A stretch of 42,195 bases of DNA from the NCBI GenBank assembly GCA_948471095.1, contig CAOKRG010000021.1, forward strand, positions 1 to 42,195, in the 5' to 3' direction. How positions within the stretch are numbered: position 1 is the stretch's first letter; each line of letters begins with the position of its first letter. Under the pieces are notes generated by a model. It saw only the letters and a list, made by a program, of their open reading frames with translations. It was not told where the DNA came from and made no database searches. Origin of the DNA: an uncultured Oscillospiraceae bacterium (GTDB taxonomy: Bacteria > Bacillota > Clostridia > Oscillospirales > Acutalibacteraceae). This document shows, piece by piece, positions 1-42,195 of the stretch. The position numbers and the translations under genes were made by a program.

Positions 1-633
1 GACGGCAAGCGCAACGACATCGGGGCCACCATGCAGGCCTATGCCGCCGCCCATCTGGGGGCTACGGAGGTGGAGGGGGAGTCCTTCGAGGCCTTTGGCG
101 CGGACGCCCTCACAGTCAACGGCTACCTGGGCACGGACGGCGTCGACCCGCTGCTGAAGGTGTGCGCGGCCAAGGATAAGGGCATTTTCGTGCTGGTGAA
201 GACCTCCAACCCCTCCTCCGGGGAGTTCCAGGACCAGATGATGCACGCCATGTACGAGCCCCTTTACCGGGCCATGGGGAATATGTGCCAGAAATGGGGC
301 CAAAGCCTGCCTGGAAAATACGGCTACAGCGGCGTGGGGGCTGTGGTAGGGGCCACCTATCCCAAGCAGCTGAAGGAGCTACGCCGTGCCCTGCCTGACA
401 CCTTCTTCCTGGTTCCCGGCTACGGGGCCCAGGGGGGCGCCGCCAAGGACGTGGCCATGGGCTTTGACAAGCACGGGCTGGGGGCCATCGTCAACTCCTC
501 CCGGGCCATCCTGTGTGCCTGGCAGAAGGAGGGCTGCGACCCCCAGGACTTCGCCGGGGCGGCCCGCCGGGAGGCCATCCGCATGCGGGACCAGATCATG
601 GCGGAGCTGGGCGGCGTCAGCCTGCCGGTGTAA
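1..633 (+). CDS. pyrF: Orotidine 5'-phosphate decarboxylase, 5' end cut by window edge
   Basis: Decarboxylates OMP to UMP, the last step of de novo pyrimidine synthesis, in the cytoplasm. The visible 210 residues begin inside the family's catalytic motif: D-G-K-R-N-D-I, where D1, K3 and D6 of the visible part match the D-x-K-x-x-D catalytic array. The later segment G-A-V-V-G-A-T-Y and the phosphate-binding P-G-Y-G-A-Q-G-G match the type 2 (about 300 residue) PyrF branch, so roughly one third of the protein lies upstream of the window. The frame is open from base 1, so the ATG at 31 is internal. It heads the pyrF-pyrK-pyrD group, which supports the call. The next gene starts 10 bases after its stop. 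Confidence 0.95.
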   Translation, partial: DGKRNDIGATMQAYAAAHLGATEVEGESFEAFGADALTVNGYLGTDGVDPLLKVCAAKDKGIFVLVKTSNPSSGEFQDQMMHAMYEPLYRAMGNMCQKWGQSLPGKYGYSGVGAVVGATYPKQLKELRRALPDTFFLVPGYGAQGGAAKDVAMGFDKHGLGAIVNSSRAILCAWQKEGCDPQDFAGAARREAIRMRDQIMAELGGVSLPV

Positions 634-642
634 GGGGCCGTT

Positions 643-1293
643 ATGGCTTCCCGCGTGATGCATCTGGCGGCGGCTCAAGGCCTGCTGGCCAGACGGACCT
701 TCCAAAACCCTCAAGCCTTCTTAGCGGGCGCGCTGCTGCCGGACGCTCCCCGGACCGGGGACAACGCCCGGGCCAGCCATTTCATATCCAGCCGGGCCGG
801 CAAGCGCACCTGTGACCTGGTGGAGTTCCGCCGTCTTTACGGCGAAGAGCTGGCGGAGGAAGGGCTCTATTTGGGGTATTACCTGCACCTGATTCAAGAC
901 ATCGTTTACCGGCGGCTGATCTACGGCAAGTACGGCCTGCGCCGCAGTCTTCCCGAGCAATTGGACAATCTTTACCAGGACTACTCCATTTTAAACGGGT
1001 ACATCATCGAAAAGCACCGGCTGGACTGTCCGAACACATTCCCTGCGGGGATAGAGAACGCGGCGGTATGCCGGAAGTTCGGCTTGAACGCCCAAGGGCT
1101 GCTGGTGGAGCTGCGAGGGGATTTCAGCCGGAAGGCGGAGGGGGAGACCGCTCTATTCTCCCGGGAGATGGCGGAGGAATACATACAGTCCGCCATCGGC
1201 CTATGCGAAACCGAGCTGGACACCCTGGCCCAAGGCCTTCCGCCCCTAGACCCCTGGACCCTGGCCTGGACCATCAAAAAGCCCGCGCCCTAA
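643..1293 (+). CDS. Zinc-dependent phospholipase C-like protein
   Basis: A 216-residue protein with the layout of the zinc-dependent phospholipase C/S1-P1-like family (PF00882 type): an N-terminal H7 in M-A-S-R-V-M-H, then A-G-A-L-L-P-D-A-P with a conserved Asp, S-H-F, and Y-Y-L-H-L-I-Q-D with His and Asp positioned as metal ligands. No signal peptide is visible, so it probably acts inside the cell. Its substrate cannot be read from the sequence; proteins of this size in Firmicutes are mostly uncharacterised. The ATG at 643 follows AAGGGG by a short spacer, 10 bases after pyrF, so it is likely cotranscribed. Finding it between pyrF and pyrK is not the standard pyr operon order. The family call is from motif memory. 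Confidence 0.7.
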   Translation: MASRVMHLAAAQGLLARRTFQNPQAFLAGALLPDAPRTGDNARASHFISSRAGKRTCDLVEFRRLYGEELAEEGLYLGYYLHLIQDIVYRRLIYGKYGLRRSLPEQLDNLYQDYSILNGYIIEKHRLDCPNTFPAGIENAAVCRKFGLNAQGLLVELRGDFSRKAEGETALFSREMAEEYIQSAIGLCETELDTLAQGLPPLDPWTLAWTIKKPAP

Positions 1294-1316
1294 CGCCCAC
1301 GAAAAAAATTAGCATT

Positions 1317-1380
1317 AAAGTTTATGATCAAACTTTTTTCAGAAAGTTTGCGGGTTGTGGGGTAGCTTCGCGTAGCGAAC
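1317..1380 (+). repeat. Hairpin array before pyrK with mutually exclusive stems
   Basis: Three arms AAAGTTT (1317-1323), AAACTTT (1330-1336) and AAAGTTT (1343-1349) lie in a row, so the middle arm can pair with either neighbour (the second pairing extends to 8 bp, 1329-1336 with 1343-1350). A second small hairpin, TTCGC-GTA-GCGAA, follows at 1367-1379. The general layout (AAAGTTT, stem, CGGG, second short-loop hairpin) resembles the mobile repeat family at 9.3, 19.7, 36.2 and 39.3 kb, but the terminal repeats are not present. It may be a decayed relative or an attenuator-like leader; no U-tract follows. Confidence 0.5.
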
Positions 1381-1419
1381 GTCATGCGCCCTGCGGCCTT
1401 GACCATAAAGGAGGGACCC

Positions 1420-2190
1420 ATGAAACAATACGATTCCATTCTTTGCGGCCTGGCCGCGAAAAAGGAGCCCGTCCCCGGCGTCTTCGACTTTTGGCTGGAA
1501 TGCCCCCAGCTGGCGGCGCTGGCCCAGCCGGGGCAGTTCGCCCAGATCCGCCTGCCAGGGCACAGCCTGCGCCGGCCCATCTCCATCTGCGGCATCGACC
1601 GGGAACAAGGCCGCCTGCGGTTCGTGTTCCAGGTTCGCGGCCAGGGCACGGCGGAGCTGGCGGCGTTCCGGGAAGGGGACGAAATCGAGGTTTTGGCCCC
1701 CCTGGGCCACGGCTTCCCCATTGACAAAACCAAGAAAACCCTGCTCCTGGGCGGCGGCATCGGCGCGCCCCCTCTGCTGGGCGCGGCGGCGGAGCTGGGC
1801 GGGAACGCCACGGCCGTGCTGGGCTTTCGAAACCGGGACGCGGTAATTTTGGAGGAGGACTTCAAAGCCGCCGGGGCCAAGGTCCTCATCGCCACCGATG
1901 ACGGCAGCTATGGCTTCCACGGCCTGGTGACGGAGCTGGCCCAGAAAGAAGACTTCGATGTGATCTTTGCCTGCGGACCGGCGCCCATGCTGCGGGCGGC
2001 AAAGGCCCTGGCCCAAGAGCGGGGCGCGGCGGGGTATCTCTCCTTAGAGCAGCGCATGGCCTGCGGCGTGGGGGCCTGCCTGGGCTGCGCCGTGGCCTTG
2101 GTAGACGAAAGCGGCCGGGAGTATTACGGCCATGTGTGCAAGGACGGCCCGGTGCTGGCCATGGAGCGGATCGCGGAGGGGGCCCTGTGA
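1420..2190 (+). CDS. pyrK: Dihydroorotate dehydrogenase B, electron transfer subunit
   Basis: Partner of PyrD in the NAD-dependent type 1B dihydroorotate dehydrogenase: it carries FAD and a 2Fe-2S cluster and passes electrons from the PyrD FMN to NAD+. The 256-residue protein shows the FAD-binding R-R-P-I-S-I-C-G, the nucleotide-binding L-L-G-G-G-I-G-A-P-P-L-L, and near the C-terminus M-A-C-G-V-G-A-C-L-G-C followed by a further Cys in H-V-C, the four-cysteine cluster motif. The start at 1420 is chosen because AAGGAGGG sits about 5 bases upstream; an earlier in-frame ATG at 1384 has no ribosome site and would add a non-homologous stretch. It overlaps the next gene in a GTGA. Confidence 0.96.
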   Translation: MKQYDSILCGLAAKKEPVPGVFDFWLECPQLAALAQPGQFAQIRLPGHSLRRPISICGIDREQGRLRFVFQVRGQGTAELAAFREGDEIEVLAPLGHGFPIDKTKKTLLLGGGIGAPPLLGAAAELGGNATAVLGFRNRDAVILEEDFKAAGAKVLIATDDGSYGFHGLVTELAQKEDFDVIFACGPAPMLRAAKALAQERGAAGYLSLEQRMACGVGACLGCAVALVDESGREYYGHVCKDGPVLAMERIAEGAL

Positions 2191-2636
2191 AATACCAGTT
2201 TCAGGTGCGGGTCACCGGGGTTCTGATCGAGGACGGGAGAATCCTGCTGGTGCGGCAGAGGCTCAGCGAGAAGCGGGGCTGGTCCCTGCCCGGCGGGAGG
2301 CTGGAGCGGGGGGAGACCCTGGCCCAGGGCCTCTGCCGGGAGATGGAGGAGGAGACCGGCCTGCAAGTGGCCGTGAAGAAGCTTCTCTATCTGTGCGACG
2401 CGGCCCAAAGCGGCCACACGCTGCTGCACGCGACCTTTTTGACCCGGCGCGCCGGAGGGGCTCTGCGCCTGCCGGACAATAGCAAGGATGACAACCCCAT
2501 CTCCGATGTGCGCTTTGTGCCGGTGGAGGAACTGCCCGCCTATGGCTTTTCCGAGAAGTTTCAGGCCTTGGCCCTGGCGGGCTTTCCCGGCGGGGGCTAC
2601 CCGGGGGATAAGTCGGCCATCGGCCTGGGAATATGA
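2187..2636 (+). CDS. NUDIX hydrolase (MutT family)
   Basis: A 149-residue NUDIX protein, expected to hydrolyse a nucleoside diphosphate linked to another group. The Nudix box is complete: G-x5-E-x7-R-E-M-E-E-E-T-G-L at about residues 35-57, with the R-E-x-x-E-E metal-binding core. It has no added domain, so the substrate is unknown; oxidised nucleotides or nucleotide sugars are both possible. The GTG start at 2187 overlaps the pyrK stop (GTGA) and has GGAGGGGG just upstream, which points to translational coupling with pyrK. An ATG at 2136 in the same frame lies inside pyrK and is rejected. Its location between pyrK and pyrD suggests a nucleotide-related task, but this is inference. Confidence 0.9.
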   Translation: MKYQFQVRVTGVLIEDGRILLVRQRLSEKRGWSLPGGRLERGETLAQGLCREMEEETGLQVAVKKLLYLCDAAQSGHTLLHATFLTRRAGGALRLPDNSKDDNPISDVRFVPVEELPAYGFSEKFQALALAGFPGGGYPGDKSAIGLGI

Positions 2637-2660
2637 TACCGACAAGAGAGGAGCATGACC

Positions 2661-4178
2661 ATGATCATCTTGTGTTCCAACGGCCTGACCGGTTCCCGGC
2701 TGCGGGAAGCGGCGGGCCGGTTTGCAAAACCCGGGGGCCGGGCCGCGCTGGTGGTGACGGCGGACCCGGAATACCGGGAGAAAAACTACCATGTGCCCCG
2801 CTCCCGGCAGGAGCTGGAGTCCCTGGGGCTGGCGGTGGAGGTCTTTGACTTTGACCTTCAGCCTCCCGAGGCGCTGCTGTCCTGCGATGTGGTGGAGCTT
2901 ATGGGGGGCAACCCCTACTATTTGCTGGACGCCATCCGCAAGCATGGGGGAGAAGAGCCGCTGAGGCAGATTGGCCGGAAAGGCCTGCTCATTGGGTGGA
3001 GCGCCGGGGCCCTGGCGCTGGGCCCCAGTCTGGGCTTGGTAGACCAGTACAGCCCCGAGCTGAACACCGTGGGCCTGACTGATTTGCGGGGCCTGGGGCT
3101 GACTCAGGTTCAAGTCCTGCCCCACTACAGCCGCTTCCACACCCGCTATGAGGATTTCGAGGCCCGCTGTCAAGCCTATGAACAAAGGCAGGGCTGTCAA
3201 GTGTACCGCCTGGACGATGGGGAGGGCCTGCTGCTGGACGGCCAGGGGCAGGTGGTGGAGGAGCTGCGTTCCCCCCTGCGGGTGAACGTGGCCGGGGTGG
3301 ACTTCCGCAACCCGGTGATCGCCGCCTCGGGGACCTTCGGCTTTGGCCGGGAGTATGCGGAACTGTATCCGCTGTCCGAGCTGGGCGGCGTCAGCTGCAA
3401 GGGCACGACCCTCCATGAGCGTCCCGGCAACCCGCCCCCCCGGGTCACGGAGACCCCTGGCGGGATGCTCAACGCCGTGGGCCTGCAAAACCCCGGCGTG
3501 GACCACTTTATCGAAAAGGATTTGCCTTGGCTTTCCCAGCAGGGGACGAAGATCATCGCCAACCTGGCGGGCAGCGCGGTAGAGGACTACTGCCAGACCG
3601 CGGAAAAGTTCAACGGCACGGCGGTGGACATGGTGGAGCTGAACATCTCCTGCCCCAATGTAAAGGAGGGCGGGGTGCAGTTCGGGGTGACGGCCCAGGG
3701 CGTGGAGGGCGTCACCAAAGCGGTGCGCAAGGCCTGCGAAAAGCCCCTGATGGTAAAGCTTTCCCCCAATGTCACGGATATCAGCGAAATGGCCCTGGCC
3801 GCCGAGGCCGCCGGGGCGGACGCGGTTTCCCTGATCAACACCCTGACCGGCATGCGCATTGACATCAACACCCGCAGGCCCATCATCCGCAACAACACAG
3901 GGGGGCTCTCCGGCCCGGCGGTGCTGCCGGTAGCCCTGCGCATGGTGTGGCAGACGGCCCAGAAGGTCAAAATACCCATTGTGGGCCTGGGCGGCATTTC
4001 CACCTGGCAGGACGCGGTGGAGATGCTCCTGGCCGGGGCCAGCGCCATCCAGGTGGGCACAGCCATCTTCACCGACCCCTACGCCCCCATCAAAATTCGG
4101 GACGGCCTGCTGGAATATATGGAGAAAAACGGCGTCCGGTCCGTTTCTGAGCTGACGGGAGGGGTGCGGCCATGGTGA
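2661..4178 (+). CDS. pyrD: Peptidase S51-like domain fused to dihydroorotate dehydrogenase (PyrD type 1B)
   Basis: One uninterrupted frame of 505 residues holds two domains. Residues 1-203 resemble peptidase S51 (dipeptidase E/cyanophycinase fold): M-G-G-N-P-Y-Y-L-L, nucleophile motif I-G-W-S-A-G-A with Ser114, and H155 in L-P-H-Y. Residues 206-505 are a complete PyrD: A-S-G-T-F-G-F-G near its start, N-I-S-C-P-N-V-K with catalytic Cys331, then V-G-L-G-G-I-S and the FMN phosphate site V-G-T-A-I-F. PyrD converts dihydroorotate to orotate and pairs with PyrK encoded upstream. PyrD has no ATG of its own; GGAGGAG at 3257-3263 precedes only CTG and GTG codons at poor spacing. The start at 2661 is preferred over ATG 2655, which is one base from AGGAG. 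It overlaps the next gene by ATGGTGA. Role of the S51 part is unknown. Confidence 0.9.
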   Translation: MIILCSNGLTGSRLREAAGRFAKPGGRAALVVTADPEYREKNYHVPRSRQELESLGLAVEVFDFDLQPPEALLSCDVVELMGGNPYYLLDAIRKHGGEEPLRQIGRKGLLIGWSAGALALGPSLGLVDQYSPELNTVGLTDLRGLGLTQVQVLPHYSRFHTRYEDFEARCQAYEQRQGCQVYRLDDGEGLLLDGQGQVVEELRSPLRVNVAGVDFRNPVIAASGTFGFGREYAELYPLSELGGVSCKGTTLHERPGNPPPRVTETPGGMLNAVGLQNPGVDHFIEKDLPWLSQQGTKIIANLAGSAVEDYCQTAEKFNGTAVDMVELNISCPNVKEGGVQFGVTAQGVEGVTKAVRKACEKPLMVKLSPNVTDISEMALAAEAAGADAVSLINTLTGMRIDINTRRPIIRNNTGGLSGPAVLPVALRMVWQTAQKVKIPIVGLGGISTWQDAVEMLLAGASAIQVGTAIFTDPYAPIKIRDGLLEYMEKNGVRSVSELTGGVRPW

Positions 4179-4837
4179 CGAAAATTTATCTCATCCGCCA
4201 CTGCCAGTCCATGGGCAATATCCAGCACCGGTTTCAGGGGCGGTTCAACGCGGACGTGAGCCCGGACGGGAAGAAGCAGCTGGAGCTTTTGGGCCTGCGG
4301 TTTCGCAACGAGCATATCGATAGGATTTACACCAGCCCGCTGAAAAGGGCCCGGGCCACGGCGGAGGCCATCGCCAAGTACCACAATGTGGATGTAATAG
4401 AGGAGCCGGGGCTCATTGAGATAGACTGCGGCAGGATGGAGAATCTTTTGCTCACGGAGGTTGCGCAGCGGTTCCCGGAGGTTGCAAAAAACTGGGACGA
4501 GAGCCCGCATTTGTGCGAGTTCCCCGGCGGGGAGACAATGGCCCAGGTGTACGAGCGGGCCAATAGGGCGCTGGACAAGATAATCGCCGGGAACGAGGGC
4601 GGGACGGTGGTTATCGCTACCCATGGGGGCGTGCTGAGAAATCTCTATGCGCGGATACAGTACGGCGGGCCGGAGGGTATCAGAAAGAGCGAGGTCTTCG
4701 GGAATACCGGGGTGAGCGCCCTGATAGCCGGGGACGGAAAGCCGTACTTTGAGAGCGTAAACGACCTTGGGCACCTGCCTGAGGACATGCGGCGGCCCCC
4801 CACCAAGTTCTCCTTCGGAAAGGCGGAGCCGGTATGA
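4172..4837 (+). CDS. Histidine phosphatase family protein
   Basis: A 221-residue member of the phosphoglycerate mutase-like histidine phosphatase superfamily. The N-terminal active-site motif is L-I-R-H-C-Q-S with His10 as the expected phospho-acceptor (RHC in place of the commoner RHG), followed by S-P-L-K-R-A-R-A-T-A and the second histidine in A-T-H-G-G-V-L. The substrate is not evident; clostridial relatives are often annotated as cobalamin-pathway or broad phosphatases, but no cobalamin genes are nearby. The ATG at 4172 overlaps the end of the S51-PyrD gene, with GGGAGGGG about 5 bases upstream, and the stop overlaps ruvX (ATGA). By eye it uses the ATA isoleucine codon more than its neighbours do. 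Confidence 0.9.
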   Translation: MVTKIYLIRHCQSMGNIQHRFQGRFNADVSPDGKKQLELLGLRFRNEHIDRIYTSPLKRARATAEAIAKYHNVDVIEEPGLIEIDCGRMENLLLTEVAQRFPEVAKNWDESPHLCEFPGGETMAQVYERANRALDKIIAGNEGGTVVIATHGGVLRNLYARIQYGGPEGIRKSEVFGNTGVSALIAGDGKPYFESVNDLGHLPEDMRRPPTKFSFGKAEPV

Positions 4838-5262
4838 TCATCCTCGGCGTAGACCTGGGCCATGCCCGCACGGGGCTGGCCGTGTGCGACCCGGCGGAGC
4901 GGCTGGCCTCGCCCTTGACGGTGCTCTGCCAGAGAAACCCGGACCGGCTGGCGGAGCAGATTGTGGAAGAGGCCCGGAAGGCGGGGGCGGAGGCCCTGGT
5001 GGTGGGCCTGCCCAAAAACATGGACGGCACCGAGGGGGAGAGCGCCCAGTTCGCCCGGGGGATGGGGGAGAGGCTGGCCGCTCTTTCCGGCCTGCCCGTA
5101 GACTTTTTGGACGAGCGGGGCACCACCCTTACGGCCCACGGCTATTTAAACGAGACCAACACCCGGGGCAAAAAGCGCAAGGCGGTGGTAGACGCGGTAG
5201 CGGCGGTGATCATTTTAGAGGACTACCTGCGGGGACGCAAGAACCGGGCGGGAGAGACCTGA
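4834..5262 (+). CDS. ruvX: RuvX/YqgF RNase H-fold nuclease
   Basis: A 142-residue protein matching the RuvX/YqgF family in full length. It starts M-I-I-L-G-V-D-L-G with the first acidic metal ligand (Asp7), continues with V-V-G-L-P-K-N-M-D-G-T, D-E-R-G-T-T-L-T-A, and ends with D-A-V-A-A-V-I-I-L, the standard order. Members are proposed Holliday junction resolvases or 16S pre-rRNA 5' end nucleases. The start codon overlaps the upstream stop in ATGA, so translation is coupled to the phosphatase gene; it closes the pyrimidine-headed operon. Confidence 0.93.
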   Translation: MIILGVDLGHARTGLAVCDPAERLASPLTVLCQRNPDRLAEQIVEEARKAGAEALVVGLPKNMDGTEGESAQFARGMGERLAALSGLPVDFLDERGTTLTAHGYLNETNTRGKKRKAVVDAVAAVIILEDYLRGRKNRAGET

Positions 5263-5295
5263 GCCAAAGCGGGCGAAACCGCCAAGTTTCCTTGC

Positions 5296-5324
5296 TGGAC
5301 TTCAGAGGCCGCTGGTGGTATATT
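5296..5324 (+). promoter_or_regulatory. Weak promoter candidate for the XRE regulator
   Basis: TGGACT (5296-5301) and TATATT (5319-5324) are 17 bases apart, four of six and five of six matches to the vegetative -35 and -10. The regulator's AAGGAGG site lies 15 bases below. The match is modest. Confidence 0.4.
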
Positions 5325-5354
5325 GGGACCAAATCACCGAAGGAGGTACAGACG

Positions 5355-5810
5355 ATGAGTTTAGGAAGCAGTTTGGCCCAGGCCCGGAGAAAAAGCGGCA
5401 GGACCCAGGAGGAGGCGGCGGAGAAGCTGGGGGTCAGCCGCCAGACCATTTCCAAGTGGGAGCTGGACGAGACTTTGCCGGACATCAACCAGTCCAAAAA
5501 GCTGGCGGTCTTCTACCGCCTGACCTTGGACCAGCTTATCAGCTTTGACGTGGAGGCGGCGGAGCTGGAACAGGTCATTGAGAACACCAGCCAGGAGGTG
5601 CGGGAGAAGATAGACTGGACCCAGCTTTGGGCCAAGCAGTATCCGGTTTTAGCCCAATATCAAGAGCGGGTGGACCTGCCCTCTTACACGGGCCCCCTGG
5701 CCGCGCTGCTGGACCGCCTGCGCCAGGAGCAGGGCTACAACGAGCAGGACGCCTTTTTGGTGCTCAAGGATATTTTAGGCCAGATGTGGACAAAAGGAGC
5801 CGCCCGGTAG
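5355..5810 (+). CDS. XRE-family helix-turn-helix regulator
   Basis: A 151-residue cytoplasmic DNA-binding protein. Residues 5-60 form a Cro/C1-type helix-turn-helix: S-L-A-Q-A-R-R-K-S-G-R-T-Q-E-E-A-A, then L-G-V-S-R-Q-T-I-S-K-W-E, a near-consensus recognition helix. The remaining 90 residues are helical and unlike a known ligand or peptidase domain. AAGGAGG at 5340-5346 gives a well-placed start at 5355. It is a separate unit between ruvX and the secreted protein; whether it controls either cannot be judged, and no clear palindromic operator was seen beside it. Confidence 0.9.
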   Translation: MSLGSSLAQARRKSGRTQEEAAEKLGVSRQTISKWELDETLPDINQSKKLAVFYRLTLDQLISFDVEAAELEQVIENTSQEVREKIDWTQLWAKQYPVLAQYQERVDLPSYTGPLAALLDRLRQEQGYNEQDAFLVLKDILGQMWTKGAAR

Positions 5811-5823
5811 GGCGGGCTCTTTG
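5797..5823 (+). terminator. Terminator-like hairpin overlapping the regulator's stop
   Basis: GAGCC-GCCC pairs with GGGCGGGCTC around a GGTA loop, with one bulge, and is followed by only TTT. The stem includes the stop codon of the regulator. A weak or partial terminator. Confidence 0.45.
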
Positions 5824-5906
5824 GGATGAAACAAGGACGGCGCAGGGCAAAAGAGGGCTTTGGTTTTGCGCAAACAGCGCCGGCAATGCGGAAGAAGGGT
5901 GCGCGT

Positions 5907-6683
5907 ATGAAGAACTGGACTCATTTTAAAACGAGACTTTCCGCCCTTTTCCTAGCGGGCTTGTTGGCTTCCACAGGAAGCGCGGCCTATGCCAAAGAGG
6001 CGGACCAGAGCTTGGACCAGGCCATGGAAAAACAAAAAGCCGCCGTTCATCTGCTCCATGCCTATTGGCAGAGGTGCATCCCAGTTACCGTTCAAGTGGA
6101 TGGCCTTCTGCAGGCCTACAGCCCGGAGGAGCTTTCCGCCCAAGCCGCTGTTATTGCCACAGGAAAGATAACCGGGCGCTCCGCTCCCTTTCAAATCGTC
6201 AGCTATCAAGGGGACATTATCGTCTACACGGATTTCTATTTCACCATTACCGGCGTCAGTAAGGGCGCGCCCTATGGGGAGACGGTTTCCGTCCGCGTTC
6301 CTGGGGGAACGGTAGGCGCCCGCCAGGAGGTTTACCCCTGCGAGCCCCAGTTCAACCAGGAGGACGAATATCTGCTGTTCCTGTATAACCCCGGCCGGGG
6401 CAGCGCTTTTGTGACCGAGGAGGAGCACTATTTCCTGCTGGGCTCTTCCCAAGGGGCCTATGCCAAAAACGCGGCGGGCGTGTTTGTCAATACCCTTACC
6501 GGAGAAGCGCTGCCGGAAAACGCGCTGGTTTCCCCTCAAGCGGATGGGGCATATGGCGAGGATTATTTCCGCCATGAGCTGGAGGAAACCTACCGGACCA
6601 ATTACGAAAGCGGTTTTGATACCTGGGAGGAATACCAGGAAAACCTGGCGGAGCTGGAGCGGTACGCGGTAAAAGTGGAATAA
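5907..6683 (+). CDS. Secreted protein of unknown function
   Basis: A 258-residue protein I cannot place in a named family. The first 30 residues are a clear Sec signal peptide: basic M-K-N-W-T-H-F-K-T-R, a hydrophobic L-S-A-L-F-L-A-G-L-L, and likely cleavage after A-Y-A; there is no lipobox cysteine. The mature part has a short helical stretch, then beta-rich sequence (V-I-A-T-G-K-I-T-G-R-S, F-T-I-T-G-V-S-K-G, V-R-V-P-G-G-T-V-G, Y-L-L-F-L-Y-N-P-G-R-G), a pattern seen in secreted Firmicute proteins with an immunoglobulin- or OB-like fold. The start at 5907 is favoured by AGAAGGG 7 bases upstream and by the signal peptide; in-frame ATGs at 5826 and 5886 would put charged residues in front of it. 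Confidence 0.75.
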   Translation: MKNWTHFKTRLSALFLAGLLASTGSAAYAKEADQSLDQAMEKQKAAVHLLHAYWQRCIPVTVQVDGLLQAYSPEELSAQAAVIATGKITGRSAPFQIVSYQGDIIVYTDFYFTITGVSKGAPYGETVSVRVPGGTVGARQEVYPCEPQFNQEDEYLLFLYNPGRGSAFVTEEEHYFLLGSSQGAYAKNAAGVFVNTLTGEALPENALVSPQADGAYGEDYFRHELEETYRTNYESGFDTWEEYQENLAELERYAVKVE

Positions 6684-6759
6684 CGCGGCCCCTTGCCCGC
6701 ATATTTTCCCTCCGCTCTGCCAGAATAAGGAGAAAAGCCATTGGGAAAGGCGGTAGAAT

Positions 6760-7710
6760 ATGTGTACAAATAAACGGAAAATTGTTTTGGTAGGCACGGG
6801 CATGGTGGGCATGAGCTTTGCCTATTCGGCCCTGAACCGGGCCCTGTGCGACGAGCTGGTGCTGGTGGACGTGGACAAAAAGCGGGCCCAGGGCGAGGCC
6901 ATGGACCTGAACCATGGCATTGCCTTCGCCAGCGCCCGGATGCGCATTTACGCGGGCGGCTATGAGGACTGCTCCGATGCGGACATGGTGGTGATCTGCG
7001 CCGGGGTGAACCAGAAGCCGGGGGAGTCCCGCCTGGACCTGCTCAAGCGCAACGCGGCGGTGTTCCAGTCCATCATCGAGCCGGTGGTGCGCTCCGGTTT
7101 TGGGGGCGTGTTTTTAGTGGCCACCAACCCGGTGGACATTATGACCCGGGTGACCTACGAGCTCTCCGGCTTTAACCCCAACCGGGTGTTCGGCAGCGGC
7201 ACCACCCTGGACACGGCCCGGCTGCGGTATCTTTTGGGAGAATACTTTTCCGTGGACCCCCGGAACGTGCACGCCTATGTGATCGGCGAGCACGGGGACA
7301 GCGAGTTCGTGCCCTGGAGCCAGGCCATGCTGGCCACCAAGTCCGTGGCGGATATCTGCGAGCAGTCTCAGGGGAAATACTGTCTGGAGGAAATGCAGCG
7401 GCTGAGCCAGGAGGTGCGGGACGCGGCCCAGCAGATCATCGAGGCGAAAAAGGCCACCTATTACGGCATCGGCATGTCCCTGGTGCGCATTGCCCGGGCG
7501 GTGCTCTCCAATGAGAGCAGCGTGCTGACCGTGTCGGCCCAGCTGCGGGGGGAGTACGGCCAGCGGGGCGTTTATGCCGGCGTGCCCTGCATTGTGAACG
7601 GCAACGGGGTGGACAGGGTGCTGGAACTGCGCCTGAGCGAGGAGGAGCAGCGGAAGTTCCAGGAATCCTGCGCCGTGCTGGAAGAGAGTTATAAAGGGCT
7701 GGAGCTGTAG
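6760..7710 (+). CDS. ldh: L-lactate dehydrogenase
   Basis: Reduces pyruvate to L-lactate with NADH, regenerating NAD+ in fermentation. The 316-residue protein has the Rossmann motif V-G-T-G-M-V-G-M (11-18) with the acidic L-V-D-V-D after strand 2 (NAD preference), the active-site loop A-G-V-N-Q-K-P-G-E-S-R with Gln85 (a lactate rather than malate specificity marker) and Arg91, substrate Arg154, and catalytic His178 in I-G-E-H-G-D-S. The start has a weak AAAGGCGG site. It appears to be a single-gene unit ending at a strong bidirectional terminator. No promoter could be assigned confidently between 6684 and 6759. Confidence 0.95.
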   Translation: MCTNKRKIVLVGTGMVGMSFAYSALNRALCDELVLVDVDKKRAQGEAMDLNHGIAFASARMRIYAGGYEDCSDADMVVICAGVNQKPGESRLDLLKRNAAVFQSIIEPVVRSGFGGVFLVATNPVDIMTRVTYELSGFNPNRVFGSGTTLDTARLRYLLGEYFSVDPRNVHAYVIGEHGDSEFVPWSQAMLATKSVADICEQSQGKYCLEEMQRLSQEVRDAAQQIIEAKKATYYGIGMSLVRIARAVLSNESSVLTVSAQLRGEYGQRGVYAGVPCIVNGNGVDRVLELRLSEEEQRKFQESCAVLEESYKGLEL

Positions 7711-7727
7711 CGATCCAAAAGCAAAAA

Positions 7728-7771
7728 GCTGGGGAGGGACCAAAAGTTCCGCCTCAGCCTTTCTCTTTTTT
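7728..7771. terminator. Bidirectional terminator between ldh and the ASCH gene
   Basis: Arms at 7728-7740 and 7746-7758 pair over 13 positions (two weak pairs) around the loop CAAAA. On the plus strand the stem is followed by CTTTCTCTTTTTT; on the minus strand by TTTTTGCTTTT. It therefore ends both convergent units. Confidence 0.9.
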
Positions 7772-7783
7772 GTGGGGCAGATT

Positions 7784-8194
7784 TCAGACGCTGCCGGCGT
7801 CCTCCGGCAGCTCCCATAGCCCCAGCCGACCCTTGGCGGGAAAGGGCTTTGCCAGAGGCTCTACCTGGTCAAGCACCCAGGCGAAGCGGCCCGGAGCGTA
7901 CTCTCCGCACAGCCGCTCGACGGGGGAGAGGGGAAAGGAGGCAAAAAAGGCCTCGTCCATGGGCAGGCAATCTGCCAGAATACACCGGCAGACGACCAGC
8001 CCATAGGCCATTTCCCGCTGGGGCAGCAGCGCCAGCAGTTCCTCTATATGGGAGTCCCTCCGGGAAATATTCGCCGCGCCTCCGTGAATGTACAGCGGCC
8101 CCCGGTACGCGGTCCGCCAGCTTCGGGTCTCCACCCGCTTGGGGCCAAAGGCCACCAGGCTGGCCCAGGGCTCCCGCAGGGTCAGGGCTTTCAC
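7784..8194 (-). CDS. ASCH-domain protein
   Basis: A 136-residue protein with an ASCH (PUA-like) fold. Its N-terminus L-R-E-P-W-A-S-L-V-A-F-G-P-K-R-V-E-T-R-S-W matches the family signature of a PWA followed by E-T-R-S-W, proposed to bind RNA or modified nucleotides. The fold otherwise shows Y-R-G-P-L-Y-I-H and a C-terminal W-V-L. The GTG start at 8194 overlaps the stop of the upstream aldolase-like gene (GTGA on the minus strand), so the two are translationally coupled; a longer frame upstream overlaps the aldolase and has no homology. No catalytic function can be assigned. Confidence 0.85.
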   Translation of the reverse strand: MKALTLREPWASLVAFGPKRVETRSWRTAYRGPLYIHGGAANISRRDSHIEELLALLPQREMAYGLVVCRCILADCLPMDEAFFASFPLSPVERLCGEYAPGRFAWVLDQVEPLAKPFPAKGRLGLWELPEDAGSV

Positions 8195-9243
8195 GGCCGG
8201 TCCCCCAGAGCCAGAATATCCCCGGCCAAGGCCTCCACAGCCTCCGGCGCGGTCCCCCAGCTGGTGCAGAGCCGGTAGGCGGCGCGGCCATCCGGCAGGG
8301 GCTCCCACAGGGAGAGGACATATTGCTCCGAAAGCCGGGCCATCTGCTCCTCTGTAAAAATAAAAAACCTCTGGTTGGTCACCGATGGAGCATACTCCGG
8401 CAGCCACGCCGTCCGGCAGGCCTCGGCCAGGCGGTCCGCCAAGGCGTTGGCCTGACGGCAGATGGTAAAATAGAGGCCGTCCTCTAACAGGGCCAAAAAT
8501 TGCAAACCCAGCAGCCGCCCCTTGGCCAGCATGCCGCCCCCCTGCTTGATGTAATACCGGAAATCCCGGTCAATCTCCGGGTTGGTGACGATGAGGGCCT
8601 CTCCGAAGAGCGCCCCGCATTTTGTGCCGCCGATGGTGAACCCGTCGCAGAGCCGGGCCAGGGCGGGCAGGTCCACGTCCGTGCCTGGGGCGGTGAGGCC
8701 GTAGCCCAGGCGGGCCCCGTCCACATAGAGGTACAGGCCCCAGCGGCCGCACACGGCCCGCAGGGCTTCCAGCTCCGCCAGGGTGTAGAGCGCGCCGTTT
8801 TCCGTGGGGTGGGAGATATACACCGCCTTGGGCTGAACCATGTGCTCCGGCGGCGGACTGCCCTGGTAGTGGGCGGCGCAGAGCGCGTCCACCTGGGCGG
8901 CGGAGAGCTTGCCCTCAGGCCCGGTGGGCAGGGCCAGGACCTTGTGGCCCCCGGCCTCGGGCGCGCCGGTCTCGTGGCAGTGGATGTGTCCAGTCGCCGC
9001 CGACACAACCCCCTGATGCCCCCGCAGGGCGGCGTTGAGAAATGTGGCGTTTACCTGGGTGCCGCCCACCAGAAAGTGTACGCCCGCCTCCGGCGCATGG
9101 CATAGCTCCCGGATAAGGGTCCGGGCCTGTTCGCAGTAAGGGTCGCAGCCATAGCCGGGGGTCTGCTCCCAGTTGGTGGAGGCCAGGTGCTCCAGAATTT
9201 TTGGGTGGGCGCCCTGGTTGTAGTCGCAGTCAAAAAAGATCAT
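8191..9243 (-). CDS. Threonine aldolase-like PLP enzyme
   Basis: A 350-residue fold-type I PLP enzyme of the beta-eliminating lyase/low-specificity threonine aldolase family. Seen: G-G-T-Q-V-N-A-T near residue 60, the cofactor ring Asp175 in V-D-G-A-R-L-G-Y, and the PLP lysine Lys208 in I-G-G-T-K-C-G-A-L-F-G. It likely cleaves L-threonine or L-allo-threonine to glycine and acetaldehyde, though substrate within the family varies. The ATG at 9243 has GGAGAAGGA just upstream on the minus strand; the frame extends further upstream but through a repeat and promoter. A promoter lies at 9302-9330. It forms a two-gene unit with the ASCH gene. Confidence 0.92.
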   Translation of the reverse strand: MIFFDCDYNQGAHPKILEHLASTNWEQTPGYGCDPYCEQARTLIRELCHAPEAGVHFLVGGTQVNATFLNAALRGHQGVVSAATGHIHCHETGAPEAGGHKVLALPTGPEGKLSAAQVDALCAAHYQGSPPPEHMVQPKAVYISHPTENGALYTLAELEALRAVCGRWGLYLYVDGARLGYGLTAPGTDVDLPALARLCDGFTIGGTKCGALFGEALIVTNPEIDRDFRYYIKQGGGMLAKGRLLGLQFLALLEDGLYFTICRQANALADRLAEACRTAWLPEYAPSVTNQRFFIFTEEQMARLSEQYVLSLWEPLPDGRAAYRLCTSWGTAPEAVEALAGDILALGDRP

Positions 9244-9301
9244 AGGATTCCTTCTCCATAAAGTGTAGTGGGCCGAAGGGCCGCTTGGCCCCGGCCAACC
9301 T

Positions 9302-9330
9302 ATTATATAATAGAAAGCGGCGGATGTAAA
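9302..9330 (-). promoter_or_regulatory. Promoter of the aldolase-ASCH unit, with palindromic -10
   Basis: Read on the minus strand: TTTACA (9330-9325), a 17-base spacer, TATAAT (9307-9302). The -10 is inside a perfect 14-bp palindrome CTATTATATAATAG (9300-9313), so an opposing -10 also exists on the plus strand but without a good -35. The roughly 50-base leader contains GC-rich stems. This occupies the left part of the 447-base gap 9244-9690. Confidence 0.85.
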
Positions 9331-9345
9331 CAGGGGAAGGCGCGG

Positions 9346-9525
9346 GGGACTGTCCAACAGGGCGCAGTTTTTTGAAGTTTTACGGAGTGGCCTTCGCCGC
9401 AAAGGGCGCGGCTGCGGCAAGACCGTGGGACTCTGTCCCACACCCTGCCACTTTTGAAAAAGTGGACAAAACTTTTACTGTTACGCTCAGGGAGCTTTCT
9501 TCTTGTTAAAACGCTCGTCACTCCC
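9346..9525 (-). mobile_element. Mobile repeat, copy A (180 bp, 8-bp target duplication)
   Basis: A short non-coding element with degenerate terminal repeats: GGGACTGTCCAA at the left, CACTCCC at the right. It is bounded on both sides by the same 8 bases, AGGCGCGG (9338-9345 and 9526-9533), a perfect target duplication. Shared with the other copies, in reverse orientation here, are CTGAGCG-AACAGTAAAAGTTT, a CCACTTTT...AAAAGTGG stem, and ACTCCGTAAAACTTC. It also holds a 7-bp hairpin with a 3-nt loop (GTGGGAC-TCT-GTCCCAC, 9425-9441). No transposase is encoded; short peptide frames in it are spurious. It lies about 80 bases upstream of the ylxM promoter. Confidence 0.85.
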
Positions 9526-9608
9526 AGGCGCGGCTTTTTCGCTGGGCCTCTCCAGGCCACCGGGAGAAATTCCCCGAAAAAAACCCCGCAAGACGCGGAA
9601 TCTGGGTG

Positions 9609-9637
9609 TTGACAAACCGGGCCGTGTGGTGTATAAT
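9609..9637 (+). promoter_or_regulatory. Promoter of ylxM-ffh
   Basis: TTGACA (9609-9614), 17-base spacer, TATAAT (9632-9637): a consensus vegetative promoter. The transcript would begin near 9644 with a perfect 7-bp hairpin, TGTAAAG-ACCTCGG-CTTTACA (9646-9666), just before the ylxM ribosome site. Confidence 0.95.
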
Positions 9638-9690
9638 CCCATTAGTGTAAAGACCTCGGCTTTACAGGTTTGAAAGGAAGTGCCCGGCCC

Positions 9691-10059
9691 ATGGCGAAGG
9701 ATTTGAAAATTTCTTACTTGTTGGATTTTTACGGCGACATGCTCACCCAGGCCCAGTACGATGCGGTGGACGCCTACTACAACCAGGACCTCTCCCTGTC
9801 CGAGATTGCCGGAGACCGGAACATCAGCCGCCAGGGGGCCCGGGACGCCATTAAGCGGGCGGAGCAGCAGCTTTTGGAGATGGAGGAACGGCTGGGGCTG
9901 GCCAAACGCTTTCAAGCCGTGCAGAAGGCCCTGGCGGCGGTGTGCGACTGCGCCTTGAACATCCAAGAGCTAAACGCACAAAACGGCGGCGTGCCGGACA
10001 TTGACGAGAACGTGGGGAAAATTTTGGCCCTGGCCCAAGAAATTGCGGATAAAGAATGA
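9691..10059 (+). CDS. ylxM: YlxM family DNA-binding protein
   Basis: A 122-residue helix-turn-helix protein of the YlxM/p13 family, which in Firmicutes almost always sits directly before ffh and is thought to act with the signal recognition particle. Residues 7-60 show Y-L-L-D-F-Y-G-D-M-L-T and Y-Y-N-Q-D-L-S-L-S-E-I-A with N-I-S-R-Q-G-A-R-D-A-I, the family's helix-turn-helix signature; the rest is helical. The ATG at 9691 is preferred because it gives the canonical M-A-K-D-L-K-I-S; AAAGGAAG lies about 10 bases upstream. The hairpin in its leader may affect translation. Its exact biochemical role is not settled in the family. Confidence 0.93.
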   Translation: MAKDLKISYLLDFYGDMLTQAQYDAVDAYYNQDLSLSEIAGDRNISRQGARDAIKRAEQQLLEMEERLGLAKRFQAVQKALAAVCDCALNIQELNAQNGGVPDIDENVGKILALAQEIADKE

Positions 10060-10095
10060 AAAGCTTAACATAGGAAAATGTGGATGCAGAAAGCC

Positions 10096-10229
10096 AGCGC
10101 CCGCCACACCAAAAACCGGGCGCTAAGCGAACGCCTCCACCCCACCAAAAGCGTGTAAAAGTTCTTGAAGATTGTTAAGAAACTTCTTTCAAGAAGTTTC
10201 TTAACCAGAGCGCGAGACGGAGTCTCGCG
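10096..10229 (+). repeat. Three successive perfect hairpins between ylxM and ffh
   Basis: AGCGCCCG/CGGGCGCT (10096-10103 with 10117-10124); a 15-bp perfect inverted repeat GTTAAGAAACTTCTT/AAGAAGTTTCTTAAC separated by two bases (10174-10205); and CGCGAGAC-GGA-GTCTCGCG (10211-10229). The last two with the preceding GTAAAAGTT resemble the interior of the mobile repeats. None has a U-tract, so they are not standard terminators; they may tune read-through or mRNA processing before ffh. Confidence 0.8.
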
Positions 10230-10251
10230 ACCTTAAAAAGAGGTGATTCCC

Positions 10252-11601
10252 ATGGCATTTGAAGGATTGGCAGAAAAGCTCAGCAATTCGTTTAAAAAAC
10301 TGCGGGGCAAGGGCAAGCTCAACGAGGGCGACGTAAAGGAAGCCATGCGGGAGGTGCGCCTGGCGCTGCTGGAAGCGGACGTAAACTACAAGGTGGCCAA
10401 GGAACTCACCGGGAAAATCACCGAGCGGGCCATCGGCGCGGAGGTCATGGAGAGCCTGACCCCGGCCCAGATGGTCATTAAAATCGTCAACGAGGAGCTG
10501 ACCTCCCTGATGGGCGGCAGCGAAGAACGGCTGAAAATGCCAGCCCACCCGCCGGCCGTCATCATGATGTGCGGCCTGCAGGGCGCGGGCAAAACCACCC
10601 ACGCCGCCAAGCTGGCCTACATGCTGAAAAGCCAGGGCCGCCGGCCCCTGCTGGTGGCGGGGGACGTGTACCGCCCGGCGGCCATCAAGCAGCTGCAGGT
10701 GATGGGGGAGAAGGCGGGCGCTCCCGTGTTCGAGCGGGGGACCCAGGACCCGGTGGAGACCGCCAAGGAGGCGGTCAAGCACGCCAGGGACTATGGCCAC
10801 GACTATGTGCTCATCGATACGGCGGGCCGTTTGCAGATTGACGAGCAGCTGATGGACGAGCTGCGGCGGATGAAGGAGGCGGTCAACCCCACGGACGTGC
10901 TGCTGGTGGTGGACGCCATGATCGGCCAGGAGTCGGTGAACGTGGCCAAGACCTTCGACGAGCTGCTGGACATCACCGGCGTGATCCTCACCAAGCTGGA
11001 CGGCGACACCCGGGGCGGCGCGGCCCTTTCCATCAAGGCGGTGACGGGCAAGCCCATCAAGTTTGCGGGCACCGGCGAAAAGCTGGATGGGCTGGAGGTG
11101 TTCCACCCGGACCGGATGGCTGGGCGCATTTTGGGCATGGGCGACATGCTCTCTCTGATTGAGGACGCCCAGGCCCGCATGGACGAGAAGGCCGCCGCCA
11201 AAACCGCCGAGCGCATGCTGCACAACAAGCTGGACCTAAACGATATGCTGGACCAGTTCCAGCAGGTGAAGAAAATGGGGCCCATTAAGGGCATTCTCTC
11301 CAAGCTTCCGGGCTTGGGCAATAAAGTGGACGATTTGGACATTGACGAACGGATCATGGACCGCACAGCGGCCATCATCCTCTCCATGACCCCCTATGAG
11401 CGGGCCCACCCGGAGGAGCTGAACGCCTCCCGCAAAAGGCGCGTCGCGGCGGGCTGCGGCCAAAAGGTGGAGGATGTGAACCGGCTGCTGAACCAGTTCC
11501 GCCAGACCCAGAAGCTGATGAAGCAGTTCGGCGGCAAAAAGGGCAAAAAAATGATGCGCGGGCTGGGCGGCATGGGAAACATGGGCGGCATGCCCTTCTA
11601 G
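10252..11601 (+). CDS. ffh: Signal recognition particle GTPase Ffh
   Basis: The protein subunit of the signal recognition particle, which binds signal sequences and 4.5S RNA and docks with FtsY at the membrane. The 449-residue protein has the N domain (about 1-90), the G domain with G1 G-L-Q-G-A-G-K-T-T (108-116), D-T-A-G-R, T-K-L-D-G-D and the insertion box, and a methionine-rich M domain with M-D-R-T-A-A-I-I-L-S-M-T-P and R-R-V-A-A-G-C-G, ending in a Gly/Met-rich tail. The ATG at 10252 follows AAAGAGGTGA. It is cotranscribed with ylxM from the 9609 promoter unless the intervening hairpins stop some transcripts. The 4.5S RNA gene was not seen in the window. Confidence 0.98.
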   Translation: MAFEGLAEKLSNSFKKLRGKGKLNEGDVKEAMREVRLALLEADVNYKVAKELTGKITERAIGAEVMESLTPAQMVIKIVNEELTSLMGGSEERLKMPAHPPAVIMMCGLQGAGKTTHAAKLAYMLKSQGRRPLLVAGDVYRPAAIKQLQVMGEKAGAPVFERGTQDPVETAKEAVKHARDYGHDYVLIDTAGRLQIDEQLMDELRRMKEAVNPTDVLLVVDAMIGQESVNVAKTFDELLDITGVILTKLDGDTRGGAALSIKAVTGKPIKFAGTGEKLDGLEVFHPDRMAGRILGMGDMLSLIEDAQARMDEKAAAKTAERMLHNKLDLNDMLDQFQQVKKMGPIKGILSKLPGLGNKVDDLDIDERIMDRTAAIILSMTPYERAHPEELNASRKRRVAAGCGQKVEDVNRLLNQFRQTQKLMKQFGGKKGKKMMRGLGGMGNMGGMPF

Positions 11602-11611
11602 GAGGTGGATT

Positions 11612-11731
11612 ATGCTGGCGTTTGTGGACCAGCCGGCCCAGTACTTGGAGCACAGCGAGTATGTTGACTGGCGGGAACCGGCGGTTTTGGCGGCGCTGTA
11701 CCGCTCCGTAGGCTTCCGGGACTGCCGGTGA
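11612..11731 (+). CDS. 39-residue ORF after ffh, possible gene remnant
   Basis: A short frame with a good ribosome site (TAGGAGGTGG overlapping the ffh stop) encoding 39 residues, rich in acidic and aromatic residues (Y-L-E-H-S-E-Y-V-D-W). The opening looks like the N-terminus of a larger soluble protein, perhaps a transglutaminase-like one, cut short by a TGA, so it may be what is left of a deleted gene. I do not recognise it as an intact small protein. Confidence 0.35.
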   Translation: MLAFVDQPAQYLEHSEYVDWREPAVLAALYRSVGFRDCR

Positions 11732-11777
11732 GGCCTCTGGTTTCCATCAATCTTCTTCTATATAAGGAGGAATCCCC

Positions 11778-12134
11778 GTGATCACCCTAGGCGAAATCAG
11801 TCTTTTAACCAACGACGTGCCCCGGCTGGCGGACTTCTACAAGGCCCTGCTGGGTGTGGACAACCACAGCCAGGACCCGGTGCACCAGTTCATTTTGGAG
11901 GGCCCTGTGAGCTTGACTGTTTACAACGATGGGAGCCCCAAGAACAACCAAAACGAAAACGTCACTCTTGTCTTTACGGTGGACGATATGGACGCGGCCT
12001 ATGAAAAAGTGCTGGCCCTAGGCGCGCCGGTGCTTGAGAGCCCTACGAAGCGGCCATGGGGCGCGGTGAACATGAGCTTCCGCGACCCGGACGGCAATGT
12101 AGTTTATTTGAGGAGCTTTCCGCAAAACAGTTGA
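11778..12134 (+). CDS. VOC (glyoxalase/bleomycin resistance) family protein
   Basis: A 118-residue single-domain vicinal oxygen chelate protein: two beta-alpha-beta-beta-beta modules are visible (D-V-P-R-L-A-D-F-Y-K-A-L-L-G and V-D-D-M-D-A-A-Y-E-K-V-L-A-L-G), ending with F-R-D-P-D-G-N-V-V-Y-L, the family's usual close. The substrate is unknown; these small members include glyoxalase-like enzymes and drug-binding proteins. The GTG at 11778 is preceded by AAGGAGG at 7 bases. It sits between ffh and rpsP and is not part of the usual order of either operon. A 6-bp stem (GAGTGG/CCACTC, 12138-12154) follows the stop. Confidence 0.85.
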   Translation: MITLGEISLLTNDVPRLADFYKALLGVDNHSQDPVHQFILEGPVSLTVYNDGSPKNNQNENVTLVFTVDDMDAAYEKVLALGAPVLESPTKRPWGAVNMSFRDPDGNVVYLRSFPQNS

Positions 12135-12161
12135 CCGGAGTGGAATTCCCACTCTTATCAT
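12131..12161 (+). promoter_or_regulatory. Possible promoter of rpsP-khpA-rimM-trmD, overlapping a small dyad
   Basis: TTGACC (12131-12136) and TATCAT (12156-12161) or TTATCA one base earlier, 18-19 bases apart, about 35 bases before rpsP. A dyad GAGTGG-AATTC-CCACTC (12138-12154) fills the spacer and is followed by an AT-rich run; it could be a weak terminator of the VOC gene or an operator. Confidence 0.5.
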
Positions 12162-12197
12162 ATTTTTATTAACATTAATTATATGGAGGAAACAATC

Positions 12198-12440
12198 ATG
12201 GCAGTGAAAATCAGACTGCGCCGCATGGGCGCGAAAAAGAACCCCTTCTACCGCATCGTGGTGGCGGACTCCCGCTTCCCCCGGGACGGGCGCTTCATCG
12301 AAGAGATCGGGTACTATAACCCCATGGAGGAGCCCAGCGTGGTCAAGCTGGACCCGGAAAAGGCCAAGAAGTGGATCGAGAACGGTGCACAGCCCACCGA
12401 CACCGTCCGCGACCTCTTCAAAAAGCACGGCATTATCTAA
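12198..12440 (+). CDS. rpsP: Ribosomal protein bS16
   Basis: An 80-residue small-subunit ribosomal protein bS16 of normal length, with the family opening [18 protein letters not shown] and the G-Y-Y-N-P and Q-P-T-D-T-V motifs. It stabilises 16S rRNA during assembly of the body domain. ATG at 12198 follows TGGAGGAAAC. It leads the conserved rpsP-khpA-rimM-trmD operon, and an AT-rich stretch in front of it holds a possible promoter. Confidence 0.98.
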
Positions 12441-12479
12441 CAAATCCTGGAAAGGATATTATGTGTGGAGGTGAATAAC

Positions 12480-12710
12480 ATGGAGGATTTGCTCAAAGCC
12501 ATCGCCTCCGGGCTGGTGGAGAAGCCGGAAGAGGTTTCCGTTGCCAGCGAGGAGGGAGAGAACGGCGTGACCGTCTATCATCTGCACGTGGCGGAGGACG
12601 ACATGGGCCGGGTGATTGGCAAGCAGGGCCGCATCGCGAAAGCCATCCGCGTGGTCATGCGCGCCGCCGCAACCCGCAACGACAAGAAGATCATGGTGGA
12701 GATCGACTGA
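12480..12710 (+). CDS. khpA: KH-domain RNA-binding protein KhpA
   Basis: A 76-residue single KH-domain protein (YlqC/KhpA). The RNA-binding G-x-x-G loop is G-K-Q-G within R-V-I-G-K-Q-G-R-I-A-K-A-I-R, with K-I-M-V-E-I-D at the end. In other Firmicutes KhpA pairs with KhpB/Jag and affects cell elongation and division. Start at 12480 with GGAGGTG 6-7 bases upstream; a GTG at 12465 is possible but overlaps that site. It has the standard position between rpsP and rimM. Confidence 0.94.
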   Translation: MEDLLKAIASGLVEKPEEVSVASEEGENGVTVYHLHVAEDDMGRVIGKQGRIAKAIRVVMRAAATRNDKKIMVEID

Positions 12711-12729
12711 TCCCCCCAGGGAGGCTGCT

Positions 12730-13254
12730 GTGAAAGAGCGGTTTTTAGAAGCTGGAAAAATTGTCCGCAGCCATGGGGTCCGGGGGGAGCTGTGCCTGGA
12801 GCCCTGGGCGGATTCGGCGGAATTTCTGCTCCAGGTGAAAGATTTTTACTTCGACCGGATGGGAACCCAACCGGCGTGCCTGCTGGCCTCCCGTCCCCAC
12901 AAGGGACGGCTGCTGGTGACCCTGCGGGGGGTGGACTCCGTGGAAAAAGCCGACGCCCTGCGGGGCCGGGTGCTGTTTCTGGACCGGGAGGACGTCCGGC
13001 TGGAAAAGGGCCAATACTTCTTGCAGGACCTAATCGGCCTGCGGGCGGTGGACGGCCGCACAGGCCAGGAATACGGCACGCTGGCGGAGGTGCTTAACAC
13101 CCCGGCCAACGACGTGTACCGCATTGTAAAAGGGGATAGGGAATACCTGTTCCCGGCGGTGTCCCATATGATCCAGGAGACCGACCTGGAGGGCGGAGTC
13201 ATTCGTCTGCTGCCCATTCCCGGCATTTTCGATGGGGACGGGGAGGAAGCCTGA
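12730..13254 (+). CDS. rimM: Ribosome maturation factor RimM
   Basis: A 174-residue 16S rRNA processing factor that binds ribosomal protein uS19 during 30S head assembly. The N-terminal beta-barrel shows A-G-K-I-V-R-S-H-G-V-R-G-E-L and the C-terminal PRC-barrel shows Y-F-L-Q-D-L-I-G and V-Y-R-I-V-K-G, with L-P-I-P-G-I-F near the end. The start is a GTG at 12730, with GGGAGG a few bases upstream; the frame is open further back but that part overlaps khpA. The stop overlaps the trmD start (TGATG), indicating coupling. Confidence 0.95.
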   Translation: MKERFLEAGKIVRSHGVRGELCLEPWADSAEFLLQVKDFYFDRMGTQPACLLASRPHKGRLLVTLRGVDSVEKADALRGRVLFLDREDVRLEKGQYFLQDLIGLRAVDGRTGQEYGTLAEVLNTPANDVYRIVKGDREYLFPAVSHMIQETDLEGGVIRLLPIPGIFDGDGEEA

Positions 13255-13961
13255 TGCGGCTGGATATTTTTACTCTGTTTCCCGAGATGTTCCCAGCGGT
13301 GCTGGGGCACAGCATCGTGGGCCGGGCCCGGAGAAAGGGCCTCCTGCAGCTGTGCGTGCACCAGCTGCGGGATTTTTCCCCGGACCGGCGGGGCAGGGTG
13401 GACGATACGGTATTCGGCGGCGGCAAGGGCATGCTGCTGGCCGCGGAGCCCTTTGCCCAGGGCCTGGACCAGCTCAGCGAACACCTGGGTCTGCGGCCGC
13501 ATATTCTCTATATGTCCCCCCGGGGCCCGGTGCTGGACCAGGGGATGGCCCGGCGGCTGGCGGAGGAGCCGGCGCTTGCCATCCTCTGCGGCCACTATGA
13601 GGGCGTGGACCAGCGCCTGCTGGACGAATACCGGGTGGAGGAGGTCTCCATCGGCGACTATGTGCTCACCGGCGGAGAGCTGCCCGCCATGATTTTGGCG
13701 GACGCGGTCAGCCGGATGCTGCCCGGCGTACTTTCCGATGAAAGCTGCTTTACAGACGAAAGCCATTTTTCCGGGCTCTTGGAGCATCCTCAGTACACCC
13801 GGCCCGAGGTCTGGCGGGGCCGGCCCGTGCCGGAGGTGCTGCTTTCCGGCCATCACGGAAAAGTCCAGGCTTGGCGGCGGGAACAGTCCTTGGCCGTGAC
13901 CCAGCGGAACCGCCCGGATTTATACCAGGCCTGGCTGAAAAACCAGGCCCAAGGCACGTAA
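13254..13961 (+). CDS. trmD: tRNA (guanine37-N1)-methyltransferase
   Basis: Methylates N1 of G37 next to the anticodon to prevent frameshifting, using S-adenosylmethionine in a SPOUT trefoil knot. The 235-residue protein begins M-R-L-D-I-F-T-L-F-P-E-M-F, and has G-G-G-K-G-M, the knot motif S-I-G-D-Y-V-L-T-G-G-E-L-P, and the C-terminal Y-T-R-P-E-V-W-R-G region. It overlaps rimM by one base and is the last gene of the operon; a terminator-like hairpin lies 80 bases after its stop. Confidence 0.97.
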   Translation: MRLDIFTLFPEMFPAVLGHSIVGRARRKGLLQLCVHQLRDFSPDRRGRVDDTVFGGGKGMLLAAEPFAQGLDQLSEHLGLRPHILYMSPRGPVLDQGMARRLAEEPALAILCGHYEGVDQRLLDEYRVEEVSIGDYVLTGGELPAMILADAVSRMLPGVLSDESCFTDESHFSGLLEHPQYTRPEVWRGRPVPEVLLSGHHGKVQAWRREQSLAVTQRNRPDLYQAWLKNQAQGT

Positions 13962-14039
13962 TTTGGTTTCAAAAAATGGGTTTTTTCTTGGTGTTTTTAA
14001 GAAGAACTCGGTTGAATTACGAATCCGTCAAAAACTTTC

Positions 14040-14084
14040 CACAGTGCTAGTAAACCTGCACAATTTGGGTACTGTGAGTTTTTT
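14040..14084 (+). terminator. Terminator of the rpsP-trmD operon
   Basis: CACAGT (14040-14045) pairs with ACTGTG (14071-14076), with further interior pairing (AACC with GGGT), followed by AG and six T. A short AT-only hairpin (AAAAAA-TGGG-TTTTTT) just after trmD may add to termination. Confidence 0.6.
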
Positions 14085-14120
14085 GAGCTCTGTTCATGGA
14101 ACCAAAAATGAAAAAGCGTG

Positions 14121-14148
14121 TTGACGGCGGCGCAAAATATGGTATAAT
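14121..14148 (+). promoter_or_regulatory. Promoter of ptsH
   Basis: TTGACG (14121-14126), 16-base spacer, TATAAT (14143-14148). Transcription would start near 14155, leaving a leader of about 198 bases before ptsH. With the terminator at 14040 this accounts for most of the 391-base gap 13962-14352. Confidence 0.88.
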
Positions 14149-14154
14149 TAGCTT

Positions 14155-14352
14155 AAATTAAGAACTCTGGTGAGGCGCTTAAAGCTTGGGTTTAAAACCT
14201 AATTTCAAAGCCGAATGAAATTTTCATTCATCCAGCTTGAGGGAGGAGCCTCCAAGCTTTTAGTGGGGCCCTGCGAGCCGGGGGCCATACAATCCGGCTC
14301 AGTCCAAACGGAGACCCTGAGACCCCGATTTCAAAATTCTGTAGGAGAGTGA
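14155..14352 (+). promoter_or_regulatory. Long structured 5' leader of ptsH, class unknown
   Basis: About 198 bases of leader RNA with several paired elements: a long-range 9-bp helix AAAGCTTGG (14181-14189) with CCAAGCTTT (14252-14260); inside it two competing hairpins that share bases, AATTTCA (14201-14207)/TGAAATT (14216-14222) against GAATGA (14213-14218)/TCATTC (14224-14229); and GAGCCGG (14275-14281)/CCGGCTC (14294-14300). No T-box, TPP, SAM, FMN, cobalamin, lysine, glycine, purine or c-di-GMP core was recognised, and there is no internal U-tract terminator, so control of translation is more likely than attenuation. A cis-regulatory role is inference. Confidence 0.55.
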
Positions 14353-14622
14353 ATGTACATGTGCGCAAAGGAAGTTTTGGTTCAGAATCAGGTAGGCCTG
14401 CATGCCCGCCCGGCGACCTTCTTTATCCAGAAGGCAAATGAGTTCAAGTCCTCCATCTGGGTGGAGAAAGAGGAGAGAAGAGTCAACGCCAAGAGTCTGC
14501 TGGGCGTGTTGAGCCTGGGCATTGTGGGCGGCGTCACCATTCGCATCATCGCCGACGGCTCCGACGAGCAGCAGGCGGTGGACGCTTTGGTTGCCCTGGT
14601 TGATTCCGGCTTTGCGGAGTGA
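14353..14622 (+). CDS. ptsH: HPr family phosphocarrier protein
   Basis: An 89-residue HPr. The phosphorylatable histidine is His17 in V-G-L-H-A-R-P-A, and the regulatory serine region is N-A-K-S-L-L-G-V-L-S-L (Ser48), so both the PTS phosphotransfer site and the HPr-kinase site seem present. The ATG at 14353 is 5 bases from GGAG; the second ATG at 14359 is also usable. It stands alone, not next to ptsI (enzyme I), with its own promoter, long leader and terminator, so it is an independent unit and could serve catabolite control as well as sugar transport. Confidence 0.93.
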   Translation: MYMCAKEVLVQNQVGLHARPATFFIQKANEFKSSIWVEKEERRVNAKSLLGVLSLGIVGGVTIRIIADGSDEQQAVDALVALVDSGFAE

Positions 14623-14650
14623 GCCTGAGGAGGACACAGTTCGTTAAACG

Positions 14651-14676
14651 GCACCGCGTTTTGCGGTGCTTTTTTC
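14651..14676 (+). terminator. Terminator of ptsH
   Basis: Perfect 7-bp stem GCACCGC-GTTTT-GCGGTGC followed by seven T: a textbook intrinsic terminator. Confidence 0.96.
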
Positions 14677-14710
14677 TTAGAGGATTATGGGAGGAAAAGG
14701 AGGCGGCGGC

Positions 14711-16615
14711 ATGGAGGAACGGGAGGAAAAGCGCCGGGAGCTGCGTCAAAAAGCGATGCGCCTCCCCCTGACCCCCGGCGTGTACCTGATGCACAACAAG
14801 GCCGGGGAGATCATCTACATCGGCAAGGCCAAGGCCCTGAAAAACCGGGTGAGCCAGTACTTCGGCTCCGAGAGGAACCATGACGCCAAGGTGCGCAAAA
14901 TGGTCTCCAACGTGGACTGGTTCGAGTACATCCTGACCGACAGCGAGTTCGAGGCCTTCGTGCTGGAGAGCAGCCTGATCAAGCAGCACCAGCCCAAGTA
15001 CAACATTCTGCTCAAGGACGACAAGGGCTACTGCTACATCCGCATCAGCGGCGGCAGCTGGCCCCGGCTGACGGCGGTGCTGCAAAAGGAGGACGACGGG
15101 GCCAAGTATGTGGGACCCTACCTGAGCTTCTGGTCCATCCGGGAGACGGTGGACGCGGCCCGGAAGATCTTCAAGCTCCCGGACTGCAGCCGGCGCTTCC
15201 CCCAGGACTTTGGCCGGGGGAGGCCCTGCCTGAACTTTTACATCGACCAGTGCTGCGCCCCCTGCCGGGGAAAGGTCAAGGAGGAGGAATACAACGAGGC
15301 CTTTCAGCAGGCCTTGGACTTTATCAAGGGAGGCAGCAGCACCTCGGTGAAGGTTTTGACCCAGCGGATGGAGCAGGCGGCGGAAGACCTGGACTTCGAG
15401 CTGGCCGCCCGCCTGCGGGACCGGATCAACGCCATCAACAAGCTGAAGGACCGGCAGAAGGTGGTGGCCAGCCGGGTGGAGGAGCAGGACGTGTTCGCCC
15501 TGGCCCAGGGCGAGAGCCAAACCGCCTTCGAGGTCTTCCGCTTCACCGGCGGCAAGCTCAGCGACCGGGAGAGCTTCCTTACCGAGGGCTGCCAGCCGGA
15601 CCCGGAGGCCCGCTCGGAGTTCCTGCGGCAGTACTACGCCATCCGGGAGCGCATCCCGCCGGTGGTGACTCTGGACGGCCCGGTGGAGGACCAGGAGCTG
15701 GTGGCCCGCTGGCTCACGGAGCGGCGGGGCAGAACGGTGAAGCTCAACGTGCCCCAGCGGGGGGACCAGCGCCAGCTGGTGGAGATGTGCCGCAGCAACG
15801 CCGCCGAGAACCTGGCCCAGCAGAGCGGCCTGGCGGGCCGGGACGCCTCGGCCCTGGACGAGCTGCGGCGGCTCTTGGGCCTGGAAAAGACCCCGGCTTA
15901 TATCGAGTCTTACGATATCTCCAACCTGCAAGGGGGGGAGAATGTGGCGGGCATGGTGGTCTTTGAGAACGGCCGGCCTCTGAAGTCCGCCTACCGGCGT
16001 TTTAAGATTAAGACCGTGGAGGGTCAGGACGACTATGGCTCCATGCGGGAGGTAATCCGCCGCCGCTTTGAGGAGTATCGGGCCTTTCAGGCAAAGGGGG
16101 ACAGCACCGGCTTTGGCCGGCTTCCGGACCTAATCCTGCTGGACGGCGGCAAGGGCCATGTGGGGGCGGTGCAGCCCCTGCTGGACGAGATGGGCATTGC
16201 CGTGCCCCTCTTCGGCATGGTAAAGGACGACAAGCACCGCACCCGCGCCATTGCCCTGACCGGCGGGGAGGTGGCCATCACCTCCACCCGGCGGGCCTTT
16301 ACGCTGGTGTCCAGCATCCAGGACGAGGTGCACCGGTTCGCCATTGGCTACCACCGGCAGCAGCGGAAGAAGACGGCCATTTCCAGCACCCTGCTGTCCA
16401 TTGAGGGGGTTGGCCCTGCCCGGGCCAAGGCGCTGCTGAAGCATTTCCGCACCGTGTCGGCGGTGGGGGAGGCCTCGCTGGAGGAGCTGGAGGCGGCCCC
16501 CGGCATGACCCGGCCGGCGGCAAAACGGGTATACGATTACTTTCACAGGGAAGAGGCGGAGGAAGCCGCCCTGGAAAAGCCCGGAAATCAGGGGGAAATT
16601 TCGGGGAAAGGTTGA
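14711..16615 (+). CDS. uvrC: Excinuclease ABC subunit C
   Basis: The dual-incision nuclease of nucleotide excision repair, acting on UvrB-DNA complexes. The 634-residue protein has the GIY-YIG domain near its start (P-G-V-Y-L-M, then E-I-I-Y-I-G-K-A-K-A-L-K-N-R-V), the Cys-rich C-L-N-F-Y-I-D-Q-C-C-A-P-C linker, a UVR motif around D-L-D-F-E-L-A-A-R-L-R-D, the RNase H-like second nuclease (Y-D-I-S-N-L-Q-G, L-I-L-L-D-G-G-K-G-H) and tandem helix-hairpin-helix motifs (G-V-G-P-A-R-A-K-A-L). The ATG at 14711 is 7 bases from AGGAGG; ATG 14687 has no site. uvrA and uvrB are not adjacent. The rsmD promoter overlaps its stop codon. Confidence 0.97.
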   Translation: MEEREEKRRELRQKAMRLPLTPGVYLMHNKAGEIIYIGKAKALKNRVSQYFGSERNHDAKVRKMVSNVDWFEYILTDSEFEAFVLESSLIKQHQPKYNILLKDDKGYCYIRISGGSWPRLTAVLQKEDDGAKYVGPYLSFWSIRETVDAARKIFKLPDCSRRFPQDFGRGRPCLNFYIDQCCAPCRGKVKEEEYNEAFQQALDFIKGGSSTSVKVLTQRMEQAAEDLDFELAARLRDRINAINKLKDRQKVVASRVEEQDVFALAQGESQTAFEVFRFTGGKLSDRESFLTEGCQPDPEARSEFLRQYYAIRERIPPVVTLDGPVEDQELVARWLTERRGRTVKLNVPQRGDQRQLVEMCRSNAAENLAQQSGLAGRDASALDELRRLLGLEKTPAYIESYDISNLQGGENVAGMVVFENGRPLKSAYRRFKIKTVEGQDDYGSMREVIRRRFEEYRAFQAKGDSTGFGRLPDLILLDGGKGHVGAVQPLLDEMGIAVPLFGMVKDDKHRTRAIALTGGEVAITSTRRAFTLVSSIQDEVHRFAIGYHRQQRKKTAISSTLLSIEGVGPARAKALLKHFRTVSAVGEASLEELEAAPGMTRPAAKRVYDYFHREEAEEAALEKPGNQGEISGKG

Positions 16616-16640
16616 CATACGGCGGAAAAAATGCGATAAT
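16612..16640 (+). promoter_or_regulatory. Promoter of rsmD-methyltransferase-coaD
   Basis: TTGACA (16612-16617) overlaps the uvrC stop codon; GATAAT (16635-16640) follows after 17 bases. About 50 bases upstream of the rsmD start. Confidence 0.9.
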
Positions 16641-16696
16641 AACAGGCGAATCTAAGATAAAGCATGCCCAAGGGCAGTCTTCCAGGAGGGGAAGCC

Positions 16697-17245
16697 ATGC
16701 GCATTATAGCAGGCGAGAGGCGGGGCAAAAAATTGCTGGCCTTGGAGGGCGAGCAGGTGCGGCCCACCACCAATATGGTCAAGGAGGCCCTGTTCAATAT
16801 TCTTCAGTTTCAGATTGAGGGCCGGCGGTTTTTGGACCTGTTCGCGGGCTCCGGGCAGATTGGCATAGAGGCCCTGAGCCGTGGAGCGGCGGAGGCGGTT
16901 TTGGTGGACGTTAACCGGGACGCGGTCAAAGTTATCCAAAAGAACGTGGACTCCGCCGGGTTCACCGGCCGGGCCCGGGTCGTGCCCTCCGGCTTTGAGG
17001 GCTATCTTCGGGGGGAGCGGGGCCGGTTCGACGTGGCCTTTCTGGACCCCCCCTATGCTGCCGGGCTGATGGAGAAGGCCCTGGCCCTCACGGCGGAGCG
17101 CATGGCTCCCGGGGGGATCATCCTCTGCGAGCACGGCAGCCGGGAGGAGCTGCCGGAGAGGGCGGGGGAGTTTATAAAGCACAAGGTATATAAATACGGC
17201 AAGACTTCCGTGACGGCCTATCGGGCCATAGAACAGGAGGATTGA
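16697..17245 (+). CDS. rsmD: 16S rRNA (guanine966-N2)-methyltransferase
   Basis: Methylates G966 of 16S rRNA. The 182-residue class I methyltransferase begins M-R-I-I-A-G-E-R-R-G-K-K-L, followed by R-P-T-T-N-M-V-K-E-A-L-F-N-I-L, SAM motif I D-L-F-A-G-S-G-Q-I-G-I-E-A, and catalytic motif F-L-D-P-P-Y; all are family hallmarks. The ATG at 16697 is 6 bases from AGGAGGG; the frame is open 33 bases further up without support. rsmD next to coaD is a widely conserved pair; here a second methyltransferase gene lies between them, starting one base after the rsmD stop. Confidence 0.96.
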   Translation: MRIIAGERRGKKLLALEGEQVRPTTNMVKEALFNILQFQIEGRRFLDLFAGSGQIGIEALSRGAAEAVLVDVNRDAVKVIQKNVDSAGFTGRARVVPSGFEGYLRGERGRFDVAFLDPPYAAGLMEKALALTAERMAPGGIILCEHGSREELPERAGEFIKHKVYKYGKTSVTAYRAIEQED

Positions 17246-17246
17246 G

Positions 17247-17909
17247 ATGGAGACGGAACGGCTTGAGGAGATGGCCGCTTTTTTCGAGAGACGGCTGGGG
17301 TACTACGACAGCCATATGCTGGAAGATATTGAGTGTGCCAAGGAGTTCTATGAGTTCACGGCGCGGCAGCTGCCGAAGGGCGCGTGCCGGGTACTGGACC
17401 TGGGGTGCGGGACAGGGCTGGAGCTTGAGGCGTACTTTAAGCGGAACCCTATGGCCTCTGTGGCCGGGATAGATTTGTCGGCGAAGATGCTGGGGGAACT
17501 GAGGCGCAAGTTCCCGGACAAAGACCTGGAGCTCATACACGGCTCGTACTTTGAGGTGCCCTTCGGCGAGGATAGGTTCGATGCGGCGGTGTCGGTGGAG
17601 TCGTTGCACCACTTCGCCTATCCTGAGAAGCTGGGGCTCTACAGGCGTTTGTTTGCGGCCATAAAGCCCGGGGGGTATTTTGTGCTCACGGACTACTTCG
17701 CCGAGTCGCCGGAGCGCGAGAAGTTCTATTTCGAGGAGCTTGCCCGGATGAAGCGGGAGCAGAATCTGCCTGAGGGCTCCTATCACTATGACACGCCCCT
17801 GACCCTGGAGCACGAGACCGAGGTGCTAATAGAGGCGGGCTTCTCTGAGGTTCAGCGCTTGAACGGCTGGGAGGCGAACCATACTATTATAGCCCGAAAA
17901 AAACCATAG
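17247..17909 (+). CDS. Class I SAM-dependent methyltransferase
   Basis: A 220-residue methyltransferase with motif I V-L-D-L-G-C-G-T-G-L-E-L-E (about 48-60), acidic loop G-I-D-L-S-A-K-M-L, motif II F-D-A-A-V-S-V-E-S-L-H-H-F and L-K-P-G-G-type I-K-P-G-G-Y-F. The small-molecule or macromolecular substrate cannot be told. It sits in frame with the operon between rsmD and coaD with GAGGATTGAG as ribosome site and 16 bases before coaD. By eye most of its isoleucine codons are ATA (5 of 7), unusual here, which hints at a separate origin. Confidence 0.88.
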   Translation: METERLEEMAAFFERRLGYYDSHMLEDIECAKEFYEFTARQLPKGACRVLDLGCGTGLELEAYFKRNPMASVAGIDLSAKMLGELRRKFPDKDLELIHGSYFEVPFGEDRFDAAVSVESLHHFAYPEKLGLYRRLFAAIKPGGYFVLTDYFAESPEREKFYFEELARMKREQNLPEGSYHYDTPLTLEHETEVLIEAGFSEVQRLNGWEANHTIIARKKP

Positions 17910-17925
17910 AGTGAGGAGTCGGCCA

Positions 17926-18459
17926 ATGACTGAGCACATGAAGACGGCCATCTGCCCGGGGAGCTTCGACCCGGTGACCTTGGGGCACCTGGACATAATA
18001 AGCAGGGCCAGCAAGATATTCGACCGGATAGTCGTGGCCGTGCCCGTGAACCCGGACAAGCGCTATAGTTTTTCCGTGGAGGAGCGCATGGACATGCTGC
18101 AAAAGGTCTGTGCGGCAGAAGGGCTTGCCAACGTGGTGGTGGACCGGGTGGAGGGCCTTTTGGCCGACTACGCCCGGGAACGGAGCGCGGCGGTGATCGT
18201 CAAGGGCCTGCGTGCGCTGACGGATTTTGAATATGAATTTCAGCAGGCCCTCACCAACAAAAAGCTGAACCCGGCCCTGGAGACCATGTTTCTCTCCACC
18301 AGCGCGGAGCACATGTTCTTGAGCTCCAGCATGGTCAAGCAGGTGGCGGGCTTTGGGGGAGACATCTCCCATTTTGTGCCGGCATGTATTCTGGGGGCCA
18401 TCAAGGACCGCCTGTGCCAGCCGGCGGCAGAGCAAAGGGAAGGGGAAGCGTTAACATGA
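17926..18459 (+). CDS. coaD: Phosphopantetheine adenylyltransferase
   Basis: Transfers AMP from ATP to 4'-phosphopantetheine in coenzyme A synthesis. The 177-residue protein shows the nucleotidyltransferase motif G-S-F-D-P-V-T-L-G-H (T/HxGH), V-K-G-L-R-A-L-T-D-F-E-Y-E-F, and L-S-S-S-M-V-K-Q, all standard. ATG at 17926 is 7 bases from GAGGAG; ATG 17938 is a possible shorter start. The C-terminal tail overlaps the next gene in ATGA. The first third uses ATA for isoleucine repeatedly, the remainder not. Confidence 0.96.
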   Translation: MTEHMKTAICPGSFDPVTLGHLDIISRASKIFDRIVVAVPVNPDKRYSFSVEERMDMLQKVCAAEGLANVVVDRVEGLLADYARERSAAVIVKGLRALTDFEYEFQQALTNKKLNPALETMFLSTSAEHMFLSSSMVKQVAGFGGDISHFVPACILGAIKDRLCQPAAEQREGEALT

Positions 18460-18935
18460 GCAACAATCAAGCGACCATTGAAGACCTGATCGACGAGATG
18501 TACGACGTGCTGGACAAGGGCTGGAAGATGCCCCTCTCCAATGGCAAGGTGCTGGTGGACAGCGAAGAGATCCGCGCCATTCTGGATGACATCCGGGACG
18601 TGTTCCCCCAGGAGATCGGCCAGGCCAAGGCCATTGTGTCGGACCACGGGCAGATCATCGCCGAGGCAAAGCGGGAGGCGGACACCATCATCAAGTCCGC
18701 CGAGGACCACGCCAAGAACCTGGTCAGCCAGCAGGAGGTGGTCCGCCAGGCCCAGGCCAAGGCCAACGAGATTTTGGCCCAGGCCCAGGCCAAGTTCAAG
18801 GAGATGCGCAAGGCCAGCAACGAATATGTGGACGACCTGATGCGCCGCACGGACGAGTCCCTTTCCGAGAGCCTGACCGAGCTGCGGAAGACCCGGCAGA
18901 ACATTAAGGCTTCGCAGCGGAATTCACAAATCTAG
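18456..18935 (+). CDS. Coiled-coil protein, V-type ATPase subunit H-like
   Basis: A 159-residue, highly charged helical protein. From about residue 60 it is a long Ala/Glu/Lys coiled coil (I-I-A-E-A-K-R-E-A-D, Q-A-Q-A-K-A-N-E-I-L-A-Q-A-Q-A-K) like the stalk subunits of ATPases, and this protein family beside coaD in Clostridia is often labelled ATPase. The N-terminus (E-D-L-I-D-E-M-Y-D-V-L-D-K-G-W-K-M-P) is conserved but has no ATP-binding motif. With no other ATPase genes present, a scaffold or division-related role (DivIVA/SepF-like in character only) is equally possible. It is coupled to coaD by ATGA and ends at a strong terminator. Confidence 0.75.
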   Translation: MSNNQATIEDLIDEMYDVLDKGWKMPLSNGKVLVDSEEIRAILDDIRDVFPQEIGQAKAIVSDHGQIIAEAKREADTIIKSAEDHAKNLVSQQEVVRQAQAKANEILAQAQAKFKEMRKASNEYVDDLMRRTDESLSESLTELRKTRQNIKASQRNSQI

Positions 18936-18980
18936 GATGTTGATTCTGTAAAATATCGATAAAAGAAAATAAAGCCACCC

Positions 18981-19015
18981 ATTCCTCCCGCTAGATATAG
19001 CGGGAGGAATTTTTG
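18981..19015 (+). terminator. Terminator after the coaD unit
   Basis: Perfect 13-bp stem (arms 18981-18993 and 18998-19010, ATTCCTCCCGCTA and its complement) with loop GATA, followed by TTTTTG. It lies in the 305-base gap 18936-19240, whose remainder holds the mraZ promoter, operator and leader. Confidence 0.96.
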
Positions 19016-19083
19016 TTCCCGATATATGAAACCGAACGTGCCTTCGACCCATTGCCTAGGGGGACCGCCCCAGATTTAGCGGC

Positions 19084-19112
19084 TTGCTTTTGGGGTGGAA
19101 CTAGGCTATAAT
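19084..19112 (+). promoter_or_regulatory. Promoter of the division cluster
   Basis: TTGCTT (19084-19089), 17-base spacer, TATAAT (19107-19112). The expected start, about 19118, falls at the first MraZ repeat. Confidence 0.88.
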
Positions 19113-19120
19113 AATGGTAC

Positions 19121-19146
19121 CGGGTGGTAGAAAGTGGGGGAAAGTG
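19121..19146 (+). promoter_or_regulatory. MraZ operator: three 10-bp repeats
   Basis: CGGGTGGTAG, AAAGTGGGGG and AAAGTGCAAC follow each other with an exact 10-bp period (19121-19150), each carrying a GTG(G/C) core. This matches the direct repeats bound by MraZ upstream of its own gene in other bacteria. Lying over the transcription start, it would let MraZ repress the whole cluster. Confidence 0.75.
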
Positions 19147-19240
19147 CAACACGGGGGAGCGCAACGCCTCCCTGGTGGAGAAAGGCCGCAAAAGGCGGCG
19201 GCCCCCAGCTCCCGGATTGGGAAGGAAAGGAAAAGGCGGC

Positions 19241-19660
19241 ATGTTTTCGGGTGAGTACCGGCATAATATGGACCCAAAGGGCCGCGTGACGGTTCCTTCC
19301 AAGTTCCGCGAGGACCTGGGGGAGAAGTTCTACGTCTGCAAGGGCCTGGACGGCTGCCTTTTCGTTTTATCCCAAGAGCAGTGGGACAAGCTGGTGGAAA
19401 AGGTTTCCGCCATGCCTCTGGCCCAAGGCAAGGGGATTCAACGCTATTTCTTCTCCGGTGCGGCGGAGGTAGAGCCGGACAAGCAGGGCCGGGTGCTGAT
19501 TCCGCCCAACCTGCGGGAGCACGCGGGGCTGCAAAAGGACGTGACCCTCATTGGCGCGGCCAACCGGGCGGAGATCTGGGACACGGAGCGCTGGACCGCC
19601 TACAACAACAGCCAGACCGAGGAGGACTTGCAGGACGCCATGAACTGCCTATCCTTCTAG
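19241..19660 (+). CDS. mraZ: Transcriptional regulator MraZ
   Basis: A 139-residue AbrB-fold DNA-binding protein that represses its own division and cell-wall operon. Two tandem SpoVT/AbrB-like halves are visible: G-E-Y-R-H-N-M-D-P-K-G-R-V-T-V-P-S-K-F-R near the start and V-E-P-D-K-Q-G-R-V-L-I-P-P-N-L-R in the second half, each holding the D-x-x-G-R signature. The ATG at 19241 gives the family's M-F-S-G-E-Y; AAGGCGGC precedes it weakly. The frame is open 117 bases upstream but that part is leader. It is the first gene of the cluster. Confidence 0.97.
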   Translation: MFSGEYRHNMDPKGRVTVPSKFREDLGEKFYVCKGLDGCLFVLSQEQWDKLVEKVSAMPLAQGKGIQRYFFSGAAEVEPDKQGRVLIPPNLREHAGLQKDVTLIGAANRAEIWDTERWTAYNNSQTEEDLQDAMNCLSF

Positions 19661-19701
19661 TATAGAAAAGTTTCGATATTATGTCAAGTTAAAGAAGTTT
19701 G

Positions 19702-19829
19702 GGGAGCGGCAAAACGCGAACTTATTTTAGAGAAAAGCCAACTGAGCGCAACAGTAAAAGTTTCGTCCACCTTTTTAAAGGTGGCAGGGTTCTTAGAGGC
19801 GGAGCCCCTAAGCCGCCGGAGGCCGCTCC
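19702..19829 (+). mobile_element. Mobile repeat, copy B (about 128 bp, decayed)
   Basis: Left end GGGAGCGGCAAAACGCG matches the family's GGGAGTGTCCAAAACGCG; right end GGCCGCTCC is a poor copy. Inside are CTGAGCGCAACAGTAAAAGTTTC, a CCACCTTTT/AAAGGTGG stem and CTTAG-AGGCGGAGCCC-CTAAG. It lacks the ACTCCGTAAAACTTC block and no target duplication was found, so it looks old or internally deleted. It separates mraZ from rsmH. Confidence 0.7.
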
Positions 19830-19903
19830 GCAATACGCCCTTTACTATTCCCGAAATGCAAAACAGTTTTCCCGGCACTTCAGAAACAAGGAGGCGGTTT
19901 CCC

Positions 19904-20836
19904 ATGGAATTTACCCACATTCCCGTCCTGTTCCAAGAGACCGTCCAGGCTCTGCAAGTGAAACCGGACGGAATTTATGTCGACGGCACGGCTGGCGGCG
20001 GAGGCCACTCGGAGGCCATCTGCCAGCGGCTGGAAACAGGGCGGCTTCTGGCCATTGACCAGGACCCGGACGCGGTGCTGGCGGCGGGGGAGCGGCTGGC
20101 CCGCTTTCCCAACGCCCAGGTGGTGCGGGGCAACTTCGCCGGTATGAAGGAATTGGCCCGGGAGCGGGGCATTGCCGCCGCCGATGGAGTGCTGCTGGAC
20201 ATTGGGGTGTCCTCTCATCAGCTGGATACGGCGGAGCGGGGGTTCTCCTATCACCAGGACGCGCCCCTGGACATGCGCATGAGCCAGACCGGCCCCAGCG
20301 CCCGGGACCTGGTCAACGGCCTGTCCGAGGGGGAGCTGGCCGGGATCATCCGCCGCTATGGCGAGGACAAAAGCGCGCGGCGCATCGCCCGGGGGATATG
20401 CGCGGCCCGGGCGCGGGAGTCCATTGAGACCACGGCCCAGCTGGCGGAGATCGTCAAGGCTTCCGTACCGGCGGCGGTGCGGCGGGCGGAAGGCCATCCG
20501 GCCCGGCGGACCTTTCAGGCCCTGCGCATCGCGGTCAATGGGGAGCTGGACTGCCTGGAGCAAGGGTTGGAGGCGGCGCTGGAGCTGCTCCGGCCCGGCG
20601 GGCGGCTGGCGGTGATCACCTTTCATTCTTTGGAAGACCGCATGGTCAAGCAAACCATGGCCCGGTGGTGCCAGGGCTGTACCTGCCCCAAGGATTTTCC
20701 CGTGTGCGTGTGCGGGAAAAAGCCCAAAGGGCGTCTAGTATATAAAAAGGGGCTGGCCCCCTCGGAAGAGGAGCTGGCCGCGAACCCTCGGGCCAGAAGC
20801 GCCCGGCTAAGGGTGTTCGAGCGGGGAGAGGACTGA
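19904..20836 (+). CDS. rsmH: 16S rRNA (cytosine1402-N4)-methyltransferase
   Basis: Methylates N4 of C1402 in the 16S rRNA decoding centre. The 310-residue protein begins M-E-F-T-H-I-P-V-L-F, then D-G-T-A-G-G-G-G-H-S (SAM motif), L-L-D-I-G-V-S-S-H-Q-L-D, the inserted helical domain, V-I-T-F-H-S-L-E-D-R, and the family's Cys-rich C-x2-C-x-C...C-V-C-G segment. ATG at 19904 lies 9 bases from AAGGAGG. The frame extends 123 bases upstream through the repeat, which is rejected. Second gene in the usual mraZ-rsmH order. Confidence 0.97.
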   Translation: MEFTHIPVLFQETVQALQVKPDGIYVDGTAGGGGHSEAICQRLETGRLLAIDQDPDAVLAAGERLARFPNAQVVRGNFAGMKELARERGIAAADGVLLDIGVSSHQLDTAERGFSYHQDAPLDMRMSQTGPSARDLVNGLSEGELAGIIRRYGEDKSARRIARGICAARARESIETTAQLAEIVKASVPAAVRRAEGHPARRTFQALRIAVNGELDCLEQGLEAALELLRPGGRLAVITFHSLEDRMVKQTMARWCQGCTCPKDFPVCVCGKKPKGRLVYKKGLAPSEEELAANPRARSARLRVFERGED

Positions 20837-20871
20837 GAACCTGTACTGATTTTTTCTTTTGGTTTGGTTAG

Positions 20872-20917
20872 GCCGGCCTCTGGGAGGCCGGCGGAAACGC
20901 CGGTCAATTGGACCGGC
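20872..20917 (+). repeat. Two perfect hairpins between rsmH and ftsL
   Basis: GCCGGCCTC-TGG-GAGGCCGGC (9 bp, 3-nt loop, 20872-20892) followed by GCCGGTC-AATTG-GACCGGC (7 bp, 20899-20917). They end just before the ftsL ribosome site and lack U-tracts; they may stabilise or cleave the polycistronic mRNA. Confidence 0.75.
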
Positions 20918-20931
20918 AGGGGAGGAAGCAG

Positions 20932-21459
20932 ATGGCATTAGAGGCTTACGACTTTTCACGATTCCAGGAGCGGGAGGGCAGCGCCGCGCCCGCGGTTGAT
21001 CCCAAAATACAGGAGCAGCCCCAACGTCAAAGCAATGTGGTGGAGCTGCCCGAGCAGCCGGAACGCCAGCACAGGGCCCAGCCCCAGCACCGGCGCAGCC
21101 CTCTTAAAATGATGGCGGCGGCCTTGTGCTTTGGGCTGATTTTCCTAACGGCCCTCAGCGCCGTCCACAGCGAGGTGCAGTTGACCGAGCTGACGGAAGA
21201 CATCAACACCGCGGCCCAGAGCTTGGAAGAGGCCAAAAGCCGGGAGATTCAGTTGAACATGCAGGCGGCCCAGAAGATGACCGACGCCCAGGTGGAGGAG
21301 TACGCGGTGCAGCAGCTGGGAATGAGCAAGCTGAGCAACGCCCAAGTGACCTACCTGCATGTGGCGGGCCAGGACCAGGGCAAGGTGGTGCAGGACGTGG
21401 CCGGAGGCTCCTGGTTGGACCAGTTCCTCGGCTCTGTGCGCAGCTGGCTGGCGGGCTAG
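20932..21459 (+). CDS. ftsL: Cell division protein FtsL-like
   Basis: A 175-residue bitopic membrane protein in the ftsL position. Residues 1-64 are a charged, Gln/Glu/Arg-rich cytoplasmic tail with low-complexity segments; one membrane span covers about 65-84 (M-M-A-A-A-L-C-F-G-L-I-F-L-T-A-L), and an extracellular coiled coil follows (L-T-E-L-T-E-D-I-N-T-A-A-Q-S-L-E-E-A), ending with a Gly/Trp-rich tail. FtsL proteins share little sequence, so the call rests on topology and context. It would bind DivIB (29945) and DivIC at the septum. ATG at 20932 follows GGGGAGGAAGC. Confidence 0.8.
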   Translation: MALEAYDFSRFQEREGSAAPAVDPKIQEQPQRQSNVVELPEQPERQHRAQPQHRRSPLKMMAAALCFGLIFLTALSAVHSEVQLTELTEDINTAAQSLEEAKSREIQLNMQAAQKMTDAQVEEYAVQQLGMSKLSNAQVTYLHVAGQDQGKVVQDVAGGSWLDQFLGSVRSWLAG

Positions 21460-21542
21460 GCCATAGAGAGAAACCGGGTATGGTTTGCAGTACTAGCCCC
21501 GGGCCGTCCGGAATAAACATAAAAAGAACGGCAGACTTTGCG

Positions 21543-21570
21543 AGAGCCAATGCATCGTTGGCTCTTCTTT
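21543..21570 (+). terminator. Weak terminator/attenuator-like hairpin between ftsL and the PBP gene
   Basis: AGAGCCAA-TGCATCG-TTGGCTCT (8 bp) followed by TCTTTG. The tail is too short for full termination; partial attenuation is possible. Confidence 0.4.
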
Positions 21571-21593
21571 GTCTATGATACGGGAGGTTGCGT

Positions 21594-23873
21594 ATGGCAA
21601 AAGGGACCACAGAAAAGATCCGGCGAAAGGCCATAGCCCTTACCGCCGCTCTGGTTATCGGCGGATTTGGCGCGGCGGCGGGGAGCCTGTTCCACTGGCA
21701 GATTCTCCGGGGGGACGAGATGCGGGCCGAGGCCATGGAGCAGAGCCTGGTCACCACAAGCCTGCCTTCCATGCGGGGAACCATCTATGACGCCACCGGC
21801 ACGAAGGTGCTGGCCCAAAGCGCCAGCGTCTGGACCGTGGTCCTGGAACCGGCCTACATTGCGGAGGACGAGGCCCTGCGCCGCACCGTGGCCTCCGGGC
21901 TTTCCCAAATTCTCGGCCTGGACGAGGCGGAGCTCTATGAAATGACCGGCGAAAAGGGCAGCTATTACAACATCATCCAGCGCAAGGTGGAGACCGATGT
22001 GCGGGACCGGATCAATCAGTTCAAAAAGGAGCACGACATCACCAGCGGCATCCGGCTCATCGACGACTACAAGCGCTATTACCCATATGGCACGGTGGCG
22101 TCCAATATTTTAGGCTTCACCGGATCGGAAAACACCGGACTGGAGGGCCTGGAGCTCTATTACGACAGCGAGCTCTCCGGCAGCGCCGGGCGGCTGATCT
22201 CCGCCAAAAACGCGCTGGGCACAGACATGCCTTTTGAGTATGAGCAGATCGTGGAGGCCGAGGATGGCCACGACCTGGTGCTTACCATTGATGAGACGGT
22301 GCAGAGCATTTTAGAAAAGTACTTAGCCATTGGCATTGAGAAGTTCCAGGTGAAAAACGGCGCGGTAGCGGTGATGATGGACGTGAAGACCGGGGGCATT
22401 GTGGGCCTTGCCACAAACCCCAACTACGACCCCAACGACCCCTTTGCCATATTGGACGAGAAGACAGCCAAGGCCATTGAGGCCCTGCCCCAGGACCAAC
22501 AGGCCGAGGCCGAGGTGGCCGCCCTGCAAAACCAGTGGCGCAACAAGGGGGTGTCCGATACCTACTACCCGGGCAGCGTTTACAAAATGTGCGTGGGCTC
22601 CATGGGCATTGAGGAAGGGGTCATCACGGAGACGAGCCAGTTCACCTGCACCGGCGGCGTAAAGCTGGATGGAGTCAAGGACACCATCAACTGCTGGCAG
22701 ACCGTGGGCCACGGCACCACCACCTTCCGGGAGGGCCTGTGCAATTCCTGCAACCCCTGGTTCATGCACATTGGCAGCCTTTTGGGGGGCGAGGCCTTCT
22801 GCCGCTACCGGGAGGCCTTTGGCATGACGGACAAAACCGGCATTGACCTGCCCGGCGAGTCCTACAGCATCTACCACAATTTCGATGAGATGCGCCCCGT
22901 GGACCTGGCGGTGGAGTCCTTTGGGCAGAACTTCAGCATCACGCCCATCCAGATGGTCACCGCCTGCGCGGCCGTGGCCAACGGGGGCTACCTGGTGCGG
23001 CCCCATGTGGTGGACCGGATTGTGGACAGTGATGGCAACATTGTCAAAACCGCTGACACCAGCTACCGCCGCCAGGTGATCTCGGAAGAGACCTCCCAGC
23101 TTATGGCGGACATTATGCAGCAGAACACCTACTCGGGCACGGCCAAGGGCGGCTATGTGTCCGGCTACCGGATCAGCGGCAAGACGGGCACCTCCGAGAA
23201 GGTGGCCCAGCATGCCGCGGACCCCACGAAGCCCATGGAGTACATTGCCTCCTACTGCGGCTTTGCCCCGGCGGAGGACCCCCAGTACGCCCTGCTGGTG
23301 TTCTTTGATGAGCCGGACCGGGAGAACAACGGCGGCGTGTACGGCGGCAACGCGGTGGCCGGCCCTATTTTTTCCGCCATTATGCAGGAGGCTCTGCCCT
23401 ATCTGGGCATTGAGGTGAAGTACAGCGAGGAGGAGTATGGCCAGCTGGATATGGTTACGCCCTCTGTGGTGGGCATGACCATTGGGGAAGCCCAGGCCAA
23501 GCTCCAGGAGGACGGCCTCTTCTTCGATGTGGTGGGCGATGGCGACGACTGGGACAACAAGGTCATTGAGCAGATTCCGGAAAGCGGCTCGCAGGTGCCC
23601 AAGGAGGGCTTTGTGATCCTTTACACCCAGGGCTACGACATTGACAACGCCCTGGTGGAGGTGCCGGACTTCTTCGGCCTGGATAAGGTGAACGCCAGCT
23701 ACCTGGCGGCGGTCTCGAAACTGCAGGTGAGCATCAACGGCGTGCAGGACGAGGGCGCTTTGGCCATGCTGCAAAACATCGAGCCGGGCAGCAAGGTGAA
23801 GAAGGGGACGGTAATTACCCTGACCTTTGCCAACAACGAGACCACAGAGGCCTTCGCCAATATTGCGGAATAG
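21594..23873 (+). CDS. spoVD: Class B penicillin-binding protein with two PASTA domains
   Basis: A 759-residue septal peptidoglycan transpeptidase (FtsI/PBP2B/SpoVD type). After a short basic tail one membrane span (about 13-35) leads to the dimerisation domain (R-G-T-I-Y-D), then the transpeptidase with catalytic Ser328 in P-G-S-V-Y-K, S385-C-N, and K530-T-G-T. Two C-terminal PASTA repeats follow (about 622-681 and 688-752), each with the P-x-V-x-G/P-D-F-F-G opening. It cross-links septal wall together with the SEDS protein FtsW below. Whether it serves vegetative division or the spore septum cannot be decided; being the only such gene in the cluster, division is likelier. ATG 21594 is 6 bases from GGGAGG. 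Confidence 0.95.
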   Translation: MAKGTTEKIRRKAIALTAALVIGGFGAAAGSLFHWQILRGDEMRAEAMEQSLVTTSLPSMRGTIYDATGTKVLAQSASVWTVVLEPAYIAEDEALRRTVASGLSQILGLDEAELYEMTGEKGSYYNIIQRKVETDVRDRINQFKKEHDITSGIRLIDDYKRYYPYGTVASNILGFTGSENTGLEGLELYYDSELSGSAGRLISAKNALGTDMPFEYEQIVEAEDGHDLVLTIDETVQSILEKYLAIGIEKFQVKNGAVAVMMDVKTGGIVGLATNPNYDPNDPFAILDEKTAKAIEALPQDQQAEAEVAALQNQWRNKGVSDTYYPGSVYKMCVGSMGIEEGVITETSQFTCTGGVKLDGVKDTINCWQTVGHGTTTFREGLCNSCNPWFMHIGSLLGGEAFCRYREAFGMTDKTGIDLPGESYSIYHNFDEMRPVDLAVESFGQNFSITPIQMVTACAAVANGGYLVRPHVVDRIVDSDGNIVKTADTSYRRQVISEETSQLMADIMQQNTYSGTAKGGYVSGYRISGKTGTSEKVAQHAADPTKPMEYIASYCGFAPAEDPQYALLVFFDEPDRENNGGVYGGNAVAGPIFSAIMQEALPYLGIEVKYSEEEYGQLDMVTPSVVGMTIGEAQAKLQEDGLFFDVVGDGDDWDNKVIEQIPESGSQVPKEGFVILYTQGYDIDNALVEVPDFFGLDKVNASYLAAVSKLQVSINGVQDEGALAMLQNIEPGSKVKKGTVITLTFANNETTEAFANIAE

Positions 23874-23926
23874 GCCCGGAGCCCCAGAATCACAGAGAGG
23901 TGAAATTCGAAAGGATTGGTGAAAAG

Positions 23927-24940
23927 ATGAACAGCTTTTTGTTTCTAATGGCGGCCCTGGTGGCCTTTACGGTCACCGCCGTGCTGGGTTGGTGGCTTAT
24001 CCCCTTCCTGCACAAGCTGAAGTTCGGCCAGACCATTCGGGAGGTGGGCCCCAGCTGGCACAAGAACAAGCAGGGCACTCCCACCATGGGGGGAATCCTG
24101 TTCATTCTGGGCGTAGCGGCGGCGGTGTGCTCCTGCGTGCCGGTATATTACCAGCAAAACGGCCCGGAAACCTACCTGATGCAGATGAAAATTTTCGCCG
24201 GGCTGGCCATGGCCCTGGCCTATGGGGCCATTGGCTTTATGGATGACTACATCAGCATCAAAAAGAAGCGGAACCTGGGACTGAACGAAAAGCAGAAGCT
24301 CATCCTCCAGTTTTTTGTGGCGGGGGCCTATTTGCTCACCCTTTATCTGGCCGGGGAGGATACAGCCACCACCATCCCCTTCTTGGGGCCGGTAGACCTG
24401 GGGTTGTTCTACTACCCCTTGGCGGCTATTTTGCTGGTGGGCCTGACCAACGCGGTAAACTTCACCGATGGCGTGGACGGACTGAACAGCACGGTCACCT
24501 TTTTCGTCCTGATGGCCTTGGCGCTGTGCGCGGGGGTGCTCTCTATGGCGGGCGTGGCGGCCATGGGCGTGGCGGCGGCGGCGGCCTGCGTGGGCTTTCT
24601 TATCTGGAACTTCCACCCGGCCAAAGTTTTCATGGGCGATACCGGATCCTTGTTTTTAGGGGGCATGGTGGGGGCGCTGGCCTTTGGGCTGGATATGCCC
24701 ATTCTGCTGCTGCCCGCGGGGCTGGTCTACTGGCTGGAGATCGTCTCCGTGGTGCTGCAGGTGGCCTATTTCAAGCACACGAAGCGCAAGTATAAAGAGG
24801 GCAGGCGCCTGTTTAAAATGTCCCCCATCCACCACCATTTTGAGATGTGCGGCTGGAGCGAGGTGAAAATCTGCGCTGTGTTCGGGACAGCGTCCCTCCT
24901 AGGCGGCGCGCTGGCGCTGTGCTGTGCGCTGTTCGGCTGA
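23927..24940 (+). CDS. mraY: Phospho-N-acetylmuramoyl-pentapeptide transferase
   Basis: Makes lipid I by moving phospho-MurNAc-pentapeptide to undecaprenyl phosphate at the membrane. The 337-residue, roughly ten-span protein carries M-D-D-Y (first Asp pair), N-A-V-N-F-T-D-G-V-D-G-L, G-D-T-G-S-L-F-L-G-G and the lipid-binding S-P-I-H-H-H-F-E, all diagnostic. ATG at 23927 is preferred; a GTG at 23900 lacks a ribosome site. It is followed directly by ftsW rather than by murD, with a 128-base spacer containing an ACCGTTT/AAACGGT stem. Confidence 0.97.
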   Translation: MNSFLFLMAALVAFTVTAVLGWWLIPFLHKLKFGQTIREVGPSWHKNKQGTPTMGGILFILGVAAAVCSCVPVYYQQNGPETYLMQMKIFAGLAMALAYGAIGFMDDYISIKKKRNLGLNEKQKLILQFFVAGAYLLTLYLAGEDTATTIPFLGPVDLGLFYYPLAAILLVGLTNAVNFTDGVDGLNSTVTFFVLMALALCAGVLSMAGVAAMGVAAAAACVGFLIWNFHPAKVFMGDTGSLFLGGMVGALAFGLDMPILLLPAGLVYWLEIVSVVLQVAYFKHTKRKYKEGRRLFKMSPIHHHFEMCGWSEVKICAVFGTASLLGGALALCCALFG

Positions 24941-25068
24941 GGCCCGGCCAAAGGTTGGAAGGGATCTACCGTTTTCCGTGATAATGCGGGTGAAACGGTG
25001 AATGCTAATGACACCGGCGCGCAAAACGCTTAGGCCGGGAGGATTACGTAACGAAAGGAGCGAGGCGT

Positions 25069-26367
25069 ATGCCGGCAGCGGGCAGGACCGCCCGGGGGCT
25101 GGAACGGCCCCCCCAGAACCCGGCCCGGAAGCGGGAGGAAGAACGGACGGCCCAGACGGGCCAAAGCAGAAAAGGGCGGAGGCGGAGGAGGATACAGCAC
25201 GCGGTGTTCAGCCTGGGGAACGGGCTGGATATGCCTTTGTTCGTGTTTATTATGGTGCTGCTGGCCATTGGGCTGGTTATGCTCTTTTCCGCCAGCTATG
25301 CCAACAGCTATTATTATGAGGACAACAGCTACCACTACATTACCCGCCAGGGGGCTTTCGCCCTGTTCGGCATCGCGGCCATGCTGCTGATCTCCACTTT
25401 TGACTACCACCGCTTCCACCAGCTGGCCATGCCCATCGCGGTCATTTCCATCGTGCTGCTGCTGATGGTGCTGCTCTTTGGGCGGGTCCTGAAAATCAAG
25501 TCCATTGCCCCGGCGGAGGGCGTGGCCACCCGCTGGCTGCAGCTGGGGCCCTTGGGCTTTCAGCCCTCCGAGGTGGCCAAGTTCGCGCTGATCGTGGTGT
25601 TCGCCCACATGATCTCCCTGTACGCCGACAAGATGGGAACCTTCCGCTATGGGGTCCTGCCCTTCGTGGGGGTGCTGGGACTGTTTGCGGCTCTGGTCTT
25701 TTTGGAGAACCACATGTCCGGCACGCTGATCATTCTGGCGCTGGGAGCCATTCTCATGTTCGTTGGCGGCACCAAGCCCCGGTGGTTCGTTCTGGGCGGG
25801 GCCCTGCTGGCGGTGCTGCTGGTGGGCTATCTGGTCTTCGGCGGCAAGGACGACTCCGGCGAGGGCGGGGTCTATCAGATGGACCGCATCGCCGGCTGGC
25901 TGGACCCCTTCGGCGACAAGTCCGGCTCGGCGGACACCTGGCAGATCAAGCAGTCCCTGTACGCCATCGGCTCCGGCGGGCTGCTGGGGGTGGGGCTGGG
26001 CCAGTCCCGGCAGAAGTACCTGTACCTTCCCAAGCCCCAGAACGACTTTATTTTCGCCATCGTCTGTGAGGAGCTGGGCATGGTGGGGGCGCTGGTGATC
26101 ATGCTGCTGTTTGCGCTTTTGATCTGGCGGGGGGTCTACATCTCCCTGCACGCCAAAGACCGGTTTGGCGTCATTCTGGGGTTGGGGCTTACCTTCCAGG
26201 TGGGCCTGCAGGCGGTGCTGAACATCTGCGTGGTGACCAACACCATCCCCAATACGGGCATCAGCCTGCCCTTTTTCAGCTCGGGGGGCACGGCCCTGCT
26301 GATGCTTCTAGGGCAGATGGGCATTCTGCTGAACATCTCCCGCAGTTCCAATGTGGAGAAAACCTGA
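25069..26367 (+). CDS. ftsW: Septal peptidoglycan polymerase FtsW (SEDS)
   Basis: A 432-residue SEDS glycosyltransferase that polymerises lipid II at the septum with the class B PBP. About ten spans are visible; signatures are R-W-L-Q-L-G-P-L-G-F-Q-P-S-E-V-A-K, N-D-F-I-F-A-I-V-C-E-E-L-G with its conserved Asp, and I-S-L-P-F-F-S-S-G-G-T. The first 45 residues form an Arg-rich, probably disordered cytoplasmic extension (R-K-R-E-E-E-R, R-K-G-R-R-R-R-R) longer than usual. ATG at 25069 follows GAAAGGAGCGAG. FtsW rather than RodA is indicated by its place in the cluster. Confidence 0.94.
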   Translation: MPAAGRTARGLERPPQNPARKREEERTAQTGQSRKGRRRRRIQHAVFSLGNGLDMPLFVFIMVLLAIGLVMLFSASYANSYYYEDNSYHYITRQGAFALFGIAAMLLISTFDYHRFHQLAMPIAVISIVLLLMVLLFGRVLKIKSIAPAEGVATRWLQLGPLGFQPSEVAKFALIVVFAHMISLYADKMGTFRYGVLPFVGVLGLFAALVFLENHMSGTLIILALGAILMFVGGTKPRWFVLGGALLAVLLVGYLVFGGKDDSGEGGVYQMDRIAGWLDPFGDKSGSADTWQIKQSLYAIGSGGLLGVGLGQSRQKYLYLPKPQNDFIFAIVCEELGMVGALVIMLLFALLIWRGVYISLHAKDRFGVILGLGLTFQVGLQAVLNICVVTNTIPNTGISLPFFSSGGTALLMLLGQMGILLNISRSSNVEKT

Positions 26368-26408
26368 ACGATCCTGCCGAAACATCAACCAAAAAGGGAG
26401 AATGGGAT

Positions 26409-27533
26409 ATGAAAGTTTTGCTTACCGGCGGCGGCACCGCGGGGCACATCAACCCGGCGCTGGCCGTGGCCGGGTACTTGAAGGAGAAGGAGCCCGATGT
26501 GGAGATCCTCTACGTGGGCAACCGGGGGGGCATGGAGGAGCGGCTGGTGGGCCGGGCCGGGTACCGGATGGCGCTGATCACCATTTCCGGCTTCCAGCGG
26601 AAGCTGACGCCCAAAAATATTGTGCGCAACATCCAGACCGTGGGCCGGGTGTTCACCGCCACGGCGGAGGCCAAGAAGATCATCCAAGGCTTCGCCCCGG
26701 ACGTGTGCGTGGGTACGGGCGGCTATGTGAGCGGTCCGGTGATCCGGGAGGCCGCCAAACTGGGGGTGCCCTGCGTCATTCACGAGTCCAACGCCTACCC
26801 GGGCGTGACCACCAAGATGCTTGCTAAGTCCGTCAAAACGGTGATGCTGGCCGTGCCGGACGCGAAGAGCTACTTCGATTCCTCCGTCAACTGCGTGGTC
26901 ACCGGCAACCCGGTGCGGGGCGAGGTGCTGGCCGCCCAGCGGGAGGCCTCCCGCAAAGCCCTGGGGCTGGATGAGCGGCCCCTGGTGCTGTCCTTTGGGG
27001 GCAGTTTGGGGGCCTCGGCCCTGAACCGGGCGGCGGCGTATATGCTGGCCCAAAGCGCCCAGGAGAAAAAATACCAGCACATCCACGGCTATGGAACCCA
27101 TGACCAGCGCTTCCTGGCCGAGACCCGGGAGCTGGGCCTCAACCTGGAGGAGAACCCCCAGATCCGCCTTTTGGAGTACATCGACAACATGCCCCAGTGC
27201 CTTTCGGCGGCGGACCTGGTCATCGGCCGGGCCGGGGCCATGACCCTGACGGAGATCGAGGCCAAGGCCAAGGCCTCCATTCTCATTCCCTCCCCCAATG
27301 TGGCGGAAAACCACCAGTTCCACAACGCTATGGCCCTGGTGCGCCGGGGGGCGGCGGAGATCATCGAGGAAAAGGACCTGACCGGCGAGGCCCTCTGGAA
27401 AAAGGTGGAAAAGATCCTCTCCGATCCGGACCGGCTGCGCTCCCTGGGGGAAAACGCCGGGAAGATGGAGATCATCGACGCCAGCGAGCGCATCTACCGT
27501 GTGATTAAGCAGGCGGCGAAAGCCAAGGCATAG
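26409..27533 (+). CDS. murG: UDP-GlcNAc:lipid I N-acetylglucosaminyltransferase
   Basis: Converts lipid I to lipid II on the inner membrane face. The 374-residue GT-B protein begins with the glycine-rich L-L-T-G-G-G-T-A-G-H-I-N-P-A-L, has G-T-G-G-Y-V-S-G-P, the H-E-S-N-A-Y-P-G loop, S-F-G-G-S-L-G-A, and the donor site G-R-A-G-A-M-T-L-T-E. ATG at 26409 has GGGAGA about 10 bases upstream. It follows ftsW by 41 bases and precedes the first GNAT gene by 9, so all are likely cotranscribed. Confidence 0.97.
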   Translation: MKVLLTGGGTAGHINPALAVAGYLKEKEPDVEILYVGNRGGMEERLVGRAGYRMALITISGFQRKLTPKNIVRNIQTVGRVFTATAEAKKIIQGFAPDVCVGTGGYVSGPVIREAAKLGVPCVIHESNAYPGVTTKMLAKSVKTVMLAVPDAKSYFDSSVNCVVTGNPVRGEVLAAQREASRKALGLDERPLVLSFGGSLGASALNRAAAYMLAQSAQEKKYQHIHGYGTHDQRFLAETRELGLNLEENPQIRLLEYIDNMPQCLSAADLVIGRAGAMTLTEIEAKAKASILIPSPNVAENHQFHNAMALVRRGAAEIIEEKDLTGEALWKKVEKILSDPDRLRSLGENAGKMEIIDASERIYRVIKQAAKAKA

Positions 27534-27542
27534 GAGAAAAGG

Positions 27543-27998
27543 ATGGATTGGGAATTGATCAAAATCCGGGAGCGGCCGGAGTATCTGGAAAAAGCCGTCC
27601 GCTGGTTTCCCCACGCATTTGGGGTGCCGGAGGAAGCTTACCGGGAAAGCATGGAGAAAATGCGGGCGGGCAAGGGCCCTGTGCCCCAGTGGTACGCTGC
27701 GGCGTTGGCGGACGGGGAGATGATTGGCGGGCTGGGCGTAATTGAAAACGACTTCCACGACCGGAAGGACCTGGCCCCCAATGTGTGCGCCGTATACGTG
27801 GACGAGCCATACCGGGGCCGGGGCGTCGCCGGGTCCCTGCTGGACCTGGCCTGCCGGGACATGGCGGAGCTGGGGATCCCGGTCCTCTACCTGGTGACGG
27901 ACCACGACTCCTTTTACGAGCGGTACGGCTGGGAGTTTTTCTGCATGGCCCAGGGGGACGACGGCCCTACCAGGCTCTACCGGCACAAACAGAACTGA
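27543..27998 (+). CDS. GNAT family N-acetyltransferase
   Basis: A 151-residue acetyltransferase. The acetyl-CoA pyrophosphate loop is V-D-E-P-Y-R-G-R-G-V-A-G-S-L-L (Q/RxxGxG/A type), preceded by the beta-strand A-V-Y-V, and the C-terminal F-Y-E-R-Y-G-W-E-F is typical. The substrate is unknown. ATG at 27543 sits only 9 bases after murG, inside the cell-wall cluster, with AGGAGAAAAGG as ribosome site. Similar small GNATs are common in these genomes; a link to wall precursors is only suggested by position. Confidence 0.88.
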   Translation: MDWELIKIRERPEYLEKAVRWFPHAFGVPEEAYRESMEKMRAGKGPVPQWYAAALADGEMIGGLGVIENDFHDRKDLAPNVCAVYVDEPYRGRGVAGSLLDLACRDMAELGIPVLYLVTDHDSFYERYGWEFFCMAQGDDGPTRLYRHKQN

Positions 27999-28061
27999 CA
28001 CAGAAAGTTCTTTCTACATAAGGAAACGGAGCATACCATGGTTATCATTGTCAACGGCCCT

Positions 28062-28093
28062 CCTTATATTTTCTCCACTGAGAAAATATAAGG
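28062..28093 (+). repeat. 14-bp perfect palindrome between two GNAT genes
   Basis: Arms CCTTATATTTTCTC and GAGAAAATATAAGG flank the loop CACT. There is no U-tract after it on the plus strand and its AT content stands out from the surroundings. It overlaps the end of a 17-codon frame (28038-28091, M-V-I-I-V-N-G-P-P...) that has a fair ribosome site and resembles the start of a P-loop kinase; that frame may be a leader or a remnant. Confidence 0.75.
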
Positions 28094-28112
28094 GAAGGAA
28101 GCGTTATTTAAA

Positions 28113-28556
28113 ATGGAAGTCAAAAAATGCACGATGGAGGACCTGGAGAATCTGGCCTTGTGGAGCATGCAGGCCGAGGTGGATGCGCGCCAAGGAAGCC
28201 CCTGGGGCGGCGTTTCGGAATCGCCGGAGCTTTTGGCGGAGGTCAGGAAGAGTGTGGAGGCGTATCTGACCAGGGAGACCTATGAAGTATATGCGTTTTT
28301 GGTGGAGGACGAGCCCGTGGGCCATGTGGTGGTGAACCAGTCGGGGCTTTACCCCGGCCTTATGCTGGAGAGCTTTTCCATCCGCCGGGAGTACCGCCGC
28401 AGAGGCTATGGAACCCAGGCCCTCCACGCGCTGATGGAGTATCTGGGGGAGACCGCCCTGGACCTGGACGTCTTCTGCTGGAACCAGCGGGCCCTGGCCT
28501 TTTATAAGCACTTCGGTTTCAAAGAGATCTCCCTGCACATGAACTACGGCACATAG
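28113..28556 (+). CDS. GNAT family N-acetyltransferase
   Basis: A second, unrelated-looking GNAT of 147 residues. The acetyl-CoA loop is R-R-E-Y-R-R-R-G-Y-G-T-Q-A-L, followed by L-D-L-D-V-F-C-W-N-Q-R-A-L-A-F-Y-K-H-F-G-F, the classic C-terminal half of the fold. The substrate is unknown. AAGGAAG lies about 12 bases before the ATG at 28113, and a perfect 14-bp hairpin ends just before that site and could influence its use. It is followed by murA after 60 bases, which contain an 8-bp stem TAAAATGG/CCATTTTA (28581-28602) abutting the murA ribosome site. Confidence 0.88.
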   Translation: MEVKKCTMEDLENLALWSMQAEVDARQGSPWGGVSESPELLAEVRKSVEAYLTRETYEVYAFLVEDEPVGHVVVNQSGLYPGLMLESFSIRREYRRRGYGTQALHALMEYLGETALDLDVFCWNQRALAFYKHFGFKEISLHMNYGT

Positions 28557-28616
28557 CCGCACACAATCGGAAGCGCCTCATAAAATGGCATAGCCCATTT
28601 TAGAGAGGTGTTCCCT

Positions 28617-29867
28617 ATGATCATCATTGACGGCCCTGCGGAGCTGAGCGGGGAGCTAACGGTTCAAGGAGCGAAAAACAGCACCCTGCCCTTGCTGGCG
28701 GCGGCGCTCTTGTGCAAAGGGCAGACGGTCCTGCACAACTGCCCGGACCTTTCCGACGTGGACACCGCCCTGCGCATTCTGGAGCACGCCGGGTGCCGCT
28801 GCAGGCGGGAGGGCCACGACCTGGTGGTGGACAGCGCCGTGACCCGGTGCGAGATCCCCGAGGAGCTGATGCGGAGCATGCGCTCTTCCATCGTGTTTTT
28901 GGGGGCGATGATTTCCCGCTGCGGCTCGGCCCGGCTCTGCGCCCCCGGCGGCTGCGAGCTGGGCCCCCGGCCCATCGACCTGCACCTCAGTTCCCTGCGG
29001 CGGCTGGGGGTGGACATTGTAGAGACAGGCGGCTGGCTGGAATGCTCCGCCCCCAAGGGGGTGGAGGGCTCTTATGTGTCCCTGGCCTTTCCCAGTGTGG
29101 GGGCCACGGAGAACCTGATCCTGGCCTCCGTGTGCGGTAAAGGCACCACCATCATCGCCAACGCCGCCCGGGAGCCGGAGATCAGCGACCTGTGCGAGTA
29201 TCTGAACCGCTGCGGAGCCCGGGTATACGGGGCGGGGGAGAGCTGCGTCATCATTGATGGGGTGAAGGAGCTCTATGGCTGCGAGCACCGGGTGATGCCC
29301 GACCGGATCGCCGCCGTAACCTACATGGCCGCCGCCGCCGTGACCGGGGGAAACGTCACCCTGCGGGATGTGGACAACACCCATATTCTGCCCATGCTGA
29401 GCCCCTTTGAGGAGTCCGGCTGCGAGGTACGCCAGCTGGGGGGCTGCCTCAACATCATGGCTCCCCGGCGGCTGAACCCGGTGAGGCACATCCGGACCAT
29501 GCCCTATCCCGGCTTTCCCACCGACGCCCAGCCGGTGGTTATGAGCATGGCGGCGGTGGGCCGGGGGACCAGCATGTTTGTGGAGAACATATTTGAAAAC
29601 CGCTACCGCCACGCCGACGGCCTGGGCCGCATGGGCGCGAAGATCAAGGTAGAGGGCAAGGTGGCGGTGGTGGAGGGCGTGGAGCGCCTGACCGGGGCAG
29701 CGGTGGAGTCCGCGGACCTGCGGGGCGGGGCGGCCCTGGTGGTGGCCGGGCTTTCGGCCCAAGGCCGCACCTTGGTGGGCGGCACCCGCTTCATCCGCCG
29801 GGGCTATGAAAACCTGGCGGGCAATTTGGCGAACTTAGGCGCCAGGATCCGGGAAGAGGAAAAATAG
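28617..29867 (+). CDS. murA: UDP-N-acetylglucosamine 1-carboxyvinyltransferase
   Basis: First committed step of peptidoglycan synthesis, adding enolpyruvate from PEP to UDP-GlcNAc; the fosfomycin target. The 416-residue protein has Lys20-Asn21 in Q-G-A-K-N-S-T-L-P-L and the catalytic Cys113 in G-G-C-E-L-G-P-R-P-I-D-L-H, so it should be fosfomycin-sensitive at the active site. Later motifs A-E-like P-D-R-I-A-A-V-T-Y and G-F-P-T-D-A-Q-P match. ATG at 28617 gives the standard M-I-I-I-D-G-P and lies 6-8 bases from GAGAGGTG. Placement between GNATs and divIB is part of the cluster. Confidence 0.97.
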   Translation: MIIIDGPAELSGELTVQGAKNSTLPLLAAALLCKGQTVLHNCPDLSDVDTALRILEHAGCRCRREGHDLVVDSAVTRCEIPEELMRSMRSSIVFLGAMISRCGSARLCAPGGCELGPRPIDLHLSSLRRLGVDIVETGGWLECSAPKGVEGSYVSLAFPSVGATENLILASVCGKGTTIIANAAREPEISDLCEYLNRCGARVYGAGESCVIIDGVKELYGCEHRVMPDRIAAVTYMAAAAVTGGNVTLRDVDNTHILPMLSPFEESGCEVRQLGGCLNIMAPRRLNPVRHIRTMPYPGFPTDAQPVVMSMAAVGRGTSMFVENIFENRYRHADGLGRMGAKIKVEGKVAVVEGVERLTGAAVESADLRGGAALVVAGLSAQGRTLVGGTRFIRRGYENLAGNLANLGARIREEEK

Positions 29868-29944
29868 GGCCGCGCGCTTCGGCGTTAGCGGTTTGGCCTG
29901 CTGCCGGAAGGCTTTGACGACGTGAAAAGGAAGGAGGCTCAGCC

Positions 29945-31327
29945 GTGAGAGAGCAGAAAGACCGCGCCCGCCGGGACCTGTGGGATCAAAATGACTTTGA
30001 AGACATCAACTCCCATTCCAGCGGCGAGCCTCCCCAGTTCGACTGGTTTGTAAACCGGGAGCGCATTTTGGAAGAAGACCGGGCCGCGCGCCGCTCCCGA
30101 GAGGGCGCGGCGGAGGCCTCCAGGCGGGAAAGGCGCGCCCCGGGCCGGGGGGAAGGGCGGACCAGGCAGCCCTCTCCGGCCCGGGCCCGGCGGGGACGAG
30201 CCCAGGCGCCGGAGCCGGGCCGGAAAGCGCCGGGGGGCCGGGCGGCTGGGCGGGAAAAGCCAGGCCAGCGCACGCCATCCTCCAGAAGGGGGGGAGACCC
30301 CAGGGAGCGGCGGGAAGCCCAAAACCGGAAACGCCGCAAGCCCATGAGCCTGTTCAAACGGCGGCTGCTTATCGTCCTGTCCTTGCTGGCCATGCTGCTG
30401 GTCACGGCCTTTTTGGCGGAGTCCATGCTGCTGCGGGTGTCGGAGGTAAAGGTTACCGGCGACGCGCCCTATGCCGAGGACCAGATCAAAGAGATTTGCG
30501 GCTACAAGCCGGGCGACAACCTGCTGTTTCTGCCCATCCGGGACCGGGAGAAAAGGCTGGAGGCCCAGCTGCCCTACATAGGCAAGGCAAAAATCAGCCG
30601 GAAGCTGCCGGGCACGGTGGTGGTGGACATCACCGCCGCCCAGGCCCTGTGCGCGGTGGAAAACGCCGGTATCTGGCTGCTGGCCAGCAGCGAGGGGAAA
30701 ATTCTGGAGTCTGTGCCCAACCCGCCGGAGGGCGTGATGCAGGTGCAGGGCATTCTGCTCAAAAGCAGCCAGCCGGGGCAGAAGCTGGAAACGGAGAGAA
30801 CCGAGGCCGACCAGGCATTTGGGGATATTATGGAAAAGCTGGCGGAGATGGAGGCCCAGGATTTTACCAAGCTGGACCTGACAGACTTAAACAACATCCG
30901 CCTGTGGTACCAAGACCGGGTGGAGTGCCAGCTGGGCAACACCAAGCAGCTGGATTATAAGCTGCAAACCGCCTATGGCCTGCTGACGGAGAAAATCCCC
31001 CAGGACCAGCGGGGCGTGCTGAAGCTGGCCTACCTGCCGGAGGAGCGCAAGTCCTATTTTGAGGCGGAGAACGGCAGCAGCGTACCGGCTCCCGCGGCCA
31101 GCCCCCAGCCTTCGGCCAGCCCCAGCCCCACTCCGGAAGGAGAAGCCGGCGGGGAGGAGCCGGAACCAGATACCGGCGGTGAGGACGAGTGGACTGGCGA
31201 GGACAACTGGACTGGCGAAGAGGAGTGGACTGGCGAGGACGAGTGGACCGGTGAAGACGAGTGGACCGGCGAGGACGATTGGACTGGAGACGAGGCCGGG
31301 ACAGAGGAAGATTGGGCGGAGGAGTAG
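29945..31327 (+). CDS. ftsQ: Cell division protein DivIB/FtsQ with long Arg-rich tail and acidic WTG repeats
   Basis: A 460-residue bitopic divisome protein. Residues 1-137 are a disordered cytoplasmic tail dominated by Arg, Gly, Pro, Ala and Glu; one membrane span covers about 140-162 (L-L-I-V-L-S-L-L-A-M-L-L-V). Next come a POTRA domain (L-R-V-S-E-V-K-V-T-G, then P-G-D-N-L-L-F-L, about 163-235) and the FtsQ/DivIB beta domain. The outer C-terminus has a Pro/Ser linker and six tandem hexapeptides of the form E-(D/E)-(D/E/N)-W-T-G (413-448), then more acidic residues. DivIB normally has no such tail. The start is GTG at 29945, with AAGGAGG upstream. Family by POTRA, topology and position between murA and ftsZ. 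Confidence 0.9.
   Translation: MREQKDRARRDLWDQNDFEDINSHSSGEPPQFDWFVNRERILEEDRAARRSREGAAEASRRERRAPGRGEGRTRQPSPARARRGRAQAPEPGRKAPGGRAAGREKPGQRTPSSRRGGDPRERREAQNRKRRKPMSLFKRRLLIVLSLLAMLLVTAFLAESMLLRVSEVKVTGDAPYAEDQIKEICGYKPGDNLLFLPIRDREKRLEAQLPYIGKAKISRKLPGTVVVDITAAQALCAVENAGIWLLASSEGKILESVPNPPEGVMQVQGILLKSSQPGQKLETERTEADQAFGDIMEKLAEMEAQDFTKLDLTDLNNIRLWYQDRVECQLGNTKQLDYKLQTAYGLLTEKIPQDQRGVLKLAYLPEERKSYFEAENGSSVPAPAASPQPSASPSPTPEGEAGGEEPEPDTGGEDEWTGEDNWTGEEEWTGEDEWTGEDEWTGEDDWTGDEAGTEEDWAEE
31181..31288 (+). repeat. Six tandem 18-bp repeats in divIB
   Basis: Units of the form GAGGACGAGTGGACTGGC with silent and acidic-to-acidic changes (E-D-E-W-T-G, E-D-N-W-T-G, E-E-E-W-T-G, E-D-E-W-T-G, E-D-E-W-T-G, E-D-D-W-T-G). 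Exact 18-bp period keeps the frame, so copy number can vary without breaking the gene. Confidence 0.95.
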
Positions 31328-31422
31328 CCCCCATATCTTGTGCCGGAAAGCTTCAAAATGCCTATCCCAAAGAAAAAAGTGAAGAAATCTTGCGTTTGCC
31401 GGCCTAAATTTAAAGAATCACC

Positions 31423-31451
31423 TTGAAATTTCCCCGAAAAAGTGATAAATT
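31423..31451 (+). promoter_or_regulatory. Possible promoter of ftsZ
   Basis: TTGAAA (31423-31428), 17-base spacer, TAAATT (31446-31451), in the 292-base gap before ftsZ. A second -35-like TTGACG at 31471 has no well-spaced -10. An own promoter for ftsZ is common. Confidence 0.6.
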
Positions 31452-31619
31452 AAAGACAGTCGTGTTTTGGTTGACGTAAAATCGAATTCGCATACTGGGA
31501 GCAAGCCAGGAGGAGCAGGCTGAAAAAGGTTTCAACCCAGCGCTTTGCTTACCGGCCCGGCCGGACGCGGGCTTCAGCTTGAGACGAAAGCACAAAACGC
31601 AGAGAGGAATGGTCAAAAA

Positions 31620-32804
31620 ATGCCGTTTGAAGTGGACAATCTGTTAGACGAGACCCCCCAGACCATTAAAGTGGTGGGAGTTGGCGGTGGCGGCGGGAAC
31701 GCCGTGAACCGCATTGCCAGCGCCGGCGTGCGCAGCGTGGAGCTGGTGTGCATGAATACGGACAAGCAGGCCCTGCAGCGCAGCCAGGCCTCCATCAAGG
31801 TTCAGCTGGGGGAGAAGCTGACCAATGGCCGGGGCGCGGGCTCCAAGCCCGAGGTGGGCGAAAAGGCCGCCGAAGAGAGTCGGGAGATCATCTCCCAGAC
31901 CTTGAAGGACGCCGACATGGTGTTCATCACCGCCGGCATGGGCGGCGGCACCGGCACCGGCGCGGCCCCTGCCGTGGCCAAAATGGCCCGGGAGCAGGGC
32001 GCGCTGACCGTGGGCATCGTCACAAAGCCCTTCGCCTTTGAGGGCCGCAGGCGCATGGAGCAGGCGGAGCGGGGCATTGCCCAGCTGCGGGAGCATGTGG
32101 ACTCCCTGGTGGTCATCCCCAACGAGCGCCTAAAGCTGGTAAGCGAGGAGCGCATCACCCTGGCCAACGCCTTTTTGGTGGCGGACGACGTGCTGCGCCA
32201 GGGCGTACAGAGCATCTCGGACCTGATCCAGCTGCCCGGCATCGTCAACCTGGACTTTGAGGATGTAAAGTCCGTGATGCAGGACGCGGGCTATGCCCAC
32301 ATGGGCGTGGGCCACGGCACCGGTAAGGACAAGGCGGAACAGGCCGCCATGGCCGCCATTTCCAGTCCTCTGCTGGAGACCAAGATCGCCGGAGCCCGGG
32401 GCGTGATCATCAACATCACCTCCAGCCCGGACATCGCCCTGGACGAGATCGACACCGCCTCCCAGATTGTTACCGAGCGGGCCCATCCGGACGCCAATAT
32501 TATCTGGGGCGCCACCTTCGATGAGTCCATGGAGGACGCCATGAACGTCACGGTCATTGCCACCGGATTTGAGGGCATGAACGGGGAGAAGTCCAAGCCC
32601 GCCTTGGACCTGGATCTGGACGACGACTTCCTCAGCGCTTCTCCTGCCCCCAATGAGCCCCCCGCCATTTCCAGCGGCCGCGGCGGCTCCAATATCCGCA
32701 GCAGCTCCAACATCCGCGGCGCCAGCGAACCCCGGGTGGACCCGGCGGTCATTGACGATGACGATACCTTTACGGATATCATGTCCATATTCAACCGCAA
32801 ATAA
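31620..32804 (+). CDS. ftsZ: Cell division GTPase FtsZ
   Basis: The tubulin-like GTPase that forms the division ring. In the 394-residue protein: V-V-G-V-G-G-G-G-G-N-A-V-N near the start, the tubulin signature G-G-G-T-G-T-G-A-A-P (108-117), and the T7 loop N-L-D-F-E-D-V. A poorly conserved Ser/Arg linker follows residue 330, ending in a short conserved tail (T-D-I-M-S-I-F-N-R-K) typical of Clostridia rather than the proteobacterial form. The ATG at 31620 has AGAGAGG 12 bases upstream; the 75 upstream in-frame bases are leader. ftsA is not adjacent. Confidence 0.98.
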   Translation: MPFEVDNLLDETPQTIKVVGVGGGGGNAVNRIASAGVRSVELVCMNTDKQALQRSQASIKVQLGEKLTNGRGAGSKPEVGEKAAEESREIISQTLKDADMVFITAGMGGGTGTGAAPAVAKMAREQGALTVGIVTKPFAFEGRRRMEQAERGIAQLREHVDSLVVIPNERLKLVSEERITLANAFLVADDVLRQGVQSISDLIQLPGIVNLDFEDVKSVMQDAGYAHMGVGHGTGKDKAEQAAMAAISSPLLETKIAGARGVIINITSSPDIALDEIDTASQIVTERAHPDANIIWGATFDESMEDAMNVTVIATGFEGMNGEKSKPALDLDLDDDFLSASPAPNEPPAISSGRGGSNIRSSSNIRGASEPRVDPAVIDDDDTFTDIMSIFNRK

Positions 32805-32816
32805 GGAGGGAGCATA

Positions 32817-33203
32817 ATGGGAATGATGCAAGGCGTACACCATATTGCCGTGAAGCCCACGGCGGAACAGTATCAGGAAACCGTAGACTTCTACACCAAA
32901 CTATTGGGGATGGAGATTAAGAAGAGCTGGGGCGATCCCCAGCGGCCCTGTTTGATGGTCTCCTGCGGGGATAATACCTGTATGGAGATTCTGAGCAGCG
33001 GCAGCGAGATCCCCGCAGGCGGCCCGCTGGCCCATATCGCGTTTGCCACGGACAAGGTGGACGAAATCATCGAGAAGGTCCGTGAGGCTGGCTATGAGAT
33101 TACCAACGAGCCTGCCGACGTGGAGCTGGGCGGCGCACCCATCCGCATCGCGTTCTTCTATGGACCCACCCACGAACATATCGAGCTCTTCTGGGAAAAA
33201 TAG
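32817..33203 (+). CDS. VOC (glyoxalase) family protein
   Basis: A 128-residue vicinal oxygen chelate protein. H-H-I-A-V-K-P at the start, P-L-A-H-I-A-F-A-T-D in the middle and H-E-H-I-E-L-F at the end place metal-ligand His and Glu as in lactoylglutathione lyase-like and methylmalonyl-CoA epimerase-like members; the substrate is unknown. It starts 13 bases after ftsZ with AAGGAGGGAGC as site, so may be cotranscribed with ftsZ. It is unlike the VOC gene at 11778 in its ligand residues. Confidence 0.87.
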   Translation: MGMMQGVHHIAVKPTAEQYQETVDFYTKLLGMEIKKSWGDPQRPCLMVSCGDNTCMEILSSGSEIPAGGPLAHIAFATDKVDEIIEKVREAGYEITNEPADVELGGAPIRIAFFYGPTHEHIELFWEK

Positions 33204-33286
33204 CGCTCCTTTGACCATTGCCGGAGTCCGCCCTTCTGGTTTTTCGCCGGAAAGCAGCAGAAGAATCAGAAGGGAGGCCAAATCAG

Positions 33287-33871
33287 ATGAATCAGGAGCT
33301 TTTGCTAAAGGCCTACGGCGCGCTTTACGGCCCCGAGGCCGGCCCCTGGAATCTTTCGGTGGAGCAAAAATATCTGGAATACCGCATCACCGCCTTTTTT
33401 GAGGAGAATTTCTCCCTAGAGAAGGGCGCGGACGTCTGCAACATCGGCGTTGGCGCGGGTTATTGGGACCGCTACCTCAGCTACCGGCTGAACGGAGGGA
33501 CCCTCACCAGCATCGACGTTGACCCGGAGATCTGCCGGGTCTTCCAGGCAGGTCTGCTCAATGAGGAGAATCCCAACCCGGTGACGGTGGTCAACAAAGA
33601 CGTGATGGACTGCGGGGAGCTGGCGGGCCGGTTCGATGTGGTGACCATGGTTGGCAGCACCCGCATGGAAAGCGGTATGTTCGAGAGTATTTTGAGAATG
33701 GCCGCCGGTTTTTTGAAGCCGGGGGGCGCGCTCTACTATCAGTCGCTGGCCCAGGACGAGGACCCGGAGGATGTGCGGGCCCTGTGGGAAAAGCTGGGCC
33801 TGCGGGTGAAGAAATATTGGTCCGAGGCCCCCTTTGGCCGGACCTATCATTACTGGAACCTAACCGCCTGA
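33287..33871 (+). CDS. SAM-dependent methyltransferase-like protein
   Basis: A 194-residue protein with a class I methyltransferase fold: V-C-N-I-G-V-G-A-G-Y-W-D-R (motif I, with N in place of the usual D), S-I-D-V-D-P-E-I (acidic loop), F-D-V-V-T-M-V-G-S and F-L-K-P-G-G-A-L-Y-Y-Q. The substrate is unknown. ATG at 33287 lies 9 bases from AGGGAGG; the longer frame upstream has no support. It is 83 bases after the VOC gene. Confidence 0.82.
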   Translation: MNQELLLKAYGALYGPEAGPWNLSVEQKYLEYRITAFFEENFSLEKGADVCNIGVGAGYWDRYLSYRLNGGTLTSIDVDPEICRVFQAGLLNEENPNPVTVVNKDVMDCGELAGRFDVVTMVGSTRMESGMFESILRMAAGFLKPGGALYYQSLAQDEDPEDVRALWEKLGLRVKKYWSEAPFGRTYHYWNLTA

Positions 33872-33943
33872 GCGGGCGGTGGAAGCAAGGCGGCTCCGGC
33901 TGAGTGCCGGGGCCGTCCATTTTGTAGTAAGGAGCGGTAGCCT

Positions 33944-34987
33944 ATGCCATTGCCCGGCGTGGAGCAGCCAAAGGTCATCCCTCTGGCGGAGAATTTTCGG
34001 CTTAAGCGCTATGACGGCCATTATGAGAAGGCCCTGCCCGGCTATCAGGACCCGGTGGTGTACCAGAACTCGGAGGGCATTTTTGACGAGAGCAAAATTC
34101 CCGATCTAAACTATGTGAAGGGCATGTGCGAATATTTGGATAAGCATGGAGAGCTCTACTTCATCGAGGCCCTGGAGGACGGAGTCTGGACTCCGGTGGG
34201 CGATGTGACCATCAAGCCGGAGAACCCGCCCATCGCCCTGTGGTTTGCGTCGTACCGGGGCCGGGGCATTGGGACGCTGGTGATGAAAAAGGTGATGGAG
34301 CGCCTGCGAAGCCTGGGCTATGCAAAAATTGCTAGCTCCACGGTATACAAGTGGAACCAAGCCTCCCTGGCTCTGCACCAAAGGCTGGGCTTTCACATAG
34401 TACGGGAGACGGAGCAGGATTATTACTTAGAGTTGGACCTGACACAGGAGGGGGAGAACATGGAGGAAATCAGACTGCACACCAGCGAGCTGGGCGAGAA
34501 AGCTGCCCTGCTGCGGGCAGGCCAGCGGGTATTGCTCAGCGGTACGGCCTACACCAGCCGGGACGCGGCCCACAAGCGCATTACCCAACAGCTGGACCAG
34601 GGCCAAGAGCCGCCCTACCCCTTGGCCGGGGCGGCTATTTATTATGCAGGCCCCACCCCCGCGCCGGAAGGCCTTCCCATCGGCTCCTGCGGCCCCACCA
34701 CCAGCACCCGCATGGACCCCTATACCCCCCGTTTTTTGGACCTGGGGGTAAAGGCCATGATCGGCAAAGGAAAACGGGGTCCCGCGGTAGTGGAGGCCAT
34801 GAAGCGCAACGGCGCGGTCTACCTGTGCGCCATCGGCGGGGCTGGGGCCTTAGCCGCCCGGTGCATCACCCAATGCCAGGTCATTGCTTTTGAAGATCTG
34901 GGCTGCGAGTCGGTGAAGCGGCTGACATTGCGGGATTTCCCCCTAATTGTGGGCATAGACTGTACGGGCGGGAGCATTTTAGCGTAA
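33944..34987 (+). CDS. GNAT acetyltransferase joined in frame to fumarase beta-like domain
   Basis: A single 347-residue frame. Residues 1-172 are a GNAT acetyltransferase with the acetyl-CoA loop Y-R-G-R-G-I-G-T-L-V-M and N-Q-A-S-L-A-L-H-Q-R-L-G-F. Residues 173-347 match the beta (C-terminal) part of class I iron-sulfur fumarase/tartrate dehydratase: L-L-S-G-T-A-Y-T-S-R-D-A-A-H-K-R, G-S-C-G-P-T-T-S-T-R-M-D, G-K-G-K-R-G. At the junction there is an ideal internal start: AGGAGG (34446-34451) 8 bases before ATG 34460, which is exactly where a stand-alone fumarase beta would begin. So both a fusion and a separate 175-residue beta protein may be made. No alpha subunit gene is nearby. Start 33944 with AAGGAG upstream. 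Confidence 0.85.
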   Translation: MPLPGVEQPKVIPLAENFRLKRYDGHYEKALPGYQDPVVYQNSEGIFDESKIPDLNYVKGMCEYLDKHGELYFIEALEDGVWTPVGDVTIKPENPPIALWFASYRGRGIGTLVMKKVMERLRSLGYAKIASSTVYKWNQASLALHQRLGFHIVRETEQDYYLELDLTQEGENMEEIRLHTSELGEKAALLRAGQRVLLSGTAYTSRDAAHKRITQQLDQGQEPPYPLAGAAIYYAGPTPAPEGLPIGSCGPTTSTRMDPYTPRFLDLGVKAMIGKGKRGPAVVEAMKRNGAVYLCAIGGAGALAARCITQCQVIAFEDLGCESVKRLTLRDFPLIVGIDCTGGSILA

Positions 34988-34999
34988 GGAAGTGGTACC

Positions 35000-36184
35000 A
35001 TGTTCGATGGGATTATGAAGCGCCTGGTCAAGGGCTATGGCCGGGACGGGAGCCCGGAGGTCCGGGAGCGGAGCGGCCGGGCGGCTGGGGCGGTGGGCGT
35101 TGCCACCAACCTGCTGCTGTTCGCCATCAAGCTGGCGGCGGGGCTCTTGTCCCATAGCGTGGCCATTTTGGCGGACGCGGTAAACAATCTGACCGATTCC
35201 GGCTCCTCCATCATCATGCTGGTGGGCTTTAAGCTGGCCGGAAAGCCCGCCGATGCGGAGCACCCCTTTGGCCACGCCCGCATCGAGTACCTGTGCGGGG
35301 TCATTGTGTCCTTCATCGTGCTGTTCTTGGGGCTGGAGCTGGGCATTTCCTCGGTGGAGAAAATCTTTGCCCCAGAGGCGGCGGAGTTTGGCCCTGTGGC
35401 TTTGGCCGTGCTGGGGGTTTCGGTGCTGCTGAAGCTTTGGCAGTGCTTTTTTTACCTGCGGGTGGGCAGGACCATCGGCAGCCAGGCCCTGACCGCCACG
35501 GCCAGCGACAGCCGGAACGACGTAATCGCCACCTCGGTGGTGCTGCTGGGCGCGGTGATCACCCGGCTGACCAATCTGCGCCTGGACGGCTGGCTGGGGC
35601 TGGCCGTGGCGGTCTTCATCGTGGTTTCCGGAGTAAAGCTGGTGGGGGAGACCGCCGGCCCCCTGCTGGGCATGGCCCCGGACCAGGAGCTGGTGCGCAG
35701 GATTTACGAGAAGATCCGCTCTTATGAAGGCGTGGTGGGCATCCACGACCTGGCGGTGCACAGCTATGGGGAGGGCCGGTGCTTTGCCACGGTCCACTGC
35801 GAAGTGCCTGCGGAAGAGGACGTGATGGTCAGCCACGACCGGATTGACAACATTGAGCGGGACTTCTGGACCCAGGAGCACATCAACCTGGTGATCCACA
35901 TGGACCCGGTGGTCACCAACGATCCCCGGGCCGAAGCGCTGCGTGCCCAGGTGCTGGACTGTGTAAGACAGGCTTGCCCCCAGGCGGGCATCCACGACTT
36001 CCGGGTGGTGTGGGGCGTGACCCATTCCAACATCGTGTTCGACGCGGCGGTGCCCTTCTCCGCGCCGGACAGCGACCTGCTGCTTCGGGCCAAGATCATC
36101 CGGGAGATTGAGAAGCTGGACCCCAGCTACCGGGTGGTGCTGACCATCGACCGGGAGGGCGTGGTCAACGAGCTGGAAACTTAG
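35000..36184 (+). CDS. Cation diffusion facilitator family transporter
   Basis: A 394-residue metal/proton antiporter of the CDF family: six spans in the first 230 residues and an extended cytoplasmic domain after. Metal-site residues visible are N62-x3-D66 in span 2 (N-N-L-T-D) and D170-x3-D174 in span 5 (D-S-R-N-D), with H-P-F-G-H-A-R-I-E-Y between; D-x3-D in span 5 is a pattern linked to Mn/Fe rather than Zn members, so manganese export is a reasonable guess. The C-terminal domain is longer than usual. ATG at 35000 follows AGGAAGTGG. Its last codons and stop are the target of mobile repeat copy C. Confidence 0.92.
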   Translation: MFDGIMKRLVKGYGRDGSPEVRERSGRAAGAVGVATNLLLFAIKLAAGLLSHSVAILADAVNNLTDSGSSIIMLVGFKLAGKPADAEHPFGHARIEYLCGVIVSFIVLFLGLELGISSVEKIFAPEAAEFGPVALAVLGVSVLLKLWQCFFYLRVGRTIGSQALTATASDSRNDVIATSVVLLGAVITRLTNLRLDGWLGLAVAVFIVVSGVKLVGETAGPLLGMAPDQELVRRIYEKIRSYEGVVGIHDLAVHSYGEGRCFATVHCEVPAEEDVMVSHDRIDNIERDFWTQEHINLVIHMDPVVTNDPRAEALRAQVLDCVRQACPQAGIHDFRVVWGVTHSNIVFDAAVPFSAPDSDLLLRAKIIREIEKLDPSYRVVLTIDREGVVNELET

Positions 36185-36581
36185 GGAGTGTCCAAAAGGA
36201 CGCAGTTTTTTGGGAGTTTTACGGAGTGGGGTCTCGCCTGCCGGCTCGGTCGGGTCAGAACGATTGCCACTGGCAATCTTCCCCCTCCGGCGGTCAAGTT
36301 CATCAAAGATGAACTTGCGGGGCTCAGGGTCTCGGCTGCCGTGTCTCCGCTGCCGCTTCGGTCGAGTTGACAAAGTCAACTCGTGGTCAGAACGGTCCCC
36401 ACCGGGGACCTTCCCCCTCGGTCGGTTCGCGGCATGTCTGCCACCGGCAGACGCCCACCCCCTAAGAACCCACGAGTTATCCAAGGGATAACTCGTCCAC
36501 TTCTTGAAAAAGTGGACAAAACTTTTACTGTTGCGCTCAGGAAGCTTTCTTCTTGCTAAAACGCGCGTTTTGGACACTCCC
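36184..36581 (-). mobile_element. Mobile repeat, copy C (398 bp, perfect ends and target duplication)
   Basis: The best copy. Perfect 14-bp terminal inverted repeats, GGGAGTGTCCAAAA (36184-36197) and its complement (36568-36581), flanked on both sides by GAAACTTA (36176-36183 and 36582-36589), an 8-bp target duplication (9 bp if the shared G counts). It carries no transposase. The interior holds seven perfect hairpins, six with 3-nt loops: 36262-36278, 36296-36316, 36363-36383, 36394-36410, 36436-36452, 36472-36496 (11-bp stem), plus 36495-36516. It fills nearly all of the 450-base gap 36185-36634. Confidence 0.92.
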
Positions 36582-36634
36582 GAAACTTAGCCCCATCTCG
36601 CGGGCCGGGACGGTTTCGTTTCTCTTTTTGAAAT

Positions 36635-37708
36635 TTATGCGGAGGCTGGGGCTTCTGCCTCTTTCAGTTCTGTTCCGGGGTAATAGTGGGCCAAAATCTC
36701 TTTATAGTCCGCCCCCCGCTTGGCCAGAAACACCGCCCCGGCTTGGCTCATGCCCACGCCGTGGCCCCAGCCCCGCACTGTGAAATCAAATACGCCCTCT
36801 TCCCTGGTAAAGGTGAACCCGGCGCTGCGCAGGCCCAAAGCGGCCCGCAGCTCCGGCCCTGTGACGGTCTTGCCGCCCAGCTTGGCCTCCTTCACCATGC
36901 GGGAGGGGGTATATTTTATTTCTGTAAGCCATTCCTCCGGCGGGCCGGACAGGTCCGGCGGGTTGTCCGGAAAAGCCGCTGCCACCGCCTCCCGGAAATC
37001 CTCGTCCGTCATCTGTACCTGGCTCAGGTAGCCGTCGCTGAAAGCGTCTCCGGGGCTGGCCACGGCCTGTAGGTAGGGGTGCTCTTCCGCCGCGTCCGGG
37101 GACCAGACGTTTTCCGCAGCCTCGGTGCCGCCGGTAGAGATGGCGAAATAAGCCGCCAAAATAGGCTGGCCCTGATAGGTGAGCAGCTGGCCCTCCACCG
37201 GGTCCACCGCGGCGGAAATGGCGGCTCGGTAGTCCTCGTAGTCCTCGCCCCAGCGCTCCCGCATGGCGCTTTCCGGCACATAGACCAGCCAGTTGGCAGG
37301 GTCGCAGGCAATGGCCTGCCCCTGGGCCCGCTGGCGGCTGTAATAGGTGTAGGAGGCCACGGCCTGGGCCTTTAGGGCCTCGGGGGGAGAAGAGAGGTCC
37401 ATCTCGCAGGCCAGGGAGGCCTCCACAAGCTCCCGCTCAGACACGGTGAAGGTTTCGCCGGTGGAGGCGTCGCGCAGGGTAAAAACTCCTTGGGCCTGGG
37501 GGCTGCTTTGGGGTGAGGCCTGCGCTTCCGGCGAACCGCCGGGGTCCGCGCCCGATTCCGCGCCGGATGGGGGGCTAGGGCTGGGCGCGGGCGGCTTTGC
37601 CGGCATGGGGCTGGCCCGGTAGATTCCCCATGGGATCAGGGCGATGAGAGCGTACAGGAGCAAAAAGGAGAGAACCAGACGTTTTAAGGTGGGGCTGGCG
37701 TGTTTCAT
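36635..37708 (-). CDS. spoIID: Stage II sporulation protein D
   Basis: A 357-residue membrane-anchored lytic transglycosylase used in forespore engulfment with SpoIIP and SpoIIM. It has an N-terminal anchor (about 9-29, L-V-L-S-F-L-L-L-Y-A-L-I-A-L-I), a Pro/Ser-rich linker, then the SpoIID domain with catalytic Glu in C-E-M-D, P-P-E-A-L-K-A-Q-A-V-A-S-Y-T-Y, Y-F-A-I-S-T-G-G, and the closing W-G-H-G-V-G-M-S-Q-A-G-A. ATG at 37708 has CGGAGG 7 bases upstream; the longer frame is unsupported. No sigma-E consensus was found by eye. Its presence supports a spore-forming lineage. It stands alone on the minus strand. Confidence 0.94.
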   Translation of the reverse strand: MKHASPTLKRLVLSFLLLYALIALIPWGIYRASPMPAKPPAPSPSPPSGAESGADPGGSPEAQASPQSSPQAQGVFTLRDASTGETFTVSERELVEASLACEMDLSSPPEALKAQAVASYTYYSRQRAQGQAIACDPANWLVYVPESAMRERWGEDYEDYRAAISAAVDPVEGQLLTYQGQPILAAYFAISTGGTEAAENVWSPDAAEEHPYLQAVASPGDAFSDGYLSQVQMTDEDFREAVAAAFPDNPPDLSGPPEEWLTEIKYTPSRMVKEAKLGGKTVTGPELRAALGLRSAGFTFTREEGVFDFTVRGWGHGVGMSQAGAVFLAKRGADYKEILAHYYPGTELKEAEAPASA

Positions 37709-37806
37709 GGGATGCCTCCGTTTTACATAATTAGAACTGGTTCGATTCAAAAATTGCGTTTATTGCGCAAGACTATTTGTATACGCCTCTAAAAATGAAG
37801 TTCGCA

Positions 37807-37857
37807 TTGCAATATGTTGCAAATTATCTTGACTTACGAAAGCGCTGCCGCTAAAAT
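37807..37857 (+). promoter_or_regulatory. Citrate synthase promoter with upstream TTGCAA dyad
   Basis: TTGACT (37829-37834), 17-base spacer, TAAAAT (37852-37857). Seven bases above the -35 is TTGCAA-TATG-TTGCAA (37807-37822), two self-complementary hexamers that look like a dimer operator. The leader then forms a perfect 9-bp hairpin AGGCTGGGA-GGCTTG-TCCCAGCCT (37875-37898). Confidence 0.8.
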
Positions 37858-37938
37858 AGAAAGATATAGGCCAAAGGCTGGGAGGCTTGTCCCAGCCTCT
37901 TGATCCTTATGAGATAAAACCTAAAGGAGGTCCCCGTC

Positions 37939-39306
37939 ATGCGGCGACTGAACAACGAGAGCCCCCAAAGCACCACCATGCAGGAGCTCTGCGCGGAATA
38001 CCGGAAGAACAACGCCATCTCCCGCCAGGAGTACGAGACCCACCGGGTCAAACGGGGCCTGCGCAACCCGGACGGCACCGGAGTTATGGCCGGACTCACC
38101 CATGTGTGCAATGTCCACGGCTATCTGATAGACGATGGAGACAAAATTCCCGACCAAGGGCGGCTCACCTACCGGGGCATCAACATGGAGGATATTGTCC
38201 GGGGCTGCCAGGCGGAGGGACGCTTTGGCTTTGAGGAGGTGGTCTGGCTGCTGATTTTCGGCAAGCTGCCGGACCGCCGGCAGTTTGGGCGCATCTGCGA
38301 GCTGCTGTATGAGAACCGGGAGCTGCCGGAATATTTTCCCGAGGACATGATCATAAAGGCGCCCTCCAAAAACGTGATGAACAAGCTGGCCCGTTCGGTG
38401 CTGGCACTCTATTCTTATGACGACGACCCGGAGGACATGTCTCTGGAAAACAATATGCGTCAGAGTATTTCCTTGATTGCCCGCCTGCCCTCCATTATGG
38501 CCTATTCCTACCAGGTGAAGCGCCGGCATTTCGACAAGGAGAGCATGTTTTTCCATCCCTATGAGCCCGGCCACCGGACGGCCGAGGCCATTCTCAACTC
38601 CCTGCGCCCGGACCGGAAATTCACCCGGGAGGAGGCGGAGCTTTTGGACCTGTGCATGGTTCTGCACGCGGAACATGGGGGCGGCAACAACTCCACCTTC
38701 ACCACCCGGGTGCTCACCTCGGCGGGCACGGACATCTATTCCGCCATCGGGGCGGCCATCGGGTCCCTAAAGGGCTTCCGCCACGGCGGGGCCAACCACC
38801 GGGTGGTGAACATGATGGGGGAGATCATGGCCAATGTCAAGGACTGGGCCGATGAAGAAGAGATCTCCCGCTATCTGGAAAAGATTCTGCGCAAAGAGGC
38901 CGGGGACGGCAGCGGGCTTATTTACGGCATGGGCCACGCCATCTACACGGTGTCCGACCCCCGGGCGGTCATACTGAAGGAAAAGGCCAAGGCGCTGGCC
39001 GCGGAAAAAGGCTATGACAAGCGGCTGGCCCTTTATGAGCGGATCGAGCGGCTTTCCCCCCAGGTCTTCCACCAGGTGACGGGCAAGGAAAAGGCCATCT
39101 GCGCCAATGTGGATTTTTATTCCGGCCTGGTGTACGAGATGCTGGGCATCCCGGAGGAACTGTACACGCCCATGTTCGCCGTGTCCCGCATAGCCGGATG
39201 GTGCGCCCACCGGATCGAGGAGCTGACCACCGGCGGGCGGATTATGCGTCCGGCCTACCGGGCCCTGCCGGTAAAGCAGAAGTATGTGCCCCTGGACCAA
39301 CGCTGA
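37939..39306 (+). CDS. gltA: Citrate synthase
   Basis: Condenses oxaloacetate and acetyl-CoA to citrate. The 455-residue protein has the active-site residues in order: His282 in R-H-G-G-A-N, His333 in G-M-G-H-A-I-Y, with S-D-P-R-A, and Asp392 in N-V-D-F-Y-S-G. The first histidine motif is G-F-R-H-G-G-A-N-H-R-V where most enzymes have G-P-L-H-G-G-A-N-E-A, a feature of the clostridial branch as I recall it, and an N-terminal extension of about 35 residues is present. ATG at 37939 follows AAAGGAGG. It is a single-gene unit with its own promoter and leader hairpin, in an organism where it probably feeds glutamate synthesis. Confidence 0.96.
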   Translation: MRRLNNESPQSTTMQELCAEYRKNNAISRQEYETHRVKRGLRNPDGTGVMAGLTHVCNVHGYLIDDGDKIPDQGRLTYRGINMEDIVRGCQAEGRFGFEEVVWLLIFGKLPDRRQFGRICELLYENRELPEYFPEDMIIKAPSKNVMNKLARSVLALYSYDDDPEDMSLENNMRQSISLIARLPSIMAYSYQVKRRHFDKESMFFHPYEPGHRTAEAILNSLRPDRKFTREEAELLDLCMVLHAEHGGGNNSTFTTRVLTSAGTDIYSAIGAAIGSLKGFRHGGANHRVVNMMGEIMANVKDWADEEEISRYLEKILRKEAGDGSGLIYGMGHAIYTVSDPRAVILKEKAKALAAEKGYDKRLALYERIERLSPQVFHQVTGKEKAICANVDFYSGLVYEMLGIPEELYTPMFAVSRIAGWCAHRIEELTTGGRIMRPAYRALPVKQKYVPLDQR

Positions 39307-39588
39307 GAAAATGGAAAAAGCCTACTGAGCGCAACAGTAAAAGTTTCGTCAACCTTTTCAAAGGTTGCGGGGTTTTCAGGGGCAGAGCCCCTGAACCGCC
39401 GGAGGGGGAAGATTGCCAGTGGCAATCGTTCTGACCCGACCGAGCCGGCAGGCGAGACCCCACTCCGTAAAAACTTCAAAAAAACTACGTCCTGTGCGCC
39501 GGAAGGTGAGCGTCTGCCAGTAGCAGACAAGCTGCGACCCGGCCGAGCCACTCCGTAAAACTTCAAACCGCTCCCTTTGGACACTCCC
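39307..39588 (+). mobile_element. Mobile repeat, copy D (about 280 bp, compound)
   Basis: Right end TTTGGACACTCCC (39576-39588) matches the family end; the left terminal repeat is missing, as if lost at the citrate synthase stop. It shares with C, in opposite orientation, CTGAGCGCAACAGTAAAAG, GATTGCC-AGT-GGCAATC and CACTCCGTAAAA, and repeats the last block twice, so it looks like a joined pair of partial copies. A 7-bp hairpin CAGGGGC-AGA-GCCCCTG (39377-39393) may act as a transcription end for citrate synthase. It fills most of the gap 39307-39666. Confidence 0.8.
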
Positions 39589-39604
39589 CGGCCCAACCCG
39601 GCGC

Positions 39605-39633
39605 TTGAAAATCCCCGATGGTTGTGCTATACT
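39605..39633 (+). promoter_or_regulatory. Promoter of the membrane protein/ART-like pair
   Basis: TTGAAA (39605-39610), 17-base spacer, TATACT (39628-39633), 17 bases beyond the end of mobile repeat D. Confidence 0.85.
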
Positions 39634-39666
39634 GGATTCTAATCGATCAAGAAAGGGTGTGCGCGC

Positions 39667-40581
39667 ATGGTTTCTTCTAAAACCTCCAAGATCCGCTCTG
39701 GTTTCAAACTGGCTTTCGCCGGATTGGCGGCGGGACTGGTGCTGCGGCTGGTATTGATGCTTTTTTTCTACGACTATGAGACGGGTTTTTACACAGACGG
39801 AGGCCTCTCCGCCTGGCTGGGCCTTCTGCTGCCCGGCGCGGCGGCGGGAGCCGCGGCCTGGCTGTTCTGCCGCACCGGCCAGGGATATGGACGGTATATC
39901 CGTAAAAAGAAGACTCTGCCCGCCATTCTGGCCTTCCTCTCCGGCTTTATGCTTCTGCAGGAGGGAGTGCGGCAGGCCGTAAGCTTCAAAACGTTTTTGG
40001 ACATCGGCCTGTCGGAATATGACGCGGCCACGCAGCCGCTGATCTTCTGGTTCTTCGTGGTTATGAGCCTGATTTTCGGCATGGTCCAGCTGGTTGTGGG
40101 CGCGGCGCTGACCACAGGGCGGAACCCTTTCCAGAGCGCGCCTCTGCTGTATATGCCCGGGGTGCTGTGGGGGATTTCCTATCTGATCGTGGTGTACGTG
40201 TTTTACGCCAAATCCTCCTGCTTTGTGGAGAATTTCTTCTCGGTCATTGGCGCGGCGGCGCTGCTGATCACGCTTTTATATGCCTGCAAGCTTTTCTCCG
40301 GGGTGGATGACCCGGGAGCCGCCAAGCGCCTTTTCGCGGCGGGAGGCTTCCTTCTGGCCTGGGAGATTCCCTATCTTACCGCTAACCTGGTCATGCGGCT
40401 GCTGGGCAAAACTTACTCCGGCGAACAGCCCGCCGGATACCAGCTCAGCGCCCTGTGCGCGGCGGCGTTTTTGGGGGTGTTTTTGTGGACCGCCTACCGG
40501 GACAGCCGGGAGGCCTGGGAGACAGAGCCCCAGGCGGAGCCGGAAGCCCAGGAGCCTCCGGCGGACCCAGAGGAAGCCTGA
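39667..40581 (+). CDS. Polytopic membrane protein of unknown function
   Basis: A 304-residue protein with about eight membrane spans (roughly 13-35, 48-66, 81-100, 120-145, 160-180, 188-210, 222-245, 266-284) and an acidic, Pro/Glu-rich cytoplasmic tail (E-T-E-P-Q-A-E-P-E-A-Q-E-P-P). No transporter, enzyme or sensor motif is recognisable. ATG at 39667 has AAAGGGTG 10 bases upstream. It has its own promoter and its stop overlaps the next gene's start (TGATG), so the two products are made together and may act together. Confidence 0.8.
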   Translation: MVSSKTSKIRSGFKLAFAGLAAGLVLRLVLMLFFYDYETGFYTDGGLSAWLGLLLPGAAAGAAAWLFCRTGQGYGRYIRKKKTLPAILAFLSGFMLLQEGVRQAVSFKTFLDIGLSEYDAATQPLIFWFFVVMSLIFGMVQLVVGAALTTGRNPFQSAPLLYMPGVLWGISYLIVVYVFYAKSSCFVENFFSVIGAAALLITLLYACKLFSGVDDPGAAKRLFAAGGFLLAWEIPYLTANLVMRLLGKTYSGEQPAGYQLSALCAAAFLGVFLWTAYRDSREAWETEPQAEPEAQEPPADPEEA

Positions 40582-41207
40582 TGCCAAGCCTGTATCACGG
40601 CTCGGCGCAAGGCGGCCTCACGGAGCTCAAGGCATTTTCCAGCCTGCACGGCAGGGGAGACAGGGTGCTGTACCTGACGGACTGCGTCCCCTACGCGCTG
40701 TTTTACATTTGGGACGGGGCCCGTCTGGGCAGCGGGCGCAAGCATGTGACCGGCAGTGTGCGCCAGGGCCGGGCTTGGTATGAAGAGCAGTTCCCCGGCC
40801 AGTTAGAGGCGTTCTATGGGGGCGCTTCCGGCTGGCTGTACCGGGTGGAGCCAGCCTCGGGCGCGGAGCCTCTGGCCGGACGCGAGGCCCTGTTTTATGC
40901 CCAGGGGGACCAGCCTGTGGCCGGGGCGGCGTTTATCCCCGACGTACACCGGGCCCTGCTGGACTGGGAGGCCCGGGGGATGCTGGAGGTCTCCCGCTTT
41001 GAGGACCGGACTCTGGCGGAACAGGAGGAGCTGACTGGGCGTATCGCTCAAATGATCGCCCAGAACAGCTTTTACCAGGGTAAGCCGGAGGCGGATTTTT
41101 ACCGGCGCTTTTTCCGGGAGGCCTGGGCGCTGGCGGAGCGCGGCGGCGGTATAGGCTGGGAACAAGGGAATGCCATTGGAACCTCCCCGGAGCGGGCTTT
41201 GCTGTAG
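40581..41207 (+). CDS. Unrecognised protein, possibly ADP-ribosyltransferase-like
   Basis: A 208-residue soluble protein I cannot assign firmly. Its opening, L-Y-H-G-S-A-Q-G-G-L-T-E-L, then V-L-Y-L-T-D-C-V-P-Y-A-L-F-Y-I-W, resembles the H-G-(T/S) and Y-L-T-D...A blocks of ADP-ribosyltransferase-fold proteins (Arr/DUF3990-like H-Y-E group); a candidate third acidic residue was not pinned down. Its middle G-W-L-Y-R-V-E-P and the helical C-terminus (D-F-Y-R-R-F-F-R-E-A-W) are unremarkable. ATG 40581 overlaps the stop of the membrane protein, so expression is coupled. If the fold is right it could be a toxin, an antibiotic-modifying enzyme or a house-keeping modifier; none is shown. Confidence 0.6.
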   Translation: MPSLYHGSAQGGLTELKAFSSLHGRGDRVLYLTDCVPYALFYIWDGARLGSGRKHVTGSVRQGRAWYEEQFPGQLEAFYGGASGWLYRVEPASGAEPLAGREALFYAQGDQPVAGAAFIPDVHRALLDWEARGMLEVSRFEDRTLAEQEELTGRIAQMIAQNSFYQGKPEADFYRRFFREAWALAERGGGIGWEQGNAIGTSPERALL

Positions 41208-41291
41208 AAGGGCCAAACGGGCGGGGTTTAGGGTTATGGTAAGGGGCGCGCCGCGAAAGAAAATTTCTCCGCAAATAATGCTGGCAAAGGC

Positions 41292-41320
41292 TTGTATTTC
41301 TGGAAGAAATGTTATAAAAT
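41292..41320 (+). promoter_or_regulatory. Promoter of gap
   Basis: TTGTAT (41292-41297), 17-base spacer, TAAAAT (41315-41320); AGGAGG lies 11-16 bases before the gap start. Confidence 0.8.
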
Positions 41321-41363
41321 AAGAGCAGTACGGTACCCCATCAATCTTTAGGAGGTCATTCCA

Positions 41364-42195
41364 ATGTCTGTCAAAGTTGCAATCAATGGTTTCGGCCGCA
41401 TCGGCCGCCTGGCTTTCCGCCAGATGTTCGGCGCTGAGGGCTACGAGATCGTGGCCATCAACGACCTGACCAGCCCCAAGATGCTGGCCCATCTGCTCAA
41501 GTACGACTCCGCCCAGGGCCGCTATGCTCTGTGCGACAAGGTGGAGGCCGGCGAGGACTCCATCACCGTAGACGGCAAGACCATCAAGATCTACGCTGAG
41601 AAGAACGCCGCCGACCTGCCCTGGGGCGAGATCGGCGTGGACGTTGTGCTGGAGTGCACCGGCTTCTACTGCTCCAAGGAGAAGAGCCAGGCCCACATCG
41701 ATGCGGGCGCTAAGAAGGTCGTCATCTCCGCCCCTGCCGGCAAGGATCTGAAGACCATCGTTTACAGCGTAAACGAGAAGACCCTGACCGCCGAGGACAC
41801 CATCATCAGCGCGGCCTCCTGCACCACCAACTGCCTGGCCCCCATGGCCGACACCCTGAATAAGTACGCTCCCATCCAGAGCGGCATCATGACCACGGTC
41901 CACGCCTTCACCGGCGACCAGATGGTTCTGGACGGCCCCCACCGCAAGGGCGACCTGCGCCGCGCCCGCGCCGCCGCCGTGAACATCGTTCCCAACAGCA
42001 CCGGCGCCGCCAAGGCCATCGGCCTGGTCATCCCCGAGCTGAATGGCAAGCTGATCGGCTCTGCCCAGCGCGTACCCGTACCCACCGGCTCCACCACCAT
42101 TCTGGTAGCCGTTGTCAAGGGTGAGAACATCACCGCCGAGGGCATCAACGCCGCCATGAAGGCCGCCGCCTCCGACTCCTTCGGCTACACCGAGG
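41364..42195 (+). CDS. gap: Glyceraldehyde-3-phosphate dehydrogenase, 3' end cut by window edge
   Basis: Glycolytic enzyme oxidising glyceraldehyde-3-phosphate to 1,3-bisphosphoglycerate with NAD+. The visible 277 residues include the Rossmann motif [10 protein letters not shown], Asp34 in A-I-N-D (NAD rather than NADP), the catalytic Cys153 in [12 protein letters not shown], and His180 in T-V-H-A-F-T; about 60 residues lie beyond the window. ATG at 41364 follows AGGAGG. Codon choice is more uniform and C-ending than in nearby genes, consistent with high expression. It has its own promoter at 41292. Confidence 0.98.

Follow-up and report, generated by a model that had tools for sequence, protein, structure and literature searches.

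Double-hairpin elements inside and outside a miniature inverted-repeat element family in an Oscillospiraceae genome and other Clostridia

The window, i.e., the whole stretch of DNA analysed here (42,195 nt of contig CAOKRG010000021.1, from an uncultured Oscillospiraceae bacterium), contains four copies, A to D, of a miniature inverted-repeat element (MITE) whose GGGAGTGTCC-type ends define a large family in this genome. A sequence-only reading of the window had described four copies with common ends; the description holds for copies A and C, whereas copy B is degenerate and copy D has one end. Copy A (9346..9525, forward strand) is identified by its ends and by an exact 8-bp target duplication, AGGCGCGG, in the flanking sequence (left 9338..9345; right 9526-9533), and gave no match to R1, our model of the double-hairpin elements (DHEs) described below. 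Copy C (36184..36581, forward strand) is complete, its left and right 14-bp ends both being perfect, and is flanked by two copies of GAAACTTA (left 36176..36183; right 36582-36589); both duplications had been reported in the earlier reading and both are exact. Copy B (reverse strand) runs from 19702 to 19852 (about), and not to 19829 as first proposed. Its ends are degenerate, with no GGGAGTGTCC end, and its flanks agree at 4 of 8 positions, i.e., there is no target duplication (ends and flanks were judged by eye); a module match places the right-end module GCGCAACAGTAAAAGTTT at 19746-19763. Copy D (39307..39588, reverse strand) is composite, consisting, as judged by eye, of a left end, a piece resembling a type Y DHE and a second, truncated left end; its right terminus is missing, and its single good end lies at 39575-39588 (1 mismatch).

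Copy C owes much of its length to inserted DHEs and short hairpins. A type X DHE occupies 36230..36284 (forward strand) at the first of three MITE insertion sites (site 1), as supported by filled/empty comparison of this site and by an R1 score of 82.7 bits for a sequence that belongs to the seed of R1. Next to it lies a short perfect hairpin with an AAA loop, visible in the sequence (36295..36317). The following type Y DHE (36328..36459, forward strand; nhmmer match to Y at 36417-36460, 5' part assigned by eye) has its first hairpin split by a second DHE. This nested element is of type X (36342..36415, forward strand; R1 matches at 36342-36382 and 36385-36415, nhmmer match to X at 36343-36416) and itself carries a short hairpin at about 36363-36383. 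Copy C ends with another visible short hairpin, with an AAG loop (36472..36496), and the MITE right-end module (36509..36581, forward strand), found with an nhmmer right-end profile that has this copy in its seed. In copy D, a type X DHE (39405..39459, reverse strand; R1 82.7 bits, also in the model's seed) fills site 1 in the second MITE piece.

Allowing up to 3 mismatches, the 14-mer end matched at 10 places in the window, where shuffles gave a mean of 3.7. In the genome-wide search that the earlier reading had proposed, it matched 62 times with no more than 1 mismatch, the reversed control yielding 0; right-end modules, with up to 3 mismatches allowed, numbered 206, compared with 4 in the control. 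Paired copies span 126-508 bp and are too short to encode a full DDE transposase. Target duplications were counted in 62 unique paired copies, from which 11 with poor ends were removed beforehand, leaving 51 with both ends scoring at least 7/10. Exact duplications flank 18 of these 51 two-ended copies (8 bp in 12 cases, 9 bp in 4, and 7 bp and 10 bp in 1 each), while the other 33 lack any exact duplication in the 7-10 bp range. Duplications of 8 or 9 bp were thus found in 16/51 copies, against 0.31 expected in shuffles (0.25 for 8 bp and 0.06 for 9 bp). With terminal inverted repeats common to many copies and with target site duplications, the family has two of the features of a MITE, and the earlier view of a non-autonomous family that has undergone real transposition is upheld; what has to be given up is a duplication of strictly 8 bp, as 8 and 9 bp both occur. 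Phages and plasmids searched with copy C gave no match, and a pattern search of public contigs with the right-end module gave 0 matches.

Target duplications of 8-9 bp are the rule in the IS256 family, and the mixture of 8 and 9 bp in the MITE suggests an IS256-type transposase as its mover. The candidate families named at the outset can be narrowed in this direction: ISL3 and IS1595 were each found in 0/29 genus genomes (the IS1595 model being positive in only 1/14 control genomes), whereas IS256 is favoured by the duplication lengths and a partial similarity of ends, yet its profile PF00872 had 0 matches in the window's own genome (G000, 86.6% complete). Across the 30 genomes searched, G000 included, PF00872 was present in 6, in 5 of them above the cut-off. 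The end similarity concerns GGTAGTGTCA, an IS256 end of genus genome G001 that marks the start of homology between two G001 copies and is identical to GGGAGTGTCC at 8/10 positions; by contrast, the other end of the same copy and one end of the G005 copy start with GATAA. None of the transposase loci examined (10 of 11) had GGGAGTGTCC ends, the closest match being an unaccompanied one with 2 mismatches at locus L088, and IS256 elements were rejected as direct partners of the MITE. IS6 elements have 14-bp ends; they were rejected as well, with no IS6 match in the window's genome, and MITE ends (up to 3 mismatches) were absent from 6 genus IS6 loci save for one match in L234, about 1 kb upstream of an IS6 gene scoring below the cut-off. 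The full insertion sequence with GGGAGTGTCC-type ends that the earlier reading had called for, i.e., an autonomous partner, did not appear among the IS256, IS6, ISL3 and IS1595 genes that made up the search.

The DHEs are double-hairpin elements of ~55 bp, in which a short first hairpin and a linker (TCGGTC) are followed by a second hairpin composed of an outer stem, a 4-nt bulge, a 7-bp inner stem and a CACTG-type closing loop. Their stems vary with compensation and the loop is conserved. In an alignment of 41 distinct rows (A1), 90.2% of cells were paired and 110 cells had changed on both sides of the stems, with a covariation of 0.452, against 0.133 in the shuffled control and no more than 0.081 after sliding. 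A second alignment (A2), of 57 distinct rows from public contigs that belong mainly to other families, gave 95.9% paired cells, 93 cells with both sides changed and a covariation of 0.283 against 0.073, values that lean towards the model structure as the rows were fitted to the model. Other measures did not beat the shuffles: pairs with double change in A1 numbered 9 against 7.8 (100/500 shuffles equally high), further pair types 20 against 18.1 (85/500), and further pair types in A2 were likewise no better (118/500). Two outer-stem pairs were broken in 27/41 and 28/41 rows of A1, and one first-hairpin pair in 27/57 rows of A2.

Such strong stem covariation is also what speaks for DHEs being structured RNAs, regulatory or processed, that are copied via an RNA intermediate, and RNA intermediates have been proposed for the small hairpin elements (SDRs) of cyanobacteria. 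We nevertheless consider this explanation unlikely: the stems vary freely yet contain few G-U pairs (4 of ~592 standard pairs in A1 and 7 of ~851 in A2), and the A1 consensus has no U run. Rfam gave 0 matches at gathering score within the window, and a relaxed scan of 36100-36700 returned a single weak CRISPR-repeat match (E 4.4) outside the element; a known RNA family was accordingly rejected as an identity for the DHE.

The core blocks of the MITE copies, taken in the earlier reading as part of the element, are a separate DHE family that is also present outside the MITE. Were MITE and blocks a single element, the DHE-like blocks would be internal domains that deletion has removed from some copies and spared in others, and two observations agree with this: in own-genome loci a MITE end lies within 350 bp of 59/63 DHEs (these loci were chosen for MITE features), and fillings recur at the same three MITE sites. 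Against it, a MITE end lies within 350 bp of 1/44 DHEs in genus loci and 0/77 in class loci, i.e., at 1/121 examined copies outside the window's genome. Of 19 further DHE loci in the window's own genome, 7 matched a MITE end and 12 did not, in a set that omits loci fetched earlier for MITE features and so leans away from MITEs. DHEs in other families occupy other host repeats (L215, from another lineage, has a host repeat of its own, present both with and without a DHE), and the same MITE site can be filled by different DHE versions, with at least 2 different inner stems at each of the three sites. A single element therefore seems very improbable.

DHEs insert at these three fixed sites of the MITE and into one another. 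In the fetched own-genome loci, filled and empty copies numbered 20 and 50 at site 1, 13 and 36 at site 2, and 15 and 84 at site 3; 15/63 own-locus DHEs fit none of the three. Where several copies have the same filling at one site, they may have inherited it when the MITE was copied, without each being an independent insertion. Of 108 deduplicated DHE sites, 10 were bordered by a stem of 6 bp or more, against 0.9 expected (15/122 against 4.5 with a looser window); palindrome centres are thus enriched as insertion points, but 98/108 sites show no such stem and the feature is not general. DHEs lie in stop-free frames in 15/63 own, 17/44 genus and 6/77 class cases, a count that we regard as uninformative, since chance alone produces long open frames in DNA this rich in G+C. 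In the pairs of filled and empty sites that were compared, there was no target duplication, and about 0-3 nt had been lost at the junction. Both properties are compatible with a spread that needs no dedicated enzyme and proceeds by replication slippage, template switching between hairpins and horizontal transfer in larger DNA, as are the near-perfect palindromes and the tandem DHE pairs at L209, L289 and L271. We find this account rather doubtful, as near-identical copies at many different sites within one genome and recurring DHE boundaries both argue for a specific process.

DHEs were detected in 26/29 genus genomes and also in Lachnospiraceae, Oscillospiraceae and Ruminococcus genomes; they occur, in other surroundings, across many gut and rumen Clostridia, and some genomes have well over a hundred copies. 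Within the genus, G014, G021 and G024 are examples of DHE-rich species, and G010, G018 and G020 of DHE-free ones. Four exact patterns had 0 matches in IMG/VR, and none of the titles listed in searches of the open-licence PMC library dealt with such elements in Clostridia. The distribution bears on whether DHEs are REP/REPIN-like sequences that owe their mobility to a Y1 (RAYT-type) transposase. Enzymes of this type act on substrates that bulged single hairpins resemble, and the window's genome has one gene matching PF01797, which served as a stand-in for RAYT and is not a RAYT-specific model. On the other side, PF01797 occurs in 9/29 genus genomes without tracking DHE number: it is absent from G007 (69 DHE matches; 99% complete), G014 (130; 87%), G024 (138; 86%) and G026 (66; 85%), while G010 has two PF01797 genes and zero DHE matches. 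Among the 18 Y1 loci, a DHE turned up only at L177, where it lay ~1.2 kb away from a Y1 match that scored under the family's cut-off. REP/REPIN sequences with RAYT are likewise short palindromes at high copy number (PMC3733652, PMC3116915), but the A1 consensus of the DHE ends without a GTAG or CGTC tag and DHEs have no Y1 transposase link. Movement by such an enzyme appears distinctly unlikely, and Y1/RAYT is not supported as the DHE mover, with neither the terminal tag nor a PF01797 gene that accompanies DHEs.

We consider it likely that the window records two layers of mobile DNA, a MITE moved in trans and a family of ~55-bp DHEs: the former because its many copies have ends in common and include some flanked by 8-9-bp target duplications, the latter because of filled and empty sites, differing types per site, occurrence outside the MITE and compensated stems. 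The MITE would be moved by a DDE transposase, most likely IS256-like. DHEs would enter the MITE at a small number of fixed points, as well as repeats of other lineages and other DHEs, leaving no target duplication and, for some of them, at a palindrome centre. They may move as folded single-stranded DNA, exposed hairpins capturing them through a trans-acting enzyme or host repair, and MITE copying could then multiply the DHEs on board. No transposase in the families searched had ends like those of the MITE, and no enzyme was linked to DHEs. The scarcity of G-U pairs could also reflect template-switch correction of palindromes, not movement of single-stranded DNA.

We take the SDR elements of cyanobacteria to be the nearest known kind to DHEs. 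They are 21-27 nt long, reportedly form very small dispersed hairpins with compensated stems, and are said to occur within minitransposons and within each other; no enzyme is known to move them. DHEs are likewise dispersed, conserved in structure with compensation, and nested in minitransposons and in each other, but, compared by description only, they differ in length (~55 nt), in having two hairpins and in residing in Clostridia. SDR elements were described in Nostoc and its relatives (Elhai et al. 2008, Genome Res, as cited in PMC3116915 and PMC4390886). Double-hairpin or repetitive hairpin elements are also documented in fungal, algal and sponge mitochondria (PMC2800124); they too are dispersing hairpins, those of Allomyces without flanking duplications, but they are organellar, and in the sponge elements stems are conserved and loops differ. 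DHEs, unlike the sponge elements, have a conserved CACTG-type loop, and it is their stems that change, with compensation. Tentatively, DHEs might form a mobile micro-element class of their own in Clostridia, defined less by sequence than by shape, in which a folded single DNA strand of ~55 nt enters the hairpins of repeats, crosses families and gives rise to nested hairpins by means of neither a DDE nor a RAYT enzyme. The host repeats that such a class would use are MITEs, other intergenic repeats, tRNA remnants and other DHEs.

Our results suggest that hairpins this small are able to pass from one genome to another, and they warn that blocks within bacterial MITEs need not be parts of the MITE. 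The element, its covariance model and its fixed docking sites, both filled and empty, would make it testable how elements spread that no ordinary transposon model fits because of their small size. If the interpretation is correct, gut and rumen Clostridia would carry a very small mobile element that is identified mainly by its folded shape.

Copies A (9346-9525) and C (36184-36581) carry both the ends and the 8-bp duplications that the sequence-only reading had claimed for a non-autonomous mobile element family with shared 14-bp ends, here called MITE (miniature inverted-repeat element). Copy B (first placed at 19702-19829, later at about 19702-19852), which had been counted as a family copy, is a degenerate relative whose flanks, compared by eye, are identical at just 4 of 8 positions, and copy D (39307-39588), by eye, is a composite with one terminus lost. 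The expectation that the ends would be common to further copies was borne out in the genome that holds the window (2.52 Mb in 83 contigs, 86.6% complete): allowing up to one mismatch, the 14-mer matched 62 times and its reversed control 0 times, and allowing up to three, a right-end-proximal module matched 206 times and its control 4 times, so that the family is far larger than four copies. The 14-mer was matched in 38 of 60 relatives searched (own genome counted), most having one to a few matches, about the control level; higher counts beyond the own genome were found in G005 (23), G015 (17), G001 (12), G021 (11) and G011 (10).

To assess target duplications, we took 131 stretches of the own genome (252 kb, including the window) picked around end or module matches, used profiles to match left with right ends and removed double counts from the two orientations, leaving 62 elements; the tested set was the 51 in which each end kept 7 or more of 10 canonical bases. 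Identical flanks of 7, 8, 9 and 10 bp were found in 1, 12, 4 and 1 of these copies, compared with 0.03, 0.25, 0.06 and 0.01 expected from shuffled right flanks; the other 33 had no exact duplication of 7-10 bp. When one mismatch was tolerated, 17 copies fitted 8 bp and 11 fitted 9 bp (exact ones included). Because exact flank duplications exceed the shuffled level, they show that the MITE has transposed. The 8-bp duplications initially described thus extend to the family (12/51 exact), albeit not as a strict length, given the four exact cases of 9 bp. A mixture of 8- and 9-bp duplications is known for IS256 rather than for IS6, IS66, ISL3 or IS1595.

The IS256 transposase profile (PF00872) was matched in 6 of 30 genomes searched, with no match in the window's genome at its 86.6% completeness. 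In G001, homology between two IS256 copies starts with GGTAGTGTCA, which resembles the MITE end at 8 of 10 positions; unlike the MITE end, that copy's opposite end and one end of a copy in G005 start with GATAA. Profiles for IS1595 and ISL3 (PF12762 and PF01610) had no match in 29 genomes of the genus, and that for IS6 (PF13610) was matched in 5 of the 29 and had no hit in the window's own genome. Searches with these four profiles yielded no partner transposase for the MITE, which, judging from its duplications, would have been moved by a DDE enzyme working on its ends. The only Y1_Tnp (RAYT-type) gene found in the window's genome lies in L168 (G000:C4), a stretch that also has a match to the MITE right end (about 185-239, E 1.1e-7), the two matches being over 1 kb apart.

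The core blocks, originally assigned to the MITE, belong instead to a separate double-hairpin element of about 55 bp (DHE; types X, Y, Z and W), as became apparent from aligning the blocks and counting their proximity to MITE ends. With copy C as query, matches were found in 25 of 29 genus genomes, and those listed outside the window's genome were confined to query positions 35-124 or 202-292, inside the element, the exceptions being a G021 match from position 1 and four G019 matches within 276-356. In other genomes, a MITE end was found within 350 bp of the DHE for one of the 44 genus copies (L158, weakly matched) and for none of the 77 class copies. Of 63 DHEs in loci of the window's genome picked by MITE features, 59 were near a MITE end, and among 19 other DHE loci of that genome (drawn from the list of the covariance model R1, leaving out loci previously fetched; a 20th stretch had no DHE) 12 had no MITE end match and 7 had one. 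The DHE is not part of the MITE.

R1 detected the DHE in 26 of 29 genus genomes, with the highest counts in the window's genome (at least 148) and G021 (at least 149). Under stricter filters, an even draw of the class gave DHEs in 18 of 291 genomes (own counted) from several families. An exact DHE pattern occurred in at least 80 stretches of public genome contigs, mostly MAGs, with titles among those listed naming Lachnospiraceae, Blautia, Butyrivibrio, Choladousia, Limivivens, Pullilachnospira, Oscillospiraceae and Ruminococcus; two DHE patterns had no match in 2.9 million viral contigs.

The aligned element spans 55 columns. Its first hairpin has three pairs and is followed by TCGGTC; the second comprises an outer stem (at most six pairs), a four-base bulge and a seven-pair inner stem closed by a CACTG-type loop. 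Across 41 distinct rows, 90.2% of cells were standard pairs, 110 cells were double-changed and 9 of 16 pairs were changed on both sides. The covariation score was 0.452, compared with 0.133 for shuffles and at most 0.081 for slid versions, and counts of double-changed pairs and of further pair types were no better than shuffles. Two outer-stem pairs were broken in 27 and 28 of the 41 rows, hence the outer stem is only partly retained in type X; G-U pairs were scarce (4 cells). A second alignment, built on public contigs (57 distinct rows), had 95.9% of cells paired and 93 double-changed, figures to be read with caution because its rows were fitted to the model; one first-hairpin pair was broken in 27 of them. 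A longer hairpin of other sequence takes the place of the first one in Butyrivibrio and in one further Lachnospiraceae genome (L243:5087-5149, L261:1105-1167, L256:891-954).

Copy C is a stack, in which the MITE holds a type Y DHE, the type Y is split by a type X DHE and a short hairpin lies within that type X; site 1, one of three DHE insertion points within the MITE, is occupied by another type X. The insertion point of the MITE itself is the stop codon of an ORF (35000-36184), and a TAG stop was remade from the 8-bp duplicated bases and the first G of copy C (36176-36184, 36582-36590). Within both MITEs and DHEs there are recurrent short hairpins whose loop is AAA or AAG and whose stems vary (36295-36317, 36363-36383, 36472-36496); they have the appearance of a third inserted family, smaller than the other two.

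In the fetched loci, sites 1, 2 and 3 were filled/empty in 20/50, 13/36 and 15/84 cases, each with at least two different inner stems (types X, Y and Z at site 1; Y, Z and W at site 3), and 15 of 63 DHE copies lay outside all three. Entry at GTGG^CCTCCGG and CTCTG^CCCCTAAG involved neither loss nor duplication, save for one unplaceable C, while at the third site two bases were replaced ahead of CCTTTTC. In L215, which comes from a different family of the class, one locus contains an intergenic repeat in both filled and empty form; further pairs are Blautia loci L252 and L260, and a tRNA-Arg remnant (L156) set against the intact gene (L175). Among the pairs listed, at the MITE sites and elsewhere, none had a target duplication of the DHE. 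At 10 of 108 deduplicated sites, compared with 0.9 expected, the immediate flanks of the DHE form a stem of 6 bp or longer.

In several genomes of other class families, the DHE landing site is an intergenic repeat of the host that carries TTTAGGCAAGGG or TTTACACAAGGG (L213, L215, L217, L224, L226, L227). DHEs also lie beside or within incomplete tRNA sequences that include a T-arm-like stretch (L156:1505-1559, between anticodon arm and T arm; L209:3418-3703, L271:2386-2492 and L281:777-831, each near an intact tRNA gene), which may have been left behind by integrating elements. A tandem array 3' of a tRNA-Leu gene (L307:3780-4080) has a unit with one intact and further decayed DHE-like copies.

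The nearest kinds to the DHE are the SDR elements of cyanobacteria, together with mitochondrial hairpin elements. The former are cited in PMC3116915 and PMC4390886 and the latter are covered in PMC2800124; REPs (PMC3733652) differ from the DHE in tag and enzyme. Among the titles listed from the open-licence PMC literature, we found no description of such elements in Clostridia. Y1 transposases were considered as DHE movers and are not supported, as their presence does not follow the DHEs in the 29 genus genomes. Since the stems vary freely with few G-U pairs, the perfect palindrome seems important at the DNA level, and a route through folded single-stranded DNA is favoured. The DHE would be captured as a folded single strand of DNA at exposed hairpins, and those copies lying in the MITE may then have multiplied through MITE copying.
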